From the NCBI GenBank assembly GCA_017468365.1, contig JAFUIS010000017.1:1-64000 (forward strand): a stretch of DNA of 64,000 nucleotides. Direction: 5' to 3'. The notes beneath the pieces are model-generated. The model was given only the letters and a program-made list of their open reading frames with translations, ran no database searches and was not told the DNA's origin. Numbering within the stretch: position 1 is the first letter of the stretch; every line of letters begins with the position of its first letter. Shown here in pieces: positions 1-64,000 of this stretch. The translations under genes and the position numbers were made by a program. The stretch is from Oscillospiraceae bacterium (GTDB lineage Bacteria > Bacillota > Clostridia > Oscillospirales > Ruminococcaceae).

Positions 1-18
1 AAAATAGGTCGATGCCGA
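1..18 (+). rRNA. rrf: 5S ribosomal RNA, 3' end only
   Basis: The first 17-18 bases repeat the 3' end of the complete 5S gene at 183-296 (shared AATAGGTCGATGCCG). The rest of this copy, and presumably the 23S and 16S genes, lie upstream of the window. A terminator-like hairpin follows directly. Confidence 0.75.
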
Positions 19-20
19 CA

Positions 21-56
21 CAGCGTAGTCCTTTATGGGCTGCGCTGTTCTTCTTA
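21..56 (+). terminator. Intrinsic terminator after first 5S
   Basis: An 11-bp stem (arms 21-31 and 37-47, with some G-T pairs) and a 5-nt loop are followed by a T-rich tail. It sits between the 5S end and the tRNA, so it may be a processing or leaky termination site. Confidence 0.6.
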
Positions 57-57
57 T

Positions 58-133
58 TCCTCCTTAGCTCAGTTGGCAGAGCATGCGGCTGTTAACCGCA
101 GGGTCGTTGGTTCGAGCCCGACAGGGGGAGCCA
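58..133 (+). tRNA. tRNA-Asn (anticodon GTT)
   Basis: A 76-nt cloverleaf with encoded CCA. The acceptor stem is 58-64 with 123-129, the D-arm contains AGCTCAGTTGG, the anticodon loop CTGTTAA carries GTT (Asn), and the T-arm has GGTTCGAGCCC. Discriminator G130 and CCA at 131-133 follow. It lies between two 5S rRNA copies. Confidence 0.96.
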
Positions 134-138
134 AAAAA

Positions 139-168
139 ACAAGGAACCACATGGTTCCTTGTTTTTTT
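139..168 (+). terminator. Intrinsic terminator after tRNA-Asn
   Basis: A 10-bp perfect stem (139-148 with 153-162) and a 4-nt loop, with A-run and T-run flanks. It would terminate the tRNA transcript. Confidence 0.85.
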
Positions 169-182
169 CATAAAGTTAATAT

Positions 183-296
183 GCGGTGTTTATTACGGCG
201 GGGATCCACCTGTTCCCATTCCGAACACAGTAGTTAAGCCCGTTCGTGCCGAAAATACTTGGAGGGCAGCCTCCCGGGAAAATAGGTCGATGCCGC
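183..296 (+). rRNA. rrf: 5S ribosomal RNA (second copy)
   Basis: About 114 nt with the 5S hallmarks: terminal stem GCGG...CCGC, the CCGAACACAGTAGTTAAG core of loops B and C, and GGTCGATGCCGC at the 3' end. No 23S gene precedes it; the gene before it is tRNA-Asn. The order is therefore 5S, tRNA-Asn, 5S. A terminator follows at 304-332. Confidence 0.9.
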
Positions 297-303
297 AACA
301 AAA

Positions 304-332
304 AGCCCTGATGAAAGTCAGGGCTCTTTTTA
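304..332 (+). terminator. Intrinsic terminator after 5S
   Basis: Stem AGCCCTGA/TCAGGGCT (304-311 with 318-325) and a T-run. It also ends the minus-strand gene 340-1182. Its 22-bp core recurs in inverted form at 1353-1374 with one difference. Confidence 0.85.
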
Positions 333-339
333 TACCTTA

Positions 340-1182
340 TTATAAATATTTTACTCCGCAGGCAAAACCAAAGGACTTTGGATTTTCTGATGCAAGCTTT
401 TGAAGCGCCGTTGGAGCTTGAAGTTTAGGCGGGCGTTTATACGCTTTTCCAAAAATATTTTCAAAAGCCTGTTCGCTGTCCGAAATGCTTCCGATTATTT
501 CAAAATTTTCCGCGAAGGACTTTATTTTTGAGCCTTTTGGCAAAAGTCCGGTCATGTCCGGGTACAAAAGCCAGCTATAACAGATAAAGGCACGGTATTT
601 TCTGTCAGGGAAAAGTTTTTCGAAAAGCCTTTGAGCGTCGGAAAAAGACAAAGACACTCTGTCGTTGCTCAAATCCGCTCCGGTTTGGATATGACAGTTT
701 ATTACGGGAGAACCGGAAGGAAGTTTTTCTTTTTGTGCTTTTGAAAACTCCATATAGGTTTCGCCGAGAAATTCTTTGTCAAGATAGATCATTTCAAAAG
801 CCTGGAATTGCAAAACTCCGACTTTAAAGATTTGGCAATTTATAATGTGGCGAAACCAAAGTGCATCATTCTTACTTATTCCGGGTTTTCCTTTTTCCTT
901 CAGATAAAGTTCGGCACGAAGAGAGATGTCGCGGAAAGTATCTTCAATAATTTTCGGGGGTACGCCAAGCGAAAGATAATCATCATATTTTCCGCATATC
1001 AAATGCACAACAACTGCGAGCCTTGTTACCGGTTTCAGGCGAAGGATTGGAAAGTCGGAAATTTCGCCAAGGTACGCGGTTTTTGAAATTTCTGAGATTT
1101 TCTTTTTTGAAAGAGCCAAAACAACCGCTTTTTCACTTTCGGGAGACAGATTTAGTATCTCCAAAATCTTCTTTTGTTCCAT
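340..1182 (-). CDS. GNAT-like acyltransferase domain protein (NAT_N/GNAT_C type)
   Basis: A 280-aa protein recognised from memory as the two-part N-acyltransferase-like family common in Clostridia. The N-terminal half carries the pattern DTFRDI...WFRHII...G.LQFQ. The C-terminal half has VINCHIQTGADLS, a SF.DA..LFEKLFP segment and YRAFICYSWLL, which match the usual VHIP.G and CHSWLL positions of that family. The substrate is unknown. The ATG at 1182 is chosen because AAAAGGAACG lies just upstream; the longer frame has no ribosome site. It has its own promoter (1318-1345) and is flanked by inverted near-identical terminators. Confidence 0.7.
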   Translation of the reverse strand: MEQKKILEILNLSPESEKAVVLALSKKKISEISKTAYLGEISDFPILRLKPVTRLAVVVHLICGKYDDYLSLGVPPKIIEDTFRDISLRAELYLKEKGKPGISKNDALWFRHIINCQIFKVGVLQFQAFEMIYLDKEFLGETYMEFSKAQKEKLPSGSPVINCHIQTGADLSNDRVSLSFSDAQRLFEKLFPDRKYRAFICYSWLLYPDMTGLLPKGSKIKSFAENFEIIGSISDSEQAFENIFGKAYKRPPKLQAPTALQKLASENPKSFGFACGVKYL

Positions 1183-1317
1183 TTCATCGTTCCTTTTCAT
1201 AAAGATTTTGCGGCGCAAAACCCTTTTGAAAAGAATCACCTAAGGGCTGCACCTTTTTTCAAAAAATCAATCGTTCTATACATAAAAAAGACCCCTTTCA
1301 TAAGTGAATTTAATTAT

Positions 1318-1345
1318 ATTATAAATATATTAAAACAGTTGTCAA
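1318..1345 (-). promoter_or_regulatory. Sigma-A promoter for the GNAT-like gene
   Basis: Reading the minus strand, TTGACA (1340-1345), a 16-nt spacer and TATAAT (1318-1323), about 135 nt upstream of the start at 1182. Confidence 0.75.
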
Positions 1346-1380
1346 CAAAAAAAGCCCTGACTTTCGTCAGGGCTTTTTTG
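1346..1380 (-). terminator. Intrinsic terminator after the 101-aa gene
   Basis: Stem AGCCCTGA/TCAGGGCT (1353-1374) flanked by A-run and T-run, so it can work in both directions. It separates the riboswitch-controlled gene from the next promoter, making that gene monocistronic. Confidence 0.85.
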
Positions 1381-1383
1381 TGC

Positions 1384-1689
1384 TCAGTTTTGAGCACGGC
1401 ATTTATACCACGCGGATCCGCCGTGCTCATCGGTTATTTTCTTATAATCTATCCGAAGATAGTTGGGGTACAGCTTTTTAAAATGCCGGGGCGAAGAAAA
1501 AAGCATTCCTTCGTTGAAACCGGTGATGAAGGAAACAGTGCGGTCCCGATGAAGCTTGACCGGCGATTTAAGTTTTTCCGGAAGGTCGAAGCCCAAAGAC
1601 CGAAGGTGATTTTTAAGGCGCTCTTCATCGGATTCTTCAAAGCTCAGGTAAATGACTTCGTATTTTTTTAAAAGCTGAGTGACGTCCAT
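1384..1689 (-). CDS. Unknown 101-aa protein under a SAM-type riboswitch
   Basis: Not recognised. A soluble, charged protein with no signal peptide or membrane segment; it opens MDVTQLLKKYEVIYL and contains a basic stretch around RHFKKLYPNYLRIDYKK. The ATG at 1689 has AAAGGAG eight bases upstream; a TTG two codons earlier is less likely. It stands alone: an S-box-like leader with attenuator (1729-1868) lies upstream and a strong terminator (1346-1380) lies downstream. Regulation by S-adenosylmethionine would place it in methionine, SAM or sulfur metabolism, but that is inference from the leader. Its last 50 bases carry three copies of the TGAGCAC word, one in each reading frame. Confidence 0.7.
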   Translation of the reverse strand: MDVTQLLKKYEVIYLSFEESDEERLKNHLRSLGFDLPEKLKSPVKLHRDRTVSFITGFNEGMLFSSPRHFKKLYPNYLRIDYKKITDEHGGSAWYKCRAQN

Positions 1690-1728
1690 TTGCAAAACTC
1701 CTTTTGTAATATTCCAAAAAAGAGCGCG

Positions 1729-1756
1729 AAAAAAGACCCATCGTTTCCGATGGGCC
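1729..1756 (-). terminator. Riboswitch expression-platform terminator
   Basis: On the minus transcript, GGCCCATCG/CGATGGGTC with a 4-nt loop and a T-run (1729-1734). The upstream CCGATGGG at 1792-1799 is perfectly complementary to its 5' arm CCCATCGG, giving mutually exclusive antiterminator and terminator forms. Confidence 0.8.
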
Positions 1757-1784
1757 TTTTTTCAGTCGTCAAAAAACAAATAAA

Positions 1785-1868
1785 AGGAAGTCCCATCGGT
1801 CAGGCATTAGCACCTTACGTTTGCAGGTTGCTGTGCGGTCACGGAGCCTGTCTCTCGCGCACTCTTTA
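1785..1868 (-). promoter_or_regulatory. S-box-like (SAM-I clan) riboswitch aptamer
   Basis: The minus transcript has the S-box core GCAACC (1826-1831), a P3 stem (AGGT/ACCT at 1825-1828 and 1812-1815) and then GGTGCTAATGCC. P2 is GTGCG/CGCAC (1858-1862 with 1833-1837) with GAG and GTGAC elements suggesting a kink-turn. The P2 loop CAGGC (1846-1850) is complementary to GCCTG (1801-1805), as expected for the S-box pseudoknot. P1 is poorly defined, so the subtype (SAM-I or SAM-I/IV variant) is uncertain. Confidence 0.72.
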
Positions 1869-1878
1869 TGGTGATTTT

Positions 1879-1906
1879 ATTATATTCCATTCGGGGAAAA
1901 ACGCAA
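1879..1906 (-). promoter_or_regulatory. Promoter of the riboswitch transcript
   Basis: On the minus strand TTGCGT (1901-1906), a 16-nt spacer and TATAAT (1879-1884). Transcription would start about ten bases before the aptamer. Confidence 0.6.
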
Positions 1907-2036
1907 GGACAAAAACGCACCGACAAAGCCTATGGACAAGAACCTTTTGCGGTGGTAAAATGGATTTGGAATCAAAAGCATTTTACAAACCGTATTATTG
2001 TTTTGCAAAATTACTAAACGTAAAGGAAGTTTCGGT

Positions 2037-2840
2037 ATGTTCGGCGCAAAAAACCTTAAAATCGATATGGATGGCGCTTTTATGGAGGTTGCCGCCTTTG
2101 GAAAAGGAGAGAGAAATCTTATAATTCTTCCGGGTCTCGGCGACGGACTTACCACCGTCGGCGGAAAAGCTGTTCCCATGGCTCTGATGTACCGACTTTT
2201 TGCAAAGGATTTTCGGGTCTTTATGATGAGCCGAAGAAAGCCGCTTCCGGCGGATTTTGATACCGAAAAAATGGCGGCGGATATCGCAGCGGCCATGGAT
2301 AAGCTTGGGATAGAAAAGGCAAACTTTGTCGGAGTTTCCATGGGCGGAATGATAACCCAGCATTTTTGCGCAGATTTTCCCGAAAGGGTGAGCAAAGCGG
2401 TGCTGGTCGTTACGGCGGCAAAGCCGAGCGAAATTCTTTCCGCCAACATTGAAGAATGGACGGAAATGGCAAAACGGGGCGACGGCACCGCGCTTATGGA
2501 CAGCAACGTCAGGAACATGTATTCCGACGGATATTACAGGAAAAACCGCTGGCTGACGCCAATTATGGGCAAGATAGCCGTTCCCAAAAACCCGGAAAGG
2601 TTTTTGAGCATGGCAAAAGCCTGCGCCGAGCACGACGCTTTTTCAAAGCTTGAAAAGATAAATGCGCCGGTGCTCATAATCTGCGGAACAGAGGATAGAA
2701 CCGTAGGCGCAGATGCTTCTTATGAAATGGCGAAAAAAATTCCCGGCGCAAGGCTTTTTGCCTATGAAGGATTTCGCCATGCGCTTTATGAGGAAGCGCC
2801 GGATTTTAATAAAAAGGTTTTGGATTTTCTTAACGAATAA
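2037..2840 (+). CDS. Alpha/beta hydrolase
   Basis: A 267-aa single-domain alpha/beta hydrolase. The oxyanion region is LPGLGDG (about 31-37), the nucleophile elbow is G-V-S-M-G with Ser101, the acid is probably Asp220 in GTEDRTV, and the histidine is His248 in FRHALYEE. The triad is complete, so an esterase-, lipase- or C-C-hydrolase-like activity is likely; the substrate cannot be inferred. The ATG at 2037 follows AAAGGAAG. It is alone on this strand and converges on the MATE gene through the terminator at 2847-2873. Confidence 0.85.
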   Translation: MFGAKNLKIDMDGAFMEVAAFGKGERNLIILPGLGDGLTTVGGKAVPMALMYRLFAKDFRVFMMSRRKPLPADFDTEKMAADIAAAMDKLGIEKANFVGVSMGGMITQHFCADFPERVSKAVLVVTAAKPSEILSANIEEWTEMAKRGDGTALMDSNVRNMYSDGYYRKNRWLTPIMGKIAVPKNPERFLSMAKACAEHDAFSKLEKINAPVLIICGTEDRTVGADASYEMAKKIPGARLFAYEGFRHALYEEAPDFNKKVLDFLNE

Positions 2841-2846
2841 AAAAGA

Positions 2847-2873
2847 GCCTGCGGCAAAGCCGCAGGCCTTTTT
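2847..2873 (+). terminator. Bidirectional terminator
   Basis: A 9-bp stem GCCTGCGGC/GCCGCAGGC with a 3-nt loop, A-run on the left and T-run on the right, between convergent genes. Confidence 0.9.
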
Positions 2874-2883
2874 CTTTTGTTTT

Positions 2884-4275
2884 TTAAAGTCCCATGATAT
2901 CGGCGTTTTTGCGTTCAAGCCTTTTGAAAAGGCGGATAAGAACAATGACCGCCGCGGCGGAAAGGATAAGTTCCGCACAAAACTGGGAATAGGGAAGTCC
3001 GAAAACGGAAAAACTTTTGTAAAGGATAAGGATAAAGGGGATTTCGAGAACGATTTTTCTTGCAACGGCAAAGAAGAGCGAAAGTTTTCCCATGCCGCAG
3101 GCCTGGTAAACGCCGACGCCGATGAAATCCACCGCAAGAAAGACCATAGCGAGGGAAAATCCTTTTAGGAATGCGCCGCCGAGTTCGGCGATGTCGCGGT
3201 TATCCATAAAGAGGCCGACGATGTTTTCGGCAAAGATATAATAGAAAACGGTCACCGCCGCAAGGAAAACAACGGTTACGTTCATAGTGAAAAGAAGAGC
3301 CTTTTTCATGCGTTTTACGTTGCCGCAGGCAAAGTTATAACCGATGAGGGGCATGATTCCCTGCGAAATTCCAAGGGCAACATAAAAGGGGATCTGGTTG
3401 ACCTTTTGCGCAATTCCCATGGCGGCAACGGCAACTTCACCGGCAGAAGCGGTAAGGTTATTGAAAAGGGTGATTCCCGCAACGTTTAAAAGGTTCTGGA
3501 TAGAAGCGGGAACGCCGACTCCGCAGACTCCGGAAACGACGGATTTTTCGAAAGAAAGGCTTCGGATATCAACGGAAACAAAGGTTTTTTTGCGTTTTAT
3601 AAAAAGAACAGCAAGGAAATAAACGCAGGAAAAACAGTTGGCAAGAAGGGTGGCAAAACCTGCGCCGGCTGCTCCCATTCCAAGACCCATGGGTATCTCT
3701 TCGGCGGAGAGGATAAAAAACGGGTCGATGATTATGTTTAAAAGACAGCCGCCGGTAAGACCGATGCTTGCATGGACGGAAGAACCTTCAGCACGGAAAA
3801 GATAAGCCATGACCATGGCGGTTATGGAAGGAACAGCGCCGCAGACGGAAGTATAGAAAACGTAATCTTTGGTGGCGGAAAAGGTGACTTCGTCCGCACC
3901 CAGAAGATGAAGAAGCGGAGTATTGAAAAATCCGGTCAGAAGCGAAAAAAGAATTCCGCAAAAGACCGCACACCAAAAACCAAAAACGGAGCTTTTCTTT
4001 ACGGTGTCAAAATCTTTTTTGCCCAAAGCGCGGCTCATCATGCTGGAACTTCCGACGCCGAAAAGGTTGTTGACCGCATTGAACGCAAGAAGAAGCGGCG
4101 CCGCAAGAGTTACGGCGGAGTTCTGAATGGGGTCCCCGAGCATTCCCACAAAGAAGGTGTCCGCAAGGTTATAAACTATCATGACCAGGGAAGAAAGCAT
4201 TGCGGGAAGGGAAAGATGAAGCACCGCTTTCGGAATGGACATATTTTCGAAAATTTCGGTTTTGTTTACTGACAT
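2884..4275 (-). CDS. MATE family efflux transporter
   Basis: A 463-aa integral membrane protein with about 12 predicted helices and the MATE N-terminus (LSLPAMLSSLVMIVYNLADTFFVG). It also has the duplicated half-repeat signature GVGVPASIQNLLNVAG. MATE proteins use a Na+ or H+ gradient to export drugs or metabolites across the cytoplasmic membrane; the substrate is not predictable. The start follows AAAGAGG in the leader. An XRE-type regulator lies about 100 bp upstream on the same strand, which may be coincidental. Confidence 0.9.
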   Translation of the reverse strand: MSVNKTEIFENMSIPKAVLHLSLPAMLSSLVMIVYNLADTFFVGMLGDPIQNSAVTLAAPLLLAFNAVNNLFGVGSSSMMSRALGKKDFDTVKKSSVFGFWCAVFCGILFSLLTGFFNTPLLHLLGADEVTFSATKDYVFYTSVCGAVPSITAMVMAYLFRAEGSSVHASIGLTGGCLLNIIIDPFFILSAEEIPMGLGMGAAGAGFATLLANCFSCVYFLAVLFIKRKKTFVSVDIRSLSFEKSVVSGVCGVGVPASIQNLLNVAGITLFNNLTASAGEVAVAAMGIAQKVNQIPFYVALGISQGIMPLIGYNFACGNVKRMKKALLFTMNVTVVFLAAVTVFYYIFAENIVGLFMDNRDIAELGGAFLKGFSLAMVFLAVDFIGVGVYQACGMGKLSLFFAVARKIVLEIPFILILYKSFSVFGLPYSQFCAELILSAAAVIVLIRLFKRLERKNADIMGL

Positions 4276-4377
4276 TTTTTAAACCTCTTTAACAAAAAAA
4301 CAGAGCCGAAAGGCCCTTTTCTGAAAACTATTTTATCACAAAAGCAAAGCGCAGTAAAGAAAAAAAGCGGCGGCTTT

Positions 4378-4905
4378 TCAGTCGTCGCTTAATTTATAGG
4401 CGTTGTTCTCAACATAGATGCACATTTTGTTATAAAAATAAATATAAAGTCCGAAAGAAAAAACGGGAAGGACAATGAGAATGACGTTGCCAAAAAGAAG
4501 GCCTTTGAAAAGCACAAAGCCGAAAAGGGAAAAACAGACCGACGACCACAAAAAGCCGATGACAAAAAGGGCAAAAATGATTATCCCCCAAAAGACGAAC
4601 CAACTTTTGTTTTCTGCAATCCAGTTTTGCTTCCAAAAAGCGGCGCGCTCTTTAGGAGTAAAGGAATCGGGAGTTTTTTCTTTTTTTGACTGCGTTTCAA
4701 AGCCGCCTTCAAGAAGCTCTTCGATGGAAACAGAAAATTCTTTTGAAAGAAGACGAAGGGTTTCGATATCCGGCATATAGTTTCCGTTTTCCCAACGGGA
4801 AACAGTTTTGTTCGAAACACAAAGTTTTCTTCCAAGTTCCTCCTGGGTAAGGTTTTTGGATTTTCTTAAAGCGGCAATAAATCTTCCTGTTTTTTGCTGG
4901 TCCAT
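4378..4905 (-). CDS. XRE-family regulator with C-terminal membrane domain
   Basis: A 175-aa protein. The N-terminal Cro/C1-type helix-turn-helix spans about residues 5-60 (LTQEELGRKLCVSNKTVSRW then ENGNYMPDIETL). The C-terminal half has two or three hydrophobic segments (WFVFWGIIIFALFVIGF, FKGLLFGNVILIVLPVF). This HTH-plus-membrane layout is common in Firmicutes, where such proteins may respond to the envelope; its target is unknown. The ATG at 4905 follows AAAGGGGGCG. It is divergent from the DUF2804 gene, which it might control. Confidence 0.85.
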   Translation of the reverse strand: MDQQKTGRFIAALRKSKNLTQEELGRKLCVSNKTVSRWENGNYMPDIETLRLLSKEFSVSIEELLEGGFETQSKKEKTPDSFTPKERAAFWKQNWIAENKSWFVFWGIIIFALFVIGFLWSSVCFSLFGFVLFKGLLFGNVILIVLPVFSFGLYIYFYNKMCIYVENNAYKLSDD

Positions 4906-5051
4906 AAAAGCGCCCCCTTTATTTAAGATTATTTTAGCACAAAGCTTTGACAAAGTCTTCCCCACAAAAGGCGAATGTCATAAAAAGACTTTATTTTTTA
5001 ACAAAAGGCGGTTATAATGAAGAAAAAAGCGGCGGGAAAGGAGCATTTTTT

Positions 5052-6095
5052 ATGCAGCACGAAATTACCGAAAAACAAAAACTTTTGGACAAAAACGGAA
5101 ACATCGCGAACCCCGGCTTTGCAAAAAGGCTTCTTTGGGAATATGACCGCAAAGATATAAAAGCGCCAAAATGGCGCATCAAGGAATGGGATTATTACTA
5201 TATCGGAAATCAGGATTACGGTCTTTGCCTTACCATTGCGGATGCCGGTTTTGTGGCAAGCCATTCGGTTTCGATCCTCGGCTTTGGCGAAAAAACTTTT
5301 CAGTATAACGGTTCCGAAATGGGCGCTTTTCCTCTTGGAAAAGTCGGCATGCCCCGAACTTCCGAATTTGGCGACGTTTCGGTAAAACAGGGAAAACTTG
5401 AAATGGAATTCAAAAACGACGGAGTGATCCGTGTTCTCAGGGGAAAATATGAGGATTACTGCAAAACCGGAAAAGACCTTGTTTTTGACGTAAAGCTCAC
5501 CAGAATTCCGGAAGAGAGCATGGTTATTGCAACGCCTTTTGATAAGGATAAACATTTTTATTATAACCAGAAGATAAACTGCATGGCGGCAGAAGGATAT
5601 TTTGAATTTGACGGAAAACGATATGATTTTTCCGAAGAAAACGGCGCCATGGCAACTCTTGACTGGGGCCGCGGAGTCTGGACTTATGACAACACATGGC
5701 TTTGGGGAAGCGGCCAGATGTACCTTGAAAACGGCGACCGCTTCGGTTTCAACATCGGCTACGGCTTTGGAAACACCTCCGCAGCTTCCGAAAACATGCT
5801 TTTTTATAACGGAACCAGCCACAAGCTTGAGGACGTCACCTTCAACATTCCCCAAAACGAAAAGGGCGAATATCTTTATATGGAGCCCTGGACTTTTACC
5901 AGCAGCGACGGACGCTTTGAGATGACCTTTGAACCCGTCATCGACAGATGTCCGCCGGCGGATTTTGGAATAATCGCGATGCTTCCGCACCAGGTTTTTG
6001 GAAAAATGAGCGGAAAAGCCGTTCTTGACGACGGAAAAATTATTGAGATAAAGGACAGAATGGTCTTTGCCGAAAGAGTTCACAACAAGTGGTAA
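5052..6095 (+). CDS. DUF2804 domain-containing protein
   Basis: A 347-aa protein matching the DUF2804 family: an N-terminal EKQKLLDKNGNIANPGFA segment, a central WRIKEWDYYYIGN region and the typical DWGRGVWTYDNTWLWGS motif. The fold resembles lipocalin or tocopherol-cyclase-like proteins and the function is unknown. It has no signal peptide, so it is probably cytoplasmic. The ATG at 5052 is preceded by AAAGGAG; the 35 codons upstream in this frame are unlikely to be translated. TATAAT sits about 30 bases before the start but a good -35 is missing. It is followed by a short membrane-protein group. Confidence 0.85.
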   Translation: MQHEITEKQKLLDKNGNIANPGFAKRLLWEYDRKDIKAPKWRIKEWDYYYIGNQDYGLCLTIADAGFVASHSVSILGFGEKTFQYNGSEMGAFPLGKVGMPRTSEFGDVSVKQGKLEMEFKNDGVIRVLRGKYEDYCKTGKDLVFDVKLTRIPEESMVIATPFDKDKHFYYNQKINCMAAEGYFEFDGKRYDFSEENGAMATLDWGRGVWTYDNTWLWGSGQMYLENGDRFGFNIGYGFGNTSAASENMLFYNGTSHKLEDVTFNIPQNEKGEYLYMEPWTFTSSDGRFEMTFEPVIDRCPPADFGIIAMLPHQVFGKMSGKAVLDDGKIIEIKDRMVFAERVHNKW

Positions 6096-6111
6096 CGCGA
6101 AAGGACAAAAA

Positions 6112-6534
6112 ATGAAGGAACATTATTTAAGAATAATTGCGGCGGCGCTGGTTTTCGGACTTATGATAGGCGGTGCGGTGTTTTTTACCGAGCCTTCAAG
6201 GGTCATCGATACCAAGGGCGAAACGGATATCTACCGCTTTTTTAAGGTGCATCCCCACGGCCGCGAAGAGATTCCCGAATGTTTTGAGGGTGAAAAGGAA
6301 GAAGAGATACTCGAGATCCTTAAAACCGCCAGAAAAAAGAACTATAAAATAAAGTTTTCGCCGGTGGCTCAGGAAGATATGGCCTATAACATCTATCTTC
6401 AGGATTACGATGACGTTTATTTCATCACCCTCGGAAAAGTTAACGTGGTTTTTGAAGATTCCGCAAAAGGCGGTTATGAAATTGTGAACGCCGAAGAGAT
6501 AATCGAAAAAATCGATGCCCTTCTGGCGGAATAA
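6112..6534 (+). CDS. Small membrane-anchored protein, unknown
   Basis: 140 aa, not recognised. One N-terminal hydrophobic segment (about residues 6-24, IIAAALVFGLMIGGAVFF) is followed by a mostly acidic soluble part, so it is probably anchored in the membrane with its C-terminal domain outside. The ATG at 6112 has AAAGGA six bases before it. It begins 16 bp after the DUF2804 gene and is probably co-transcribed. Confidence 0.7.
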   Translation: MKEHYLRIIAAALVFGLMIGGAVFFTEPSRVIDTKGETDIYRFFKVHPHGREEIPECFEGEKEEEILEILKTARKKNYKIKFSPVAQEDMAYNIYLQDYDDVYFITLGKVNVVFEDSAKGGYEIVNAEEIIEKIDALLAE

Positions 6535-6602
6535 CGAGGCTGTTGCATTTTTCCTTTTCAAAGGTACTTTATTATTGAAGGACCGGAAAAGGAGGAACAA
6601 AG

Positions 6603-6872
6603 ATGGGAATCGGAACTTTTATCTTTTTGATTGCAGCGGCAACGGCGCTGACCCTTTTCGGAGCGGGTTTTGTGTTTCAGGTTTCGTTTTGCGTCGCAAA
6701 AACCCTTCCGGTAAGGCTTGTTCCATTAGCCGGAGGCACCGCCTGGGCGATATTTTTGATAATAAAAGCGGAAACAGCCTATTTTGTAATCTTTTCGGTG
6801 CCTTTTATCCTTGGAATTTCGGCGGCGCTTTTAAAAGATTTTCTTAAAAGGAGAAAGGAGAAGCTTTTGTGA
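6603..6872 (+). CDS. Small integral membrane protein, unknown (1 of 3)
   Basis: 89 aa with two or three hydrophobic segments and a basic tail (KRRKEKLL). Not recognised. The start is supported by AAAAGGAGGAAC. Its stop TGA overlaps the GTG start of the next gene (GTGA), so the two are translationally coupled. Confidence 0.7.
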   Translation: MGIGTFIFLIAAATALTLFGAGFVFQVSFCVAKTLPVRLVPLAGGTAWAIFLIIKAETAYFVIFSVPFILGISAALLKDFLKRRKEKLL

Positions 6873-7126
6873 GAGGCGTTGGGGTAATATTTCTGTTTGT
6901 TTTTGCCGCGTTGATTTTTGGCGGAACGGGTTTTCTTGTTCAGGCGGCGGCAAACAAAAGCGCAAAAAGTTGGCCAAAACTTATTTTGCCGGTTTTTCTT
7001 TCGTGCGCAACGGTTTTTATGATAGCAAAGCCGACTTTCTTTTTCTATTGGGTAGCAAGCGCGTTTGCTTTTTTGGGAGCGGCGGCGGCTTTGGCGATGC
7101 ATTTAATTAAAAAAAGAAAGGCATAA
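6869..7126 (+). CDS. Small integral membrane protein, unknown (2 of 3)
   Basis: 85 aa with three hydrophobic segments and a basic end (HLIKKRKA). The GTG start at 6869 overlaps the previous stop and has GAAAGGAG upstream. Similar size and layout to its neighbours, though without obvious sequence identity. Confidence 0.68.
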   Translation: MRGVGVIFLFVFAALIFGGTGFLVQAAANKSAKSWPKLILPVFLSCATVFMIAKPTFFFYWVASAFAFLGAAAALAMHLIKKRKA

Positions 7127-7127
7127 A

Positions 7128-7412
7128 ATGTATATCATCTTTTCATCGATACTTGCGGGAATGGTTGCCGCGGCGCAGGTTTTTCTTTGCAAAAAATCAA
7201 AAAGCAGCCTTTTAAAACTTCTTCCGATTTTTTCGGCGGCTGCAATGTTTTTGCTGGCGGCATTTATCCGCGGCGAAAATTTTTTGGCAGATGCGGTTTA
7301 CGGAATTTTCGGCCGGGGGATCTTTGCCATAGTTGTGATTTTACGGATTGGCGGAATTTCAGCCGCTGTTGGTTCCATAGTCGGACTTTTATATTCATAT
7401 TTTAAAAAGTGA
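7128..7412 (+). CDS. Small integral membrane protein, unknown (3 of 3)
   Basis: 94 aa with about three hydrophobic segments; two consecutive lysines near position 22 separate the first and second. It starts one base after the previous stop, with AAAGAAAGG upstream. A terminator follows, so it ends the group. The trio resembles subunits of a small membrane complex, but no family is recognised. Confidence 0.68.
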   Translation: MYIIFSSILAGMVAAAQVFLCKKSKSSLLKLLPIFSAAAMFLLAAFIRGENFLADAVYGIFGRGIFAIVVILRIGGISAAVGSIVGLLYSYFKK

Positions 7413-7436
7413 ACGGCAAAAAGCCGTTCCTTTTTT
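7411..7436 (+). terminator. Intrinsic terminator
   Basis: Stem GAACGGC/GCCGTTC with an AAAAA loop and a T-run, overlapping the stop codon of the preceding gene. Confidence 0.85.
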
Positions 7437-7455
7437 GTTATAAGGAAAAATCCGC

Positions 7456-7484
7456 TTGACAAAGCCATTTTTTGGGGCTATACT
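7456..7484 (+). promoter_or_regulatory. Sigma-A promoter for the DUF2284 gene
   Basis: TTGACA (7456-7461), a 17-nt spacer and TATACT (7479-7484), 36 bp before the start codon. Confidence 0.85.
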
Positions 7485-7519
7485 GATGCTAGAATATTAT
7501 CGAAAGGGGCGATTTTCCG

Positions 7520-8065
7520 ATGTATGAGGAAATCAAAAAAATTGCCGAGACCATAGGATTTGAGGATTGCAAAGAGATCCCCGCAAGACTTATCCCCTGC
7601 GACCCGAGCCTTCGCCGTTTCTGCGAACAGAACCTTTGCGGAATGTATCATTCCAGCTATATGTGCCCTCCTGCAATGGGAAGCGCCGCAACCCTTATCG
7701 CACAGCTCCACAACTTTAAAGATGCTCTCATCTTCACCAAAGAATATGCCGTTGCGGACCTTACCTGCCAGGAAGGTTATCTTGCACAGCAGATCGCCCA
7801 TGAACGCAGAAGCCAGATGCTTTGGAAATCCATGCAGAAAATCGGCTATGACAAAAAGAATTCCCGCGTTCTTGCCGCCGGCGGATGCCACCTTTGTGAA
7901 GAATGCGGAATCAAAACCGGCGAACCTTGCCGCCATCCCGATACCGCTATCCACTCCGTAAGCGGATATTGCATTGAAGTTGCAAAACTTTCCAAAATGG
8001 TCGGAATCGATTGCGTAGGCAAAAACGGCGGAGTTGTTTTTTATTGCTTCGTTCTTCTTAAATAA
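7520..8065 (+). CDS. DUF2284 cysteine-rich metal-binding protein
   Basis: 181 aa of the DUF2284 family of predicted metal-binding proteins. Cysteines occur as C-x(6)-C-x(4)-C (PCDPSLRRFCEQNLCG), YMCPPAMGS, GGCHLCEECG and EPCRHP, consistent with one or two iron-sulfur clusters or zinc sites. Relatives occur in anaerobes with no settled biochemical role. The ATG at 7520 follows AAAGGGG. It is monocistronic, with a strong promoter and a strong terminator. Confidence 0.85.
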   Translation: MYEEIKKIAETIGFEDCKEIPARLIPCDPSLRRFCEQNLCGMYHSSYMCPPAMGSAATLIAQLHNFKDALIFTKEYAVADLTCQEGYLAQQIAHERRSQMLWKSMQKIGYDKKNSRVLAAGGCHLCEECGIKTGEPCRHPDTAIHSVSGYCIEVAKLSKMVGIDCVGKNGGVVFYCFVLLK

Positions 8066-8081
8066 AATACATAAAATAAAA

Positions 8082-8111
8082 AGCGGTGCCGGTTCGGCAC
8101 CGCTTTTTTTT
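8082..8111 (+). terminator. Bidirectional terminator
   Basis: Stem AGCGGTGCCG/CGGCACCGCT with a 3-nt loop, flanked by A-run and T-run, between convergent genes. Confidence 0.9.
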
Positions 8112-10647
8112 ATTTCTTTTTAAAAAGGGCGAAAAAAGCGCTTATCAGCGGCACCGCAAACGAAAAACCCAGCACCGCGAGCATTGAATTCATATCAAGG
8201 GGAACAGTTTTGAAAATCGGACAGAGAGAAGGAACATAAACGGTGCTCAAAACGATGGCCGCGGAAGAAACCACCGCCCAGATAAGAGTGGGATTATTGA
8301 GAAAATCGATTTTGAAAAGGCTTCGGCTTTCGCTTTTGCATTCAAAAACGTGGATAAGCTGGGTAAAAACCAGCGAAACAAAGGCTGCCGTCCTTGCGCT
8401 TTCAACCGAACCCGAAAACCTGAGCACCGTTGTGAACGCTCCGAGCACAGAAAGCCCCAAAAGAACGCCCCGGGTAATTATGGTCCCGGCAAGGCCGTTT
8501 GAAAAAACGGATTCGCTGCGTTTTCGGGGAGTTTCGAGCATAACGTCGTCCTGGGGCGGGTCAAAAGAAAGGGCAATCGCGGGAATTCCGTCGGTGACAA
8601 GATTCACCATAAGAATCTGAATAGGAAGAAGCACCACCGGCATTCCCATGAGCATTCCAAAGAACATTGTCACCACTTCGCCGATGTTGCAGGAAAGCAG
8701 ATAGCGGATAAATTTTCGGATATTGCCGTAAATAATGCGCCCTTCTTCCACCGCGGAAACAAGAGTGGAAAAATCGTCGTCCAGAAGAACCAGTCCCGAG
8801 GCTTCACGGGTGACGTCGGTACCGTTTTTGCCCATGGAAACGCCGATATCGGCTTCTTTTACCGCAGGGGCGTCGTTTACTCCGTCGCCGGTCATGGCGA
8901 CAATGTCGCCGCGTTTTTTAAGGGCGCGAACGATTTTGAGTTTGTGAGCAGGGGTGACCCGGGCAAAAACGTTTTTGGTGCTCACCGCGGCAGAAAATTC
9001 ACCTTCGGAAAGGCGGTCGATTTCTTTTCCGGTGATGACTTCGCCTTTTTTGTCGGCGATGCAAAGCTTTTGAGCAATGGCAAAAGCGGTTTCAGGATGA
9101 TCGCCGGTTATCATAACGGTGCGAATGCCCGCCGCCTTACATTTGAGCACCGATTCTGCCGCGCCTTTTCGCGGCGGATCCATAAGTCCGCAAAGACCGA
9201 GAAAAACAAAGTTTTCTTCGGCAATTTTTTTGTCCGTCTGTTCTTTATATCCAAGAGCGAGCACCCTGAGGGCGCCCGCCGCCATTTCGGAAAGGCGGGC
9301 TTTTATTTCGGAAAGGTCGTTTTTTGTAAGGGGGAGCACCTTTTCACCCGCAAGTTTTTTGGTACAAAGGGGAATGAGCACGTCCGGGGCGCCTTTTGAA
9401 AAAACAAAGGCGCCGCCGCCTTTTTTTTGCACCGAAACGGACATGAGTTTTCGGGCGGAATCGAAAGGAATTTCGCCGGTGCGTAAAAAATCGCTTTTTG
9501 CCGAAGAAAGATTTCCAAAATCCGCCGCCATTTTTAAAAGGGCGGCTTCCGTTGGCTCACCGCTTATTTTTTGAGCACCGACCTCTTCGGCGTTGTTGCA
9601 AAGGGCGGCGCAAAGAAAAAGAAATTCCATCGAACCGCGGTTTTTTGAAAAAGAATCCGCCGCGATTTTTTGACCGGAGGGAAGATAAACCTCCGTTACG
9701 GTCATGCGGTTTTCGGTAAGAGTGCCGGTTTTATCGGAGCAGATGACGTTTGCGCAGCCAAGGGTTTCGACGGAATGGAGCTTTCGGATAAGGGCGTTTC
9801 GCTTGAGCATCCGCGAAACCGCAAGGCCGAGCGAAATGGTGATAACGGCGGTGAGCCCTTCGGGAATAGCCGCCACCGAAAGGGAAAGACCGGTGAGGAA
9901 CATATCGAAAGCCGGCTCACCCCTAAGAATACCCGTCAGGGTTACGATAACACATATGAGAAGGCAGCCCACGGCGATATACTTGCTGAGCACCGAAAGC
10001 TTTTGCTGCAAGGGTGTAAGCTCGGCTTTCGTCTCTTTGAGCATGTCGGCAATCTTTCCCATCTGGGTGTTCATTCCGGTGGAAAAAACTTCGGCTTCGC
10101 CGTGACCCGAAACCGCGGCAGTGCCCATATAAACGCAGTCTTCCCGAAGGGAAGAAAGGTCGCCGCTTTTAAAAACCTTCTTTTCCGCAGGAAGTGATTC
10201 ACCCGTGAGCATGGATTCATCGGTAAAAAGACCGCCGGAAAAGGTCACCTTTCCGTCCGCGGGGATTTTTGAACCGGGAGTGAGCACCATTATATCCCCG
10301 GGAACGATTTTTGAAGCGGGGATTTCAACTTTCACTCCGTCGCGATAAACGGTTGCCTTTGGCGAAGAAAGAGCTTTGAGCTTTTCAAGGGTGCGCTCGG
10401 TTTTATATTCCTGGGAAAAACCGATGAGAGCGTTTATAAAAACTATCGCCATAATGGTTACGGAATCCACAAATTCGCCCATAAAAACCGAAACCGCCGC
10501 CGCGGCAAGAAGGATAAGAGTCAGAAGATCCCTGAACTGGCCGAAAAAGATTTTTGCGGCGCTTTCTTTTTTATTTGAAACCAAAAGGTTTTCTCCGTGT
10601 TTTTCCAAAAGTTCGGCGGCCTTTCGGCTCGAAAGTCCTTTTTGCAT
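8110..10647 (-). CDS. Cation-transporting P-type ATPase (type II, Ca2+-like)
   Basis: 845 aa. Order: N-terminal cation ATPase domain (about 1-70), actuator domain with TGES (148-151), M4 motif AAIPEGLTAV (about 259-268), phosphorylation site DKTGT at Asp305, hinge GDGVNDAPA, and M6 motif LVTDGIPAIAL. PEGL in M4 and N-x-x-TDG in M6 fit P2A/P2B calcium or Ca/Mn pumps of the plasma membrane; the usual PEGLP is PEGLT here. The start at 10647 follows a GGGGGGC site and trims about 49 implausible codons. It is divergent from rmuC. Confidence 0.92.
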   Translation of the reverse strand: MQKGLSSRKAAELLEKHGENLLVSNKKESAAKIFFGQFRDLLTLILLAAAAVSVFMGEFVDSVTIMAIVFINALIGFSQEYKTERTLEKLKALSSPKATVYRDGVKVEIPASKIVPGDIMVLTPGSKIPADGKVTFSGGLFTDESMLTGESLPAEKKVFKSGDLSSLREDCVYMGTAAVSGHGEAEVFSTGMNTQMGKIADMLKETKAELTPLQQKLSVLSKYIAVGCLLICVIVTLTGILRGEPAFDMFLTGLSLSVAAIPEGLTAVITISLGLAVSRMLKRNALIRKLHSVETLGCANVICSDKTGTLTENRMTVTEVYLPSGQKIAADSFSKNRGSMEFLFLCAALCNNAEEVGAQKISGEPTEAALLKMAADFGNLSSAKSDFLRTGEIPFDSARKLMSVSVQKKGGGAFVFSKGAPDVLIPLCTKKLAGEKVLPLTKNDLSEIKARLSEMAAGALRVLALGYKEQTDKKIAEENFVFLGLCGLMDPPRKGAAESVLKCKAAGIRTVMITGDHPETAFAIAQKLCIADKKGEVITGKEIDRLSEGEFSAAVSTKNVFARVTPAHKLKIVRALKKRGDIVAMTGDGVNDAPAVKEADIGVSMGKNGTDVTREASGLVLLDDDFSTLVSAVEEGRIIYGNIRKFIRYLLSCNIGEVVTMFFGMLMGMPVVLLPIQILMVNLVTDGIPAIALSFDPPQDDVMLETPRKRSESVFSNGLAGTIITRGVLLGLSVLGAFTTVLRFSGSVESARTAAFVSLVFTQLIHVFECKSESRSLFKIDFLNNPTLIWAVVSSAAIVLSTVYVPSLCPIFKTVPLDMNSMLAVLGFSFAVPLISAFFALFKKK

Positions 10648-10718
10648 AAAAAAGCCCCCCGATAATTTTCTTTCGAAATTATATGCGCCTCTTGGTGCGA
10701 TTATGTCCCCGAAGAAAA

Positions 10719-10747
10719 TTGACAGAAAGACCTTATTATTATAAAAT
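10719..10747 (+). promoter_or_regulatory. Sigma-A promoter for rmuC
   Basis: TTGACA (10719-10724), a 17-nt spacer and TAAAAT (10742-10747), 31 bp before the rmuC start. Confidence 0.85.
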
Positions 10748-10778
10748 AAAGGATAGAATATTTTTACGGAGGTGCGCC

Positions 10779-12116
10779 ATGCCCGAAGTTTCATTGACCG
10801 TTCTCATAATAGTTGCCGTTGTTGCCCTTTTGGTGGGATTTTTTGCCGCCTGGGCTATTCAAAGCGGAAAAATCGTAAAACTTTCCGAAAACGAACAAAA
10901 AAAGCGCGAGGAGATTTTTTCTCAGTATACCGAAATGGAAAAATCTCTTGCCATAAAGGATATCGAACTTAAAAACGAAAGCGAGCGCCTTTTGAAGACC
11001 GAGGAAGAAAACGCCGCCCTTTCCGAAAAGGTTTCGAACCTTTCCGAAGCGCTTCGCACCGCTTCCGCAAAGGCTGCAGCCGTTGAGGAAAGCAACAAAA
11101 ACATCAAGGAATGGATAGACAAAGCCGAAACCGGCCTTAAAGATTCCTTTGCAAGCATTTCGAAGACCATTACCGAAAACAACAACAAGGTCTTCCTTGA
11201 AAGCGCCAACGACAAGGTGGGCGGAATCGTCACCCCGGTCAGCAACGAACTCAAGGAACTTCGCACCAAGGTGGAAGAGCTTGAAGCAAAGCGCGCTTCG
11301 GCTTACAGCGGACTTAACGAAAAGGTAGAAAGCCTTCAGAAACAGAACACCGAACTTAAAAACGCCACCGACCTTCTCAATTCCACCCTTAAAAACAACG
11401 CCCAGCGCGGAAAATGGGGCGAAGAACAGCTTCGCCGCATTGCGGAACTTGCGGGAATGGTGGAACACATCGACTTTGACGAACAGTCCGTCAACGCTGA
11501 CGGAAGCCGCCCCGATATGGTCATTCACCTTACCGGCGGAAGAAGCGTTCCCGTTGACAGCAAGGCGCCCATGAATTCCTATCTTCTTTATCTTGACGAT
11601 ACGGACGAGAGCGCAAGGGCAAAACACCTTTCGGAACACGTCAAGGCCCTTCGCATGCATATCGACACCCTTTATAAAAAAGCCTATTGGAAGAGCGAAG
11701 AGCGCAGCGTTGAAATGGTCGCAATGGTCGTTCCTTATGAAAGCGGACTTTCCGCCGCTTTTGCCACCGACCGCGAAATTTTTGGCTACGCCATGGAAAA
11801 GAACGTTCTTCTTCTTTCGCCCATGACTTTCTATGCCTTCCTCAAATCCGTTTCCATCGGCTGGCAGGAAAACGCCATGAGCCAGAACGCCAAGGAAATT
11901 GCGAAGCAGAGCAAGGAGCTTATCAACCGCTTCGGTGTTTTCTTCAAGTATTTTGAAAATATCGACAAGGCGCTTACCACCGCAAGGGACAATTACGACA
12001 AGGCGGTGGGTTCTTATAACCGCCGTTTGCTTCCGGCGTTCAACCGCTTTGAGGTGCTTTCAAACGGCACCGAACCGGAAGCCGAAACTCCCGCCCTTCC
12101 GGACGAAAACCTTTAA
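10779..12116 (+). CDS. rmuC: DNA recombination protein RmuC
   Basis: 445 aa. An N-terminal membrane helix (about 5-25) is followed by a long coiled coil (30-200, rich in E, K, A) and the RmuC nuclease-like domain. That domain includes RGKWGEEQL, RPDMVIHLTGGR and VPVDSKAPM (about 240-290). RmuC proteins limit rearrangements at repeated sequences and are thought to be membrane-anchored nucleases of the restriction-endonuclease-like fold. The ATG at 10779 has ACGGAGG upstream. Confidence 0.93.
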   Translation: MPEVSLTVLIIVAVVALLVGFFAAWAIQSGKIVKLSENEQKKREEIFSQYTEMEKSLAIKDIELKNESERLLKTEEENAALSEKVSNLSEALRTASAKAAAVEESNKNIKEWIDKAETGLKDSFASISKTITENNNKVFLESANDKVGGIVTPVSNELKELRTKVEELEAKRASAYSGLNEKVESLQKQNTELKNATDLLNSTLKNNAQRGKWGEEQLRRIAELAGMVEHIDFDEQSVNADGSRPDMVIHLTGGRSVPVDSKAPMNSYLLYLDDTDESARAKHLSEHVKALRMHIDTLYKKAYWKSEERSVEMVAMVVPYESGLSAAFATDREIFGYAMEKNVLLLSPMTFYAFLKSVSIGWQENAMSQNAKEIAKQSKELINRFGVFFKYFENIDKALTTARDNYDKAVGSYNRRLLPAFNRFEVLSNGTEPEAETPALPDENL

Positions 12117-12128
12117 AAAACGAAAAAA

Positions 12129-12152
12129 GCGACCCCTTTGGGTCGCTTTTTT
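12129..12152 (+). terminator. Terminator after rmuC
   Basis: Stem GCGACCC/GGGTCGC (12129-12146) and a T-run. Nearly the same hairpin recurs at 13584-13601 on the other side of the next gene. Confidence 0.9.
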
Positions 12153-12158
12153 ATCGGC

Positions 12159-12186
12159 TTGATTTTATCAAAATAAGTAATATAAT
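12159..12186 (+). promoter_or_regulatory. Sigma-A promoter
   Basis: TTGATT (12159-12164), a 16-nt spacer and TATAAT (12181-12186), 24 bp before the start of the next gene. Confidence 0.75.
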
Positions 12187-12209
12187 AGGAAAAAGGGAGG
12201 GGTTTTCGA

Positions 12210-13574
12210 ATGAAAAAAGTTTTTTCAATTTTTCTTTTAGTTTTGATGATTTCTGCCTTTTCGATAACATCCAACGCACTTCAGGAAGAGGTTTTTATTT
12301 ATAACGGAGAAATATCAATACATGTTCCGGAAGGTTATTATTCTTTGGAAAAAAATATTCCCGAAGACAGCGAGAAACTTAAAGAACTCGGAATCACAAA
12401 AGAGGATTTTTTACTTAATTTGGGAGATGCGGAACATCTTTTGGTAACTGAAGATTTAAATACACAGATATATATTTACTGCGAAAAAACCGATTACATT
12501 CCTTTGGAATTTTATACCGAACCGGAAAGGACAGAGTATATTTCCGAACTCAGAAAAAGTTATAAAGAAAGAGGATGTGACGTTTTAGAGGCGGAAATTG
12601 AATCCACTTATGAAACGATATTTACAAAAATTTCGATAGCCAGTACGGAAGATTACTTTCCGGCGATAATTTACAACACAGTATATAACGAATTGGATGT
12701 AACGGTTCTTCTTATTTATTTCGGTGACGGTGAGATTTCGGATGCCCAGGAATGGACTGTTAGTTCATTGGTCAATGAGCTTGAATTTAACAACAATAAT
12801 TATGCCTTAAAAAACACCACGTCTGTGGAATATACAGTGGACGGAATAGGAACAAAGCTTACTTTTCCAAAAGGCTGGTTTCTTTACGAAAACTTCGACA
12901 GCAAATTAATAGCCGTTAAAAGCAGAAAAGTGGCCATGCAGTATTTTACATATGATGTATGGGATGTATTTACGGAAGAACAAAAAAGCCAGATGCACAG
13001 AAGCAAACTTGATATGGATCTTTTCACAGAAGAAGATCTGAAAGAATTGATAGAATCCGAAGAAAGGAAGGAAGAATTCCTTTCATTAGGCATGAATATT
13101 GTAGAGGATTCTATGCAGATGATAAAAATAGGGAATTATAACTGTGTATTATGGAAAGCTGAAGCAGAAGAAGAGGATTCTATCTATAAAGAAGCAACGG
13201 CGATTATGTATATAGAAAACGCAATTGAGCATACTTTTCTGTTTACCGGTCCTTTTTCGGAAAAAATTTCCGAAGAATACAAAGAGATTGTTACAAGCGC
13301 AAAATTCCCCGAAATTCCCGATGAGGGAGGAGAAAAAGCCGACGAGGAGGAGGCTCTTTTGACAAAACTTGTGACTGTAGTCGGAATATGCGTGATTGTC
13401 GGGGCTGTTTTTGGCGCAATGGTATTTGCGGCTAAAAAGGTCAAAGATAAAAAAGCAAAAACAGATAGCGGGGTCCGCGTTTCAGAAGAAAGAAAATTCT
13501 GTAACGAGTGCGGAGCACAGGTAGAAAAAGAAGATAAATTTTGTCCCCTTTGCGGCGCAAAAATAAAAAGATAA
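12210..13574 (+). CDS. Secreted or membrane protein with C-terminal zinc ribbon, unknown
   Basis: 454 aa, not recognised. It has a signal peptide (about 1-24, KKVFSIFLLVLMISAFSIT), a large acidic region with two similar-looking halves (each with a VEYTVDG- or IYNGEISIHVP-like strand start), one membrane helix (about 395-415) and a C-terminal C-x2-C...C-x2-C zinc ribbon (FCNECGAQ...FCPLCGAKIKR). Topology would put the N-terminal part outside and the ribbon in the cytoplasm. Codon use is clearly more AT-rich than neighbours (many ATA, TTA, TAT). The gene is framed by two near-identical terminators, which suggests acquisition as a unit. Confidence 0.75.
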   Translation: MKKVFSIFLLVLMISAFSITSNALQEEVFIYNGEISIHVPEGYYSLEKNIPEDSEKLKELGITKEDFLLNLGDAEHLLVTEDLNTQIYIYCEKTDYIPLEFYTEPERTEYISELRKSYKERGCDVLEAEIESTYETIFTKISIASTEDYFPAIIYNTVYNELDVTVLLIYFGDGEISDAQEWTVSSLVNELEFNNNNYALKNTTSVEYTVDGIGTKLTFPKGWFLYENFDSKLIAVKSRKVAMQYFTYDVWDVFTEEQKSQMHRSKLDMDLFTEEDLKELIESEERKEEFLSLGMNIVEDSMQMIKIGNYNCVLWKAEAEEEDSIYKEATAIMYIENAIEHTFLFTGPFSEKISEEYKEIVTSAKFPEIPDEGGEKADEEEALLTKLVTVVGICVIVGAVFGAMVFAAKKVKDKKAKTDSGVRVSEERKFCNECGAQVEKEDKFCPLCGAKIKR

Positions 13575-13583
13575 AAAAGAAAA

Positions 13584-13608
13584 GCGACCCTTTTGGGTCG
13601 CTTTTTTT
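13584..13608 (+). terminator. Bidirectional terminator
   Basis: Stem GCGACCC/GGGTCGC with a TTTT loop, T-run to the right and A-rich left flank. It serves both the preceding plus-strand gene and the long minus-strand operon ending with coaX. Confidence 0.9.
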
Positions 13609-13612
13609 ATTC

Positions 13613-14377
13613 TTATTTTTTTGAATCCTCATAGACCATTTTGATTCCTTCAAGGGGAAGGCGCTGGTCGACGTAATCGAAAAGGTTTTCTTCGGAAAAA
13701 AGCCTTGCAAAACCGCCGGTGGCAACAACTTTTGCGTTTTCGCCTACGCAGTCTTTAAGGTTTTTGACCATTTTTTCGATCGCGCCAAGATATCCGTAAT
13801 AAGCGCCGCTTTGCATTGAAGAAACGGTGTTTTTTCCAAGTGCAAAAGCGGGTTTAAGAATTTCGATTTTGGGGAGCTTTGCCGCCTTTTCATAAAGGGC
13901 ATCCATAGAGGTCTTGATACCGGGATAGATTATGCCGCCCAGGTATTCGCCTTTTTCCGAAACCGCTTCGCAGGTGGTAGCAGTGCCGAAATCGACGATG
14001 ATGAGCGGGCCGCCGTATTTTTTGAAAGCGGCGTAAGAATCCACAATTCGGTCTGCGCCGACCTCTTTGGGGTTTTCATAAAGGTTCGGCATGTTGCAGA
14101 AAATGTTTTCGCCGATGACAAGGGGTTCGCGGTCAAAATATTTTTTGACGGCACTGGAAACGGAATAGTTGAGCTGGGGCACGACGGAACTTATGATAAC
14201 GTCGGTAACATTTTCGACGGAGATTTTTTTATATTCAAAATACTGGGTGACGAAAAGTCCCACCTCGTCCGAGGTGATATCTCTTTTTGAACCAAGGCGA
14301 AAAACCCCGGCAAGGGAATCTTCCTCATAGATTCCGAATTCCATGGTGGTGTTCCCGATGTCGATAACAAGGATCAT
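13613..14377 (-). CDS. coaX: Type III pantothenate kinase
   Basis: 254 aa, the usual CoaX length. It phosphorylates pantothenate in the first step of coenzyme A synthesis, in the cytoplasm. ASKHA-fold motifs are visible: MILVIDIGNTTMEFG (phosphate 1), NPKEVGADRIVDSYAAF (around 100-120) and IIVDFGTATTCEAV (phosphate 2, around 125-138). The start overlaps the upstream stop by 4 nt. It is the last gene of the long minus-strand unit. Confidence 0.95.
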   Translation of the reverse strand: MILVIDIGNTTMEFGIYEEDSLAGVFRLGSKRDITSDEVGLFVTQYFEYKKISVENVTDVIISSVVPQLNYSVSSAVKKYFDREPLVIGENIFCNMPNLYENPKEVGADRIVDSYAAFKKYGGPLIIVDFGTATTCEAVSEKGEYLGGIIYPGIKTSMDALYEKAAKLPKIEILKPAFALGKNTVSSMQSGAYYGYLGAIEKMVKNLKDCVGENAKVVATGGFARLFSEENLFDYVDQRLPLEGIKMVYEDSKK

Positions 14378-15654
14378 TTTCTGTTCTCCTTTTGTTTAAC
14401 AAGATTGTCGGTAAGCAAAAAGCAGTCTTTCGAAAAATTTTCGAAGGAATGTTTTTCGGCAAAAGAAAAATTTAATTGTCCAAGGGTGTTTCTGTCCGCT
14501 TCGGACATTTCAAAAAGCGCTTTTATTCCAAGCCGAAGACTTTCTTTGCTGCGGGGCTTTGTGATAACGCAGCCGCCGGTTTTTCGGAAAAAATCCGAAA
14601 GCTTTTCGGAAGAAGCCATTATCGGTTTTTTTGAAAGAAAAGCGGAAAAACAGCGTTCGCTGTCAAAGGCGCTGCCTTTTAAGACTCCGTTTTCCGAAAG
14701 ATAGACTGCGTCTGCTCCGGAAAGCACAAAAGAAGCTTCGCCCGCAGGCGGTTCTTCAAGAAAAAACACGTTGGTGATGCCGTTTTCCGAAACAAGCTTT
14801 TTATAAAAAGCTTCCTTTGTTCCGGAAGAAAGAAAAACCAACGCAAGGCTTTTTCCAAAGGTCGAGGCGGAAAAAATAAGTTCGCCAATGGAAAAACAGT
14901 CTTCCAGCGGAAGAGCGGAAGCGAGCACAAAGGTTTTTCCTTCCCGAAAGGCAAAAACCTTTTCAAAAAGCTCCTTGGCTTTTTCAGAAGGCTGTTTTTC
15001 TTCAAAAACCGGCGGAAGTTCAAGCGGAAAAATGTTTTTTACTCCGGAAAAGTTTTTTGAAAAATCCGGAAAAAGAGCGAGCACAGCATCGCTTTCATCC
15101 GAAGCCATAAAAAAAGCCTTTTTGAGCACCGTGAGCACGGGACTTATGGATGAAACGCTTTTTGTGTTTTTCAAGAGCTTTTTTGGGTCGCAAAGCGCCA
15201 GAGTTATGAGCACGGCGCGGCTTTCTTTTGCGATCCTTTTGCAGGAAGCAAAAGCAAAGGGAAAAGTTCCGCCGCAAAAAACCGCATCCGGTGAAAAAAG
15301 TCCGCCGACGGCTTTTGAGTTTTTTGAAACGGCGTCGCAAAACTGCGAAATTTCCCGAAGGGGAAAAGCGCCCTTGCTTTCTTTTTTAATCTTGACGGAA
15401 AGGAAGTTCATTCCCTCCGCCGAAGAAAACTCAAAAACCGGCGCCGAAAGATTTTCGCAAAGCTTTGGGCAGACAAAAAGAACGTTTGCGCCAAGACGCG
15501 AAAATTCCTTTGCCAAAGCAAGGTTTCGCTTTCGGTTTTGTAAAATTATCCGAAAAAGCTCAGTTTTTTCAAAAGAGGCGCTTTTTTTAAAATCAAAAAG
15601 CGCATCCGGGTCGATAAAAATTACGTTCAAGGGAAAATCAATCCGCCTTTCCAA
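14374..15654 (-). CDS. Glycosyltransferase-like (GT-B fold) protein, divergent
   Basis: 426 aa. The middle (DAVFCGGTFPFAFASCKRIAK, then a DPKKLLKN segment and ASDESDAVLALFPDFSKNF) resembles the N-terminal Rossmann half of GT4 glycosyltransferases. The C-terminal half has ADAVYLSENG...KKPIMASS, the region where donor-binding residues normally sit, but the usual E-x7-E motif is not clear. It may be a degenerate or specialised enzyme. The start is uncertain: only TTG codons are available, at 15654 or, better placed after GGAAAGGCGG, at 15630. Four-base overlap with coaX. Confidence 0.5.
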   Translation of the reverse strand: MERRIDFPLNVIFIDPDALFDFKKSASFEKTELFRIILQNRKRNLALAKEFSRLGANVLFVCPKLCENLSAPVFEFSSAEGMNFLSVKIKKESKGAFPLREISQFCDAVSKNSKAVGGLFSPDAVFCGGTFPFAFASCKRIAKESRAVLITLALCDPKKLLKNTKSVSSISPVLTVLKKAFFMASDESDAVLALFPDFSKNFSGVKNIFPLELPPVFEEKQPSEKAKELFEKVFAFREGKTFVLASALPLEDCFSIGELIFSASTFGKSLALVFLSSGTKEAFYKKLVSENGITNVFFLEEPPAGEASFVLSGADAVYLSENGVLKGSAFDSERCFSAFLSKKPIMASSEKLSDFFRKTGGCVITKPRSKESLRLGIKALFEMSEADRNTLGQLNFSFAEKHSFENFSKDCFLLTDNLVKQKENRK

Positions 15655-15702
15655 AAAAAGTAAGGTCCGTGATTAATTTTCCCTTATTTTATAAACTTAT
15701 TC

Positions 15703-18700
15703 TCAGCGGTCGATTTTTTCAACTTCCGCAAGGGTCAGTTCAAGAAGCTTCGAAACGCCCTCTTCCTGCATGGTAACGCCGTAAAGACGGTCGGCGTGTT
15801 CCATGGTTCCGCGGCGGTGGGTGATAGCAATGAACTGGGTGTTTTCGGTAAGGCGAAGAAGATATTCGGCATAGCGGTCAACGTTTGCTTCGTCAAGGGC
15901 GGCCTCGATCTCGTCAAGAATACAGAAAGGTGCGGGGCGGACTTTGAGGATCGCGAAATAGATGGCGATTGCAACAAAGGTCTGTTCGCCGCCGGAAAGA
16001 GAAGAAAGGTTGTTGATGATTTTGCCCGGAGGCTGAACGGTTATTTCAATTCCGGATTCAAGAACGTTGTCCGGATCGGTGAGGGTGAGTTTTGCCTCGC
16101 CGCCGCCGAAAAGTTCTTTGAACACGACGGCAAAGTTTCCGGCGATCTGGGTGAAGCGGTCGATGAAAATGGTGCGCATCTGGCCCATAAGGCTGCGGAT
16201 AAGGCTTCGAAGTTCGTCGCGGGATTTTTCGGCGTCCTCGATCTGGGATTTCATGAACTCATAGCGCTCGGAAACCTCTTTAAATTCCTCGATTGCGGAA
16301 AGGTTGACCGGGCCGAGAGCTTTTATCTTGCTGCGCAGTTCGTTAAGACGGCGCTGGGCCTTCTGCGGCTCGGTTATCTCTTCGGCAATTTCTTCCGCCA
16401 TGCTGTAAGTTATCTCATATTCGTCCCAAAGCTGACCGATGGTGCGGTCATAATCGCGCTGAAGGTCGTCAAGATGCGCTCTTGCCTTAGCAAGTTTTAC
16501 CGAAGCTTCCTCGCGGCGGCTTACGGTATCTTTTGCGGCGGTTCTTTCTTCGGTGGTACGGCGCTCAAAATCCTGGCGCTGTGCAAAAAGCGCAGTGATT
16601 TCGGTGCGGTTTTCTTCAGAAAGGTTAGAAAGGCGAAGTTTTTCGTCCTCAATGTTTCTGATTTCATCCGCAAGGGCAGAGTTTTTGTCAAGGGTCATTG
16701 CCTTGCGCTCGTTAAGAGAGGCGATTTTTTCGTCGCGCTGTTCGCGGCTTTCAAGAAGCTGGGCAACGGCGGTTTCGATTGCCTCGATATCTTTTTGAAT
16801 GATTGCGCCCGCAAGAACAAGGGAAGAGATATCCGCGTTGTTCTTTGCGATGATTTCGTTTTTGCCGGCAATATCCGCTTCGTGCTTCGAAAGTTCGGAA
16901 AGGAGCTCTTCCTTTTTAGCAATGCGCTCGGCGGAAAGTTTTTCATAATCCGCAATGCGGCTTTCCGCATCGGCAATGGCTTTTCCAAGAATGACGCGCT
17001 GGGTCTCGGCTTCGGTGCCGGCAGCTTCGGCGTCGGAAATCTGCATCATAATGCGTTTCTTTTCGCCTTCGGCGCGAATCTTATCTTCGGAAAGGGTGCG
17101 AAGTTCGCTTTCGGTGGCAAGGGAATCCGCTTCCATTGCGGAAATTTCTTCTTTAAGGCGGTTAAATTCACCTTCGCCGGAAGAAAGGATTTTTTCAATA
17201 TCGGCGGCCTTTTTAAGAAGGTCCTCGATCTCCTGTTTTCTTGAAAGGATACCCGCGGATTTTACGTTGGAACCGCCGGTAAGGGAACCGCCGGCATTGA
17301 CAAGCTGACCGTCAAGGGTCACGATTCGGAATTTATAGCCGAATTTTTTTGCAATGGCAACGGCGCAGTCAAGGTCTTCGACCACCGCAATGCGCCCAAG
17401 AACGGATCTTACGATTCCGTCATAACGTGCATCGTTTTTAACAAGGTCGCAGCCAAGACCGATAAAACCTTCGCAGGAAGAAAGTCCGCGTTCTTCAAGG
17501 CGGCTTCCGTTAACGGAAGTAAGGGGAAGGAAAGTTACGCGGCCGCGTTTTTGTTCGCGAAGAAGCTTGATGGCTTTTTTTGCGGCGTCTTCGTCGGTGA
17601 CGACAACGTTCTGAAGTGCGCCTGCGGCGGCGGTTTCGACAGCAAGGGAATATTTCGCATCGACGGAAATTATCTTCGAAACCGGTTCAAGAATTCCGCG
17701 AAGGGCGCCTTCGGCACCTTTGTCAAGAACGTATTTTACGCTCTGCTGGAAGCCTTCCATATTGTGGTCAAGGTCGCGAAGAAGCTTTGCGCGGTCGGAA
17801 AAAGCAATGGCGTCGCGTCTTAATTTTTCGCGCTTTTCGGTAAGGTCAAAAAGCTGTTTTTTGCGAAGGTCGCGCTTCATCATCATTCCGGCCTTGGAGT
17901 TGTTGATGCTTTCGGCCTTTTCTTCGATTTCATCAAGAAGGTCGTTGACCTCGATAAGTTCGGCTTTGTAACCGTCAACAAGGGCAAGCTTTGCGCTTGC
18001 GGAAAGGGAAAGCTGTTCAAGGCGCTCGGTATACTGGGCTTTGTCGTTTTTTGCGGTGGCAAGAACGACGTTTATGTGAGAAAGGTCGGTATCCGCTTCG
18101 GCGATTTTTGCTTCGGTTTCGGCTTTCTGGTTTTCAAAAAGGCGAAGCTCGGCTTCAAGTGCGTTTCCGAAAAGACCGTAGCGGTTCTGTTCGCTGTCGT
18201 TATGTTCCGCTTCGGCGCGTTTTGCTGAAAGTTCGGCGTTTTTCGCGGCAATGGCGGCTTCGCTTTCGCTTCCGGAAGCGGAAAGAGAGGTTATCTCTTC
18301 GTCAATGCGGGAAATTTCGGTGTTGTTATGTTCGATATCGTTCTGGCAAACCGCGGCTTTTGCGGTAAGTTCGCCGAGAGCGGTTTCGTTTTCGGTGATT
18401 TTTTCGCGCTTTTCCTCAACGGCGGTGTCGATGTCGCGGACCTGTTCATAAAGGGCGTTTATGCGGTTTTCCGCTTCGTTATAATCCGCATCGAGGGCGT
18501 CATATTCGCTTTGAAAAATGCCGATGGTGCCGTTTTGTTCCGCAAGCTGGCTTTTAAGCCTTTTAAGGGAACGCATCCAGACGGAAATTTCAAGAGATTT
18601 CTTTTCTTCGGCATATTCAAGGAATTTTTTTGCTTTTTCGGACTGTTCAAGAAGGGGGCCCACGCGCTCTTCAAGAGAAGAAAGGTTGTCGCGAAGGCGA

Positions 18701-19266
18701 AGAAGGTTTTCGTCCGCTTTGGAAAGGCTTTTTTCGGCCTCTTCCTTGCGGTAGCGGAATTTTGAAATTCCGGCGGCTTCTTCAAAAATCTCGCGGCGCT
18801 GGTTCGGCTTTGCGCTGACTATCTCAGAAATCTTGCCCTGTCCTATAAGGGAATAACCGTCGCGGCCAAGGCCGGTATCCATAAAGAGCTCGTTGATGTC
18901 TTTAAGGCGGCAGGATTTTTCGCCGATTCGGTAATCGGAATCGCCGTTGCGGTAATATTTTCGCGAAACGATGACTTCGTCCGCGTCGTAAGAAAGGGCG
19001 CGGTCGGTGTTATCAAAACAAATGCGAACTTCGGCAAAGCCGTGGGCATGGCGAAGGTGGGTGCCGTTAAAAATAACGTCCTCCATTTTTCCGCCGCGAA
19101 GAGCCTTTGTGGACTGTTCGCCCAAAACCCAGCGCACCGCGTCGCTTATGTTACTTTTTCCGCTTCCGTTGGGGCCAACAACTGCGGTCATTCCGCGGCC
19201 GAAGTTAAGGCGGGTCTTATCCGGAAAGGATTTGAATCCCGAAAGTTCAAGATATTTTAAAAACAA
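15703..19266 (-). CDS. smc: Chromosome segregation protein SMC
   Basis: 1187 aa, full length for bacterial SMC. The N-terminal Walker A is GPNGSGKSN (about 32-40), followed by two long coiled coils separated by the hinge (about 500-660). The C-terminal head has LSGGEQTFVAIAI and the Walker B region PFCILDEIEAALD. SMC dimers with ScpAB load on DNA and organise and segregate the nucleoid. The start is TTG at 19266, preceded by AAGGAAGTG; no ATG fits. It follows the radical SAM gene by 35 bp. The TGAGCAC word, frequent elsewhere, was not seen in this 3.5-kb gene. Confidence 0.97.
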   Translation of the reverse strand: MFLKYLELSGFKSFPDKTRLNFGRGMTAVVGPNGSGKSNISDAVRWVLGEQSTKALRGGKMEDVIFNGTHLRHAHGFAEVRICFDNTDRALSYDADEVIVSRKYYRNGDSDYRIGEKSCRLKDINELFMDTGLGRDGYSLIGQGKISEIVSAKPNQRREIFEEAAGISKFRYRKEEAEKSLSKADENLLRLRDNLSSLEERVGPLLEQSEKAKKFLEYAEEKKSLEISVWMRSLKRLKSQLAEQNGTIGIFQSEYDALDADYNEAENRINALYEQVRDIDTAVEEKREKITENETALGELTAKAAVCQNDIEHNNTEISRIDEEITSLSASGSESEAAIAAKNAELSAKRAEAEHNDSEQNRYGLFGNALEAELRLFENQKAETEAKIAEADTDLSHINVVLATAKNDKAQYTERLEQLSLSASAKLALVDGYKAELIEVNDLLDEIEEKAESINNSKAGMMMKRDLRKKQLFDLTEKREKLRRDAIAFSDRAKLLRDLDHNMEGFQQSVKYVLDKGAEGALRGILEPVSKIISVDAKYSLAVETAAAGALQNVVVTDEDAAKKAIKLLREQKRGRVTFLPLTSVNGSRLEERGLSSCEGFIGLGCDLVKNDARYDGIVRSVLGRIAVVEDLDCAVAIAKKFGYKFRIVTLDGQLVNAGGSLTGGSNVKSAGILSRKQEIEDLLKKAADIEKILSSGEGEFNRLKEEISAMEADSLATESELRTLSEDKIRAEGEKKRIMMQISDAEAAGTEAETQRVILGKAIADAESRIADYEKLSAERIAKKEELLSELSKHEADIAGKNEIIAKNNADISSLVLAGAIIQKDIEAIETAVAQLLESREQRDEKIASLNERKAMTLDKNSALADEIRNIEDEKLRLSNLSEENRTEITALFAQRQDFERRTTEERTAAKDTVSRREEASVKLAKARAHLDDLQRDYDRTIGQLWDEYEITYSMAEEIAEEITEPQKAQRRLNELRSKIKALGPVNLSAIEEFKEVSERYEFMKSQIEDAEKSRDELRSLIRSLMGQMRTIFIDRFTQIAGNFAVVFKELFGGGEAKLTLTDPDNVLESGIEITVQPPGKIINNLSSLSGGEQTFVAIAIYFAILKVRPAPFCILDEIEAALDEANVDRYAEYLLRLTENTQFIAITHRRGTMEHADRLYGVTMQEEGVSKLLELTLAEVEKIDR

Positions 19267-19301
19267 GTTTTCACTTCCTTGCTTTAAGAATCAAAAATGG
19301 T

Positions 19302-20306
19302 TTAGAAGCCGGCTATCATGACTTCAAAATCGCCGGAAGAAAGGTTTTTATCCGAAACGATTTTGATATCATAGCCGAGGGTTTTCCAATGTTCAAGGTT
19401 GCTTTTGTGCTGGCCGCTGCATTTTGAAACGTCCGAGGGAGCGACGGAAAGAACGTAGCTTCCTTTAGGAAGGCGGGTGAGCATCGGCGCAATTTTTTTG
19501 CGGAAGCGAAGGCTTTCGCAAATTTCGCGGAAGGCGGGGTGATAGGGCCCCGCAACAAGGTTTTCTTCAAGAGAAGTTTCCGCATGAAGCCCAAGGCGGA
19601 TGACGTTTATGTTATAAAGTTCAAAAACGTCAAGAAGTTCGGCACATTCCGCCGCCGCTTCTTCGACCGTCTGGGGAACAAATTCGCCCTTTTCAAACCA
19701 CTTTGCCATAAGGGTGTTTTTGAGCACCAGGGTGGGATAGATGCGCATGGTTTCGGGTTTGAGGGAAGCAAATCTTGCGGCGGTCATAAGGTCGTCCTCT
19801 TTTGTGGAACCGGGCATTCCGGTCATCATCTGAAGTCCAAGATGAAAACCGGCGTTTTTGATAAGTTCGCAGGCCCTTTGGGTATCCGCAAAGGTGTGTC
19901 CCCGGCGGTTTTTCAAAAGGACTTCGTCATTCGAACTTTGCGCGCCCAGTTCAATGGAGGTAACGCCGTATTCTTTGAGCACCGCGAGCACCTCTTCGTC
20001 AATTGCGTCCGGACGGGTGCTGATGCGGATGCCGGAAAAAGCTTTTCGGTCGATCCATTTTTTTGCCGGCGCAAGAAGGCTTGTCATAAGTTCCCTTGGA
20101 ATCATGGTGAAACTTCCGCCGAAGAAAGCGATTTCCGCCTTTTCCGAAAAGCCGTGGAGTTCTCTTGCGGCTTTTTTAAGGGTTTTATCGATTTCTTCCG
20201 GGGTGGGAATTCCGCTTTCGCCGGTGATGGAATTCTGGTCACAGAATGAGCACCGGTGGGGACAGCCAACCATCGGAACAAAGAAAGCTACGTTTGCGTG
20301 TTTCAT
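19302..20306 (-). CDS. Elp3-like radical SAM protein
   Basis: 334 aa. The radical SAM cluster motif is C-x3-C-x2-C (GCPHRCSFC, about 14-22), followed by GGSFT and the radical SAM C-terminal region typical of Elp3-like proteins without the acetyltransferase domain. Relatives sit beside rnc and smc in many Firmicutes, often with unassigned function; tRNA modification is a reasonable guess. Its start overlaps the rnc stop by 4 nt. Confidence 0.88.
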   Translation of the reverse strand: MKHANVAFFVPMVGCPHRCSFCDQNSITGESGIPTPEEIDKTLKKAARELHGFSEKAEIAFFGGSFTMIPRELMTSLLAPAKKWIDRKAFSGIRISTRPDAIDEEVLAVLKEYGVTSIELGAQSSNDEVLLKNRRGHTFADTQRACELIKNAGFHLGLQMMTGMPGSTKEDDLMTAARFASLKPETMRIYPTLVLKNTLMAKWFEKGEFVPQTVEEAAAECAELLDVFELYNINVIRLGLHAETSLEENLVAGPYHPAFREICESLRFRKKIAPMLTRLPKGSYVLSVAPSDVSKCSGQHKSNLEHWKTLGYDIKIVSDKNLSSGDFEVMIAGF

Positions 20307-20992
20307 TTGCCCATCAGCTCCAATGCTTCTTTTGCGGCAAGCTGCTCGGCGGATTTTTTGCTTTTGCCGATTCCGTGGCCGATGGGGTTGCTGTTGAGCA
20401 TTACCTCGACCTCAAAACGCTTGTCGTGATCGGGTCCGCTTTCGCCAACGAGCACGTAGGAAAGTCTTTCTTCGGGATTTTTCTGGATGATTTCCTGAAG
20501 AAGGGTCTTGTAATCGCGAAAAGCGACGTTTTCAACGTGTTCAAGAGCCTTTTTTACAAATCTGAGCACCACTTCGGTGGCGGGTTCAATTCCACCGTCA
20601 AGATAGATGGCGGCGAGCACCGCTTCAAAGGCATCGGCAAGAATGGAAGGTCTTTCGCGGCCGCCCATAAGTTCTTCGCCGTGGCCAAGACGAAGAAAAG
20701 TTCCCATTTCAAGCTCGTTGGAAAAACCGCAAAGGGATTTTTCACAAACAAGAGATGCTCGAAGCTTGGTAAGTTCGCCTTCGGGAAGCTTGGTGTAGTT
20801 TTCAAAAATATAATCGGAAACAATGATGCTCAAAACCGCGTCGCCAAGAAATTCCTGGCGCTCGTTATAGGGAACGTGCTCCTTGGTTTCGTTGGCAAAG
20901 GAAGAATGGGTGACGCCGGTTTCAAGGAATTTGCGGTTTTTGAACTTGTAACCGAGTTTTTCTTCAAGGATAGAGAGATCTCTGGTGCTCAT
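20303..20992 (-). CDS. rnc: Ribonuclease III
   Basis: 229 aa. The nuclease domain (1-150) carries the signature ERQEFLGDAVLS (about 44-55) and the second acidic cluster ADAFEAVLAAIYLDGG (about 114-129). A dsRNA-binding domain (about 160-226) ends in GIGKSKKSAEQLAAKEAL. It cleaves double-stranded RNA in rRNA maturation and mRNA turnover. Four-base overlaps with plsX upstream and the radical SAM gene downstream show translational coupling. The start region contains a TGAGCAC word (ATGAGCACC). Confidence 0.96.
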   Translation of the reverse strand: MSTRDLSILEEKLGYKFKNRKFLETGVTHSSFANETKEHVPYNERQEFLGDAVLSIIVSDYIFENYTKLPEGELTKLRASLVCEKSLCGFSNELEMGTFLRLGHGEELMGGRERPSILADAFEAVLAAIYLDGGIEPATEVVLRFVKKALEHVENVAFRDYKTLLQEIIQKNPEERLSYVLVGESGPDHDKRFEVEVMLNSNPIGHGIGKSKKSAEQLAAKEALELMGK

Positions 20993-21996
20993 TCGGCCGC
21001 CTCCTCTTTCATTTTTGCAAGGGCGGCGGAAATTGTTCCGTTAACGTCGGTCTCAACAAAGATCCTTGCCTGGTCAATGGCATTTTTAAAGGCAACGGGG
21101 TTGCTGTTGCCGTGGGCCTTGATTACGGGTTTTGCAATTCCAAGAAGGGGTGCGCCGCCGCGGGTGGAAGAATCCACCTTGTTTTTAAAGTTTTTGATTC
21201 CGTCTTTAAGGAAAAGTGCGGAAATTTTGGTAAGAAGGTTCTTTTTGAGCATGCCCTTGAGCATTCTTCCAAAGGATTTTCCAAGACCTTCGATAGTTTT
21301 GAGAATTACGTTGCCGGTCCAGCCGTCAGCAACGCAAACGTCGCAGCAGCCGTCCGGAACGTCCCTTGCTTCAACGTTGCCGATGAAGTTATAGTCGGCT
21401 TTTTTCATAAGGGCAAAGGCCTCTTTCTGAAGTTCGCCGCCTTTGCTTTCTTCAACGCCGATGTTTACAAGACCGACGGTGGGGTTTTCGATTCCCTGAA
21501 CGCTGTGCATATAAACGGAGCCCATCATTCCGAACTGGTTGAGCATTTCGGGACGGCATTCAACGTTTGCGCCAAGGTCCAGAAGCATATAGTCGTTTTT
21601 CATTCCCGGAAGAACGGAAGCAAGAGCAGCTCTTTTGATGCCCTTGATGCGTTTTACAATAAGGGTTGCGGCAACAACGATGGCGCCGGTGGAACCTGCG
21701 CCGACGTAAGCGTCGCCTTCGCCTTTTGAAAGAAGTTCAAGTCCTTTCACAAGGCTGCTCTCTTTATATTCTTTAAGGGCGGAAGTGGGTTCGGCACAAA
21801 CGGGCATTACAAGGGGAGCATCAACGAAAGTGAAACCTTCGGTGGAAATGTTTTCCTCCTCACAGATTTTTTTCATTTCGGCTTCGTTGCCCACTGCGAC
21901 GATTTCTACCCCAAGCTCTTTAACAGCCATCTCTGCGCCTTTAAGAGGTGCAAGGGGGGCGTTATCTCCGCCGTAAATATCGATTATAATTTTCAT
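20989..21996 (-). CDS. plsX: Phosphate acyltransferase PlsX
   Basis: 335 aa. It makes acyl-phosphate from acyl-ACP for PlsY-dependent phosphatidic acid synthesis at the membrane. Family motifs: IIIDIYGGDNAPLAPLKGA at the N-terminus, GAGSTGA (about 100-106), LLDLGANVECRPEML and VADGWTGNVILKTIEG. The usual DxMGGD is DIYGGD here. In many Firmicutes fabD, fabG and acpP follow plsX; here rnc follows directly with a 4-nt overlap. Confidence 0.95.
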   Translation of the reverse strand: MKIIIDIYGGDNAPLAPLKGAEMAVKELGVEIVAVGNEAEMKKICEEENISTEGFTFVDAPLVMPVCAEPTSALKEYKESSLVKGLELLSKGEGDAYVGAGSTGAIVVAATLIVKRIKGIKRAALASVLPGMKNDYMLLDLGANVECRPEMLNQFGMMGSVYMHSVQGIENPTVGLVNIGVEESKGGELQKEAFALMKKADYNFIGNVEARDVPDGCCDVCVADGWTGNVILKTIEGLGKSFGRMLKGMLKKNLLTKISALFLKDGIKNFKNKVDSSTRGGAPLLGIAKPVIKAHGNSNPVAFKNAIDQARIFVETDVNGTISAALAKMKEEAAE

Positions 21997-23294
21997 AAGA
22001 TAGTCTCCATTGCGGCAACCGCCCTTTCGGCGAGAGCCTGATAGCGCTTGTCCTTATGACGGATCTTGGTTTCGAGAGGGGGAAGAAGTCCCATATTTGC
22101 GCCCATGGGCTGGAAGTTTTCCACGCTCTCATCGGTTATATATTTTACCAGTGCGCCCAGCATGGTGAGTTTGGGAAGAACAAGGGGTTCTTCGCCTTTT
22201 GCAAAGCGGGCAGCATTGATTCCGGCGAGGATTCCTGTGGCGGCGGATTCGGTATAGCCTTCAACGCCGGTGAACTGTCCGGCAAAGAAAAGGCGGGGTT
22301 CCGCTTTGAGTGAAAGGTTTTCGGAAAGAAGTCTCGGGGAATCCATAAAGGTATCTCTGTGCATGACACCGTAGCGGAGGAATTCGGCGTTTTCAAGTCC
22401 GGGGATCATTGAAAAGACCCTTTTCTGTTCGCCGAATTTAAGGTTGGTCTGAAAACCGACCAGGTTATACATGGTGCCTTCGGCATTTTCTCTTCGAAGC
22501 TGAACGTTTGCCCAAGGGCGGCGTCCGGTGTTGGGGTCGGTAAGACCAACGGGACGAAGAGGGCCGTAGCGAAGGGTGTCGTGTCCGCGGGAAGCCATTA
22601 TCTCAACGGGCATGCAGCCTTCGTAAACTTTGGGGTCCGCCGCGTCAAAATCGTGAAGAGGCGCTCTTTCGGCATTGACAAGAGCCTCGTAAAAAGCGTC
22701 GTATTCGTCGCGTTCCATGGGGCAGTTGACGTAATCCGCTTCGCCGCGGTCATATCTTGCGCCAAGAAAAACCTTGTCCCAGTCAAGGGAATCGGCGGAA
22801 ACGATGGGTGCCACCGCGTCATAGAAAGAAAGGGTGCCGCCAAAACGTTTTCGAAGGTTTTCCGCAAGAATGTCGGAAGTAAGAGGGCCGGTGGCGAAAA
22901 TAACGATTCCGTCTTCGGGAACGTCGGTGACTTCGCCGTAAACGATTTCGATATTGGGGTCGCTTTTGATTTTATCGGTAATATACTGTGCAAAAAGCTC
23001 GCGGTCAACGGCAAGTGCGCCGCCGGCGGCAACAAAAGTTTTTTCCGCCGCTTCCATGGTTACGGAACCGAGCATTCGCATTTCTTCTTTTAAAAGTCCG
23101 CCGGCAGAATTAAGACGGATAGCTTTGAGGGAGTTGGAACAAACAAGCTCCGCAAAGTTTTCGCTTTTGTGCGCCGGGGAATATTTTTGGGGTTTCATTT
23201 CGCAAAGGCGAACGGAAAACCCAAGGGAAGAGAGCTTGCAGGCAGCTTCGCAGCCTGCAAGACCCGCGCCTATTACGGTTATTTTATCGCTCAT
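21993..23294 (-). CDS. trmFO: tRNA (m5U54) methyltransferase TrmFO
   Basis: 433 aa. A folate- and FAD-dependent enzyme that methylates U54 of the tRNA T-loop. The FAD-binding N-terminus is VIGAGLAGCEAAC, followed by the family stretch SNSLKAIRLNSAGGLLKEEM, VDRELFAQYIT, and the GidA-like C-terminal region (LFFAGQFTGVEGYTESAATG). It overlaps topA by 4 nt and plsX by 4 nt. Confidence 0.96.
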   Translation of the reverse strand: MSDKITVIGAGLAGCEAACKLSSLGFSVRLCEMKPQKYSPAHKSENFAELVCSNSLKAIRLNSAGGLLKEEMRMLGSVTMEAAEKTFVAAGGALAVDRELFAQYITDKIKSDPNIEIVYGEVTDVPEDGIVIFATGPLTSDILAENLRKRFGGTLSFYDAVAPIVSADSLDWDKVFLGARYDRGEADYVNCPMERDEYDAFYEALVNAERAPLHDFDAADPKVYEGCMPVEIMASRGHDTLRYGPLRPVGLTDPNTGRRPWANVQLRRENAEGTMYNLVGFQTNLKFGEQKRVFSMIPGLENAEFLRYGVMHRDTFMDSPRLLSENLSLKAEPRLFFAGQFTGVEGYTESAATGILAGINAARFAKGEEPLVLPKLTMLGALVKYITDESVENFQPMGANMGLLPPLETKIRHKDKRYQALAERAVAAMETIL

Positions 23295-25414
23295 TTGCCA
23301 CCTGCTCTTTCATAACCGCAGGCTGCATCGGAGCAATAGATTTTTGCGTTGCGGCCTTTTTTGGAAAGAAGGCTCTTTCCGCAGTTGGGGCATTTTTCGG
23401 CAATGGGTTCGTCCCAGCTCATAAAACCGCAGGTGGGGTTGTGTTCGCAGCCGTAATAGGTCTTTCCGGTTTTGGATTTTTTGGAAAGGATCTTTCCGCC
23501 GCAAAGAGGGCAATCGCCGGGGGTCTCTTTTACGATGCGCTTGGTGTTCTGACACTGGGGATATCCCGGGCAGGCAAGGAATTTTCCGAAACGGCCGGTT
23601 TTTACGACCATTTTTCTTCCGCATTTTTCGCAGATGACGTCGGTTTCCTCTTCCGGAACTTTGATTTTTTCGCTGCCCTGGTTTTTCTGGGCAAGTTCAA
23701 GGGATTTCTGGAAATCCTCATAGAATTTTTTCATCATATGGACCCAGTCGGTCTTTCCGCTTTCGACTTTATCAAGGTCTTTTTCCATTTTTGCGGTGAA
23801 ATCCACGTCAACGATGTTGGAAAAATGTTCGGTGATAAGGTCAACGGTAACGGTGCCGAGGGCGGTGGGTTTAAGGGTCTTGCCTTCGCGCTCAACATAG
23901 TTTCTGCTGATGATGGTGGTGATGATGGGAGCGTAGGTGGAAGGACGGCCGATGCCGTTTTCTTCAAGAGCCTTGATAAGAGAAGCCTCGGAATATCTTG
24001 AAGGCGGTGCGGTGAAGTGCTGGTTGGGTTTTATCTCGCGAACTTTAAGAACGTCGCCGGAACTTGCGTGTTTCGGAATGGAGGATTTTTCCTCATCGCC
24101 GTAAGGATCAAGAACGGAGAAACCGTCAAAGCGAACGGAAAAACCGCTGGCTTTAAAACCGTAATCGCCTGCGTTGATGTCGATGGAAACGGTGTCATAA
24201 AGAGCCGCAGCCATCTGGCTTGCAATAAATCTGTCCCAAACGAGTTTATAAAGTTTATACTGTTCGGGAGTAAGGCTTTCTTTAAGTTTTTCCGGTGCCA
24301 TTTCGGGCATGGTGGGACGGATAGCTTCGTGAGCATCCTGGGCGCCGGCTTTTGCTTTATAGGCTTTTGCGGCGGTGGGAAGATATTCCTTGCCGAAAGT
24401 CTGCTCAATATAAGCGACGGCAGCCTGTTTTGCCTCGGCAGAAACACGAAGAGAGTCGGTTCTCATATAAGTGATAAGACCGACTGCGCCCATTCCGGGA
24501 ACGTCGATACCTTCATAAAGTTCCTGAGCGATGCGCATGGTGCGTCTGGGCTGGAAGCCAAGACGAAGAGATGCTTCCTGCTGAAGGGTGGAAGTGATGA
24601 AGGGCGGAGCAGGCTGTTTTTTGCGGATGCTCTTTTTGATTCCGCCGACCACAAAGGGAACGCCTTTGAGTTCGGAAACGATAGCTTCGGCTTCGTCACC
24701 GGTTTTGATTTCGATTTTTTCACCGTTTTTGGTGGCAAGCTTTGCGGAGAAGGCGGAAGTTTCGCCTTTTTCACAAAGTTTTGCGTCAATGGACCAATAT
24801 TCTTCCGGAACAAAAGCTTCGATTTCGCGTTCGCGGTCAACAATAAGTTTTACCGCAACGGACTGAACGCGTCCCGCGGAAAGAGAAGAACCGCCGCGGA
24901 TATTCTTCCAGAGGAAGGGGCTGAGCTTATATCCTACGATTCGGTCAAGAACGCGGCGTCCCTGCTGTGCATTCACAAGGTCAAGGTCGATGCTTCTGGG
25001 AGAAGCCATTCCGTGCTCAACGCCGAAATGGGTGATTTCGTTAAAAGTGACGCGGTTCGGAGCGTCCATGGGAAGACCGAGAAGTTTTGCAAGATGCCAG
25101 GAAATTGCTTCGCCTTCGCGGTCAGGGTCCGTCGCGAGATAAACGTGATCCGCGGCGGCAGCCTGTTTTTTAAGGCTGCGAACAAGGTTTTCCTTGCCGG
25201 AAATAAGAATGTACTGGGGAACAAAACCGTTTTTTACGTCGATGCCGAGGGTGGTCTTCGGAAGGTCGCGGACGTGACCCATGGAAGCGACAACGGTAAA
25301 ATCTTCGCCCAGATATTTTTCAATGGTTTTTGCTTTTGCAGGGGACTCCACTATAACAAGGTTTTTTGCAGTTTTAGCGGAGCGTTTTGATACTTTGGTT
25401 TCTGAAGTCGTAAT
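23291..25414 (-). CDS. topA: DNA topoisomerase I
   Basis: 707 aa from the proposed start. Type IA topoisomerase relaxing negative supercoils. The Toprim strand KNLVIVESPAKAKTI is near residue 16, the active-site Tyr lies in LITYMRTDS, and three C-terminal four-cysteine zinc ribbons follow (CEKCGRKM, CPLCGGKI, CPNCGKSL). The frame has a stop at 25424-25426 and no ATG, GTG or TTG before GTG at 25351. Starting at that GTG would remove the conserved first Toprim strand. AGGGGG followed five bases later by ATT at 25414 is the best start (ATC at 25417 is closer). Overlaps trmFO by 4 nt. Confidence 0.93.
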   Translation of the reverse strand: MTTSETKVSKRSAKTAKNLVIVESPAKAKTIEKYLGEDFTVVASMGHVRDLPKTTLGIDVKNGFVPQYILISGKENLVRSLKKQAAAADHVYLATDPDREGEAISWHLAKLLGLPMDAPNRVTFNEITHFGVEHGMASPRSIDLDLVNAQQGRRVLDRIVGYKLSPFLWKNIRGGSSLSAGRVQSVAVKLIVDREREIEAFVPEEYWSIDAKLCEKGETSAFSAKLATKNGEKIEIKTGDEAEAIVSELKGVPFVVGGIKKSIRKKQPAPPFITSTLQQEASLRLGFQPRRTMRIAQELYEGIDVPGMGAVGLITYMRTDSLRVSAEAKQAAVAYIEQTFGKEYLPTAAKAYKAKAGAQDAHEAIRPTMPEMAPEKLKESLTPEQYKLYKLVWDRFIASQMAAALYDTVSIDINAGDYGFKASGFSVRFDGFSVLDPYGDEEKSSIPKHASSGDVLKVREIKPNQHFTAPPSRYSEASLIKALEENGIGRPSTYAPIITTIISRNYVEREGKTLKPTALGTVTVDLITEHFSNIVDVDFTAKMEKDLDKVESGKTDWVHMMKKFYEDFQKSLELAQKNQGSEKIKVPEEETDVICEKCGRKMVVKTGRFGKFLACPGYPQCQNTKRIVKETPGDCPLCGGKILSKKSKTGKTYYGCEHNPTCGFMSWDEPIAEKCPNCGKSLLSKKGRNAKIYCSDAACGYERAGGK

Positions 25415-25463
25415 GATGACCCCCTAATTCTTATTAAACTTCCCATGGCAGGGAAGGTGAAAA

Positions 25464-26624
25464 TCATGCTATAACAAATCTTCTTCCGGAAGCGGGAACG
25501 ATAAGACCCAGAAGCTCAAGTTCCGTAAGTCCCACCGCCACCGCGGAAGAAGAAAGCTCGGTAAGATCCGAAATTTCGTCCGTATTCTTAGGAATGCGGT
25601 CAAGAACGCCGTAAATTGCGGCGGCGTTTTTCGAAAGTCCCGCCGGAGGCGCTTTTTTAACGTGTTTCGGCTGTTTTTCGGGCCGTTCGTTTTTTGCCTC
25701 GGGGTTCTTTTCGATTTTTCTGTGTTCGATTTTTTCAAGGTCAAGGTGGGCGATAAGGTCCTCGCCGAATTCGGAAAGGATATCCTTTGCGTCCGCAACG
25801 GGAATTGCACCGTTTCTGAGAAGGCGGAAAGTTCCCTGAGAAGTGCTGCGGTTTACGTCCGCGGGAACGGCAAAAACTTTTCTTCCCTGGTCAAAGGCAA
25901 GGTTTGCGGTAATGGAAGTTCCGCTTCTGGCGGCGGCTTCAATTACGCATACTCCAAGGCTCATTCCCGAAACGATTCGGTTTCTTATGGGGAAAAAGCT
26001 TGAGCGGGCTTCGTCATCGGGAATGAATTCGCTGATGACGGCGCCGTTTGCGGCAATAAGCTCTTTGAGCTCGACGTTTTCCGGAGGAAAAGTCTTACAG
26101 ATGCCGCAGCCCTGGACTGCAACGGTTTTTCCGCCGGCGGCAAGACAGGCTTTGTGCGCGGCGGAATCGATTCCGAGAGCCATTCCCGAAACCACAAGCG
26201 CGCCTGCGCTTCCAAGTCCGCCGGAAATTACGGAGGCCATTTTGCTTCCGTATTCGCTCATTCGTCTTGTGCCGACAATGCCGATGGCGGGTTCCATATT
26301 AAGACAGGTCTCGTCGCCAAGGACATAAAGCACCGGCGGCGCAGTCTTTATGGAAAGAAGGTTTTGCGGATAGAAAGGAGATTCCTTCGTGATGACCTTT
26401 GCGCCGTAATTTTCGGCGCTGTCGATAGCTTTTTTGGCGACGTCAAGGCTTGTTGCCCTGATTCTAAGTGCGTCGGCTTCGTTTATGGTGCCGACTTTTT
26501 CGATTCCAAGGTCGCCGGAAAGGAAGAATTCTTCCGGGTCGGGAAAAACCCGAAGGATATCGTCAACAATTCGGTTTCCCGGCTGAGAAGCGATTCCAAG
26601 CCAGGCCCAGTGTTCAAGACTCAT
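25464..26624 (-). CDS. dprA: DNA-processing protein DprA
   Basis: 386 aa. The Rossmann core shows GIVGTRRMSEYG, VVSGMALGIDSAAHKACL and FPIRNRIVSGMS, and a C-terminal winged-helix-like DprA domain (DRIPKNTDEISDLTELSSSAV) is present. DprA loads RecA on incoming single-stranded DNA during transformation and recombination. The start has AAAAGGAGG upstream. It lies 15 bp after trmH. Whether this organism is competent cannot be told from the window. Confidence 0.95.
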   Translation of the reverse strand: MSLEHWAWLGIASQPGNRIVDDILRVFPDPEEFFLSGDLGIEKVGTINEADALRIRATSLDVAKKAIDSAENYGAKVITKESPFYPQNLLSIKTAPPVLYVLGDETCLNMEPAIGIVGTRRMSEYGSKMASVISGGLGSAGALVVSGMALGIDSAAHKACLAAGGKTVAVQGCGICKTFPPENVELKELIAANGAVISEFIPDDEARSSFFPIRNRIVSGMSLGVCVIEAAARSGTSITANLAFDQGRKVFAVPADVNRSTSQGTFRLLRNGAIPVADAKDILSEFGEDLIAHLDLEKIEHRKIEKNPEAKNERPEKQPKHVKKAPPAGLSKNAAAIYGVLDRIPKNTDEISDLTELSSSAVAVGLTELELLGLIVPASGRRFVIA

Positions 26625-26639
26625 TTTTCGGGCCTCCTT

Positions 26640-27419
26640 TTATTTTTGCATTGCCGCGGAATAGATCATAATCGCCGCGGCAGAAGCTGCGTTAAGGCTT
26701 TCTGCTTTTCCGGGCATGGGTATCATTACCACGTGCTCACAGCTTTCAATGACCTCGTGCTCAAGGCCGTTGCCTTCGTTTCCGATGAGCACACAGGCTC
26801 TTTCGCTGAATTTTACGTCCGGAAGGAGAAGGGCGTTTTCAGAAAGAGCAGAGGCATAAGTCGAAACTCCCGCTTCTTTTAAAAGCGAAAGAGCCTTTGC
26901 CGTTTCAGAAAAAACTCTTATCGGCAAACGGAAAATGCAGCCCATTGTTCCGCGAAGAACTTTTGGAGAAAAGCAATCGGCACAGCCGCAAAGAAAAACG
27001 CCTTTTGCGTTCATGGCTTCGCAGGTTCGAAGAATGGTGCCGATGTTGCCCGGGTCCTGAAGGTTTGAAAGCAGCACGAAAACGCCGTTCTGTTCAAGGT
27101 CAAGGGGCTTTTCTTCCATTTTGCAAACGGCAAAAACCCCCTGGGGAGTTTTTGTGTCGCTTATTTTTTCGGCAACGGAAGAGGTTATCTGAAAAACCTC
27201 TTTCGCGGCAAAAACAAGGTCGGAAAGGTATTCGGAATATTTCTTTTCGGCCTCTTCGGTTACAAAAAGACGGAGGACTTCTGCGCCGCTTTTGCAGGCT
27301 TCACTGCAAAGTCTTGCGCCTTCTACCACAAAAAGACCGCTGTTTTTTCTTGCTTTTTTGTCAGAAACAAGGGCGGCGGCTTCTTTGATTATGGGGTTTT
27401 CGCGGCTTGAAATAAGCAT
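26640..27419 (-). CDS. TrmH/SpoU family RNA 2'-O-methyltransferase
   Basis: 259 aa. An N-terminal substrate-binding domain (KKARKNSGLFVVEGARLC, about 20-37) precedes a SPOUT domain with the three family motifs: LQDPGNIGTILR, the GNEGNG region and IPMPGKAESLNAASAAAI. It methylates ribose in tRNA or rRNA; the target is not assignable. AGGAGG precedes the ATG. It appears to open the long minus-strand unit that runs to coaX. Confidence 0.93.
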   Translation of the reverse strand: MLISSRENPIIKEAAALVSDKKARKNSGLFVVEGARLCSEACKSGAEVLRLFVTEEAEKKYSEYLSDLVFAAKEVFQITSSVAEKISDTKTPQGVFAVCKMEEKPLDLEQNGVFVLLSNLQDPGNIGTILRTCEAMNAKGVFLCGCADCFSPKVLRGTMGCIFRLPIRVFSETAKALSLLKEAGVSTYASALSENALLLPDVKFSERACVLIGNEGNGLEHEVIESCEHVVMIPMPGKAESLNAASAAAIMIYSAAMQK

Positions 27420-27500
27420 GGTTTTCCTCCTGTTTTTGGTAAATATGGAAGTAAATGTAACGGATTTTATTCCGAAAATCTACCTCTAAATAAAGCAATT

Positions 27501-27530
27501 CGCCCGAGCTAATATATAACTCGGGCGTTT
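27501..27530 (-). terminator. Terminator-like hairpin after rplT
   Basis: Stem CGCCCGAG/CTCGGGCG (27501-27508 with 27520-27527) and an 11-nt loop. The minus-strand tail is only moderately T-rich, so termination may be partial. Confidence 0.55.
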
Positions 27531-27540
27531 ATTGTCGAAA

Positions 27541-27894
27541 TTAAAGAGCTGCTTTTGCCTGTGCGCAAAGAGCTGCAAAGCCTTCTGCATCATGGATTGC
27601 CATTTCGGAAAGCATTTTTCTGTTAAGGGTTACACCGCATTTTTTAAGGCCGTTCATGAAGGAAGAATAGTTCATATCGTTCATTTTGCAGCCAGCGGAA
27701 ATTCTGGTGATCCAGAGTCTTCTGAACTCTCTCTTTTTCTGTTTTCTGCCGATATAAGCATAGCGGCCGGTTTTCATAACTGCTTCTTTAGCAGTTCTGA
27801 ACAGTCTGTGTCTTGCGCCATAGTAGCCTTTAGCAAGTCTCAGAACTTTTTTTCTTCTTTTATGGGACATAACTCCGCCTTTAACACGAGCCAT
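27541..27894 (-). CDS. rplT: 50S ribosomal protein L20
   Basis: 117 aa, standard length. Typical N-terminus [20 protein letters not shown] and the conserved [16 protein letters not shown] region. It binds 23S rRNA during early assembly and in Firmicutes represses its own operon by binding the leader upstream of infC. Last gene of infC-rpmI-rplT. Confidence 0.98.
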
Positions 27895-27961
27895 ATTATT
27901 TAACCTCCGTTAATTATGAAATAAAGTTGATGTTTTTAAAATTTTCGGTTTGCCTTAGCAA

Positions 27962-28168
27962 TTATGCGTAAGGAAGAAGTTTAGTGAGTTTCTCCATGTT
28001 GGTCTTATCTGCATAAGTTGCATGACGGAGATTACGTTTACGTTTGGTGTCTTTTCTCTGGGAGTTGAGAATGTGGGATTTGAATGCTTTTGCGCGTTTT
28101 ACTTTACCGTTTTTGGTGAGTTTGAAACGTTTTTTTGCGCCGGAATGGGTTTTGAGCTTTGCGTTCAT
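27962..28168 (-). CDS. rpmI: 50S ribosomal protein L35
   Basis: 68 aa, highly basic, with the family pattern [19 protein letters not shown] and [17 protein letters not shown]. It lies between infC and rplT as in most bacteria. The start has AGGAGG upstream. Confidence 0.98.
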
Positions 28169-28215
28169 TTTGATTTCCTCCTGATATGTTTTGCAAAAAG
28201 CAATTATTAACGAAC

Positions 28216-28734
28216 TTATTTGTTGTTTTTGGAGCTGATGATCATTACCATGCTTCTGCCTTCAAGCTTGGGCATCTTATCCACGGAGCCGAATTCGGCG
28301 ACACCTTCGGCAAACTTCTGTACCATTTCGGTTCCGAGTTCGGGGTGAGCCATTTCTCTTCCGCGGAAACGTACGGAAACTTTAACTTTGTTGCCGTCTT
28401 TAAGGAATTTGATTGCGTGGTTAAGTTTGGTATTGAAGTCGTTAGTATCGATGTTGAGAGAAAGACGAATTTCTTTAACTTCGATAACTTTCTGGTTTTT
28501 CTTTGCCTCTTTTTCGCGTTTCATCTGTTCGAATTTATATTTGCCGTAATCCATGATGCGGCAAACATGGGGATTCGCGGTGGGCGCGATTTCAACAAGG
28601 TCAAGGTTTTTTTCTGCGGCGATAGCAAGTGCATCTTTAAGAGAAATGATACCGAGCTGTGCGCCGTCGGAATCGATCACGCGGACTTCTTTTTCGCGGA
28701 TCTCATCGTTGATGAGCAGTTCCTGCTTAGCTAT
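28216..28734 (-). CDS. infC: Translation initiation factor IF-3
   Basis: 172 aa. The N-terminal domain ([21 protein letters not shown]) and the C-terminal RNA-binding domain ([10 protein letters not shown], then [16 protein letters not shown]) are complete. Initiation is probably at ATA (28732-28734), nine bases after GGAGG. The only nearby standard codon, TTG at 28740, is too close to the ribosome site, and the further N-terminal extension in this frame runs through the leader. Unusual infC start codons are a known autoregulatory device, because IF-3 rejects non-standard initiation codons. An L20-type attenuator precedes it. Confidence 0.95.
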
Positions 28735-28902
28735 TGTCAAACACCTCCAAAATAATAAAAAAAGTGCGGTTTTCAAAAGAAGCACCGCACACGAACAAAA
28801 GAAAACCCAAGGGCGCAATTTACCCATCGGTTTTTCTGAAAGTTTTTGCCGTGCCTGATTCTTTGATCGGACGGCGAGAACGGTTCGTTCTGCTTCTTTG
28901 TC
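28735..28902 (-). promoter_or_regulatory. infC operon leader (L20-type autoregulatory region)
   Basis: An untranslated leader of about 170 nt between a consensus promoter and infC that ends in an intrinsic terminator just before the ribosome site. That layout matches Firmicute L20 leaders. I infer L20 control from layout and gene order; the L20-binding structure was not folded. Confidence 0.6.
28756..28790 (-). terminator. Attenuator terminator before infC
   Basis: On the minus strand stem GTGCGGT/ACCGCAC (28784-28790 with 28764-28770) followed by a T-run, ending about 12 bases before the infC ribosome site. Confidence 0.85.
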
Positions 28903-28908
28903 CTAAAT

Positions 28909-28937
28909 ATTATAACGGCTTTAAAAGCCTTTGTCAA
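28909..28937 (-). promoter_or_regulatory. Consensus promoter of the infC operon
   Basis: TTGACA (28932-28937), a 17-nt spacer and TATAAT (28909-28914), a perfect sigma-A match as expected for a ribosomal protein operon. Confidence 0.92.
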
Positions 28938-28970
28938 TACCAAAATTCAAAAATTTTTGATATTTATGCG

Positions 28971-29001
28971 AAAAAACGGGCGCGTCTTTTGGATGCGCCC
29001 G
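28971..29001 (-). terminator. Terminator after addA
   Basis: On the minus strand stem CGGGCGC/GCGCCCG (with TC/GA extending it) and a T-run at 28971-28976, directly after the addA stop. Confidence 0.85.
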
Positions 29002-29009
29002 CAGGTTTT

Positions 29010-32000
29010 TTATACCGAAAGTTCCTTTCCGAACCTGAAGGACCAGATGACGGTTTCAGAAACCGGTTTTCCCAGAGAAGCGGAAAGAAGTTCTTTATAC
29101 ATATGAAGCTGTGCGGAATAGCGGTTTCGAAGCTCCTCCATATCCTCCACAAAGTCGGTTTTATAGTCGACGATGACGAGTTTTCCGTTTTCTTCAAAAA
29201 CGCAGTCCGCAACACCCTGAACGGTTATTCTGTCGTCTTCCGAAGCGCCTTCATAACCGAGCTTTGCGGCGGAAATTCCACGCAGGAACCGAAGTTCCCG
29301 CCAAACCTTATCCGCTTTTTCGATCCGGCGGTAAAGTTCGCTTTCAAAAAAAGCCGCAACCTTTTTGGGGTCGATGACCTCCGCCTGTTTTTCGGTGATA
29401 AAGCGCTTTTGGGTAAGGCGTTTTATCTCGGCGGCGGGGTCGGATTTTGCCGCGGAAAAATCGCAGAACTGCATGAAGGTATGAAGGGCGGTGCCTCTTT
29501 CGGCGCCGGAAAGTTTTCCAAAGCCGGGCTTTGCCGCAAAAAGAAGCTTTTGGTGCATTTCGCCGTGGGTGAGGGAAGAAACGCCGGCTTTTACCGGAAT
29601 CTTTTCGGAAGAAGCAAAGGGATAGACCCATTTTCCGCGTTCTTCAAGAATTTCAAGGGTCTTTTCGTCCAAAGGCGCCTTTTCGGTCTCTTCTTCGGTT
29701 TTTGCAGTTTCCGCCGTTTCAAAAGCGGACGAAATCTCAAATTTCCATTTTGTTTCGTCCCAGATGACGCAGCTTTCGTCAAGACCCGCCGCAAGGCGAA
29801 GATCCTTTGCGTCAGGGTGACGGAGAAGGGAAGTGAAAATCCAGTCCGCTTCACAAATGGCTTTTGAAACCGCAAAGGGGTCGAGTTTTCTTCCGTATCG
29901 CGCGTCGGAAGCAAGGGAGCTCAGATATTTCGCCGGGTCCTTTTTGCAGCAGGTTATAACAAGGTTTTCTTTTGCCCTTGTGAGCGCGACGTAAAGTATC
30001 CTCATCTCTTCCGCAAGGGAAAGACGGCGAATCTCAAGTTTGAGCGCCTGTTGGGGAACGGTTGCAAAGCGAACACCGGTTTTGGGGTCGCGCCTTGCGC
30101 AGGCAAAACCGAGAGAAGGATGCAAAAGCGGAAGATCGGTGCGGGTATCGACTTTGAATTTTTTGCCGGTGCCGCAAAGGAAAACCACCGGAAATTCAAG
30201 GCCTTTTGAACCGTGGACGGACATTATCCTTACGGAATCGCCGCCGTTTCCGACTGTTCCGGCAGGCGAAAGGTCGTCGTCCCTTTCCTCAAGCCTTGTT
30301 ATAAAGCGAAGGAAGGCGGAAAGTCCGTGGGAACCGGCGTCTTCACGGTCCGCGGCGTATTTGAGAAGAAGGCGAAGGTTCGAAAGTCTGAGCTCGCCGT
30401 CATCAAGGCTGCGCATTATCTGGGGGAAAGCAGTAGCGTCATAAAGCCGCTCTATGACCTCGTCGCTTCGTTCATAAGCCGCCGCACTTCTGAGGGAATC
30501 GAGAGTGCGGATAAAATCCGCGGCTTTTTCGTTTCCGTTTTCGGCGGCGGTCTTAACGGAAGTATAAAGCGGGCATTTTTTATTTTCGCTGCGCATCACC
30601 GCAAGGTCGTCCGGGGTGAAAAGGAACATTTCCGAAAGCATTGCGCCCGCAAGAGGAATATCCAGAAGGGGGTTATCCACCGCTTTAAGAACGTCGGTCA
30701 CCGCCCGTATCTCCGGACGGGTAAGAAAGCCTTTTCCTTTTTCACTGCGGCAGTTTATGCCCAGCTTTCGAAGAGCATCGATATAAACGTCGCCCTGTCC
30801 TTTCATGGAGCGAAGCAGGATACAGATGTCGGAATAGCGCATTGGGCGCACCGAATCCTTGTCCGAAACCGGGGTTCCCCTTAATACCATATTATATATA
30901 CGCTGTGCCACAAAAGCGGCTTCGGTTTTAACGGCATCTTCGTCCGCGGGAATGATTACAGCTTCGTTGCGGCAAAGTCCGTCTTCGGGGAACGAAGCTT
31001 CGGGAATAAGCATTTCTTCCTCGCCGTAATCCATTTCGGCGGCTTCGGTGCTCATTATCTGTTCAAAGATATAGTTGACCGCGCCGGCAATGCTTTTTCT
31101 GCTGCGGTAGTTGCGGCCGAGAATTATTGTGGCAGGGAAATTTTCGCCGTCAAAAAGGGGCCAGAGGCGGCGTTTTTCAAGAAAAAGCTCGGGCATCGCC
31201 TGACGGAAGCGGTAGATGCTCTGCTTTACGTCGCCGACAAAAAACTGGTTGCCGGCTTTGCCGACCATATCGAAAATGGTGCTCTGTACCTTGTTGATAT
31301 CCTGACATTCGTCCACCAGAAGATAGTCGAAACGGTCCGAAACGGCCCTTGCCACTTCGGAGGGGACTATCTTTCCGTTTTCATCTTTTTCGGTGAGCAC
31401 CGAAACGGTCATCTGTTCAAGGTCGGGAAAATCCAAAAGCCTTTTTTCGCGCTTCATCGAAGAAAAAAGGCGGTCGTAGTCCAAAGTAAGCTCAAAAAGG
31501 CATTTTATCTTTGGATAAAGGTCGGCAATATCTTCACAAAATTCCTCTTCGGTGGCGGAAAATTCATCTTTCAGCTTGGTGACGGTCTTTTTATATTCCT
31601 CGCGGCAGGCCTTGACTCTGTCTTTGAGCACGCCGCCCATGCCTTTTTTCGAAGGCATGGTCATGAACTTTGCAAGAGAAAGTTCTTTTACAAAATCGTT
31701 CCAGCTTCCGCTTTCACAGCGGCCCAGAAGCTTCTCAAAAAGGAAGATATCGTCCGCAAACATTGGGATGTAGATGTCGAAAGGCTCTTCGCCGCATTCC
31801 TCGCTCATATATTTCGCCATGGCGATGTTGCGTTTGAGCACCGATGCCGCATGGGAAAGAAGAATCTTTCCCCAGGCGGTGCTTCCGGCAGGCACCGAAG
31901 GGTCATACATGGCCGCTTTTTCAGAAAGCCAGTCCTCATAATGGGGAAGGGCGCGGACAAATTTATGGAGCGTGAGCACCGCGTTTTCAAGGTTGTCGTC

Positions 32001-32504
32001 GTTTCGTCCTGCGCCAAGGGTTTCGGCAATTTCCTCAAAGACCGGGGAATGCATGGAATAGTATTTTTCAATGGTTTCCTCAAGGGCGGCGGACGAAATA
32101 TCCATAAGTTCGTTGTCGTCCGCAATGCGGGAATCCGGCGTAAGACCTAAAGCGCTGAAGTTTTCACGCACTATGTCGAAGCAAAAAGAATGGATAGTGC
32201 CGATATGAGCACGCTCCATAAGAAGAAGCTGGCGCGAAAGACGCGCGTCATGGGGGTTTTTTGCCGCAAGTTCAGAAAGTTCGGCGTTTATCCTGGCTTT
32301 CATCTCCGCCGCGGCAAGATTTGTAAAGGTCACCACCAAAAGACGGTCCGCATCAACCGGGTCATGCTCACGGGTGAGCATGTTGGCAACGCGTTTTACA
32401 AGAACGGCGGTTTTTCCGGAACCTGCCGCCGCAGAAACAAGAAGGTTTCCGCCGAAGGAGTTCATTGCCAAAAGCTGGTCCGGGTTCCAATTACGCTCAG
32501 CCAA
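29010..32504 (-). CDS. addA: ATP-dependent helicase/nuclease subunit A
   Basis: 1164 aa. UvrD/Rep-type helicase with Walker A SAAAGSGKTAVL near residue 25, a DECQDINKVQ motif and LSVHGSKGLEFP-like motif V (RIMSVHGSKGLEFPVVF). A C-terminal PD-(D/E)XK nuclease contains KLVIVDYKTDFV. AddAB resects double-strand breaks until a Chi sequence. The start is probably TTG at 32504, five bases after GGTGA of AAAGGCGGTGA; a GTG at 32513 lies inside that site. It overlaps addB by 8 bp. Confidence 0.96.
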   Translation of the reverse strand: MAERNWNPDQLLAMNSFGGNLLVSAAAGSGKTAVLVKRVANMLTREHDPVDADRLLVVTFTNLAAAEMKARINAELSELAAKNPHDARLSRQLLLMERAHIGTIHSFCFDIVRENFSALGLTPDSRIADDNELMDISSAALEETIEKYYSMHSPVFEEIAETLGAGRNDDNLENAVLTLHKFVRALPHYEDWLSEKAAMYDPSVPAGSTAWGKILLSHAASVLKRNIAMAKYMSEECGEEPFDIYIPMFADDIFLFEKLLGRCESGSWNDFVKELSLAKFMTMPSKKGMGGVLKDRVKACREEYKKTVTKLKDEFSATEEEFCEDIADLYPKIKCLFELTLDYDRLFSSMKREKRLLDFPDLEQMTVSVLTEKDENGKIVPSEVARAVSDRFDYLLVDECQDINKVQSTIFDMVGKAGNQFFVGDVKQSIYRFRQAMPELFLEKRRLWPLFDGENFPATIILGRNYRSRKSIAGAVNYIFEQIMSTEAAEMDYGEEEMLIPEASFPEDGLCRNEAVIIPADEDAVKTEAAFVAQRIYNMVLRGTPVSDKDSVRPMRYSDICILLRSMKGQGDVYIDALRKLGINCRSEKGKGFLTRPEIRAVTDVLKAVDNPLLDIPLAGAMLSEMFLFTPDDLAVMRSENKKCPLYTSVKTAAENGNEKAADFIRTLDSLRSAAAYERSDEVIERLYDATAFPQIMRSLDDGELRLSNLRLLLKYAADREDAGSHGLSAFLRFITRLEERDDDLSPAGTVGNGGDSVRIMSVHGSKGLEFPVVFLCGTGKKFKVDTRTDLPLLHPSLGFACARRDPKTGVRFATVPQQALKLEIRRLSLAEEMRILYVALTRAKENLVITCCKKDPAKYLSSLASDARYGRKLDPFAVSKAICEADWIFTSLLRHPDAKDLRLAAGLDESCVIWDETKWKFEISSAFETAETAKTEEETEKAPLDEKTLEILEERGKWVYPFASSEKIPVKAGVSSLTHGEMHQKLLFAAKPGFGKLSGAERGTALHTFMQFCDFSAAKSDPAAEIKRLTQKRFITEKQAEVIDPKKVAAFFESELYRRIEKADKVWRELRFLRGISAAKLGYEGASEDDRITVQGVADCVFEENGKLVIVDYKTDFVEDMEELRNRYSAQLHMYKELLSASLGKPVSETVIWSFRFGKELSV

Positions 32505-35500
32505 GTTCCTCACCGCCTTTCACAAGCTTATAAAATTCATCGTTGGCAAAGGAAAGATGCTCGTTCATGGGTTCGTTTTCGCTTCGGCGGCAAACCGCTT
32601 TATACGAGCACCAGTCGCAGGAGGTTTTGTCCTTTTTGCGATAGGGCAATGCGGAAATTCTGCCTTCCGAAAGCTCCGTTGCCATTTCGATGAGCAGTGA
32701 ATCCACATGGGATTTTATCTTTCCCAGTTCCGCAATGCTCGCGACGGAACCTTTATAGGTGCCGTTTTTGCCGGAAACGGGGATAAAAATGCCTTTAAGG
32801 CCCGGTTCCATTGCGTTGAGCACGTCCGGATCGTCAAGAAGAAGCCCGTTCATGCGGAACTTCTTCTGAAGTTCCGCCGCGACCTTTTCGGGTTCGGCGT
32901 TCCTGCTCATGGTGGAGGGGGAATCCTTTGCCGGCATATAAAGAACGCCCGCAGGGGTGGAACCGGAAAGGTTTCCGCTTCCGTTTTCCCAAATGGAAAA
33001 GAGGTAAACGAGCATCTGGATGTTTATTCCGTAGAAAACGTCGCAAAGTTCAAAGGTTTTTGAACCGGATTTGTAGTCAACGACCCTTACGTAACGGCTG
33101 CCGTTTTTGTTGAGCACGTCCACGCGGTCGATAATGCCCTCAACGGAAATTTCGATTCCGTCCGGTGTAACAAGGCGGTAAAAACCGGCTTCGGAACCGC
33201 TTTTTACGGGCATTTCAAAGGCATACGGCTCGAATTCCGAAACGGCAAATTCGTTTCCGATGCGGCGGATGAGCCTTGTTAAAAAGCCTGCAATGCGGCG
33301 ATAAAGACACATGAACCTTGCGGTTTTGTCCTTTTCGCTGTTCATGAAGTCGTCAAGATAGGCTTTGAGCACGGCGTCTATCTCTGCCCGAAGTTCGGCA
33401 TCCGAAAGTTTTGAAATTCCGCTTCCGCCGTGGGCAAAAATTATCTTCTGAAGGGCAAAATGGATAAGCGAACCCGCGGAAAGAGGTGAAAGTTCCGCCT
33501 TGCGGCGGTCTTTGAGCATGAGCCCTGCGCCGATGAAATAGGAGAAGGGGCACTGTTCATAGGTTTCGATCCTTGAGGGCGAAAGACGGAACCTTTCACC
33601 GAAGAGTTTTCGCGCATTTTGGGGGTCGGTTATAGAAAATTCCGAAGGAAGGACCGGTTTCCCAAGCTTTTGAGCACGGTCGTTCCAAAGTTCTTTTTTT
33701 GAAAGGTGTTTTCTTATGGCTTCGCCCTCGGGAAGAGAAGTTTTTCCGAAGGAGGCAAGACGTTCGAAGGCAAAACTTTCGCTGCAAAGCCAAAGTTCTT
33801 CGCCGAAGGACGAAACGGTTTTCTCTTCAAGGGGCAAAACCGCTTCTTTAAGCCGGCGGATGAGCACCGAAGGAGCGGCTTCCGCAGCAGCGATATCATA
33901 GCGGTGATAAAGGGCAAAAACCTTTTCCGAAGCGCTGGTAAAAGCGGTGTAGGCATACATCCTTTCTGAAAGAAGCGCATCGTTTTGTCCGTCGGAAACG
34001 TCAAGACCGTTTTCCTGCATCACACGGCGGTCCTCATCGGTAAAGAGCGAGCCGTTTGAAGGCGGCGCCGGAAAAATTCCGTCGCAAAGGCCGAGAATGA
34101 AAACGATTTTTATATCCGAAGGGCGCATTCTGTCGGCAGTGCCGGCGGAAACGCAATCGAGAGTTTGGGGAAGAACGCCGATTTTCGATTCGGCGAGAAC
34201 GAGTTCGAAAAGTTTTCCGAGGGTGCCTTCCTCAAGGCGTACTCCCTCGAGAGCAAAGGAAAACTTATCCAGCGCCGCCACAACGCAGTTCCAGAAGGAA
34301 TCGAGTTTTTCCGCTTCGGAAATTTCGCCTTTTTCCGCAAAACCGTCGTAAAGGCGGCGCAGTCCTTCGGTCACTTCGCATTCGCAAAGATAATCGTAAA
34401 GTGCTTCGGAAAATTCCTTTCCGTCAGCGGAATAAAGACGGGTTTTAAGCTTTTCAAGGGGCATTATGACCTTTTCACGCAGAGAATTTATGCGCAAAAG
34501 GGCCTCTTCGTCAATTTCTCCGCGTTCGGTAAAGCCTTCGGGATTTCCGGTGAAGGGCGAAAGGAAAAGCTTTCCGCGGATATTCCAGATAAAGCAGTAG
34601 TTTTCGAATTCGGCGACCTCTTCTTCCGAAGCGGCAATGATGCCGGTTTTGAGGATGCGCATTATATCCGCAAGGGCAAAATTTCCGCGCACCGCAGAAA
34701 GCGAAGCGGAAATGAACGCGGAAAGGGGATGTGCCGAAAGGTCGGAAGTTCTGTCGAGATAAAGGGGCACTCCGGCTTTTTCAAAAGCACCCGGAAGGGC
34801 GTGTTCATAGGGCGAAAGGCTGCGCGCTATGACCGCCATATCCCGCCAGCGATAGCCCTCTTCCGCAAGCTGTCTTGCTTTTGCGGCAACAAAGTTTGCC
34901 TCCTCATAGGGGTCCGAGGCGCTTATGAGCACCACTTCGCCCTTGTTTTCGCCTTTGGGCGAAGAACTGCGAAGAAAATTTTCTTCAAGGTCGATTATTC
35001 CTGCGGGGCGACGGTCGTTTTCCGTTTCGGCAAAAACCGGAGTTTCCACCGAAACGCCGTTTTCCTTCGCAATGCGCTCAAGCCTTGAAGCGGTGCGCTG
35101 GGTCTTTGAAAAAAGACCGGTGCCGCCGGTTCTGTCATAGACGGAATCGCAGCAAAGGCTGATTTCCACCGTCGGGGACTGACGGATGACAGCGGTGAGA
35201 AGTTTGAATTCGCTTCCGGTAAAACCGGTGAAGTTATCGATAAAAACGGCTTTTTTGCCAAAGAAATCATGTTCAAAAAGAATTTCGCAGGCGCGTTTTA
35301 TATCCGAAAGGGGGTCGAGCCAGCTTTTTTCAAGCATGGAATCATAAAGCTCGAAAACTGCGGAAAGGTCGGCGGCTTTTTCGCCAAGGGTGCCGCCTTT
35401 TTCAGAAAGGCGAAGAAGATCGGAAGAAGAAACTCCCGCGTTTTTGAGTTCGGAATCCGTTTCAACAAGCTTTTTGATAAAAGGCGCGCCGTGGATGTTC

Positions 35501-35811
35501 TTTTTATAATAAGAAAGATTGTCGCGGCATGCGGAAAGAGCCGCGCCCATTATCAAAAGCTTTGCGGTTTCGTCGGTATATTCGCCGGCAATTCCGCCAA
35601 AGGTGCGGAAAATGCTGTTGCAAAGGCGCGAAAAACCAAGCACCTCAACGTTCTGTGCCTTTGCAGGGCCGAGACGTTCCGAAAGAAGCTTTTCACTTTC
35701 AAAAGAGAACTGTTCGGGAACGATGAGATATGCGGAATTTTCCTCGGCAATATGCTGATAAAGAAGGCTTCGCCTTGCTTCTTCGTTGGTTCCGATTATG
35801 AACCGCAGCAT
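32497..35811 (-). CDS. addB: ATP-dependent helicase/nuclease subunit B
   Basis: 1104 aa. N-terminal FIIGTNEEARRSLLYQHI, the VPEQFSFESEKLL segment, inactive helicase-like domains and a C-terminal nuclease (VRVVDYKSGSKTF) are present. The four cysteines of the iron-sulfur staple are YEQCPFSYF plus the C-terminal C-x2-C-x5-C cluster (CDWCSYKAVC). In AddAB this subunit recognises Chi. The ATG at 35811 follows AAAGGCGGTGA, the same site used by addA. About ten TGAGCAC words lie in addB and addA together. Confidence 0.96.
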   Translation of the reverse strand: MLRFIIGTNEEARRSLLYQHIAEENSAYLIVPEQFSFESEKLLSERLGPAKAQNVEVLGFSRLCNSIFRTFGGIAGEYTDETAKLLIMGAALSACRDNLSYYKKNIHGAPFIKKLVETDSELKNAGVSSSDLLRLSEKGGTLGEKAADLSAVFELYDSMLEKSWLDPLSDIKRACEILFEHDFFGKKAVFIDNFTGFTGSEFKLLTAVIRQSPTVEISLCCDSVYDRTGGTGLFSKTQRTASRLERIAKENGVSVETPVFAETENDRRPAGIIDLEENFLRSSSPKGENKGEVVLISASDPYEEANFVAAKARQLAEEGYRWRDMAVIARSLSPYEHALPGAFEKAGVPLYLDRTSDLSAHPLSAFISASLSAVRGNFALADIMRILKTGIIAASEEEVAEFENYCFIWNIRGKLFLSPFTGNPEGFTERGEIDEEALLRINSLREKVIMPLEKLKTRLYSADGKEFSEALYDYLCECEVTEGLRRLYDGFAEKGEISEAEKLDSFWNCVVAALDKFSFALEGVRLEEGTLGKLFELVLAESKIGVLPQTLDCVSAGTADRMRPSDIKIVFILGLCDGIFPAPPSNGSLFTDEDRRVMQENGLDVSDGQNDALLSERMYAYTAFTSASEKVFALYHRYDIAAAEAAPSVLIRRLKEAVLPLEEKTVSSFGEELWLCSESFAFERLASFGKTSLPEGEAIRKHLSKKELWNDRAQKLGKPVLPSEFSITDPQNARKLFGERFRLSPSRIETYEQCPFSYFIGAGLMLKDRRKAELSPLSAGSLIHFALQKIIFAHGGSGISKLSDAELRAEIDAVLKAYLDDFMNSEKDKTARFMCLYRRIAGFLTRLIRRIGNEFAVSEFEPYAFEMPVKSGSEAGFYRLVTPDGIEISVEGIIDRVDVLNKNGSRYVRVVDYKSGSKTFELCDVFYGINIQMLVYLFSIWENGSGNLSGSTPAGVLYMPAKDSPSTMSRNAEPEKVAAELQKKFRMNGLLLDDPDVLNAMEPGLKGIFIPVSGKNGTYKGSVASIAELGKIKSHVDSLLIEMATELSEGRISALPYRKKDKTSCDWCSYKAVCRRSENEPMNEHLSFANDEFYKLVKGGEELG

Positions 35812-35902
35812 TTTTTTCACCGCCTTTCAGCAAAAACTTATACATATTAATAATAGCACAAAGGCGCAAAAAAAGGTAGAGAAAAACCTTTTTGAAGTGC
35901 GA

Positions 35903-35931
35903 TTTACAGCTCCTTTCTTTTATGGTAAGAT
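35903..35931 (+). promoter_or_regulatory. Sigma-A promoter
   Basis: TTTACA (35903-35908), a 17-nt spacer and TAAGAT (35926-35931), about 30 bp before the SagB-type gene. Confidence 0.7.
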
Positions 35932-35963
35932 AGGGTCAAAGAAAAAAAGGAGGCTTTTTGGCG

Positions 35964-36809
35964 ATGCTTGACGAAAAAACCAAAAAAGAACTTATACAAA
36001 AAGGCCGCACCTTTATGAAAGGTTACCGGGACGAGGATATTACCGCCGACGATGATTATAACCCTTCGGATCAACAGTTAAGACTGCCACAGCCGCCGCT
36101 TTGCAAAGCGCCCATGGCCTGTGAAGAAGAAAGAACGGCGCTTTCTCTTGATTTTTCAAATCTTTCCCTTAAAAACGACGTCATGGCTCTTATCCGCGAC
36201 AGAAGAAGCTCAAGGGTCTATACCGAAGAAAAAATGACCCTTGACGAGCTTTCGTTCCTTCTTTGGGCAACCCAGGGAATAAAAAGCATCCGTGGAAAAA
36301 GCTACGCCACCATAAGGACCGTTCCCTGCGGCGGCGCAAGACACGAATTTGAAACCTATCTTATGGTGAGAAAGGTCGAAGGCCTTAAAGAGGGACTTTA
36401 TCACTATCTTCCCATGGAACACGCGCTCGAATTCCTCGGCGAAGTTGAAAACATGGATGCCGTCATTTCACAGACCGTTGTGGGACAAAAATGGGCGGCA
36501 AAGGCAAACGTTGTTTTCTATTGGACAATGGTCGCTTACAGAGCCGAATGGCGCTATGGCACCCACGCCCACAGAGTAGCACTCATCGATGCGGGACATC
36601 TTGGCCAGAACCTCTATCTCGGAGCCACAGCTCTCGGTCTTGGTACCTGCGGTATCGGTGCTTTTTCTCACGATATCTGCAACGAGGTTTTCAAAATCGA
36701 CGGCGATGAAGAATATACGGTCTATATAGCGCCCGTAGGTACCGTAAGACCCGAGGATAAATCCGCCGAAGCCGCATTTTATAAATTCGTCGAGGACGAA
36801 GGACTTTAA
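35964..36809 (+). CDS. SagB/ThcOx-type nitroreductase-fold oxidoreductase
   Basis: 281 aa. The nitroreductase-like FMN domain carries RDRRSSRVYTEEKMTLDELS (about 75-95), TVPCGGARHEFETYL and the C-terminal LYLGATALGLGTCGIGAFS. This architecture is called the SagB-type dehydrogenase family, members of which oxidise azolines in peptide maturation. No YcaO or precursor-peptide gene is nearby, so it may act alone on an unknown substrate. The ATG at 35964 is ten bases after AAGGAGG; a TTG two codons earlier is an alternative. Confidence 0.88.
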   Translation: MLDEKTKKELIQKGRTFMKGYRDEDITADDDYNPSDQQLRLPQPPLCKAPMACEEERTALSLDFSNLSLKNDVMALIRDRRSSRVYTEEKMTLDELSFLLWATQGIKSIRGKSYATIRTVPCGGARHEFETYLMVRKVEGLKEGLYHYLPMEHALEFLGEVENMDAVISQTVVGQKWAAKANVVFYWTMVAYRAEWRYGTHAHRVALIDAGHLGQNLYLGATALGLGTCGIGAFSHDICNEVFKIDGDEEYTVYIAPVGTVRPEDKSAEAAFYKFVEDEGL

Positions 36810-36811
36810 AA

Positions 36812-36837
36812 AAGCTTCCGCTTATGAGGAAGTTTTT
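36812..36837 (+). terminator. Weak terminator-like hairpin
   Basis: Stem CTTCC/GGAAG with a loop of about 8 nt and TTTTT, directly after the SagB-type gene and directly before a REP-like palindrome. Confidence 0.45.
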
Positions 36838-36862
36838 CGGAACGGTCAAGACCGTTCCCTAC
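36838..36862 (-). repeat. REP-like palindrome, intergenic copy
   Basis: Read on the minus strand it is GTAGGGAACGGTCTTGACCG then TTCCG, a perfect 9-bp stem with a GTAG head. The same GTAGGGAACG...CGTTCCG layout occurs twice inside the RAYT gene (43858-43885 and 44044-44071). Confidence 0.65.
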
Positions 36863-36888
36863 ATTGAAAACACCGACTTGATAAAAAC

Positions 36889-36918
36889 AAAAAAGCACCG
36901 CGTTTGCGGTGCTTTTTT
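36889..36918 (+). terminator. Bidirectional terminator
   Basis: Stem GCACCGC/GCGGTGC with a GTTT loop, A-run on the left and T-run on the right, between convergent genes. Confidence 0.9.
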
Positions 36919-36932
36919 ATTTGGCAGAAAAT

Positions 36933-39134
36933 TTATCCGATAACCACTACGCCGGGTTCGTCGCCCTCGTCTTCAAAAATACCGGAAAGGGAACCTCCGC
37001 CATAACAGGCTGTGCAGGTTCCGGGCATATTGTCTTTTTTGTACCAGCCGGTGGCAGTGGTGGTGCAGGCAGCGCCTGCAAGGTCACCGGAAACGGTGCA
37101 GTAAGCAGCGGAAACAACGTTGTTGCTTACGGGGAAAGTAACGTTCGGGTCTTCGCCCACCATTACGTCAGCCATAATCGCTTTCCAGATCTTGGGGGTG
37201 GGATAGGTCTGGTAGATGATCTCTTTCATTCCCTCGGAATAACCGAGCCATACAACGCCGAGATACTGGGGAGTCATTCCCACAAACCAAAGGTCGGTGT
37301 TGTCGGAAGCGGAACCGGTTTTTCCCGCAACGGTGTAACCGGGGATATTGGCGGTGCGTCCGGTGCCTTCGGGACCGTAAACAACGCGCTGGCAAAGCTT
37401 GTTGAGAATGGTCGAGGTTTCGGAAGAAAGAACACGTTCCGGTGCGGTATCCGCTTTAAGGACCACCGCGCCCTCGCTGTCAAGAACAAGGGTGTAGGAA
37501 TGGGGCTTGATATACAGTCCGCCGTTGCCTATCATCTGATAAGCGCCCGCAAGTTCAATGGGCGAAACGCCGTAGGTGAAAGAGCCGAGAGCCATAGGCG
37601 CAACGGCAACGTCGTTGTTGGTGCCGGTGTCGATAAGGGTCGAAATATGAAGCTTCTGGGTAAGGAAGTCAAATACCGTTCTCGGAGTAAGAAGAGTTAC
37701 AAGTTTTACCGGAATGGTGTTTATGGACTTCTGTACCGCAGTGTCAACGGTTACGTCGCCGAGATAACCTGCGTAATAGTTTACGGGCCAGTCGGTTTTG
37801 AATGTGGTGCTGCCTTCCGTCTCGCCGGCTTTATAAATAGGTTCATCGGTGATGACGGTGGAGAAGGTGATAAGGTCGTTTTCAAGGGCAAGAGCATAGG
37901 AAGAAATGGGCTTTATGGTGGAGCCGATATGCCTTTGTCCGTGGGCGGCGATGTTGAAAAGGCGGGAACCGGTCTTTTCGCCTTTTCCGCCGACTATTGC
38001 AACAACTTCGCCGTTGAAGTTAAGGCAGACAAAAGCGGAATCGGGCTGTTCCTTGTTAAGAACGCGCTCAAAATTGTCAACGTCCTCGTAATATTCTTCC
38101 GCGATGTTCTGGATGCGGTTGTCAACGGTGGCATAAATTCTGTAACCGCCGTTATAAAGGTTATATTCGGCGGTCTTTTTATCCCAGCCGTATTCGTCCA
38201 TAAGTCCGGCGATAACGTCGTCGATAAGATAATCGATGAACCAGGAGGTGTATTTTCCGGATTCTTTTCCGGTTATCTGGCCTTTGGAAGTTACGATATC
38301 TTCATTGATAAGGACGTCGTATTCGGCTTTGTCGATATAGCCCACTTCAAGCATCTCGCCGTAAATATATTCGCGGCGGGTCTTGTTGTTTTCCGGGTGG
38401 CCGAAAGGTTCATAGATACTGGGATTGTTGGTGATGGCAACAAGTCCGACGCACTCGTTGAGGGTGAGTTCGGAAACATCTTTGTTGTAATACATATTTG
38501 CAGCAGCCTGAACGCCGCAGGTGTTGTAACCAAGAGCAATGACGTTGAGGTAAGCTTCAAGTATCTGTTCCTTGGAATATTTCTTTTCAAGGGCAAGGGC
38601 GTTGAAAATTTCTTTTACCTTACGGTCGATTCTAACGTCTTTTTCGCCGGTGACGTTTTTGATAAGCTGCTGGGTAATGGTGGAACCGCCGCCCATATCT
38701 CCGCCGGTAAGAAAACCGAGGGTTGCCTGAATGGTACGGGCAAAGTCAACGCCCTGGTGCTGCCAAAAGCGCTTGTCCTCTGCGGCAACGGTGGCGTCGA
38801 TAAGATATTTCGGAAATTCGTCATAATCCGCCCAGATAAGCTTTCCGCTTTCGCCGTAAAGCTTGGTATCCTCTTCAAAAACTCCGGTTTCGGAATCCTT
38901 GGTATAGATTATGGTGGTATAGCTCAGTTCAAGCTGGTCAAGGTCAAGTTCGTCGGCATCGTCGACCATTCCGAGAATGACCGTGGCAAGAACGCAGCCG
39001 ATGATACAGCCGCTTATGATGATTACGGAAAGAACGGTCACAAGACCTCTTCCCAAAAAGCGGAAGAACCCTTTAAGTATCCTGAGCCAGGCGGGGGTTT
39101 CCTTCGGCTGATCATTTTTGTTTTTTGATTGCAT
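36933..39134 (-). CDS. Class A penicillin-binding protein (transglycosylase/transpeptidase)
   Basis: 733 aa. One N-terminal membrane helix (about 30-55) is followed by a GT51 glycosyltransferase with catalytic Glu in VAAEDKRFWQHQGVD and GGGSTITQQLIKN. The transpeptidase has Ser in GSTIKP, SIN as the second motif and KTG in VAGKTGSASDN. It polymerises and cross-links peptidoglycan outside the membrane. The C-terminal tail has several Cys (TVSGDLAGAACTTTATGW, GTCTACYGGG), unusual for a PBP1A and possibly disulfide-bonded or metal-binding. AGGGGAGG precedes the start. Confidence 0.95.
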   Translation of the reverse strand: MQSKNKNDQPKETPAWLRILKGFFRFLGRGLVTVLSVIIISGCIIGCVLATVILGMVDDADELDLDQLELSYTTIIYTKDSETGVFEEDTKLYGESGKLIWADYDEFPKYLIDATVAAEDKRFWQHQGVDFARTIQATLGFLTGGDMGGGSTITQQLIKNVTGEKDVRIDRKVKEIFNALALEKKYSKEQILEAYLNVIALGYNTCGVQAAANMYYNKDVSELTLNECVGLVAITNNPSIYEPFGHPENNKTRREYIYGEMLEVGYIDKAEYDVLINEDIVTSKGQITGKESGKYTSWFIDYLIDDVIAGLMDEYGWDKKTAEYNLYNGGYRIYATVDNRIQNIAEEYYEDVDNFERVLNKEQPDSAFVCLNFNGEVVAIVGGKGEKTGSRLFNIAAHGQRHIGSTIKPISSYALALENDLITFSTVITDEPIYKAGETEGSTTFKTDWPVNYYAGYLGDVTVDTAVQKSINTIPVKLVTLLTPRTVFDFLTQKLHISTLIDTGTNNDVAVAPMALGSFTYGVSPIELAGAYQMIGNGGLYIKPHSYTLVLDSEGAVVLKADTAPERVLSSETSTILNKLCQRVVYGPEGTGRTANIPGYTVAGKTGSASDNTDLWFVGMTPQYLGVVWLGYSEGMKEIIYQTYPTPKIWKAIMADVMVGEDPNVTFPVSNNVVSAAYCTVSGDLAGAACTTTATGWYKKDNMPGTCTACYGGGSLSGIFEDEGDEPGVVVIG

Positions 39135-39286
39135 TTATCTGTCCTCCCCTGCAAATGGGATAAACCTTTTTTATAAAAAGGAAAAAAATCATCGTCGTTA
39201 ATATTATTATACCTTGCGGGATGATTATTTGATGAACATCCTGTTAAAAATAACTTCGGAAAATATTCGAAAAGGGGTTATTTTTA

Positions 39287-39616
39287 ATGGAACACACCTT
39301 TTTGGCCGCTTTGGCGGCAATTTTTGTAACCGCGGCGGCGGTGGTTTTTGCGATGTCGCTTTCAAAAGCTCCGGAAAAAACGGAAGAAGCGGTTTTTGAA
39401 ACCGCCGTTTCAAAAGCGGAAGAACCGCAAAAAACGGTGCTGGGCGTTTTTGAAGGAAAACTCGCGGTTTTTGAAGGCGAAAGCGCCTATCCGAACAGGG
39501 TGTTCGATTTTATGGTAAGAACTCTTCCGCCAAAGGACCAGAAGGCTCTTTCCGAAGGGATAACAGTTTTTTCGGAAGAGGAACTTTTGCGCCTTCTGGA
39601 AGATTATATGTCCTAG
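39287..39616 (+). CDS. Small secreted or anchored protein, BofC C-terminal-like
   Basis: 109 aa. An N-terminal hydrophobic segment (about 5-22) is followed by a domain with GVFEGKLAVFEGE...VRTLPPKDQKALSEGITVFSEEELLRLLEDYMS. That pattern (strand G.LAVF, LP..D...L..GI, LLEDY) is like the BofC C-terminal domain seen in Clostridia; I know it only from memory. Where studied in Bacillus, BofC inhibits the SpoIVB signalling protease. AAAAGGGG precedes the ATG. Its stop abuts the rpoD stop. Confidence 0.62.
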   Translation: MEHTFLAALAAIFVTAAAVVFAMSLSKAPEKTEEAVFETAVSKAEEPQKTVLGVFEGKLAVFEGESAYPNRVFDFMVRTLPPKDQKALSEGITVFSEEELLRLLEDYMS

Positions 39617-40714
39617 TTAGTCAATGAAATCCTTGAGCTTTTTGCTGCGGCTGGGATGACGGAGTTTGCGAAGGGCTTTTGCTTCGATCTGACGGATACG
39701 CTCACGGGTTACGCTGAATTCCTTGCCGACTTCTTCAAGGGTTCTGGGACGGCCGTCATCAAGACCGAAACGAAGACGAAGAACTTTTTCTTCTCTGGGG
39801 GTAAGGGTTTTGAGAACGTCCGCAAGCTGCTCTTTGAGAAGAGTGTGGGAAGCTGCGTCTGCGGGTGCGGGTGCGTCGTCGTCGGGAATAAAGTCGCCGA
39901 GGTGGCTGTCTTCTTCTTCGCCGATAGGAGTTTCGAGAGAAACGGGTTCCTGAGCGACTCTCATGATCTCGCGGACTTTGTCGGTGGGCATATCAAGCTC
40001 TGCGGCGATTTCTTCCGCGGTGGGTTCGTGGCCGTTCTGGTGAAGAAGCTGGGAGCTTACTTTTTTAACTTTGTTGATGGTTTCGACCATGTGTACCGGG
40101 ATACGAATGGTTCTTGCCTGGTCTGCAATGGCGCGGGTGATAGCCTGACGGATCCACCAGGTTGCATAGGTGGAGAATTTGAAGCCTTTGGTGTGGTCAA
40201 ATTTTTCAACCGCTTTGATAAGACCGAGGTTGCCTTCCTGGATAAGGTCGAGGAACTGCATTCCGCGTCCTACGTAACGTTTTGCAATGGAAACAACAAG
40301 ACGAAGGTTTGCTTCGGAAAGGCGTTTTCTTGCTTTTGCGCTTTTAACTGCGTCGCCGCTTGCCATTTCTTCGGCAAGTCTTACTTCCTCTTCGGGAGTA
40401 AGAAGCGGAACGCGGCCGATTTCTTTAAGATAAACTTTTACCGGGTCGTCAATGTTGATGCCCTCGATAATGGTGCCGTCCTCGTCAATGTTGTCGTTTT
40501 CGATGTCGGAAAGGTCGAAGTCAAGATCCGCAGTGGCGGAAAAATCTTCGATGATTTCGATGTTGTTGCTTTCAAGAATGTCATAAAGCTTATCGACCTG
40601 TTCAACTTCGAAGTCCATTTCTTCGATAAAATCGGTTATTTCTTTGGTGGTAAGCTTTCCTTTGGATTTTCCGTTTTCAATAAGTTCGGAAAGAGTGGTT
40701 TTCTTTTCTGCCAT
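39617..40714 (-). CDS. rpoD: RNA polymerase primary sigma factor
   Basis: 365 aa. An acidic region 1.1-like N-terminus is followed by region 1.2 ([22 protein letters not shown]), region 2 ([31 protein letters not shown]), region 3 and region 4 ([39 protein letters not shown]). The ATG at 40714 follows AGGGGG; the longer frame overlaps dnaG and is not a gene. Last gene of dgt-dnaG-rpoD. No clear terminator separates it from the convergent 39287-39616 gene. Confidence 0.97.
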
Positions 40715-40760
40715 TTTAAAATTCCCCCTGAAAAAATCTATGGTATGTTGTTGGGTTTCG

Positions 40761-42515
40761 TTATTTTTTTGCCCGGCGCATTTTTTCGATATATGCCGCA
40801 AGTTCCGCGCCGGAAAGTTCGCCGATTTCCTTATCGGTTTTCTTTTCTTTAAGGCGGGAAAGAGTTCTTGCCGCTTCGGCGGCATCTTCTGCGGAATACC
40901 GGTGCTCACGGGCGATATGTGCAAGGCGCGCGGCAATGTTTTGCTGCTCAAGGGTAAAATCTTCACCGAAAAGCGTAAGCGAAACCTCTGCGCCGGTGCT
41001 CAAAGTACTCAGAAGCTTTTCATAAAAAAGCCGGTAAAGTTCACAGACAAGGTCCGAAGGCGAAACCAGCGTGCTCACGGTGCTCAAAGCCTCGGGATTT
41101 CTTATCAGCGCTCCGATAAGCCTTTCTTCCGCTGCGGCGGAAGCAGGATTTTTCAGTTTTTCCGGAACGGCGCCGGCAAAGGTGGTTGCCTGAACGCTTT
41201 GGCCGCTTATGGCCTTTGCGCCTTCGGCTCTTGCCCGGCGTTTGATCTTTGTCTGTACCTGAGCAAGGATTCCTTCCTTTGTGGTGCCGTAATCCCTTGC
41301 AAGTTTTGCCGCCCAGACTTCGCGTTCAAGCGGGTTTTTCATTCCCGCAAGAAGGTTCACCGCCTCTTTAAGGGCCATTATCTTGCCTTCGGGCGTTTCG
41401 GTGTCATATTTCGCGCCGATTTTTGAAAGTTCGTATTCGGTGGAGCCGGCGCTTTGTTCAATAAGCTTTTTGAACCGCGTTCCGCCGAATTTTTTGATAT
41501 ATTCGTCCGGGTCTTTTGCGTCCGGGATCGAAAGCACTTTTGTGCGGATGCCCACCTCGTCAAGAAGGGAAATGGCGCGCTTTGTCGCTTTCTGTCCTGC
41601 CTCGTCCGAGTCATAGGCAAGCACCGCTTCTTCAACGTAGGAAGAGGCCAGCCTGCACTGGTCAGAGGTGAGCGAAGTTCCGAGAGAGGCCACCGCTTCG
41701 GTAAAGCCTGCCTGGTGCATTGCGATAACGTCCATATATCCTTCGCAAAGGATAAGATGATCGAGTTTTTGCTTTTTTGCAAAGTTCAGCGCAAAGAGGT
41801 TTTTGGTTTTCTTAAAAACCGGAGTATCCGGCGAGTTGTAATATTTCGGGCCGTCGCCGCTCATTTTTCTTCCGCCGAATCCGATAACGTTGCCCCTGAG
41901 GTCTATTATGGGGAACATGACTCTGTCACGGAAAACGTCGTAATAACGGCCGCTTTTATTGCTCTTTCGTGAAAGCTGCGCCGCTTCCATATCCTCATAG
42001 CGATAGCCTTTTGAGGCAAGAAGGTCGGTGAGCCTTGTCCATTCATTTGGCGCATAGCCGAGGCCGAAATGCTTTATGGTCTTGGGCAAAAGTCCGCGCC
42101 CCAAAAGGTAATCCAGCGCTGCTTTTCCGCTTGGCTGCATAAGTTCGGAAAAATAAAACCTTGCAGCTTCCCGGTTCATTTCAAGAATTTTTGTTTTCAA
42201 AATCGCGGTCTTGTCTTCCGCCGCATCTTCCGGAACGGTCATTCCCGCTCTTTGGGCAAGAAATTTTATTGCCTCGACGTATTCAAGGTTTTCTATCCTT
42301 CGGATGAAACCGATAACGTCGCCGCCGGCGCCGCAGCCGAAACAATAAAACGACTGGCTTTCGGGATAAACGGTGAAAGAACCGGTTTTTTCGGAATGGA
42401 ACGGGCAAAGCCCGGTGGAGATCCTTCCGCGTTTTCGAAGCTGGACGTAGCTTGAAACGACGGATTCGATATCGCAGTTCATTTTAAGTTCTTCGATAAA
42501 ACTTTGCGGAATCAC
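40761..42515 (-). CDS. dnaG: DNA primase
   Basis: 584 aa. The N-terminal CHC2 zinc-binding domain is [13 protein letters not shown]...[13 protein letters not shown] (the usual EKTPSF is EKTGSF). The Toprim catalytic core has [18 protein letters not shown] and AYDSDEAGQ, and a DnaB-interacting helical C-terminus follows. It makes RNA primers at the replication fork. GTG start at 42515 with AAAGGAGG upstream. Four TGAGCAC words cluster around 40.9-41.1 kb near its C-terminus, two encoding the stretch L-S-T-V-S-T. Confidence 0.96.
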
Positions 42516-42567
42516 GGCTTTGCCTCCTTTCTGATTCGCAGCGTCTCCCTTGCCTCAAGGAAAGGCT

Positions 42568-43566
42568 TTATTCTCTGCTCCAGCCTTTGGGAACGAAGAA
42601 ATCGTTATAAAGCTTTATGGCGTAACGGTCGCTCATGCCGCTGATATAGTCGCAGACGGCGCGGTCAAGTCCGTCGCGCATTGCGATGGACTGATATTCC
42701 GCCGGAAGAGCGTTGGGTGTTTCAAGAAAAAAGCCGTAAAGTTCTTTAACAAGCGCCTCGGCTTTGTGTTCCTGGGATTTGGCAACCGGGTTGGTGTAAA
42801 CGTTGGCGAACATGAATTCTTCAAGAAGCTTGCTCGCTTCGGCAACCTCCGGAGCCATTTTTATGTCGTCGTCGGAATTTTCGATGACGGAGGTTATCAT
42901 TTTGGAAAGGCGGGGAGTCGCTCCCTCGCCGAGGATTTCTTTTATCTCGGCGGGAACTGCCGCTTCGGCAAGAACTCCCGCTCTCACCGCGTCTTCAAAG
43001 TCGTGGTGAGCATAGGCGAAATGGTCCGCAAGTTTTACGATGCGGCCTTCGGGAGTATCGGCGGCTTTTCCTTTGGTGTGGCAAACGATTCCGTCGCGCA
43101 CCTCATAGGTAAGGTCAAGTCCTTCGCCGTCCCTTTCAAGGATATCGACGACGCGAAGGCTCTGTTCATAGTGGCGGAAGCCGCCGGGAGCCACCTCGTT
43201 AAGGGCTCTTTCGCCTGCGTGACCAAAAGGGGTGTGACCGAGGTCATGGCCGAGAGCGATAGCCTCGGTGAGGTTTTCGTTGAGGCGAAGCGCCACCGCC
43301 ATGGTCCTTGCAATCTGGGCAACTTCAAGGGTGTGGGTAAGACGGGTGCGGTAGTGGTCGCCTTCGGGGCTGAGGAAGACCTGGGTCTTATGCATAAGGC
43401 GGCGGAAAGCTTTGCAGTGGATTATTCTGTCGCGGTCGCGCTGAAAATCGGTTCTTATCCCATCGGAGGTGAGAGGACGAAGTCTTCCTTTGCTTTTGCA
43501 GGAAAGGGTCGCCATTGGCGAAAGAGTATCGCGTTCAAGCTGTTCGGTCATTTCACGGACGGTCAA
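42568..43566 (-). CDS. dgt: dGTP triphosphohydrolase (HD domain)
   Basis: 332 aa. HD-domain metal ligands are visible: RLTHTLEVAQIAR, then the HDLGHTPFGHAGE motif, with KLADHFAYAHHDFEDA further on. It hydrolyses dGTP (or dNTPs) to the nucleoside and tripolyphosphate and so affects dNTP pools. The start is TTG at 43566 after AAAAGGAGGCGG; an ATG five codons later is possible. First gene of dgt-dnaG-rpoD, a common Firmicute order. Confidence 0.94.
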   Translation of the reverse strand: MTVREMTEQLERDTLSPMATLSCKSKGRLRPLTSDGIRTDFQRDRDRIIHCKAFRRLMHKTQVFLSPEGDHYRTRLTHTLEVAQIARTMAVALRLNENLTEAIALGHDLGHTPFGHAGERALNEVAPGGFRHYEQSLRVVDILERDGEGLDLTYEVRDGIVCHTKGKAADTPEGRIVKLADHFAYAHHDFEDAVRAGVLAEAAVPAEIKEILGEGATPRLSKMITSVIENSDDDIKMAPEVAEASKLLEEFMFANVYTNPVAKSQEHKAEALVKELYGFFLETPNALPAEYQSIAMRDGLDRAVCDYISGMSDRYAIKLYNDFFVPKGWSRE

Positions 43567-43600
43567 ATTTTCCGCCTCCTTTTCGTTAAAATCTGTCTTT

Positions 43601-43628
43601 CATATACTATATACGCCGAAATTTTCAA
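43601..43628 (-). promoter_or_regulatory. Probable promoter of dgt-dnaG-rpoD
   Basis: On the minus strand TTGAAA (43623-43628), a 16-nt spacer and TATATG (43601-43606), about 35 bp before dgt. Confidence 0.45.
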
Positions 43629-43660
43629 AAAACCTTCTTTTTTATTAATAAAAATAAAAT

Positions 43661-44185
43661 TTATTTGCAAAACAGCTCATCTTCTTCCCACTTCTCGGGA
43701 TTTTTGAAGATGTATTCCGAAATTTCATCATAAGCTTTTTTGTTTCTTATGATTTCATCGTAAAAAGATTTTTGCCAAAGTTTGTTACGTTTGTTTTCGG
43801 CAACAAATTTATTGTATTCTCTTGTTACCGAGGATTTGAAACCGCGAACCAACGAATGTAGGGAACGTCGTCCTCGACGTTCCGCCTCATCATTTGTCTG
43901 CGGTTGGTTTTTTATAATGATTATTCCGTGGATATGATTTGGCATCAAGCAAAACCAATCGGTTTCAATATTTTTATCAATTTCAGACATTTTTGCCCAC
44001 GAACGCAAAACAATTTCACCAATTGCGGTGGGGATCATTTTTTGCGGAACGCCGGGGACGGCGTTCCCTACGGTGGCTAACACGCATTTCCTTTCGTGCG
44101 TGCATATCGTTACAAAATAATATCCGTTTTTGCTGTAATCATATCCGTGTAAACGATGCTGTTTTCTTTTCGGAAAATCTTCCAT
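43661..44185 (-). CDS. REP-associated tyrosine transposase (RAYT, Y1/HUH type)
   Basis: 174 aa. RKQHRLHGYDYSKNGYYFVT opens the Y1 transposase domain, the HUH motif is HIHGI in FCLMPNHIHGIII, and the catalytic Tyr probably lies in AYDEISEYI. RAYTs are single-copy IS200/IS605 relatives that process REP palindromes. Two REP-like palindromes (43858-43885, 44044-44071) lie inside the coding sequence, encoding the VGNAVPGVPQ and AERRGRRSLH loops. ATG at 44185 is assumed, but an ATG at 44194 overlaps the lepA stop and there is no good ribosome site, so expression may depend on coupling to lepA. Confidence 0.87.
   Translation of the reverse strand: MEDFPKRKQHRLHGYDYSKNGYYFVTICTHERKCVLATVGNAVPGVPQKMIPTAIGEIVLRSWAKMSEIDKNIETDWFCLMPNHIHGIIIIKNQPQTNDEAERRGRRSLHSLVRGFKSSVTREYNKFVAENKRNKLWQKSFYDEIIRNKKAYDEISEYIFKNPEKWEEDELFCK
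43858..43885 (+). repeat. REP-like palindrome inside RAYT (copy 1)
   Basis: GTAGGGAACGTCG, loop TCCT, CGACGTTCCGC; a perfect 9-bp stem. Opposite orientation to copy 2. Confidence 0.7.
44044..44071 (-). repeat. REP-like palindrome inside RAYT (copy 2)
   Basis: On the minus strand GTAGGGAACGCCG, loop TCCC, CGGCGTTCCGC. It shares head, stem ends and tail with copy 1 and compensatory changes keep the stem paired. Confidence 0.7.
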
Positions 44186-44186
44186 A

Positions 44187-45992
44187 TCAGTCATCGTCAA
44201 GTTTGAGCACCGCCATAAAGGCTTCTTTCGGAAGCTCGACGGAGCCTATGCGGCGCATTTTCTTTTTACCTTCCTTCTGTTTTTCAAGAAGCTTCTTTTT
44301 ACGGGAAATATCGCCGCCGTAGCATTTTGCAAGAACGTCCTTGCGGAGTGCTTTGATGGTTTCGCGGGCGATTATCTTTCCGCCGATGGCTGCCTGGACC
44401 GGAACTTCGAAAAGCTGGCGGCTGATGTTATCGCGAAGACGCTCGACCATTCTTCTTGCTCTGGGATAGGCGTTATCCGCAAAGACCATCATGGAAAGGG
44501 CGTCGACCATTTCGCCGTTGAGAAGGACATCAAGTTTCACAAGCTTGCTGGCTTTGTATCCGCAGGGTTCATAATCGAAGGAAGCGTAACCTCTGGTGCG
44601 GCTTTTAAGCGCATCAAAAAAGTCATAGATTATTTCGCCCAGGGGAAGTTCGTAATGAACTTCGCAGCGGTCGGCTTCAAGATATTTGGTATCCTTATAA
44701 ATTCCGCGGCGTTCCTGACAAAGCTCCATAATGCTTCCGATATACTGGGTGGGAGTAAAAATGGAAGCGCGGACATAAGGTTCTTCAGTGGAATCGATTA
44801 TCGCCGGGTCGGGATAGTTGGTGGGGTTGTCAAGTTCAAGGGTGCGTCCGTCGTTGAGGTGAAGTTTGTAAACAACGCTGGGCGCGGTGGTGATAAGGTC
44901 AAGGTTATATTCGCGTTCAAGCCTCTCAAGGATTACTTCCATGTGAAGAAGTCCAAGGAATCCGCAGCGGAAGCCGAAGCCCAGAGCGGCGGAAGTTTCG
45001 GGTTCAAAGCTCAGGGAAGCATCGTTAAGGATGAGTTTTTCAAGCGCGTCGCGAAGGTCGCCGTATTTTGCGCCGTCAAGGGGATAGATACCCGCATAGA
45101 CCATGGGGTTGACCTTTTTGTAACCGGGAAGAGCCTCGGCTGCGGGATTTTCCGCAAGGGTAACGGTGTCGCCCACGGCGGTATCCGCAACGGTTTTGAT
45201 GGAAGCGGTGATGTAACCGACTTCGCCGGCGCGAAGTTCTTCGCAGGGAACAAGGCGGGTGGCGCCCATATAGCCGATTTCGACGATGTCGAATTCGGCG
45301 CCGGTGGCCATCATTTTGATGCGGTCGCCGGAACGGAGAACGCCGTCAACGATTCGGACGTAAACGATTACGCCGCGGTAGCTGTCGTAAATGGAGTCAA
45401 AAATGAGCGCTTTGAGCGGGCCTTCGTCGTTGCCTTTCGGAGAAGGGATGCCTTCGACGATGGCTTCGAGCACGGAATGGATATTAACGCCGGTCTTTGC
45501 GGAGATCTGCGGAGCATCAAGAGCGGGGATTCCGATGATGTCCTCGATTTCGTGCGCAACTCTGTCAGGGTCCGCAGCGGGAAGGTCGATTTTGTTGATG
45601 ACCGGAACGATTTCGAGGTTGTGGTCAACGGCAAGATAGGTGTTGGCAAGGGTCTGTGCCTCAACGCCCTGTGAAGCATCAACGATGAGCACCGCGCCTT
45701 CGCATGCTGCAAGAGAGCGCGAAACCTCATAGTTGAAGTCGACGTGTCCGGGAGTATCGATGAGGTTGAAAACATATTTGTTTCCGTCGTCGGCGGTATA
45801 GTCAAGACGCACCGCGCGGGATTTTATGGTGATTCCGCGTTCGCGTTCGATATCCATGTTGTCCAAAAGCTGCTCTTCCATTTCGCGGGGAGTTACTGCC
45901 TGGGTGTTTTCAAGGATTCGGTCGGCAAGGGTGGATTTGCCGTGGTCGATATGTGCGATTATACAAAAGTTTCTTATGTTTTCGTTGGGCAT
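44187..45992 (-). CDS. lepA: Elongation factor 4 (LepA)
   Basis: 601 aa, full length. GTPase motifs: AHIDHGKST (G1), GITIKS (G2), DTPGHVDF (G3), NKIDLP (G4). The LepA-specific C-terminus contains YHKQP-like ligands and the [23 protein letters not shown] end. It promotes back-translocation or ribosome assembly under stress. AGGAGG precedes the ATG. Its final codons GTG CTC AAA contain a TGAGCAC word. Confidence 0.97.
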
Positions 45993-46032
45993 TTTTAAAA
46001 GCGCACCTCCTGTGCAAATTATACCAGTTTAT

Positions 46033-46061
46033 ATTTTACCACCCTTTATTATAGATTACAA
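46033..46061 (-). promoter_or_regulatory. Promoter of lepA
   Basis: On the minus strand TTGTAA (46056-46061), a 17-nt spacer and TAAAAT (46033-46038). A second TATAAT lies closer to the gene but lacks a -35. Confidence 0.6.
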
Positions 46062-46113
46062 ATATTTTTTATAATATATAAAGAAAATTTTTGAAAAAAA
46101 CAGTTCCAAAAAG

Positions 46114-46154
46114 AAACAAACGCACGTCCCGAAAAGGACGTGCGTTTGTTTTTC
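46114..46154 (-). terminator. Strong bidirectional terminator
   Basis: A 16-bp perfect stem (46114-46129 with 46136-46151) whose ends supply A and T runs, after the zinc-ribbon membrane protein gene. Confidence 0.9.
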
Positions 46155-46166
46155 TTTTGAAAAATA

Positions 46167-46601
46167 TCAGTTGTAATAAACAACGGTGTATTTTCCGATG
46201 AGGGGAAGGTCTTTTGCCTGACCTTTATATGCGCGGACGATGCCCATGATAAGGAAAACAACGGCAGCGATGGAAGCCACGCATCCGACTATCCAGCCGA
46301 TTACCGGAATTATGGCAACAAGAGCGGCAACGACTCCGAAGATCTGGAGAACGATGCTCTGGTTGATGTGATAGCGGAGGAATTTGGAATTGGGTTCAAG
46401 AAGAAGGGCAACCACCACAAAAAGAAGGGAAAGATAGGAAAGAGCGGAAAGAAGTCTGGTTCTTTCGATATCGGAAGCTTCAAACATTGCGGTATGGTCG
46501 CTTTCATCGGGAGTTTTTGCGGCGTTTGCAACGGGTTCGCCGCAGGTGGGGCAATAATGGTCGTTTTCGGGAATCTGAGTTCCGCATTTGGGACAGAACA
46601 T
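46167..46601 (-). CDS. Zinc-ribbon DUF4870-like membrane protein
   Basis: 144 aa. An N-terminal zinc ribbon (MFCPKCGTQIPENDHYCPTCG) is followed by a linker and a domain with three membrane helices (LLSALSYLSLLFVVVALLL, the HINQSIVLQIFGVVAALVAI stretch, and IVGCVASIAAVVFLIMGI) ending GQAKDLPLIGKY. The H-x-NQS and P-L-I-G patterns are like DUF4870/Tic20-type proteins. Function unknown. The ATG at 46601 follows AAAGGAGG. Confidence 0.8.
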   Translation of the reverse strand: MFCPKCGTQIPENDHYCPTCGEPVANAAKTPDESDHTAMFEASDIERTRLLSALSYLSLLFVVVALLLEPNSKFLRYHINQSIVLQIFGVVAALVAIIPVIGWIVGCVASIAAVVFLIMGIVRAYKGQAKDLPLIGKYTVVYYN

Positions 46602-46692
46602 GATAGAAAAAGCCTCCTTTTTTTCTTTTATCGTAACACGGGCGGGAATTTCATTCAATTGCCCGGGGCGAAAATTAAGAAAAGTTTAAAGA

Positions 46693-47781
46693 TTATTTTC
46701 CGATATAGCTTTTTACGATGCCGGCGCAGGCTTTTTTGATGAACCATGCGGAGATATCGGCAATGGCGTCTTCGGTGGTGCCGCAGGCGGTTACGATTCT
46801 GACAGCCCATCTTCCGTCGGAAAGGCGCTCCTGAATGAAGCAGCCGTAAGTATCGGAAAGTTCCTGACCGAGTTCTGCGGGAAGAAGAACGAAGATCTGG
46901 TTGGTCTGGAATTCGTTGTAAAGTTCGAACCCTGCCTGTTTGATGGCTTCGACGATTCTTGCGGCGGATTCGTTTTCATATTTTGCGATATCGAAATAAA
47001 GACCGGTGGAAAGAGCTTCTTCGAACATTGCGCCCACTACGAAACCTTTTGCGATCATGAAACCGCGCTGTTTGATGAGCCAGCGAAGGTGGTCGGCAAC
47101 TTTTTCGTCAAGAAGAACGAGAGCTTCGCCGAAAAGAAGACCGTTTTTGGTGCCGCCAAGATAGAAACCGTCAACAAGATTGCCAAGGTCTTTAAGGGTG
47201 ACGTCGTTGGAAGGAGCCATGAGCGCGCTTCCGAGTCTTGCGCCGTCAACAAAAAGAGAAAGACCGTTTTTGTGGCAGTATTCGGAAAGTGCGGTGAGTT
47301 CCGCTTTGCTGTAAATGGTGCCGAGTTCGGTGGACTGAGAAATATAAACGAGCTTCGGAACGACCATGTGCTCGCTTTCAAAAACCTTGAAAACGGGGTC
47401 GATGAGTTCGGGGGTGAGTTTTCCGTCAACGCCTACGGGAATGGTGATGGCTTTTCTTCCTGCATATTCGATGGAGCCGGTTTCGTGAACGTTGATGTGA
47501 CCGGTATCTGCGCAGATAACAGCCTCATAACTGTTGCGAAGGAAGGCGGAAATTGCGAGAACGTTGGTTGCGGTGCCGCCGCCGGTGAATGCAACTTCGG
47601 CATCGGGTCTTCCGCAAAGTTCGCGGATGATATTTGCGGCAGCTTCGGAATGGCGGTCCATTCCGTAAGGGGTGTTGCTTTCATAAGCAAGTTTGAGTAC
47701 CGCTTCGATTATTTTGGGGTGTGCGCTTTCAGAATAATCGTTTCTGAAGCTGTATTTGTCAACATTAGTTCCGCTATACAA
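46693..47781 (-). CDS. PLP-dependent aldolase, threonine aldolase/beta-eliminating lyase family
   Basis: 362 aa. Fold-type I PLP enzyme: a GGGTATN phosphate loop (about 65-72), VDGARLGSA before the cofactor Asp, and the Schiff-base lysine in FYLGGTKNGLLFG. Low-specificity L-threonine aldolases have this sequence layout and split L-threonine or allo-threonine to glycine and acetaldehyde; other beta-eliminating lyases share it. The start is taken as TTG at 47781, seven bases after GGAGGT; the longer frame lacks a ribosome site. Confidence 0.85.
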   Translation of the reverse strand: MYSGTNVDKYSFRNDYSESAHPKIIEAVLKLAYESNTPYGMDRHSEAAANIIRELCGRPDAEVAFTGGGTATNVLAISAFLRNSYEAVICADTGHINVHETGSIEYAGRKAITIPVGVDGKLTPELIDPVFKVFESEHMVVPKLVYISQSTELGTIYSKAELTALSEYCHKNGLSLFVDGARLGSALMAPSNDVTLKDLGNLVDGFYLGGTKNGLLFGEALVLLDEKVADHLRWLIKQRGFMIAKGFVVGAMFEEALSTGLYFDIAKYENESAARIVEAIKQAGFELYNEFQTNQIFVLLPAELGQELSDTYGCFIQERLSDGRWAVRIVTACGTTEDAIADISAWFIKKACAGIVKSYIGK

Positions 47782-47875
47782 GGATTTTACCTCCGTTTTA
47801 CTTGTAGAATAGATATATTGTATCACAAGCTGTGCGCGATTTAAAGACAGTTTTATAAAAAAATATGCCCTTTCG

Positions 47876-47951
47876 TCATTTTAGCATAAAAAGGCGGCGT
47901 TATTTCTACGCGTGGATAATTGAAAAGGGGCTTCTTAAAATGCTAAAATGA
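47876..47951. promoter_or_regulatory. 12-bp inverted repeat spanning the divergent glgB/aldolase promoters
   Basis: TCATTTTAGCAT (47876-47887) and ATGCTAAAATGA (47940-47951) are perfect inverted copies 52 bp apart. Each arm contains an extended -10 (TGCTAAAAT), pointing outward on opposite strands. It could be two promoters of the same class or a regulator's paired sites. Confidence 0.6.
47920..47949 (+). promoter_or_regulatory. Promoter of the glycogen operon
   Basis: TTGAAA (47920-47925), an 18-nt spacer and an extended TGC-TAAAAT -10 (47944-47949), about 70 bp before glgB. Confidence 0.65.
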
Positions 47952-48019
47952 TATATGTATAAGTACGCGAATTTTATTTGCAAACCAAATCACCAGAAAT
48001 TTGAAAAAAGGAGAAATCA

Positions 48020-49897
48020 ATGGCAAAGAAACAAAATCCCCTTGAACTTCCGGTATATCTTTTCCACCAGGGAACGAACTATCGGGCATACGAGTTTCTC
48101 GGCGCACATAAAATCAAAGGCAGCAGAAAAAAAGGCGTGATGTTCCGCACCTGGGCTCCCAACGCAAAATCGGTTTCCGTCGTGGGCGACTGGAACTATT
48201 GGTCAAAGGGCGCGGACCCAATGCATAAAATAAGCGACGGCGTATGGGAATGCCGCGTTGACGGACTTGACGAATACGTCCGCTATAAATTCGCCATCGA
48301 AACCCAGAGCGGCGAAATCGTTGAAAGGTCCGACCCTTACGCTTTCCATACCGAGACAAGACCCGCCACCGCTTCGGTGCTTTGCGACCCGAAGTATAAA
48401 TGGCACGACAAAAAATGGCTTGAGCATCGCGCTTCATGGGATATGTACCACAGCCCGGTGAACATTTACGAGGTGCATCTCGGCTCCTGGAAAAAATATC
48501 AGGACGGAAACTTTTTTGATTACAGAAAGACCGCCGATGAGCTTGCGGCTTATGCAAAAGAGATGAACTATACCCACGTCGAGCTTCTTCCGGTAACGGA
48601 ACATCCCTTCGACGGCTCCTGGGGATATCAATGCCTGGGCTATTTTGCACCCACCAGCCGCTACGGAAAACCCGAGGATTTCATGTATTTTGTCGATACC
48701 CTTCACAGAGCGGGCATCGGCGTCATCATGGACTGGGTGCCGGCGCATTTTCCCAAAGACGAAGGCGGCCTTATGAACTTTGACGGCGCGCCCTGCTATG
48801 AATACAAAAATCCCCTTATGGGTGAGCGCGAGGACTGGGGCACGAAGGTCTTTGACTTCGGAAGAAACGAAGTGCGCTGTTTCCTTGCCTCCTCCGCAAT
48901 GTACTGGATAGAAAAATACCATATCGACGGAATCCGCGTTGATGCCGTTTCCTCAATGCTTTACCGCGACTACGGAAAAAACGGCAACGAATGGGAACGC
49001 AACCAGTTTGGCGGAAGAGAAAACATCGAAGCCATCGGAATGCTCCGTGATATCAACACCGCCGTCAACGCCGAATATCCCGGCGTAATGATGGTGGCGG
49101 AAGAATCCACCTCGTTCCCGATGGTATCCCGTCCTGCAAAGGACGGCGGACTCGGCTTCAACTTCAAATGGAACATGGGCTGGATGAACGACACCCTTTC
49201 CTATATGTCCCTTGACCCCATTTACCGCCAGCATGAGCACGGAAAGCTCACCTTCGGAATGATGTATGCTTTTTCCGAAAACTTCATCCTTCCGTTCTCT
49301 CATGACGAGGTCGTTCACGGAAAATGCTCCCTCATCGGAAAAATGCCCGGTGAATATGACCAGAAGTTTGCGGGACTGCGCGCGCTTTTCGCATATATGA
49401 CCGGTTTCCCGGGCAAAAAACTTCTTTTCATGGGTCAGGAATTCGGCCACTTCATCGAATGGGACGAAAAGAGAGAACTTGACTGGTTCCTTCTTGAATA
49501 TGAAAGCCACCGCAAACTTCAGCAGCTTTCCAAAGCGCTGAACGAGCTTTATAAAACCCACCCCGAATGTTGGGAAAACGACGAAAACTGGGAAGGCTTC
49601 CAGTGGGCGAACTGCAACGAAGCCGGAAAGAACGCCCTTGCCTTCCGCCGTATTGCAAAAGACGGAAGCCAGCTTCTTTTCGCTTTCAACTTCTGCCCCA
49701 ACGAATATAAAGGCTTCCACGTTGAAGTTCCGGACGACAGCAAGTGGGAAGAGATACTTTCCACCGACGAAGAACGTTTCGGCGGAAGCGGCTGGTATAA
49801 AAACGGCGTAAGAGAAAGCTGGCACGAAGGTTATTCTTCCTTCGCCGCCGTCGACCTTGCACCTTTCTCCGCAGCGGTCTTAAAAAAGCTTCCCTGA
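48020..49897 (+). CDS. glgB: 1,4-alpha-glucan branching enzyme
   Basis: 625 aa. An N-terminal CBM48 domain (AHKIKGSRKKGVMFRTWAPN...SVVGDWNYW) precedes the GH13 barrel. Conserved regions include GVIMDWVPAHF, DGIRVDAVSSML with the nucleophile Asp, MMVAEEST with the acid Glu, and FSHDEVVHGK. It forms alpha-1,6 branches in glycogen. The start follows AAAAAGGAG. First gene of glgB-glgC-glgD-glgA. Confidence 0.97.
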   Translation: MAKKQNPLELPVYLFHQGTNYRAYEFLGAHKIKGSRKKGVMFRTWAPNAKSVSVVGDWNYWSKGADPMHKISDGVWECRVDGLDEYVRYKFAIETQSGEIVERSDPYAFHTETRPATASVLCDPKYKWHDKKWLEHRASWDMYHSPVNIYEVHLGSWKKYQDGNFFDYRKTADELAAYAKEMNYTHVELLPVTEHPFDGSWGYQCLGYFAPTSRYGKPEDFMYFVDTLHRAGIGVIMDWVPAHFPKDEGGLMNFDGAPCYEYKNPLMGEREDWGTKVFDFGRNEVRCFLASSAMYWIEKYHIDGIRVDAVSSMLYRDYGKNGNEWERNQFGGRENIEAIGMLRDINTAVNAEYPGVMMVAEESTSFPMVSRPAKDGGLGFNFKWNMGWMNDTLSYMSLDPIYRQHEHGKLTFGMMYAFSENFILPFSHDEVVHGKCSLIGKMPGEYDQKFAGLRALFAYMTGFPGKKLLFMGQEFGHFIEWDEKRELDWFLLEYESHRKLQQLSKALNELYKTHPECWENDENWEGFQWANCNEAGKNALAFRRIAKDGSQLLFAFNFCPNEYKGFHVEVPDDSKWEEILSTDEERFGGSGWYKNGVRESWHEGYSSFAAVDLAPFSAAVLKKLP

Positions 49898-49971
49898 TGT
49901 CAAAAGCTTTCCCCTTTGAGGAAAAAACCGTTTGAAACCTTTGTTAAATAATCCAAGGAGGTTGATATATC

Positions 49972-51153
49972 TTGCGTAAAAAAATGATTGCGATGCTTCT
50001 GGCCGGCGGTCAGGGCAGCAGACTTTATGTCCTCACAAAGGACCTTGCAAAACCTGCGGTACCCTTTGGCGGAAAATACAGAATAATCGATTTTCCCCTT
50101 TCGAACTGCGTAAACTCCGGAATCGACACCGTCGGTATCCTTACGCAGTATGAGCCGTTCGAGCTTTCCGAATATATCGGAAACGGACAGCCCTGGGACC
50201 TTGACAGAATGGGCGGCGGCGCTTACGTTCTTCCGCCTTATCAGCGCAACACCGGACGCGATTGGTATAAAGGCACCGCAAACGCCATTTATCAGAACCT
50301 CCGTTTCATCGAACGCTATGACCCGGAATATGTGGTCATTCTTTCCGGCGACCACATTTACAAAATGGACTATGCCGCAATGCTTGAAAAACATATCGAA
50401 AAAGGCGCGGCAGTCACCGTTGCGGCTCTTAAAGTTCCGCTTTCCGAAGCTTCCCGTTTCGGCATAATCATCGCCGACGGCGACGGATACATCACCGAGT
50501 TCGAAGAAAAACCCAAGAACCCCAGAAGCGACCTTGCTTCCATGGGAATCTATATTTTCTCCGCGGACAAACTTAAAAAATATCTTACCGAAGACGAAGC
50601 CGACCCCGCTTCCGAAAACGACTTCGGCAAAAACGTTCTTCCCAATATGCTTGAAGCCAGCGAAAAAATGGCCGTTTACAGCTTTGAAGGTTACTGGAAA
50701 GACGTCGGCACCGTCGATTCCCTTTGGGAAGCCCATATGGACCTTCTTGACGCCAGCGACCTTGACCTTTACGACAAAAACTGGAAGATCTATTCCAGAA
50801 GCCCGGTAATGCCCCCTCATATGGTCGAAGAAGGCGCCGAAATTTCCGGTTCCATGGTCACCGAAGGCTGCACCGTCGGCGGAAAAGTCGAAAGATCCGT
50901 CCTTTTCGCGGGAGTCACCGTTGAAAAAGGTGCGGAGATAAAAGAAAGCATCATCATGCCCGGCGCAGTAATCAAAGCCGGCGCAAAAATAAGCCGCACC
51001 ATTGTCGGCGAAAAAGCCGTAATCGGCGAAAACGCAAAAGTCGGCTGCAGCTGTGCGGATGCAAAAATAACCCTTGTGGGTCCCGAAGCAAAAGTTGAAA
51101 ACAAAGCTGAAATCGAACCCGGCGCTATCTTTGGAAAGGAGGCAGTAAAATGA
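49972..51153 (+). CDS. glgC: Glucose-1-phosphate adenylyltransferase, catalytic subunit
   Basis: 393 aa. [20 protein letters not shown] is the nucleotide-binding start, [20 protein letters not shown] the family signature, and a C-terminal left-handed beta-helix follows (repeats around [20 protein letters not shown]). It converts glucose-1-phosphate and ATP to ADP-glucose, the committed step. TTG start at 49972 lies ten bases after AAGGAGG; the ATG four codons later is too far from the site. It overlaps glgD by 4 nt. Confidence 0.96.
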
Positions 51154-52265
51154 GAGATAAAGATGTTCTCGGAATCATTGTCTGCAACATGCACGATGAC
51201 CTAATTCCCCAGCTTACCGCCAGCCGTACTCTCGGTTCCATTCCTTTCGGCGGAAGATACAGAATGATCGACTTTGCCCTTTCCAACATGACCAACTCCG
51301 GAATCGAAGACGTGGGCCTTGTTCCAAGCAAGAACTACCAGAGCCTTATGAACCACGTCGGTAACGGTCAGGAATGGGATATGTCCAGAAAAAACGGCGG
51401 CCTTTCAATTCTTCCGCCCTATGCGGGTGAACGCGGAGTTTACCGCGGAAGAATGGAAGCCCTTTACGGAATCCGCGAATACATAAAAGCAAGCGACGCC
51501 GCAAACGTTGTTCTTTCCGACAGCGACGTTGTTGCAAACATCGACCTTCGCCCTGTCATCCGCGAACACGAAGAAAGCGGCGCGGATATCACCCTTGTTT
51601 ATAAATACAGCGAAGTTTTCAAAGAGAAAAAACAGTGCGCCGCACTCTTCTTTGACGAATGCGGAAAGCTTCTTGACCTTTATCTCAACCCCGAGCTTGA
51701 CGGAAAACAGAACATCTATCTTGATATCGCAATAATCAAGAAACCCGTTCTCGACGAACTTATTGCCGAATGTGCAAGCAAAGATGAGCACAGCTTTGTC
51801 CACAGCGTGCTCATGGCAAAAAAAGGCGTGCTCAACATCCGCGGCTACCGTTTTGACGGCTGGTGCAACAAGCTCACCGGACTTCGCAACTATCTTGACG
51901 CAAACCTTGCCCTTCTTGATGCCGATGTAAGAAAATCCCTCTTCCCGGCAGAAAGACCTATCTATACCAGAGTCCGCGACGAAGTTTCCGCAAAATACGG
52001 CGAAAACGCAAAAGTTTCCCGCACTCTTGTTACCGACGGCTGCCACATTGACGGCGAAGTTGAAAACAGCGTTCTTTTCCGCGGCGCCACTATTGAAAAA
52101 GGCGCAAGCGTAAAAGGCTGCGTTCTTATGCACAATGCATTCGTAGGCGAAGGTGCGACCCTTGAATGGGTAATCACCGACAAAAACGTTGTTATCCCCG
52201 CCGGAACCCACCTTGCCGGTTCCGAAAAATATCCGCTTTATATCCCGAAGGATACCGTCCTTTGA
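51150..52265 (+). CDS. glgD: Glucose-1-phosphate adenylyltransferase, GlgD subunit
   Basis: 371 aa. Paralog of GlgC with [20 protein letters not shown] but lacking the GGQGSRL nucleotide loop, as expected for the Firmicute GlgD subunit that modulates GlgC. A C-terminal beta-helix is present. ATGA overlap with glgC couples translation at a comparable level. It contains three TGAGCAC words within about 50 bp around 51.8 kb. Confidence 0.95.
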
Positions 52266-52292
52266 TTAAAAAAGCGGAAAAGGAGGAATTTT

Positions 52293-53711
52293 ATGAACGT
52301 TCTTTTTGCGGCAAGCGAAGCAAGACCTTTTATCGCTTCCGGCGGACTTGCAGACGTCATCGGCGCACTGCCGAAGGCTCTTAACGGCGCAGGCTGCGAT
52401 TGCAGAGTCATTCTTCCGCTTTATTCCGATATTCCGGATAAGTTCCGCGCAGAGATGAAAAAAGTCTGTGACTTCAAAGTCTGGCTCGGTTGGAGAAACC
52501 AGTACTGCGGACTTTTTGAAACAAAGCTTTCGGGAGTCACTTTCTATTTCATCGACAATGAATATTACTTTGCAAGAAATGGAATTTACGGCCACTATGA
52601 CGACGGCGAGCGCTTTGCCTATTTTTCCATGGCGGTGCTTGAAGCGGTAAAACATATGGATTTTGACCCCGAGGTCATCCATTGTCACGATTGGCAGACC
52701 GGACTTGTTCCCGTTTTTCTCAATCTTTTCTTTGCCGATGAGGAAAAACTTGCGAACACCAAAACCGTTTTCACCATCCACAATATCCAGTACCAGGGAA
52801 ATTACGATATGTATTTTGCCGGCGACGTTCTCGGAATTCCCGAAAACAGACGCGGACTTGTGGAATATGACGGCCGCTGCAACTTTATGAAAGCAGGCAT
52901 CGACCTTTGCGATGCGGTTTCCACCGTAAGCCCCACCTATGCGGAAGAAATTCAGGACCCCTGGTTTGCATGGGGACTTGACCGCCTTCTCAGAGAGAAA
53001 AAATATAAACTTTCCGGAATCCTCAATGGTATCGACGTCGTAAGCTATGACCCCGTTTCCGACAAGGATATTCCCGCCACCTTCTCTAAATATGACCTTT
53101 CGGGCAAGGCAAAATGCAAGGAAGAACTCCAGAAAGAGCTTGGTCTTGCAGTTGATCCCGATTCCATGGTCATTGGGATGGTCGGAAGACTTGTTTCTCA
53201 CAAAGGCCTTGACCTTGTAAGAGCCGTTTGCGACAGAATCCTTGAAATGCCGGTACAGATAGCGGTTCTCGGAAGCGGCGAATCCGCTTTCGAAAGCTTC
53301 TTCCGTTATATGCAGGAAAAATATCCCGGCAGAGTCAGCTTTGTCTGCGGATTCATTCCGCCCCTTGCAAGAAGGATCTATGCGGGTTCCGACGTTTTCC
53401 TTATGCCCAGCAAGAGCGAACCCTGCGGTCTTGCCCAGATGATCTCTCTTCGCTACGGAACCGTTCCGATAGTAAGAGAAACCGGCGGACTTAAAGATTC
53501 CATCAAGGATATCGGCGGAATCAAAGGCAACGGCTTCACCTTCCAGACTTATAATGCCGACGATATGCTCGACGCGGTGCGCCGTGCTCAAAACCTTTAT
53601 TCCAACGGCGAAAGATGGAAAGAAGCGGTGCTCAATGCCCTTTCCTGCGATTTCAGCTGGAACCGCAGTGCTCAGACCTATATCGGTCTTTATGAAAGCG
53701 TGCTCAAATAA
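52293..53711 (+). CDS. glgA: Glycogen synthase (ADP-glucose type)
   Basis: 472 aa, GT5. N-terminal VLFAASEARPFIASGGLADV, HCHDWQTGL and C-terminal MVGRLVSHKGLDL plus SKSEPCGLAQMISLRYGTVP with the catalytic Glu (SEPCG). It transfers glucose from ADP-glucose to the growing glucan. The ADP-glucose loop that reads K-x-G-G-L in E. coli is A-S-G-G-L here; I recall similar variants in clostridial enzymes. AAGGAGG precedes the ATG. Confidence 0.96.
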   Translation: MNVLFAASEARPFIASGGLADVIGALPKALNGAGCDCRVILPLYSDIPDKFRAEMKKVCDFKVWLGWRNQYCGLFETKLSGVTFYFIDNEYYFARNGIYGHYDDGERFAYFSMAVLEAVKHMDFDPEVIHCHDWQTGLVPVFLNLFFADEEKLANTKTVFTIHNIQYQGNYDMYFAGDVLGIPENRRGLVEYDGRCNFMKAGIDLCDAVSTVSPTYAEEIQDPWFAWGLDRLLREKKYKLSGILNGIDVVSYDPVSDKDIPATFSKYDLSGKAKCKEELQKELGLAVDPDSMVIGMVGRLVSHKGLDLVRAVCDRILEMPVQIAVLGSGESAFESFFRYMQEKYPGRVSFVCGFIPPLARRIYAGSDVFLMPSKSEPCGLAQMISLRYGTVPIVRETGGLKDSIKDIGGIKGNGFTFQTYNADDMLDAVRRAQNLYSNGERWKEAVLNALSCDFSWNRSAQTYIGLYESVLK

Positions 53712-53727
53712 CAAAAAACAAAGAAAA

Positions 53728-53753
53728 AGCGTGCCGAAAGGCACGCTTTTTTT
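53728..53753 (+). terminator. Terminator of the glycogen operon
   Basis: Stem AGCGTGCC/GGCACGCT with a GAAA loop and a T-run; it can also act on the convergent M23 gene. Confidence 0.92.
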
Positions 53754-54465
53754 ATTTTATTTTCGTTTCAGGGTCGATGAATTTTCCGTTTTCCTTCATG
53801 GCAAAATGAAGGTGGGAATTTTTGTCTGTTTCCGCAAGGTTCGTTTCGCCGAGAGTTCCGATAACGCCGCCGCTTTTTACTTCATCGCCGGATTTGACGG
53901 GAACTTCTTTGGAAAGTCCGCAGTAAACGGTGACGATGCCTTTTTCGTGTTCTATCTCAACGGTGGTGCCCCAAAGGGGGTCGTCGGTGACCGAAAGAAC
54001 TTTTCCGTCGGCGGCGGCTTTCACTTCGGTTCCGGTTTCGGCTGCAATGTCGATTCCTTCGTGGGTGCGCCATTCGCCAAGGGATTCATATTTAACAAGT
54101 TCGCCTTTGCTGTGCTTTCCGATTATCTCGCCGGAAAGGGGAAGAACAAAGGAATTTTCCTTTTTAAAAAAATTGAAAGTGCTTTCGTTCTTTTCGGGTT
54201 CGGGTTCGCTTTCGATTTTAACGTCTTCTTTGGGACTTCCCACGTCCTCGGCGGCAAAAAGCGATTCGCTCGGATCATATTCCTCATCCGAAACGTTTTT
54301 GAATTCCGGAACGGGAACGTCGTCTTTATCGTTGACGGAACTTATGACTTTGCCGGCACTGACCCAGGCTGCCGCTACCGCACCCAAAAGGCAGACTGCC
54401 ATTGCGGCATAAAAACCTTTTCCGGAAAGAAAAGCGGAAAGACCGCCGTTTTTGTTGTTTTTCAT
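53752..54465 (-). CDS. M23 (LytM-type) peptidase, membrane-anchored
   Basis: 237 aa. A membrane helix (about 20-40) is followed by an acidic linker and a LytM domain with the zinc ligands H-x3-D (RTHEGIDIAAETG) and HLH (KNSHLHFAM), so it should be catalytically active, unlike some SpoIIQ proteins. It probably cuts peptidoglycan cross-bridges or stem peptides outside the membrane. The layout (one helix, linker, LytM) resembles SpoIIQ. ATG at 54465 follows AAAGGTGG; an upstream GTG is not supported. Confidence 0.88.
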   Translation of the reverse strand: MKNNKNGGLSAFLSGKGFYAAMAVCLLGAVAAAWVSAGKVISSVNDKDDVPVPEFKNVSDEEYDPSESLFAAEDVGSPKEDVKIESEPEPEKNESTFNFFKKENSFVLPLSGEIIGKHSKGELVKYESLGEWRTHEGIDIAAETGTEVKAAADGKVLSVTDDPLWGTTVEIEHEKGIVTVYCGLSKEVPVKSGDEVKSGGVIGTLGETNLAETDKNSHLHFAMKENGKFIDPETKIK

Positions 54466-54560
54466 TTTTATGACCACCTTTTTCACTAAAAAATCCTTTG
54501 GTCATATTTTTGCCGAAGAAAAAATTTTTATTCCGGCGCAAAAATGAAAAATATGGATAA

Positions 54561-54588
54561 AAAAAGCCGCCCGAAAAACCGGACGGCA
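54561..54588 (-). terminator. Terminator after the thioesterase gene
   Basis: On the minus strand GCCGTCCG/CGGGCGGC (one T-G pair) with a T-run at 54561-54566. Confidence 0.8.
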
Positions 54589-54593
54589 ATTTT

Positions 54594-55337
54594 TTATTCT
54601 TTAAAAACAAGTTTTGAAACGAAAGCGGGTTTTTGGTCGGAAGAACGGATTCCCGCGGCAAGAACTTCGTTTTCGTTTTCGCCGATACGGACTTCGACGC
54701 TTTCGCCAAGACGAAGTTCGCCGGTAAAGCCCAGTTCAAAGCGGGAAAGTTTTCCGAGCTTTGCTCTTGCTTCGGCAGAAAGAGCATCGGTGATGATGTC
54801 GCCGTAGCGGAAGTTGTTGACGTGGCCCAGTGCGTCTATCCAGCTGGGCATGACGTTTTGGGTCATCACGGCCGGAAGTTCATCCGGGTTTATGCGGACG
54901 CGGTTTTTACATTCGAAAAGTTCTTTTCCTTCGCCAAGTTCCTCAACAAGTTCAAGTACTTTTTCGTTGGTGCAAAGTTTTCGGTTTTCAATATCGAAAA
55001 CGGAAGAAAAAGTTGCGGCGACCATTGCAACCGAACCGTCCTCGTGACAAATTTCGATGTCGCGGCGGTAATAAAGACCTTTTTTGTTGGTGTGCCAGGT
55101 CCTTACAAAAAGAAGTTCGCCCGGAAGAACGGGGCTTTTTATTTCCGCAAAAAGCGAAAGCAAAATCCACGAAACGCCGAATTCCTTCATAAGAAAAGGC
55201 ACGTCGAGCCCGATATTTTTAAGATGTTCTTCCGAAACCGTCACGATAATGCGCTGAAGCGCGGTAAGGGTGAGGGCGTGGTTTTCGTTTTGTGCTCCGG
55301 TATCCACCCGGAAATTGTATGTTTTTTCAAGTTCCAT
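54594..55337 (-). CDS. Acyl-ACP thioesterase family protein
   Basis: 247 aa with two hotdog domains. The first opens YNFRVDTGAQNENHALTLTAL and the second contains WIDALGHVNNFRYGDIITDAL, with the N-x-F pattern of the family. It would release free fatty acids from acyl-ACP. It has no close operon partner. Confidence 0.87.
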   Translation of the reverse strand: MELEKTYNFRVDTGAQNENHALTLTALQRIIVTVSEEHLKNIGLDVPFLMKEFGVSWILLSLFAEIKSPVLPGELLFVRTWHTNKKGLYYRRDIEICHEDGSVAMVAATFSSVFDIENRKLCTNEKVLELVEELGEGKELFECKNRVRINPDELPAVMTQNVMPSWIDALGHVNNFRYGDIITDALSAEARAKLGKLSRFELGFTGELRLGESVEVRIGENENEVLAAGIRSSDQKPAFVSKLVFKE

Positions 55338-55428
55338 TTTTAAAAATGCTCCGTTATGAATATGAGATCATATCCACAAGTTTAACACGGCTTTTTTAAA
55401 AAAACGTGTCGCGGCTTTCAACTTTTGT

Positions 55429-56826
55429 TTATGCTTTTTTCCATTTTACGCCCTGGGGGGTATCTTCGAGAACGATGCCCATGGCTTTAAGCTCGTCGCG
55501 GATGCGGTCGGCTTCTGCCCAGTTGCGCTCTTTTCTTGCGGCCTGTCTTGCGGCGATGAGCTGTTCAACTTCTTCTTCAAGGCTCTCTTTTTTGCGGTTA
55601 TAAAGGATTCCGAGAACATTGGTAAGGTCGTCGAAAAGTTTTGCGGCAGTTTCAAGAACCTCTTTTGCGTGAGGAGCGGTGATGAAGGTGTTTATCTCGC
55701 GAACAAGGTCAAAGATTACCGCAACGGCGTCTGCGGTGTTGAGGTCGTCATCCATGGCGGTGATGAAAGCAGCTTTCTTTGCGTCGAGCATTGCGAGGAA
55801 TTCCTCTTCGCCGCCCTGCATTTCTGCCGGTGCGTTTTCGATAGCAAAATCAAGGTTGTCGCGGCAGGTATACATTCTTTCAAGAGAAGCCTTTGCGGAT
55901 TCGATTACGGTAAGGGTGTAGTTGAGGGGCATGCGGTAATGGGCCTGGATCATCATGTATTTGATGGGCTCATAGCCGTATTTTTCGGCAACGTCGCGGA
56001 CGGTAAAGAAGTTTCCGAGGGATTTGGACATTTTTACGTTATCAACGTTGATATAGCCGTTGTGCATCCAGTAGCGGGCATATTCGTGACCGGTGCAGCA
56101 TTCGCCCTGGGCAATTTCATTTTCGTGGTGGGGGAAGATAAGGTCCTGACCGCCGCAGTGGATATCAATGGTTTCGCCAAGGTGATTTTTGATCATTGCG
56201 GTGCATTCGATATGCCAGCCGGGTCTTCCGAGACCCCAGGGGGATTCCCAGCTGGGTTCGCCGGGTTTTGCGGCCTTCCAAAGGCAGAAGTCAAGGGGAT
56301 CTTCCTTCTGGTCGTCGGCGTCGATTCTTGCGCCGGATTCAAGATCCTCAACGTCCTGATGAGAAAGTTTTCCGTATTCGGGGAATTTGCGTACGCGGAA
56401 ATAAACGCTTCCGTCGGAAAGAGGATAGGCGTAGCCTTTTTCCACAAGGCTTTCGACAATTTCAAGAATCTTATCCATGTTTTCGGTTGCCTTGGGGTGA
56501 ATGGTGGCTTCTTTTACGCCAAGTCCGGCGGCATCGGTTTTATATTCCTTGATATAGCGTTCCGCAAGTTCCGGAACGGTGGTTTTTTCCTCAATGGCAC
56601 GTCTTATGAGTTTGTCGTCGATGTCGGTGAAGTTCTGGACAAAAGTTACCTTGTTGCCAAGAAATTCGAGATAGCGGCGAAGAACGTCAAAAACGCAGAT
56701 GGGTCTTGCGTTGCCGATGTGGATATAGTTATAAACAGTCGGTCCGCAGGCATAGATCTTGAATTCGCCGGGGGTAAGAGGAACAAGTTCCTCTTTTTGT
56801 CTGGTCATGGTGTTGAAAACTTTCAT
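55429..56826 (-). CDS. cysS: Cysteinyl-tRNA synthetase
   Basis: 465 aa, class I. The HIGH motif appears as HIGN (YNYIHIGNARP), zinc ligands include CGPTVYN and WHIECTAM...HCGGQDLIFPHHENE, and KMSKS is KMSKSLGN. It charges tRNA-Cys. It follows cysE by 18 bp and shares its T-box leader. Confidence 0.97.
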   Translation of the reverse strand: MKVFNTMTRQKEELVPLTPGEFKIYACGPTVYNYIHIGNARPICVFDVLRRYLEFLGNKVTFVQNFTDIDDKLIRRAIEEKTTVPELAERYIKEYKTDAAGLGVKEATIHPKATENMDKILEIVESLVEKGYAYPLSDGSVYFRVRKFPEYGKLSHQDVEDLESGARIDADDQKEDPLDFCLWKAAKPGEPSWESPWGLGRPGWHIECTAMIKNHLGETIDIHCGGQDLIFPHHENEIAQGECCTGHEYARYWMHNGYINVDNVKMSKSLGNFFTVRDVAEKYGYEPIKYMMIQAHYRMPLNYTLTVIESAKASLERMYTCRDNLDFAIENAPAEMQGGEEEFLAMLDAKKAAFITAMDDDLNTADAVAVIFDLVREINTFITAPHAKEVLETAAKLFDDLTNVLGILYNRKKESLEEEVEQLIAARQAARKERNWAEADRIRDELKAMGIVLEDTPQGVKWKKA

Positions 56827-56844
56827 TTTCGCCTCTCCTTTATA

Positions 56845-57498
56845 TTAATCTTGTGGTTTTTCTTTAAGTTCTTCAATTTCCGCTTTAAGGCGGTCAATTT
56901 CCATATAGAGTTTGCAGATTTCCTGGGAAACCGGGTCGGGGATATGCACCTGGTCAAGTTTTTCCGCCGGAAGAATCTTTTTTCCGTATTGGCGGACCAC
57001 TCTTGCGGGAACACCCACCGCGGTGGAATATTCCGGAATGGCATTGAGAACGACGGCGTTTGCGGCAATTTTTGCGCCCTCACCAACGGTGAAAGGTCCA
57101 AGAACTTTTGCGCCGGCACCGACGATTACGTTCTTTTCAAGGGTGGGGTGACGTTTTCCGGTTTCCTTGCCGGTACCGCCAAGGGTAACTCCCTGATAAA
57201 GGGTGCAGCCGTCGCCCACTTCGGCAGTTTCGCCGATAACCACACCGCTGCCGTGGTCGATAAGGATCCCTCTTCCAAGTTTTGCCGCCGGGTGTATCTC
57301 AACGCCGGTGCAGCCGCGGACTATTTGGGAAAGAGCGCGGGCGGTGAATTTGAAGCCGTGGTTCCAAAGCCAGTATGCCGGACGGTGCCACATTATTGCG
57401 TGAAGTCCCGAATATAAAAGAAGCACTTTAAAAGCCGAAGGCGCTGCGGGGTCGCGTTCTCTTACGGCGTTTATGTCTTTTTTAAGGCCTGAAAACAT
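56845..57498 (-). CDS. cysE: Serine O-acetyltransferase
   Basis: 217 aa. An N-terminal helical domain is followed by a left-handed beta-helix of hexapeptide repeats (CTGVEIHPAAKLGRGILIDH, GSGVVIGETAEVGDGCTLYQ, GTGKETGKRHP). It acetylates serine for cysteine synthesis. The ATG at 57498 follows AGGAGG. Controlled with cysS by the cysteine T-box at 57524-57810. Confidence 0.95.
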   Translation of the reverse strand: MFSGLKKDINAVRERDPAAPSAFKVLLLYSGLHAIMWHRPAYWLWNHGFKFTARALSQIVRGCTGVEIHPAAKLGRGILIDHGSGVVIGETAEVGDGCTLYQGVTLGGTGKETGKRHPTLEKNVIVGAGAKVLGPFTVGEGAKIAANAVVLNAIPEYSTAVGVPARVVRQYGKKILPAEKLDQVHIPDPVSQEICKLYMEIDRLKAEIEELKEKPQD

Positions 57499-57523
57499 AT
57501 ATTCATACCTCCTGAAAAAGGAT

Positions 57524-57561
57524 AAAAAAAGCCTCCGCCACAGGTTTTCTGTGACGGAGGC
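57524..57561 (-). terminator. T-box regulatory terminator
   Basis: On the minus strand a 13-14 bp stem (57561 to 57531) with one mismatch and a T-run at 57524-57530, between the T-box sequence and cysE. Confidence 0.88.
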
Positions 57562-57810
57562 GGTAAAAAACAAAAATTATCGCGGTTCCACTCCGGTTTG
57601 TCGCTTTGTCCGAATCGCTTGAATCCGGTGCCCTTTAACGGTGGCTTTCCGCAAAACGATACTTGCCGTGCTCAAAAAAACGGCTTTCCCGCTTCGTGCT
57701 CATCGGGTGCATTTCGCCGTGCTCAAACAAGCGAACTTTCAGCTTTGCGTTCGCCTCTCTGGTGAATGGGCGGGTCGGTTACTTCTCCCGGTCATCGCAT
57801 TTAAAATATT
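57524..57810 (-). promoter_or_regulatory. T-box leader, cysteine specific
   Basis: The T-box proper is GTGGAACCGCG (57581-57592 region). Stem I shows GGGAGAAGTAA, then CAGAGAGG and GCTGAAAG. The specifier loop GAAATGCACC carries TGC (57709-57711), the Cys codon. The antiterminator bulge TGGA suits the U discriminator of tRNA-Cys. Uncharged tRNA-Cys would favour antitermination and cysE-cysS expression. Three TGAGCAC words lie in this non-coding leader (57668, 57696, 57719). Confidence 0.92.
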
Positions 57811-57816
57811 AAATTT

Positions 57817-57845
57817 AATATATCATAATAAAAAAGATATTGCAA
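57817..57845 (-). promoter_or_regulatory. Promoter of the T-box transcript
   Basis: On the minus strand TTGCAA (57840-57845), a 17-nt spacer and TATATT (57817-57822). Confidence 0.7.
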
Positions 57846-57852
57846 GAAAAAT

Positions 57853-59172
57853 TTATCGGTCGTGGCCAAGCCTTCTGTAATGGCGATGGCGGCGAAGCTT
57901 TTTGTATTTTCTTATATTATATGCCCTGATGATAAGGACGATAACAACAAAGGCGCCGATCACTCCGAGGGGAATAAGAATGAAAATCCACCAGCGGAAG
58001 GTGCTTTTGTCGTTTTTCATTTCGGAATCGGAAGAGATGACGGAAGATTCCTTTACGATATGATATTCCGGCGAAACGGAAAAGCTTCCGGTGGACATAT
58101 TTTCGCTTTTCTTTCCGAAAGAAACCTCAAGGGCAACGCTGCTCACTTCGGAAAGCTGGCAGTATTCGGGAATGTTGACCTTTACGGAAATGTCGGAAGA
58201 AGAAACGTCATCGGTAAGAAGAACGTTTATGGAAGCCATGGGATAAACGGTCATTTTTCCGAAAAGGTTTTCATCCTCATAAACGTTGAGTTCGGATTTT
58301 TTTACGGAAACGGGAATTTCGACGCTTTTGAAATTGTCAAAGCAGTAATCGAGAAGGGCGATGGAATCTTTATACTTTGCGTTTTTGTGCTTGCTTTTCA
58401 TAACAACGCAGATAAGTTCCATGTTTCCGTCAGTGGCGGCGGTCACGGCGGTATGCAGCGCTTCTTCGGTCCAGCCAAGTTTTCCGCCGGTGGCATAATC
58501 ATAGCCGAAGGTGCCGTTGTTTTCGCTGCCCACTATCATGGCGTGGTGGGTTCCAAAGCGGCGCTCGCTGTTCTTGTTGGTTTCGGGAATGGTCCATTCC
58601 CATGCGGAAAAATAGGTTTCAAAACCCGGAACGGAAAGAGCGTATTTTGTGATTATCGCCATATCCCTTGCGGTGGTGTAATGGTTCATTTCGGGCATTC
58701 CGGTGACGTTTGAAAAATGGGAACCGGTGCAGCCCAGCTCCGCAAGTTTTTCGTTCATAAGGCGGACAAAATCAAGCTGGCTTCCTGCGGCGGCATCCGC
58801 AAGACCCATGGCGCAGTCGTTGGCGGATTCTACCATTGCGCCGTAAAGAAGGTCCTCGACGGTACAGGTTTCGCCTTCAACAAAAGCAAGGTGGGTGCTG
58901 GCATAATCATAGGAAGCGGCTTCTTTTGAAAAAGTATATTTTGCCGAAGGGTCAAGACGCTCGAGCGCCATGGCGCAGGTGAGTATTTTGGTTATGGAAG
59001 CGGGTTCCATTTTTTTGTTTTCATTGCCGCCGATGATTATCTGGCCGGTTTTTGCATCGGCAACGCACCACGCTTCCGAAACGATTTCGAAAGAGGGCGC
59101 AGCAAGGGAAGTTACTGAAACGGAAAGCGCCGTTGCGGCGCAAAGAATAAGTGAAACGATTTTTTTAAACAT
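57853..59172 (-). CDS. D-alanyl-D-alanine carboxypeptidase (S11 type)
   Basis: 439 aa. Signal peptide (about 1-25), peptidase S11 domain with catalytic Ser in EPASITK, SAN as second motif, then a beta-rich domain and a C-terminal membrane helix with a basic tail. It trims the terminal D-Ala of peptidoglycan stem peptides outside the cell. The third motif, normally KTG, reads KLG (ATGGKLGWTEEA). The ATG at 59172 follows AAAAGGA; the upstream 24 codons have no ribosome site. Confidence 0.92.
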   Translation of the reverse strand: MFKKIVSLILCAATALSVSVTSLAAPSFEIVSEAWCVADAKTGQIIIGGNENKKMEPASITKILTCAMALERLDPSAKYTFSKEAASYDYASTHLAFVEGETCTVEDLLYGAMVESANDCAMGLADAAAGSQLDFVRLMNEKLAELGCTGSHFSNVTGMPEMNHYTTARDMAIITKYALSVPGFETYFSAWEWTIPETNKNSERRFGTHHAMIVGSENNGTFGYDYATGGKLGWTEEALHTAVTAATDGNMELICVVMKSKHKNAKYKDSIALLDYCFDNFKSVEIPVSVKKSELNVYEDENLFGKMTVYPMASINVLLTDDVSSSDISVKVNIPEYCQLSEVSSVALEVSFGKKSENMSTGSFSVSPEYHIVKESSVISSDSEMKNDKSTFRWWIFILIPLGVIGAFVVIVLIIRAYNIRKYKKLRRHRHYRRLGHDR

Positions 59173-59324
59173 ATTTTTAATCCTTTTGCGGAAAAATTTT
59201 TTATTTATAGTTAACATAATAACATATAAACGCGCACTATGCAAAATCCTTTTCGGAATGTTAAAGAATATTTAATACTTTTTCGGCAAAAATAGGATAA
59301 AAAACAAAAGGAGATGTTTTAAAA

Positions 59325-59543
59325 ATGAATAATTCCGTTACGTGGATGGACCGTATCGCCCTTGCGCTTATCGTAATCGGCGGTATCAACTGGGGACTCA
59401 TCGGCGTTTTTGATTTTGACCTTGTGGCCTGGATTTTCGGCGGCCCCGAAGAAATCCTCAGCCGCCTTGTCTATGCGCTTGTGGGCGTGGGCGCACTTTG
59501 GGGTGCAACCCTTCTTTTCCGCCCTAGGGAAGAAAGAGCGTAA
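59325..59543 (+). CDS. DUF378 small membrane protein
   Basis: 72 aa with two membrane helices and the family motif GGINWGLIGVFDFDLVAWIFG. Function unknown. AAAAGGAG precedes the start. It converges on tgt through the terminator at 59551-59577. Confidence 0.92.
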   Translation: MNNSVTWMDRIALALIVIGGINWGLIGVFDFDLVAWIFGGPEEILSRLVYALVGVGALWGATLLFRPREERA

Positions 59544-59550
59544 AAAAAGA

Positions 59551-59577
59551 AAAGCTCCCGAAAGGGAGCTTTTTTTA
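59551..59577 (+). terminator. Bidirectional terminator
   Basis: Stem AGCTCCC/GGGAGCT with a GAAA loop and a T-run; its right end overlaps the last codon of tgt. Confidence 0.88.
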
Positions 59578-60708
59578 AACCTGTTTATCAAGAATCTCTC
59601 TGTATTTCCGATAGAATTCCTCGAAGGTGCCGTTTTCTATCTCTTCGCGGATTTTCGCCATCATCTCGTTATAAAACCAAAGGTTATGAAGAACGCAAAG
59701 GCGCATTCCAAGCCTTTCGTCCGCTTTAAGAAGGTGGCGGATATAACCTTTGCTGTAACTGCGGCATGCGGGACAGTGACAGTTTTCGTCAATGGGCGAA
59801 GGGTCATATTTGAATTTTTCCGCAAGGATGCGGACTCTTCCGTTCCAGGTAAAAACGTTGCCGTGCTGGGCGTTTCGAAGGGGAAGAACGCAGTCGAAAA
59901 AGTCAACGCCCAGGTGGACTCCTTCAAGGATGTTGAGGGGAGTTCCCACGCCCATGAGATAGCGGGGTTTTTCCTTCGGCATATAAGGCTCGACGGCGTC
60001 GATTATGCGGTACATATCTTCGGCGCTTTCGCCGACGGAAAGTCCGCCTATGGCGTAACCGTCAAGGCCTTCGATTTTTGCGATTTCTTTCATATGTTCA
60101 ATGCGGATGTCGTCATAAGTTCCGCCTTGGTTGATCCCGAAAAGAAGCTGGCCCGGGTTGATGTTTTCCGGAAGAAGCGCAAGCCGGCGGTGTTCTTCGA
60201 TGCAGCGGCGGAGCCAGCGGGTGGTTCTTGCAACGGATTTTTCAACGTAATCGCGGGGAGCGGGGTTTTCAATGCATTCGTCAAAGGCCATGGCTATGTC
60301 GCTTCCGAGTTTCGACTGTATCTGCATGGATTCTTCCGGGCCCATAAAAATCTTTCTTCCGTCGATGTAGGAGGTGAAATAGGCGCCCTCTTCTTTTATG
60401 CGGCGAAGGTTATGGAGTGAAAAAACCTGAAAACCGCCGGAATCCGTAAGAATGGGTTTGTCCCAGTTCATAAACTTATGAAGTCCGCCAAGGCGCGCAA
60501 TAAGGTCCTCACCCGGCTGCATATGAAGATGATAGGTGTTCGAAAGTTCCACAAGGGTGTTTATTTCCCGAAGGTCGTCGGTGGAAGCTCCGCCGCGTAT
60601 CGCTGCGGCAGTTCCCACGTTCATGAAAACCGGGGTCTGGATCTTTCCGTGGGGGGTTTCAAGTTCTCCGCGGCGTGCTCTGCCGCAGGTGGTGATGATC
60701 TTATACAT
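59575..60708 (-). CDS. tgt: Queuine/preQ1 tRNA-guanine transglycosylase
   Basis: 377 aa. LTDSGGFQVFSL with the substrate-binding Asp, GGLSVGES, the nucleophile Asp in the GVDFFDCVLP region, and a zinc site CHCPACRSYSKGYIRHL. It exchanges G34 for preQ1 in GUN-anticodon tRNAs, including the tRNA-Asn (GTT) in this window. CGGAGG precedes the start. Confidence 0.97.
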   Translation of the reverse strand: MYKIITTCGRARRGELETPHGKIQTPVFMNVGTAAAIRGGASTDDLREINTLVELSNTYHLHMQPGEDLIARLGGLHKFMNWDKPILTDSGGFQVFSLHNLRRIKEEGAYFTSYIDGRKIFMGPEESMQIQSKLGSDIAMAFDECIENPAPRDYVEKSVARTTRWLRRCIEEHRRLALLPENINPGQLLFGINQGGTYDDIRIEHMKEIAKIEGLDGYAIGGLSVGESAEDMYRIIDAVEPYMPKEKPRYLMGVGTPLNILEGVHLGVDFFDCVLPLRNAQHGNVFTWNGRVRILAEKFKYDPSPIDENCHCPACRSYSKGYIRHLLKADERLGMRLCVLHNLWFYNEMMAKIREEIENGTFEEFYRKYREILDKQV

Positions 60709-60772
60709 TGTTTCCTCCGAAAAAAGGATTTTTATGAGGATATAATATCACAAAACGGATAAAATTGCGATA

Positions 60773-60801
60773 TTTACCGAAAGAGATATTTGTGATAAAA
60801 T
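60773..60801 (+). promoter_or_regulatory. Promoter of the galactokinase-like gene
   Basis: TTTACC (60773-60778), a 17-nt spacer and extended TGA-TAAAAT (60796-60801). Confidence 0.65.
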
Positions 60802-60833
60802 AATTTCGTAAAAAAGGGAAAGGAGGAGATTTT

Positions 60834-61919
60834 GTGTACGAATTTTTTGTTGGCGGAAGAACGGAACTGGGCGGAAACCACACCGATCACCAGGGCGGAT
60901 GCGTTCTGGGTGCTTCGGTCGAACAGGGGATAAGAGCTTTTGCAGAGCGTTCAAAAAGCGACCTTATCACCGTTGAATCCGAAGGCTTCGGAAAAATCGA
61001 AATGGAAATCGGAGATACCGACCCAAGAGCCGAAGAAGCCGAAACTCCCGCAGCTCTCGTTCGCGGAATCATGAACTGCTTTATTGAAAGCGGAAACGTC
61101 TTTGGCGGATTTGAAGCAAAAATCACCTCCGATATCCCGGTGGGAAGCGGAATTTCCTCTTCCGCCGCCTTCGAAGTTCTTATCGGAAAAATCATCAGCG
61201 GACTTTATTTTGAAAATTCAGTTCCGGCAATAAGGCTTGCCCAGTTCGGAAAAATCGCCGAAAACGATTATTTCGGAAAACCCTGCGGACTTATGGACCA
61301 GCTTATCTGTGCCGTAGGCGGAACGGTCTTTGCGGATTTTTCCGACCCGGAAATGCCCCAATACCGAAAAATCGGTTTTGATTTCGGAAAAAGCGGTTAT
61401 TCCGTTGCGATAATCGACACAAAAACCAGCCATGCGGATTTTACCGAAGATTACGCCATGATTGTAAAAGACATGGGACTTGTGGCCTGGAACATGGGTC
61501 ACACCCTTCTTTCCGAAGGTGACGAGGCGGAATTTATCGCCCAGTTCCCGATTTTGCGTCAGCGCTGCGGCGAAAAAGCCGCACTTCGCGCGCTGCATTA
61601 TTATGAGGAAACCAGAAGAGCAAGCGAAGAAGCCGAGGCCCTTGAAAGCGGCGACTTTAAAAAGTTCCTTGAAATCTACCGCGAATCCGCAATAAGTTCG
61701 GAAGAAAAGCTTAAAAACATCGTTTCAGAAAAAGAACCCCAAAAGCTTCTTGAAAAAGCGATTTTTGCCGCAAGGGATTTTCTTGGAAAAGAGGGTGCGG
61801 CAAGAGTTCACGGCGGAGGCTTTGCTGGAACGGCTCAGGCGATAGTTCCTACAGAGCTCGCGCCGGATTTTGCCGATGCCATGGAAAAACAGGGTTTCGG
61901 AGTAATGTTCGTTCTTTGA
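60834..61919 (+). CDS. Galactokinase-like GHMP kinase, short N-terminus
   Basis: 361 aa. Motif 1 is GGRTELGGNHTDHQ at residues 7-20, motif 2 is PVGSGISSSAAFEV and motif 3 is VHGGGFAGTAQAI. These fit the clostridial galactokinase family, whose members usually have a few dozen residues before motif 1; here the protein starts almost at it. GTG at 60834 with AAAGGAGGAG is well supported and a promoter lies just upstream, so the short form seems genuine. Galactose or another sugar may be the substrate. Confidence 0.82.
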   Translation: MYEFFVGGRTELGGNHTDHQGGCVLGASVEQGIRAFAERSKSDLITVESEGFGKIEMEIGDTDPRAEEAETPAALVRGIMNCFIESGNVFGGFEAKITSDIPVGSGISSSAAFEVLIGKIISGLYFENSVPAIRLAQFGKIAENDYFGKPCGLMDQLICAVGGTVFADFSDPEMPQYRKIGFDFGKSGYSVAIIDTKTSHADFTEDYAMIVKDMGLVAWNMGHTLLSEGDEAEFIAQFPILRQRCGEKAALRALHYYEETRRASEEAEALESGDFKKFLEIYRESAISSEEKLKNIVSEKEPQKLLEKAIFAARDFLGKEGAARVHGGGFAGTAQAIVPTELAPDFADAMEKQGFGVMFVL

Positions 61920-61982
61920 TTGACCTTCGGCGGCAATAATGATAAAATAAATCAGACCCTTATGAAAGGCGGTTTTTAAAAA

Positions 61983-62249
61983 GTGGATATGGTAATTCTT
62001 TATTACATAGCCGTCAACGTCGTTGCTTTCGCAATGTACGGCGCGGATAAATTTTTCGCCAAAAACGATATGTGGCGAATTTCCGAAAAAGCGCTTCTGG
62101 GCGTTGCGGCAATAGGCGGCGCTTTCGGTGCTTTTGCGGGAATGGAAGTTTTTCGCCACAAGACCAAGCACGCAAAATTCACAATAATCGTTCCGGTGCT
62201 CATGGCGGCGCATGCGGGATTTCTGGTCTATTATTTTAAACAGCAATGA
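61983..62249 (+). CDS. DUF1294 small membrane protein
   Basis: 88 aa with two or three helices and the family features NVVAFAMYGADKFFA, RISEKALLGVAAIGGAFGA and FRHKTKHAKF. Function unknown. GTG start at 61983 after AAAGGCGG. ATGA overlap with rlmA. Confidence 0.9.
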   Translation: MDMVILYYIAVNVVAFAMYGADKFFAKNDMWRISEKALLGVAAIGGAFGAFAGMEVFRHKTKHAKFTIIVPVLMAAHAGFLVYYFKQQ

Positions 62250-63073
62250 GCAGCTTCAGATGTCCGCTTTGTAAAAGCGACCTTTTAAAAACCGACCGTT
62301 CTTTAAGATGTGAGCACGGCCACTGCTTCGATATCTCGGCAGAAGGTTATACCCACCTTCTTCCGGCGAACAAAATGAATTCAAAAGTTCCCGGCGACAG
62401 CAAGGAAATGGCGGCTTCCCGTTCAGCTTTTCTTGACGGCGGTTATTATGAGCCACTTAAAAAAGCGCTTGAAGAAACGGTGCTCAGCCTTTCGAAAAAA
62501 GAAGATACCGCGGTGCTGGATTGCGGCTGCGGCGAAGGTTATTATACCGCCGGCGTTGCAAAAGAGCTGAAAAACCGCTTTCCAAAGGCAAAAATCGCAG
62601 GTTTTGATATAAGCCGCCCTTCGGTGAAACGTGCGGCAAAACGCACCAAGGAAGCCGAATTTGCCGTGGCTTCGGTTTTCGATATTCCGGCAAAAGATGA
62701 AAGCTTCGATATCCTTTTAAACGTTTTCAGCCCGCTTTGCATCGGCGAATTCAGCCGCGTGCTCAAAAGCAAAGGATATTACGTTTACGTTGTGCCTGCG
62801 GCACGCCACCTTTGGCAATTAAAGGCGGCGATTTACGATACCCCTTATGAAAACAGGGAAGTGGATATCCCTTACGAAGGCTTTGAGCACGTTGAAACGA
62901 AGCGCCTTCGCTATAAGACCCTTATCCGCACGAAAAACGATATTTTTTCGCTTTTCCAGATGACCCCGTATTACTGGAAAACCTCCGCAAAAGGCGCCGA
63001 AAAGCTTTCAAAGCTTGAGACCCTTGAAACGGAAGTTGCCTTTGATATCCATATTTACAGAAAGAAATCATAA
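62246..63073 (+). CDS. rlmA: 23S rRNA guanine-N1 methyltransferase, RlmA family
   Basis: 275 aa. An N-terminal zinc ribbon (FRCPLCKSDL...LRCEHGHCFD) is followed by GDSKEMAASRSAFLDGGYYEPL and a Rossmann methyltransferase domain with LDCGCGEGYY. This matches RlmA(I)/(II), which methylate G745 or G748 of 23S rRNA. Translationally coupled to the DUF1294 gene. Confidence 0.9.
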   Translation: MSSFRCPLCKSDLLKTDRSLRCEHGHCFDISAEGYTHLLPANKMNSKVPGDSKEMAASRSAFLDGGYYEPLKKALEETVLSLSKKEDTAVLDCGCGEGYYTAGVAKELKNRFPKAKIAGFDISRPSVKRAAKRTKEAEFAVASVFDIPAKDESFDILLNVFSPLCIGEFSRVLKSKGYYVYVVPAARHLWQLKAAIYDTPYENREVDIPYEGFEHVETKRLRYKTLIRTKNDIFSLFQMTPYYWKTSAKGAEKLSKLETLETEVAFDIHIYRKKS

Positions 63074-63086
63074 AGGAGATAACAAA

Positions 63087-63341
63087 ATGCATTACGATTA
63101 CGCAACCCGCGGAACCTGCTCCAAAAAAATCAGCTTTGATCTTGAAGCCGACGGCACCGTACATAACATCGTTTTCCTCGGCGGCTGCCCCGGAAACCTT
63201 CAGGCAATCCCGAAGATCCTTGAAGGCTGGAAAGCTGACGATATCATCGACCGCCTTTCCGGAAACGATTGCGCCGGAAGAGGAACTTCCTGCGCTGACC
63301 AGCTTGCAAAAGCTCTTGTCTGGGCAAAAGAACAGGAATGA
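63087..63341 (+). CDS. TSCPD domain protein (TIGR03905 type)
   Basis: 84 aa. It resembles the C-terminal TSCPD module of ribonucleotide reductases: TRGTCSKKISFDLE, the VFLGGCPGNLQAI segment, CAGRGTSCADQLAKAL. Four cysteines could bind a metal. Role unknown. The ATG at 63087 has AAAGGAG upstream. Confidence 0.9.
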   Translation: MHYDYATRGTCSKKISFDLEADGTVHNIVFLGGCPGNLQAIPKILEGWKADDIIDRLSGNDCAGRGTSCADQLAKALVWAKEQE

Positions 63342-63357
63342 TTTTTTAAAAAAGCGA

Positions 63358-63385
63358 AGAGCCGCCAAAGGGCGGCTCTTTTTTT
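63358..63385 (+). terminator. Terminator
   Basis: Stem AGAGCCGCC/GGCGGCTCT with a short loop and a T-run. Confidence 0.9.
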
Positions 63386-63398
63386 CGCGTTTTTTCGG

Positions 63399-63428
63399 TT
63401 GACACAATACCCCAGGGGGGTATATAAT
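63399..63428 (+). promoter_or_regulatory. Promoter of the csoR-copA operon
   Basis: TTGACA (63399-63404), an 18-nt spacer and TATAAT (63423-63428). The spacer contains the CsoR operator. Confidence 0.85.
63407..63423 (+). promoter_or_regulatory. CsoR operator
   Basis: ATACCCC-AGG-GGGGTAT, a perfect 7-bp inverted repeat of the known CsoR/RcnR class, placed between -35 and -10. Confidence 0.88.
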
Positions 63429-63465
63429 CTAAAACGGAAAACTTTTAACGAAAAGGGGTGATACC

Positions 63466-63762
63466 GTGGAATGCGAATGCTGTGCAAAAACAAAACACAG
63501 AGAGGGCGAAGAACTTAAATCTCTTCTCAACCGCCTGAGCAGGATAGAAGGTCAGGTAAGGGGTGTTCGCAAAATGGTCGAAGAGGACGCTTACTGCACC
63601 GATATCCTTGTTCAGGTGAGCGCGGTGAACGCGGCGCTCAACGCTTTTAAAAGCGAACTTCTTTCAAACCATATCCGCACCTGCGTAAAGGACGATATCA
63701 GAAACGGCGGCGACGAAACCGTCGAGGAACTTGTTTCGGTCCTTCAGAAGATAATGAAATAA
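63466..63762 (+). CDS. csoR: Copper-sensing repressor CsoR
   Basis: 98 aa, all helical. The Cu(I) ligands of the family are at Cys44, His69 and Cys73 (DAYCTD, NHIRTC), with the same spacing as characterised CsoR. An extra cysteine cluster CECC sits at the N-terminus. Copper binding would release DNA. GTG start after AAAAGGGG. Its own operator is in the promoter, and copA follows by about 35 bp. Confidence 0.93.
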   Translation: MECECCAKTKHREGEELKSLLNRLSRIEGQVRGVRKMVEEDAYCTDILVQVSAVNAALNAFKSELLSNHIRTCVKDDIRNGGDETVEELVSVLQKIMK

Positions 63763-63797
63763 TATAACATTTTATATATGAAAGAGGAAAAACAAAA

Positions 63798-64000
63798 ATG
63801 GAACAGTATAAAGTTACAGGAATGAGCTGTGCCGCCTGCTCCGCAAGAGTCGAAAAAGCGGTAATGGGCGTCGAAGGGGTAACCTCCTGCGCCGTAAGCC
63901 TTCTTACCAATTCCATGGGAGTCGAAGGCAGCGCGCCTTCCGAAAAAATAATCGCCGCAGTAACAGAAGCGGGCTACGGCGCTTCGCTTAAAACCGCCGA
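63798..64000 (+). CDS. copA: Copper-translocating P-type ATPase, N-terminal fragment
   Basis: The first 67 codons are visible and the gene continues past the window edge. They form a heavy-metal-associated domain with the GMSCAACS copper site. Position after csoR supports Cu(I) export, though the ATPase domains are not in view. AAAGAGG precedes the ATG. Confidence 0.88.
   Translation, partial: MEQYKVTGMSCAACSARVEKAVMGVEGVTSCAVSLLTNSMGVEGSAPSEKIIAAVTEAGYGASLKTA

Follow-up and report, generated by a model that had tools for sequence, protein, structure and literature searches.

The window analysed here, the whole 64-kb stretch of an Oscillospiraceae contig (JAFUIS010000017.1), carries addA, addB, dnaG, lepA, glgB and a T-box leader among its features, and through these runs a short word, TGAGCAC, in 58 exact copies (32 on the + strand and 26 on the − strand). 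The original prediction of about 58 copies of TGAGCAC/GTGCTCA and of strong over-representation is thus confirmed, and the effect is stronger than first stated: dinucleotide shuffles of the window (n = 100) give 3.6 ± 1.8 copies with a maximum of 8, and the earlier chance expectation of 7–8 per 64 kb was too high. The following base is C (28) or G (26) in all but four of the 58 (A 3, T 1), as had been reported, and the consensus is YGAGCA[C>T,G]S. TGAGCAT is indeed less enriched, but it occurs 18 times in the window rather than 12 and remains moderately enriched (227 vs 82 expected in the coding DNA of the source genome). The variants CGAGCAC, TGAGCAT and TGAGCAG also clump, in phase, around exact copies.

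Many copies lie in arrays. The first (1380..1429) has three exact copies (−,+,−) with start-to-start distances of 11 and 32 bp; a called 103-aa ORF (1384–1695, −) carries it at its 3′ end, beside a terminator-like hairpin seen by eye. At 2605..2676 a TGAGCAT variant, a CGAGCAC variant and an exact copy (−) are spaced 22 and 43 bp apart, and a loose series of eight exact copies plus variants (8243..10287) lies within a P-type ATPase gene (8110–10794, −). Two CGAGCAC and three exact copies (14922..15213) fall within a 426-aa ORF with no NCBIfam match, and a further loose series of five exact copies plus variants (19478..20991) spans a radical-SAM gene and the gene after it. A tight triplet (−,−,+; 26733..26792) lies in a 259-aa ORF that is trmH-like by reading. 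The longest series, with 11 exact copies (31048..33867), runs through addA and addB, and one more copy (34926..34932, +) lies in the first third of addB. The dnaG array combines four exact copies with a TGAGCAG variant (40902..41086); the original assignment of copies to these genes holds, with six exact copies each in addA and addB, four in dnaG and none in smc. Single copies occur in a topA-like gene, so named by reading (25013..25019, −; isolated), twice in lepA (44204..44210 and 45686..45692, both +, with a CGAGCAC variant at 45467), and in glgB (49234..49240, +; isolated). Called genes also hold a tight triplet (+,−,−; 51785..51834) with spacings of 22 and 21 bp and, at a gene end, four same-strand copies (53584..53706, −) spaced 44, 40 and 32 bp. 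A last loose series holds five exact copies in mixed orientations (62196..62890). The three copies described earlier as lying in a non-coding T-box leader (57668..57725, −; spacings 28 and 23 bp) are within a match to RF00230 at 57553–57804 (−; 74.9 bits, E 1.9e-16), which is under the 93-bit gathering score.

TGAGCAC is a word of the DNA itself; codon usage does not account for it. It is the top 7-mer by enrichment over a codon shuffle in source-genome coding DNA (350 observed vs 51), and in the whole genome (1.86 Mb) it occurs 1000 times vs 27 for the reversed word; of the two outcomes named beforehand as refuting it, a shuffle that reproduces the count and a genome-wide frequency near expectation, neither was obtained, a codon shuffle serving for the first. 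Strong genome-wide over-representation is likewise expected of a DNA uptake sequence (DUS/USS). Called genes hold 350 of 407 copies in the source genome, and the word uses all five reading frames that create no stop, in agreement with the claim that it is present in all frames and is not one codon pair; GTG-CTC is read in frame in 176 of the 350 coding copies.

What is new beyond the abundance of the word is the grammar of its copies, and helical phasing had no place in the original prediction. In small arrays, motif centres lie whole helical turns of 10.55 bp apart, and orientations are mixed freely. In 1.19 Mb of the source genome, 256 pairs at 7–110 bp have a best period of 10.56 (nR2 88.6), and 240 pairs at 110–330 bp have a period of 10.55 (nR2 64.0). 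Counting pairs of exact copies as in phase when their distance departs by at most 2.64 bp from an integer number of turns, for which chance predicts 1∶1, the ratios in/out of phase are 184/33 (7–66 bp), 42/3 (66–120 bp), 117/20 (120–220 bp), 77/21 (220–330 bp), 54/39 (330–430 bp) and 84/76 (430–700 bp); coherence therefore reaches about 330 bp and is lost beyond about 430 bp. Among 300 abundance-matched words the best other word scores 8.8, and it overlaps TGAGCAC. The eight orientation orders of triplets are nearly equal (11/11/10/10/10/9/9/6), and pair distances are bimodal, with a dip at turns 9–10 and a second mode near turn 16. Of the codon-permitted positions with a neighbour no more than 66 bp away, 183 of 220 in-phase ones and 9 of 34 out-of-phase ones are filled; remote from other copies the filled fraction is 0.06–0.10.

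Arrays number 94 in 607 kb, about one per 6 kb, from which we extrapolate to roughly 290 multi-site elements genome-wide, and their spacing is more even than chance (CV 0.62 vs 0.86 ± 0.08 simulated; 0 of 500). Within genes, copies are spread over all deciles of gene length, and intergenic copies gather at 3′ ends (1.91 per kb in convergent regions vs 0.43 in divergent ones). High-CAI genes are poorer in copies (0.12 vs 0.75–0.89 per kb), and their observed/codon-shuffle ratio is 3.5 vs 7.4–7.9. Copies are found in polA, recF, addAB and comEC. In a ranking of 740 genes by sites (31 spanning stretch joins excluded), 23 of the 30 listed most site-rich genes were scanned; polA, addA, addB and recF make up four of these, and the others include sporulation, tRNA-modification and transport genes. 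We make no claim of a bias to genome-maintenance genes, since the length-matched site-free controls were scanned for 10 of 20 and gyrA is among them.

Many sites hold their position across species in addAB, dnaG and the trmH-like gene, although conservation is incomplete. At positions of equal amino acids, 40 of 41 addB sites are kept vs 0.377 in the control, and 26 of 33 addA sites vs 0.35; with conserved Val-Leu pairs as a codon-matched control the effect is strong in addB (42/44 vs 14/35) and weak in addA (22/30 vs 15/27). The addB copy at 34926..34932 (alignment column 1068) is kept in none of 11 relatives, one addA copy is kept in L001 only, and the copy in the topA-like gene is exact in none of three orthologs. 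The dnaG array is recognisable in all seven orthologs. Two sites of the trmH-like triplet are kept in four of four orthologs (one as TGAGCAT in L001), and its third site in two of the four, once as TGAGCAT. The ortholog comparison is uninformative for smc and the P-type ATPase gene, with no ortholog among the loci compared, and for rnc and the radical-SAM gene, with one each.

Of 15 genomes from the genus, all drafts (73–98% complete), 14 have phased pairs and one, G011, has none; six siblings pooled without G011 give 59 pairs with a period of 10.6 (nR2 27.7). Within the samples searched the phased arrays are restricted to the genus. In samples of 394 genomes of the order, phased inverted pairs number 38 in the source genome, eight in G297, two in G284 and one each in nine others, and in samples of 398 genomes of the phylum there are 38 in the source and one each in fifteen others. 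Counts of TGAGCACS appear raised in some relatives outside the genus (up to 534 in G049), but the copies in other genera do not clump: 69 loci totalling 893 kb, two of them (L103 and L104) consisting of N throughout, contain 2 pairs no more than 200 bp apart. With phased inverted pairs nearly absent from the order and phylum samples as well, we reject a word system there. Searches of the literature on Firmicutes uptake words, helical phasing and phased words returned no title or opening of an abstract with this pattern, and the matches to the word itself, among those listed, are unrelated by title.

Because the copies of a group mostly share one helix face, the word may be a docking code, spread over the whole chromosome, for a putative protein. 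We propose, with a probability of about one half, that the copies are docking elements of a multivalent DNA-bridging protein and that the arrays anchor, bridge or loop the chromosome. Sites of a DNA-bridging nucleoid protein are expected to come in several copies in helical register, and the copies found here do. From these patterns we infer the binding protein, its oligomeric state, the looping and the architectural role. The word would be the site bound by one monomer of a sequence-specific DNA-binding protein, which would work as an oligomer and have several DNA-binding heads on flexible tethers; the working element would be two, three or more sites sharing one helix face. Binding would be side by side for close sites (1–6 turns) and by way of a small DNA loop for those some 11–33 turns apart, which would leave orientation free but fix the helical phase. 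The ~290 elements, one per ~6 kb, would have this architectural role equally within and between genes, and would be rare in divergent promoter regions and highly expressed genes. Somewhat tentatively, a clade of gut Oscillospiraceae may have evolved a sequence-written chromosome-folding code, with ~290 mostly intragenic elements at ~6-kb intervals, each legible only when several copies of an 8-bp word share a helix face, and read by a putative multivalent protein that makes mini-loops or bridges.

DNA uptake, one of the functions first suggested for the word, is an unlikely alternative in which arrays are watermarks of self-DNA that several surface receptors would read together, with the receptor layer accounting for the sites all facing one side. 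DNA on a flat receptor layer would also give phasing and free orientation, though the dip at 9–10 turns would not follow from such a layer alone. The even spacing of ~1000 copies in 1.86 Mb, the preference for convergent 3′ ends and the copies in polA, recF, addAB and comEC fit an uptake word too, and comEC is present in all 15 genus genomes. Neisseria DUS and Pasteurellaceae USS are likewise non-palindromic, with many hundreds of copies, many of them intragenic, and PMC1852404, in its text and Table 4, has closely spaced opposite uptake pairs concentrating tail-to-tail in N. meningitidis, comparable to the preference for convergent 3′ ends here; even spacing of uptake sequences is both cited and disputed in passages of PMC1939737. 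Unlike these, the word studied here forms multi-copy arrays in helical register with free orientation, and for USS a passage of PMC1626085 gives roughly one-turn spacings only inside one extended motif. The machinery also argues against uptake. The source genome has a small pilus operon, but in 12 of the 15 draft genomes T2SSE (the pilus ATPase family) reaches at most 33 bits and T2SSF is without a match, and all 12 carry phased pairs; six of them pass the Pfam cut-off of 24.9 bits, with ORFs of ~290–320 aa that we read as putatively SpoIIIAA-like. Conversely, G011 has strong PilB/PilT-like ATPases and T2SSF yet no phased pairs, and comEC occurs in 60 of 61 relatives, with or without the word. 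In density, evenness of spacing and preference for 3′ ends the word is like DUS/USS, but with strong pilus genes lacking in these 12 genomes pilus-based DNA uptake is disfavoured.

Spacing that is even along the whole chromosome, and a range that in the genomes sampled stops at the genus, would also suit a self-marking or packaging word, with a defence, repair or packaging machine checking phased arrays to tell own from foreign DNA, which we consider distinctly unlikely. That the copies are terminators or regulator sites is very unlikely: intergenic copies do cluster at 3′ ends and tight divergent pairs might fold into hairpins (19 of 23 are not fully coding, and many probably are terminator-like hairpins), but the great majority of copies lie inside called genes in all deciles, and divergent intergenic regions hold few. 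Two other early candidates fare worse still. A methylation or restriction motif would be a short asymmetric word of this kind, yet it gives no reason for the enrichment, arrays, phasing or degenerate phased variants, and is extremely improbable. Chi resembles TGAGCAC as a short word of similar abundance, and AddAB is present, its genes carrying 12 sites; Chi is read on single strands, however, and so gives no reason for helical phasing or a double-helix register, and it leaves the arrays unexplained. Polar orientation to replication, expected of Chi, is small by local GC skew (261 vs 225 of 486 sites), a proxy on unordered contigs from which 155 of 641 sites were dropped for weak skew, and we give a Chi site for the local AddAB next to no chance. 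Equally negligible is a by-product of protein structure, in which Val-Leu every 3.6 residues of amphipathic helices would yield a period of ~11 bp. The in-frame GTG-CTC copies accord with it, but inverted, non-coding and out-of-frame pairs (distances not divisible by 3) are phased alike, and codon-permitted positions left empty show hardly any phasing (n = 207, cosR 0.12, nR2 3.0), which refutes it; together with the codon shuffle, these phasing tests reject any codon or dicodon origin.

For the proposed bridging protein, a search by charge, repeats and codon bias (gene lists by eye, over ~64% of the genome) gave no clear candidate. HU, present in 13 of 15 genus genomes, is ordinary, and a ParB paralog (grouped by score) is patchy and not a universal binder, since it is in just 8 of 15; neither fits. 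The matS, parS and Noc sites and KOPS are likewise short sites repeated over a chromosome for a dedicated protein, as proposed here; the first three are palindromic and far fewer, and KOPS is strand-polar. To our knowledge none of them needs helical phasing of many copies, nor is any abundant word of the DUS, USS or Chi kind known to be read other than as a single site. Another likeness is with the H-NS nucleation sites in the proU negative regulatory element, for which a passage of PMC5418058 describes two identical high-affinity sites ~10 turns apart, helically phased, that aid bridging. Helically phased identical sites are shared; there, they concern one regulatory region, a well-known protein and an AT-rich motif, whereas the word described here contains GC and makes up ~290 elements over the whole chromosome, most of them in coding DNA. 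If architectural, the elements would make this a bacterial chromosome with DNA-encoded loops imposed on its protein-coding genes. The grammar (helical register, free orientation, two distance modes and ~330-bp coherence) is written in the genome, and the geometry of a putative DNA–protein machine can therefore be inferred from sequence alone; genome scans for words that keep a 10.5-bp register offer a general route to such machines. A viral scan gave at least 120 stretches, and 79 of 80 among those listed hold a single pair.

TGAGCAC was counted in both orientations. The window holds 58 copies (32 on the plus strand and 26 on the minus), matching the original prediction of about 58, against a mean of 3.6 and a maximum of 8 in 100 dinucleotide shuffles, and no 7-mer of the window is more enriched under the dinucleotide model. 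C or G follows 54 of the 58, again as predicted (all but about four), giving the 8-mer TGAGCACS. The full 1.86-Mb assembly of 33 contigs has 494 plus and 506 minus copies, with 9 and 18 for the reversed word; the 641 copies in 1,186,310 bases extrapolate to 1007 per genome, so the round total of 1000 seems not to be a ceiling of the count. That this is a DNA word rather than a codon effect, as first proposed, is borne out in 724 genes (786 kb) called with a simple in-house caller: 350 copies are observed and 51 expected from synonymous-codon shuffling (maximum 65 in 20 shuffles), and no other 7-mer scores higher. In siblings, 128 copies compare with 20.7 in the shuffle. Densities are similar in non-coding (0.61 per kb) and coding DNA (0.51 per kb). 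TTCCGAA, GGCGGAA and CGGCGGA also lie far above the codon shuffle in the coding regions of this genome; none appears in the top 14 of a scan for helical register.

The copies clump, and centre-to-centre distances of the 8-mers are multiples of 10.55 bp. Excluding the window contig, 220 pairs at 7–110 bp give a best period of 10.57 (nR2 77.9) and 214 pairs at 110–330 bp a period of 10.56 (nR2 53.6); the window alone (24 pairs at 7–110 bp; period 10.54, nR2 10.3) and six pooled siblings (59 pairs, leaving out genome G011; period 10.6, nR2 27.7) behave likewise. Within 330 bp, 43 pairs are in phase and 5 out of phase in the window, and 366 and 69 outside its contig. The register reaches to about 330 bp, weakens at 330–430 bp (54 in phase versus 39) and is lost beyond (84 versus 76), a loss that would be compatible with torsional fluctuation of free DNA. 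Among 300 words matched in abundance the best other scores 8.8, and it overlaps the motif; among 882 6-mers (786 kb, same-strand pairs) four motif sub-words lead at 18.8–21.8, followed by 6.7. At 7–110 bp, cosR is equal for same-strand (0.59) and inverted pairs (0.58), is 0.65 for same-gene pairs at distances divisible by 3 and 0.60 for the others, and persists at 0.46 where at least one copy is non-coding. Vacant positions near real sites where the codons would permit the word are almost unphased (0.12, n = 207), and the amphipathic-helix periodicity of proteins is therefore rejected as the source.

The one-base variants CGAGCAC, TGAGCAT and TGAGCAG cluster near exact copies and share their register, giving the consensus YGAGCA[C>T,G]S, preferably preceded by T. 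Joining exact copies and these variants at gaps of up to 65 bp in 786 kb yields 94 pairs, 57 triplets, 10 quadruplets and 2 quintuplets, with 405 singles (142 of them exact). In 76 triplets from this genome and its siblings, each with an exact copy and regardless of phase, the eight possible orientation orders occur 11, 11, 10, 10, 10, 9, 9 and 6 times. Codon-permitted positions no more than 66 bp from the nearest other copy carry the word in 183 of 220 cases if in phase and 9 of 34 if out of phase; more than 330 bp from any copy, 6–10% do.

Every one of the 15 genus genomes contains TGAGCACS (321–1118 each; reversed control 1–10, except 32 in G011). Phased inverted pairs number 13–38 in each of 14 and are absent from G011; in the 40 kb of G011 that were read, G+C is 0.61 and the 11 copies form one pair within 330 bp. 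G011 (loci L099 and L100) is assigned to the genus despite this G+C and has strong PilB/PilT-like and T2SSF genes; it either represents a sister lineage or has been misplaced. Among 394 sampled genomes of the order, the runner-up is G297, from another family, with 8 such pairs; the five places listed hold one and the same palindrome, GTGCTCACGTGAGCAC (contigs C2 and C15), which looks like the sites of a local regulator. Among 398 sampled genomes of the phylum the runner-up has 1.

AddA relatives with 64–78% identity (12 of 41 loci) come from Oscillospiraceae assemblies of gut samples, mostly ruminant by their titles. Restricting comparisons to equal amino acids, the 7-mer is intact in 40 of 41 in addB (control 0.377) and 26 of 33 in addA (control 0.35). 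A Val-Leu codon control is strong for addB (42/44 versus 14/35) and weak for addA (22/30 versus 15/27). One out-of-frame addB copy is present in 11 of 11 relatives and another addB copy in none of them; for one of the addA copies, L001 is the only locus that retains it. All seven dnaG orthologs have a recognisable array in which some sites have been gained or lost, and six of them have its TGAGCAG variant; an exact copy in a topA-like gene is found in none of three orthologs.

On contigs of 35 kb or longer (607 kb in total), in-phase copies assemble into 94 elements about 6 kb apart, more evenly than random (CV 0.62 versus 0.86 ± 0.08; 0 of 500 simulations as even); a wider joining distance gives 86 elements (CV 0.54 versus 0.77). 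Intergenic copies lie at gene 3' ends, with 1.91 per kb in convergent, 0.43 in divergent and 0.45 in co-directional regions, where 27 of 35 lie no more than 60 bp from the upstream stop codon. Density is 0.12 per kb in the highest-CAI genes versus 0.75–0.89 in the lowest two quintiles, a depletion due in part to codon composition, since the observed/codon-shuffle ratio drops merely from 7.4–7.9 to 3.5. A predicted T-box leader (window 57553–57804, minus strand; 74.9 bits versus a Rfam gathering score of 93, E 1.9e-16) contains a phased triplet. A SAM riboswitch matches at its gathering score (1791–1874, minus), and a short ORF recognised by eye as a putative REP-associated transposase (43661–44200, minus) adjoins the exact copy at 44204.

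Phasing with free orientation requires a reader of double-stranded DNA that contacts several sites, all from the same side. This leaves two classes, a protein inside the cell that bridges or loops DNA and a surface carrying receptors. Looping is preferred because pair counts, which rise again near 16 turns, pass through a minimum at 9–10 turns; from the orientation orders and distance profile, a multivalent protein would bind close sites side by side and form mini-loops. H-NS has a helically phased pair of high-affinity sites at proU, as part of PMC5418058 describes. If the surface were that of an uptake machinery whose receptors read the arrays, pilus genes would be relevant, and this genome has a small predicted operon that combines T2SSF with small pilin-like proteins and a PilT-like ATPase (locus L263, 8740–12494). 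T2SSF is matched in only 3 of the 15 genus members, however, and in the other 12, all with phased pairs, it is absent and T2SSE scores at most 33 bits, which weakens this variant. Among known uptake words, passages of PMC1626085 place the flanking segments of USS cores about one turn apart, and parts of PMC1852404 report that paired words in N. meningitidis concentrate tail-to-tail; DUS/USS are cited as evenly spaced, although sections of PMC1939737 itself dispute this and likewise the 3' bias. No prior report of word arrays in helical register was found in the open PMC literature.

A binder search in this genome, 36% of which is unread, allowed no protein to be named. HU is an ordinary protein here (13 of 15 genus genomes), and a ParB paralog is patchy (8 of 15). 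The additional ParB-family protein of this genome (G000:C24:162844–163113) has about 357 aa; similar proteins of 306–357 aa, grouped on score and profile range, occur in 7 other genus genomes.
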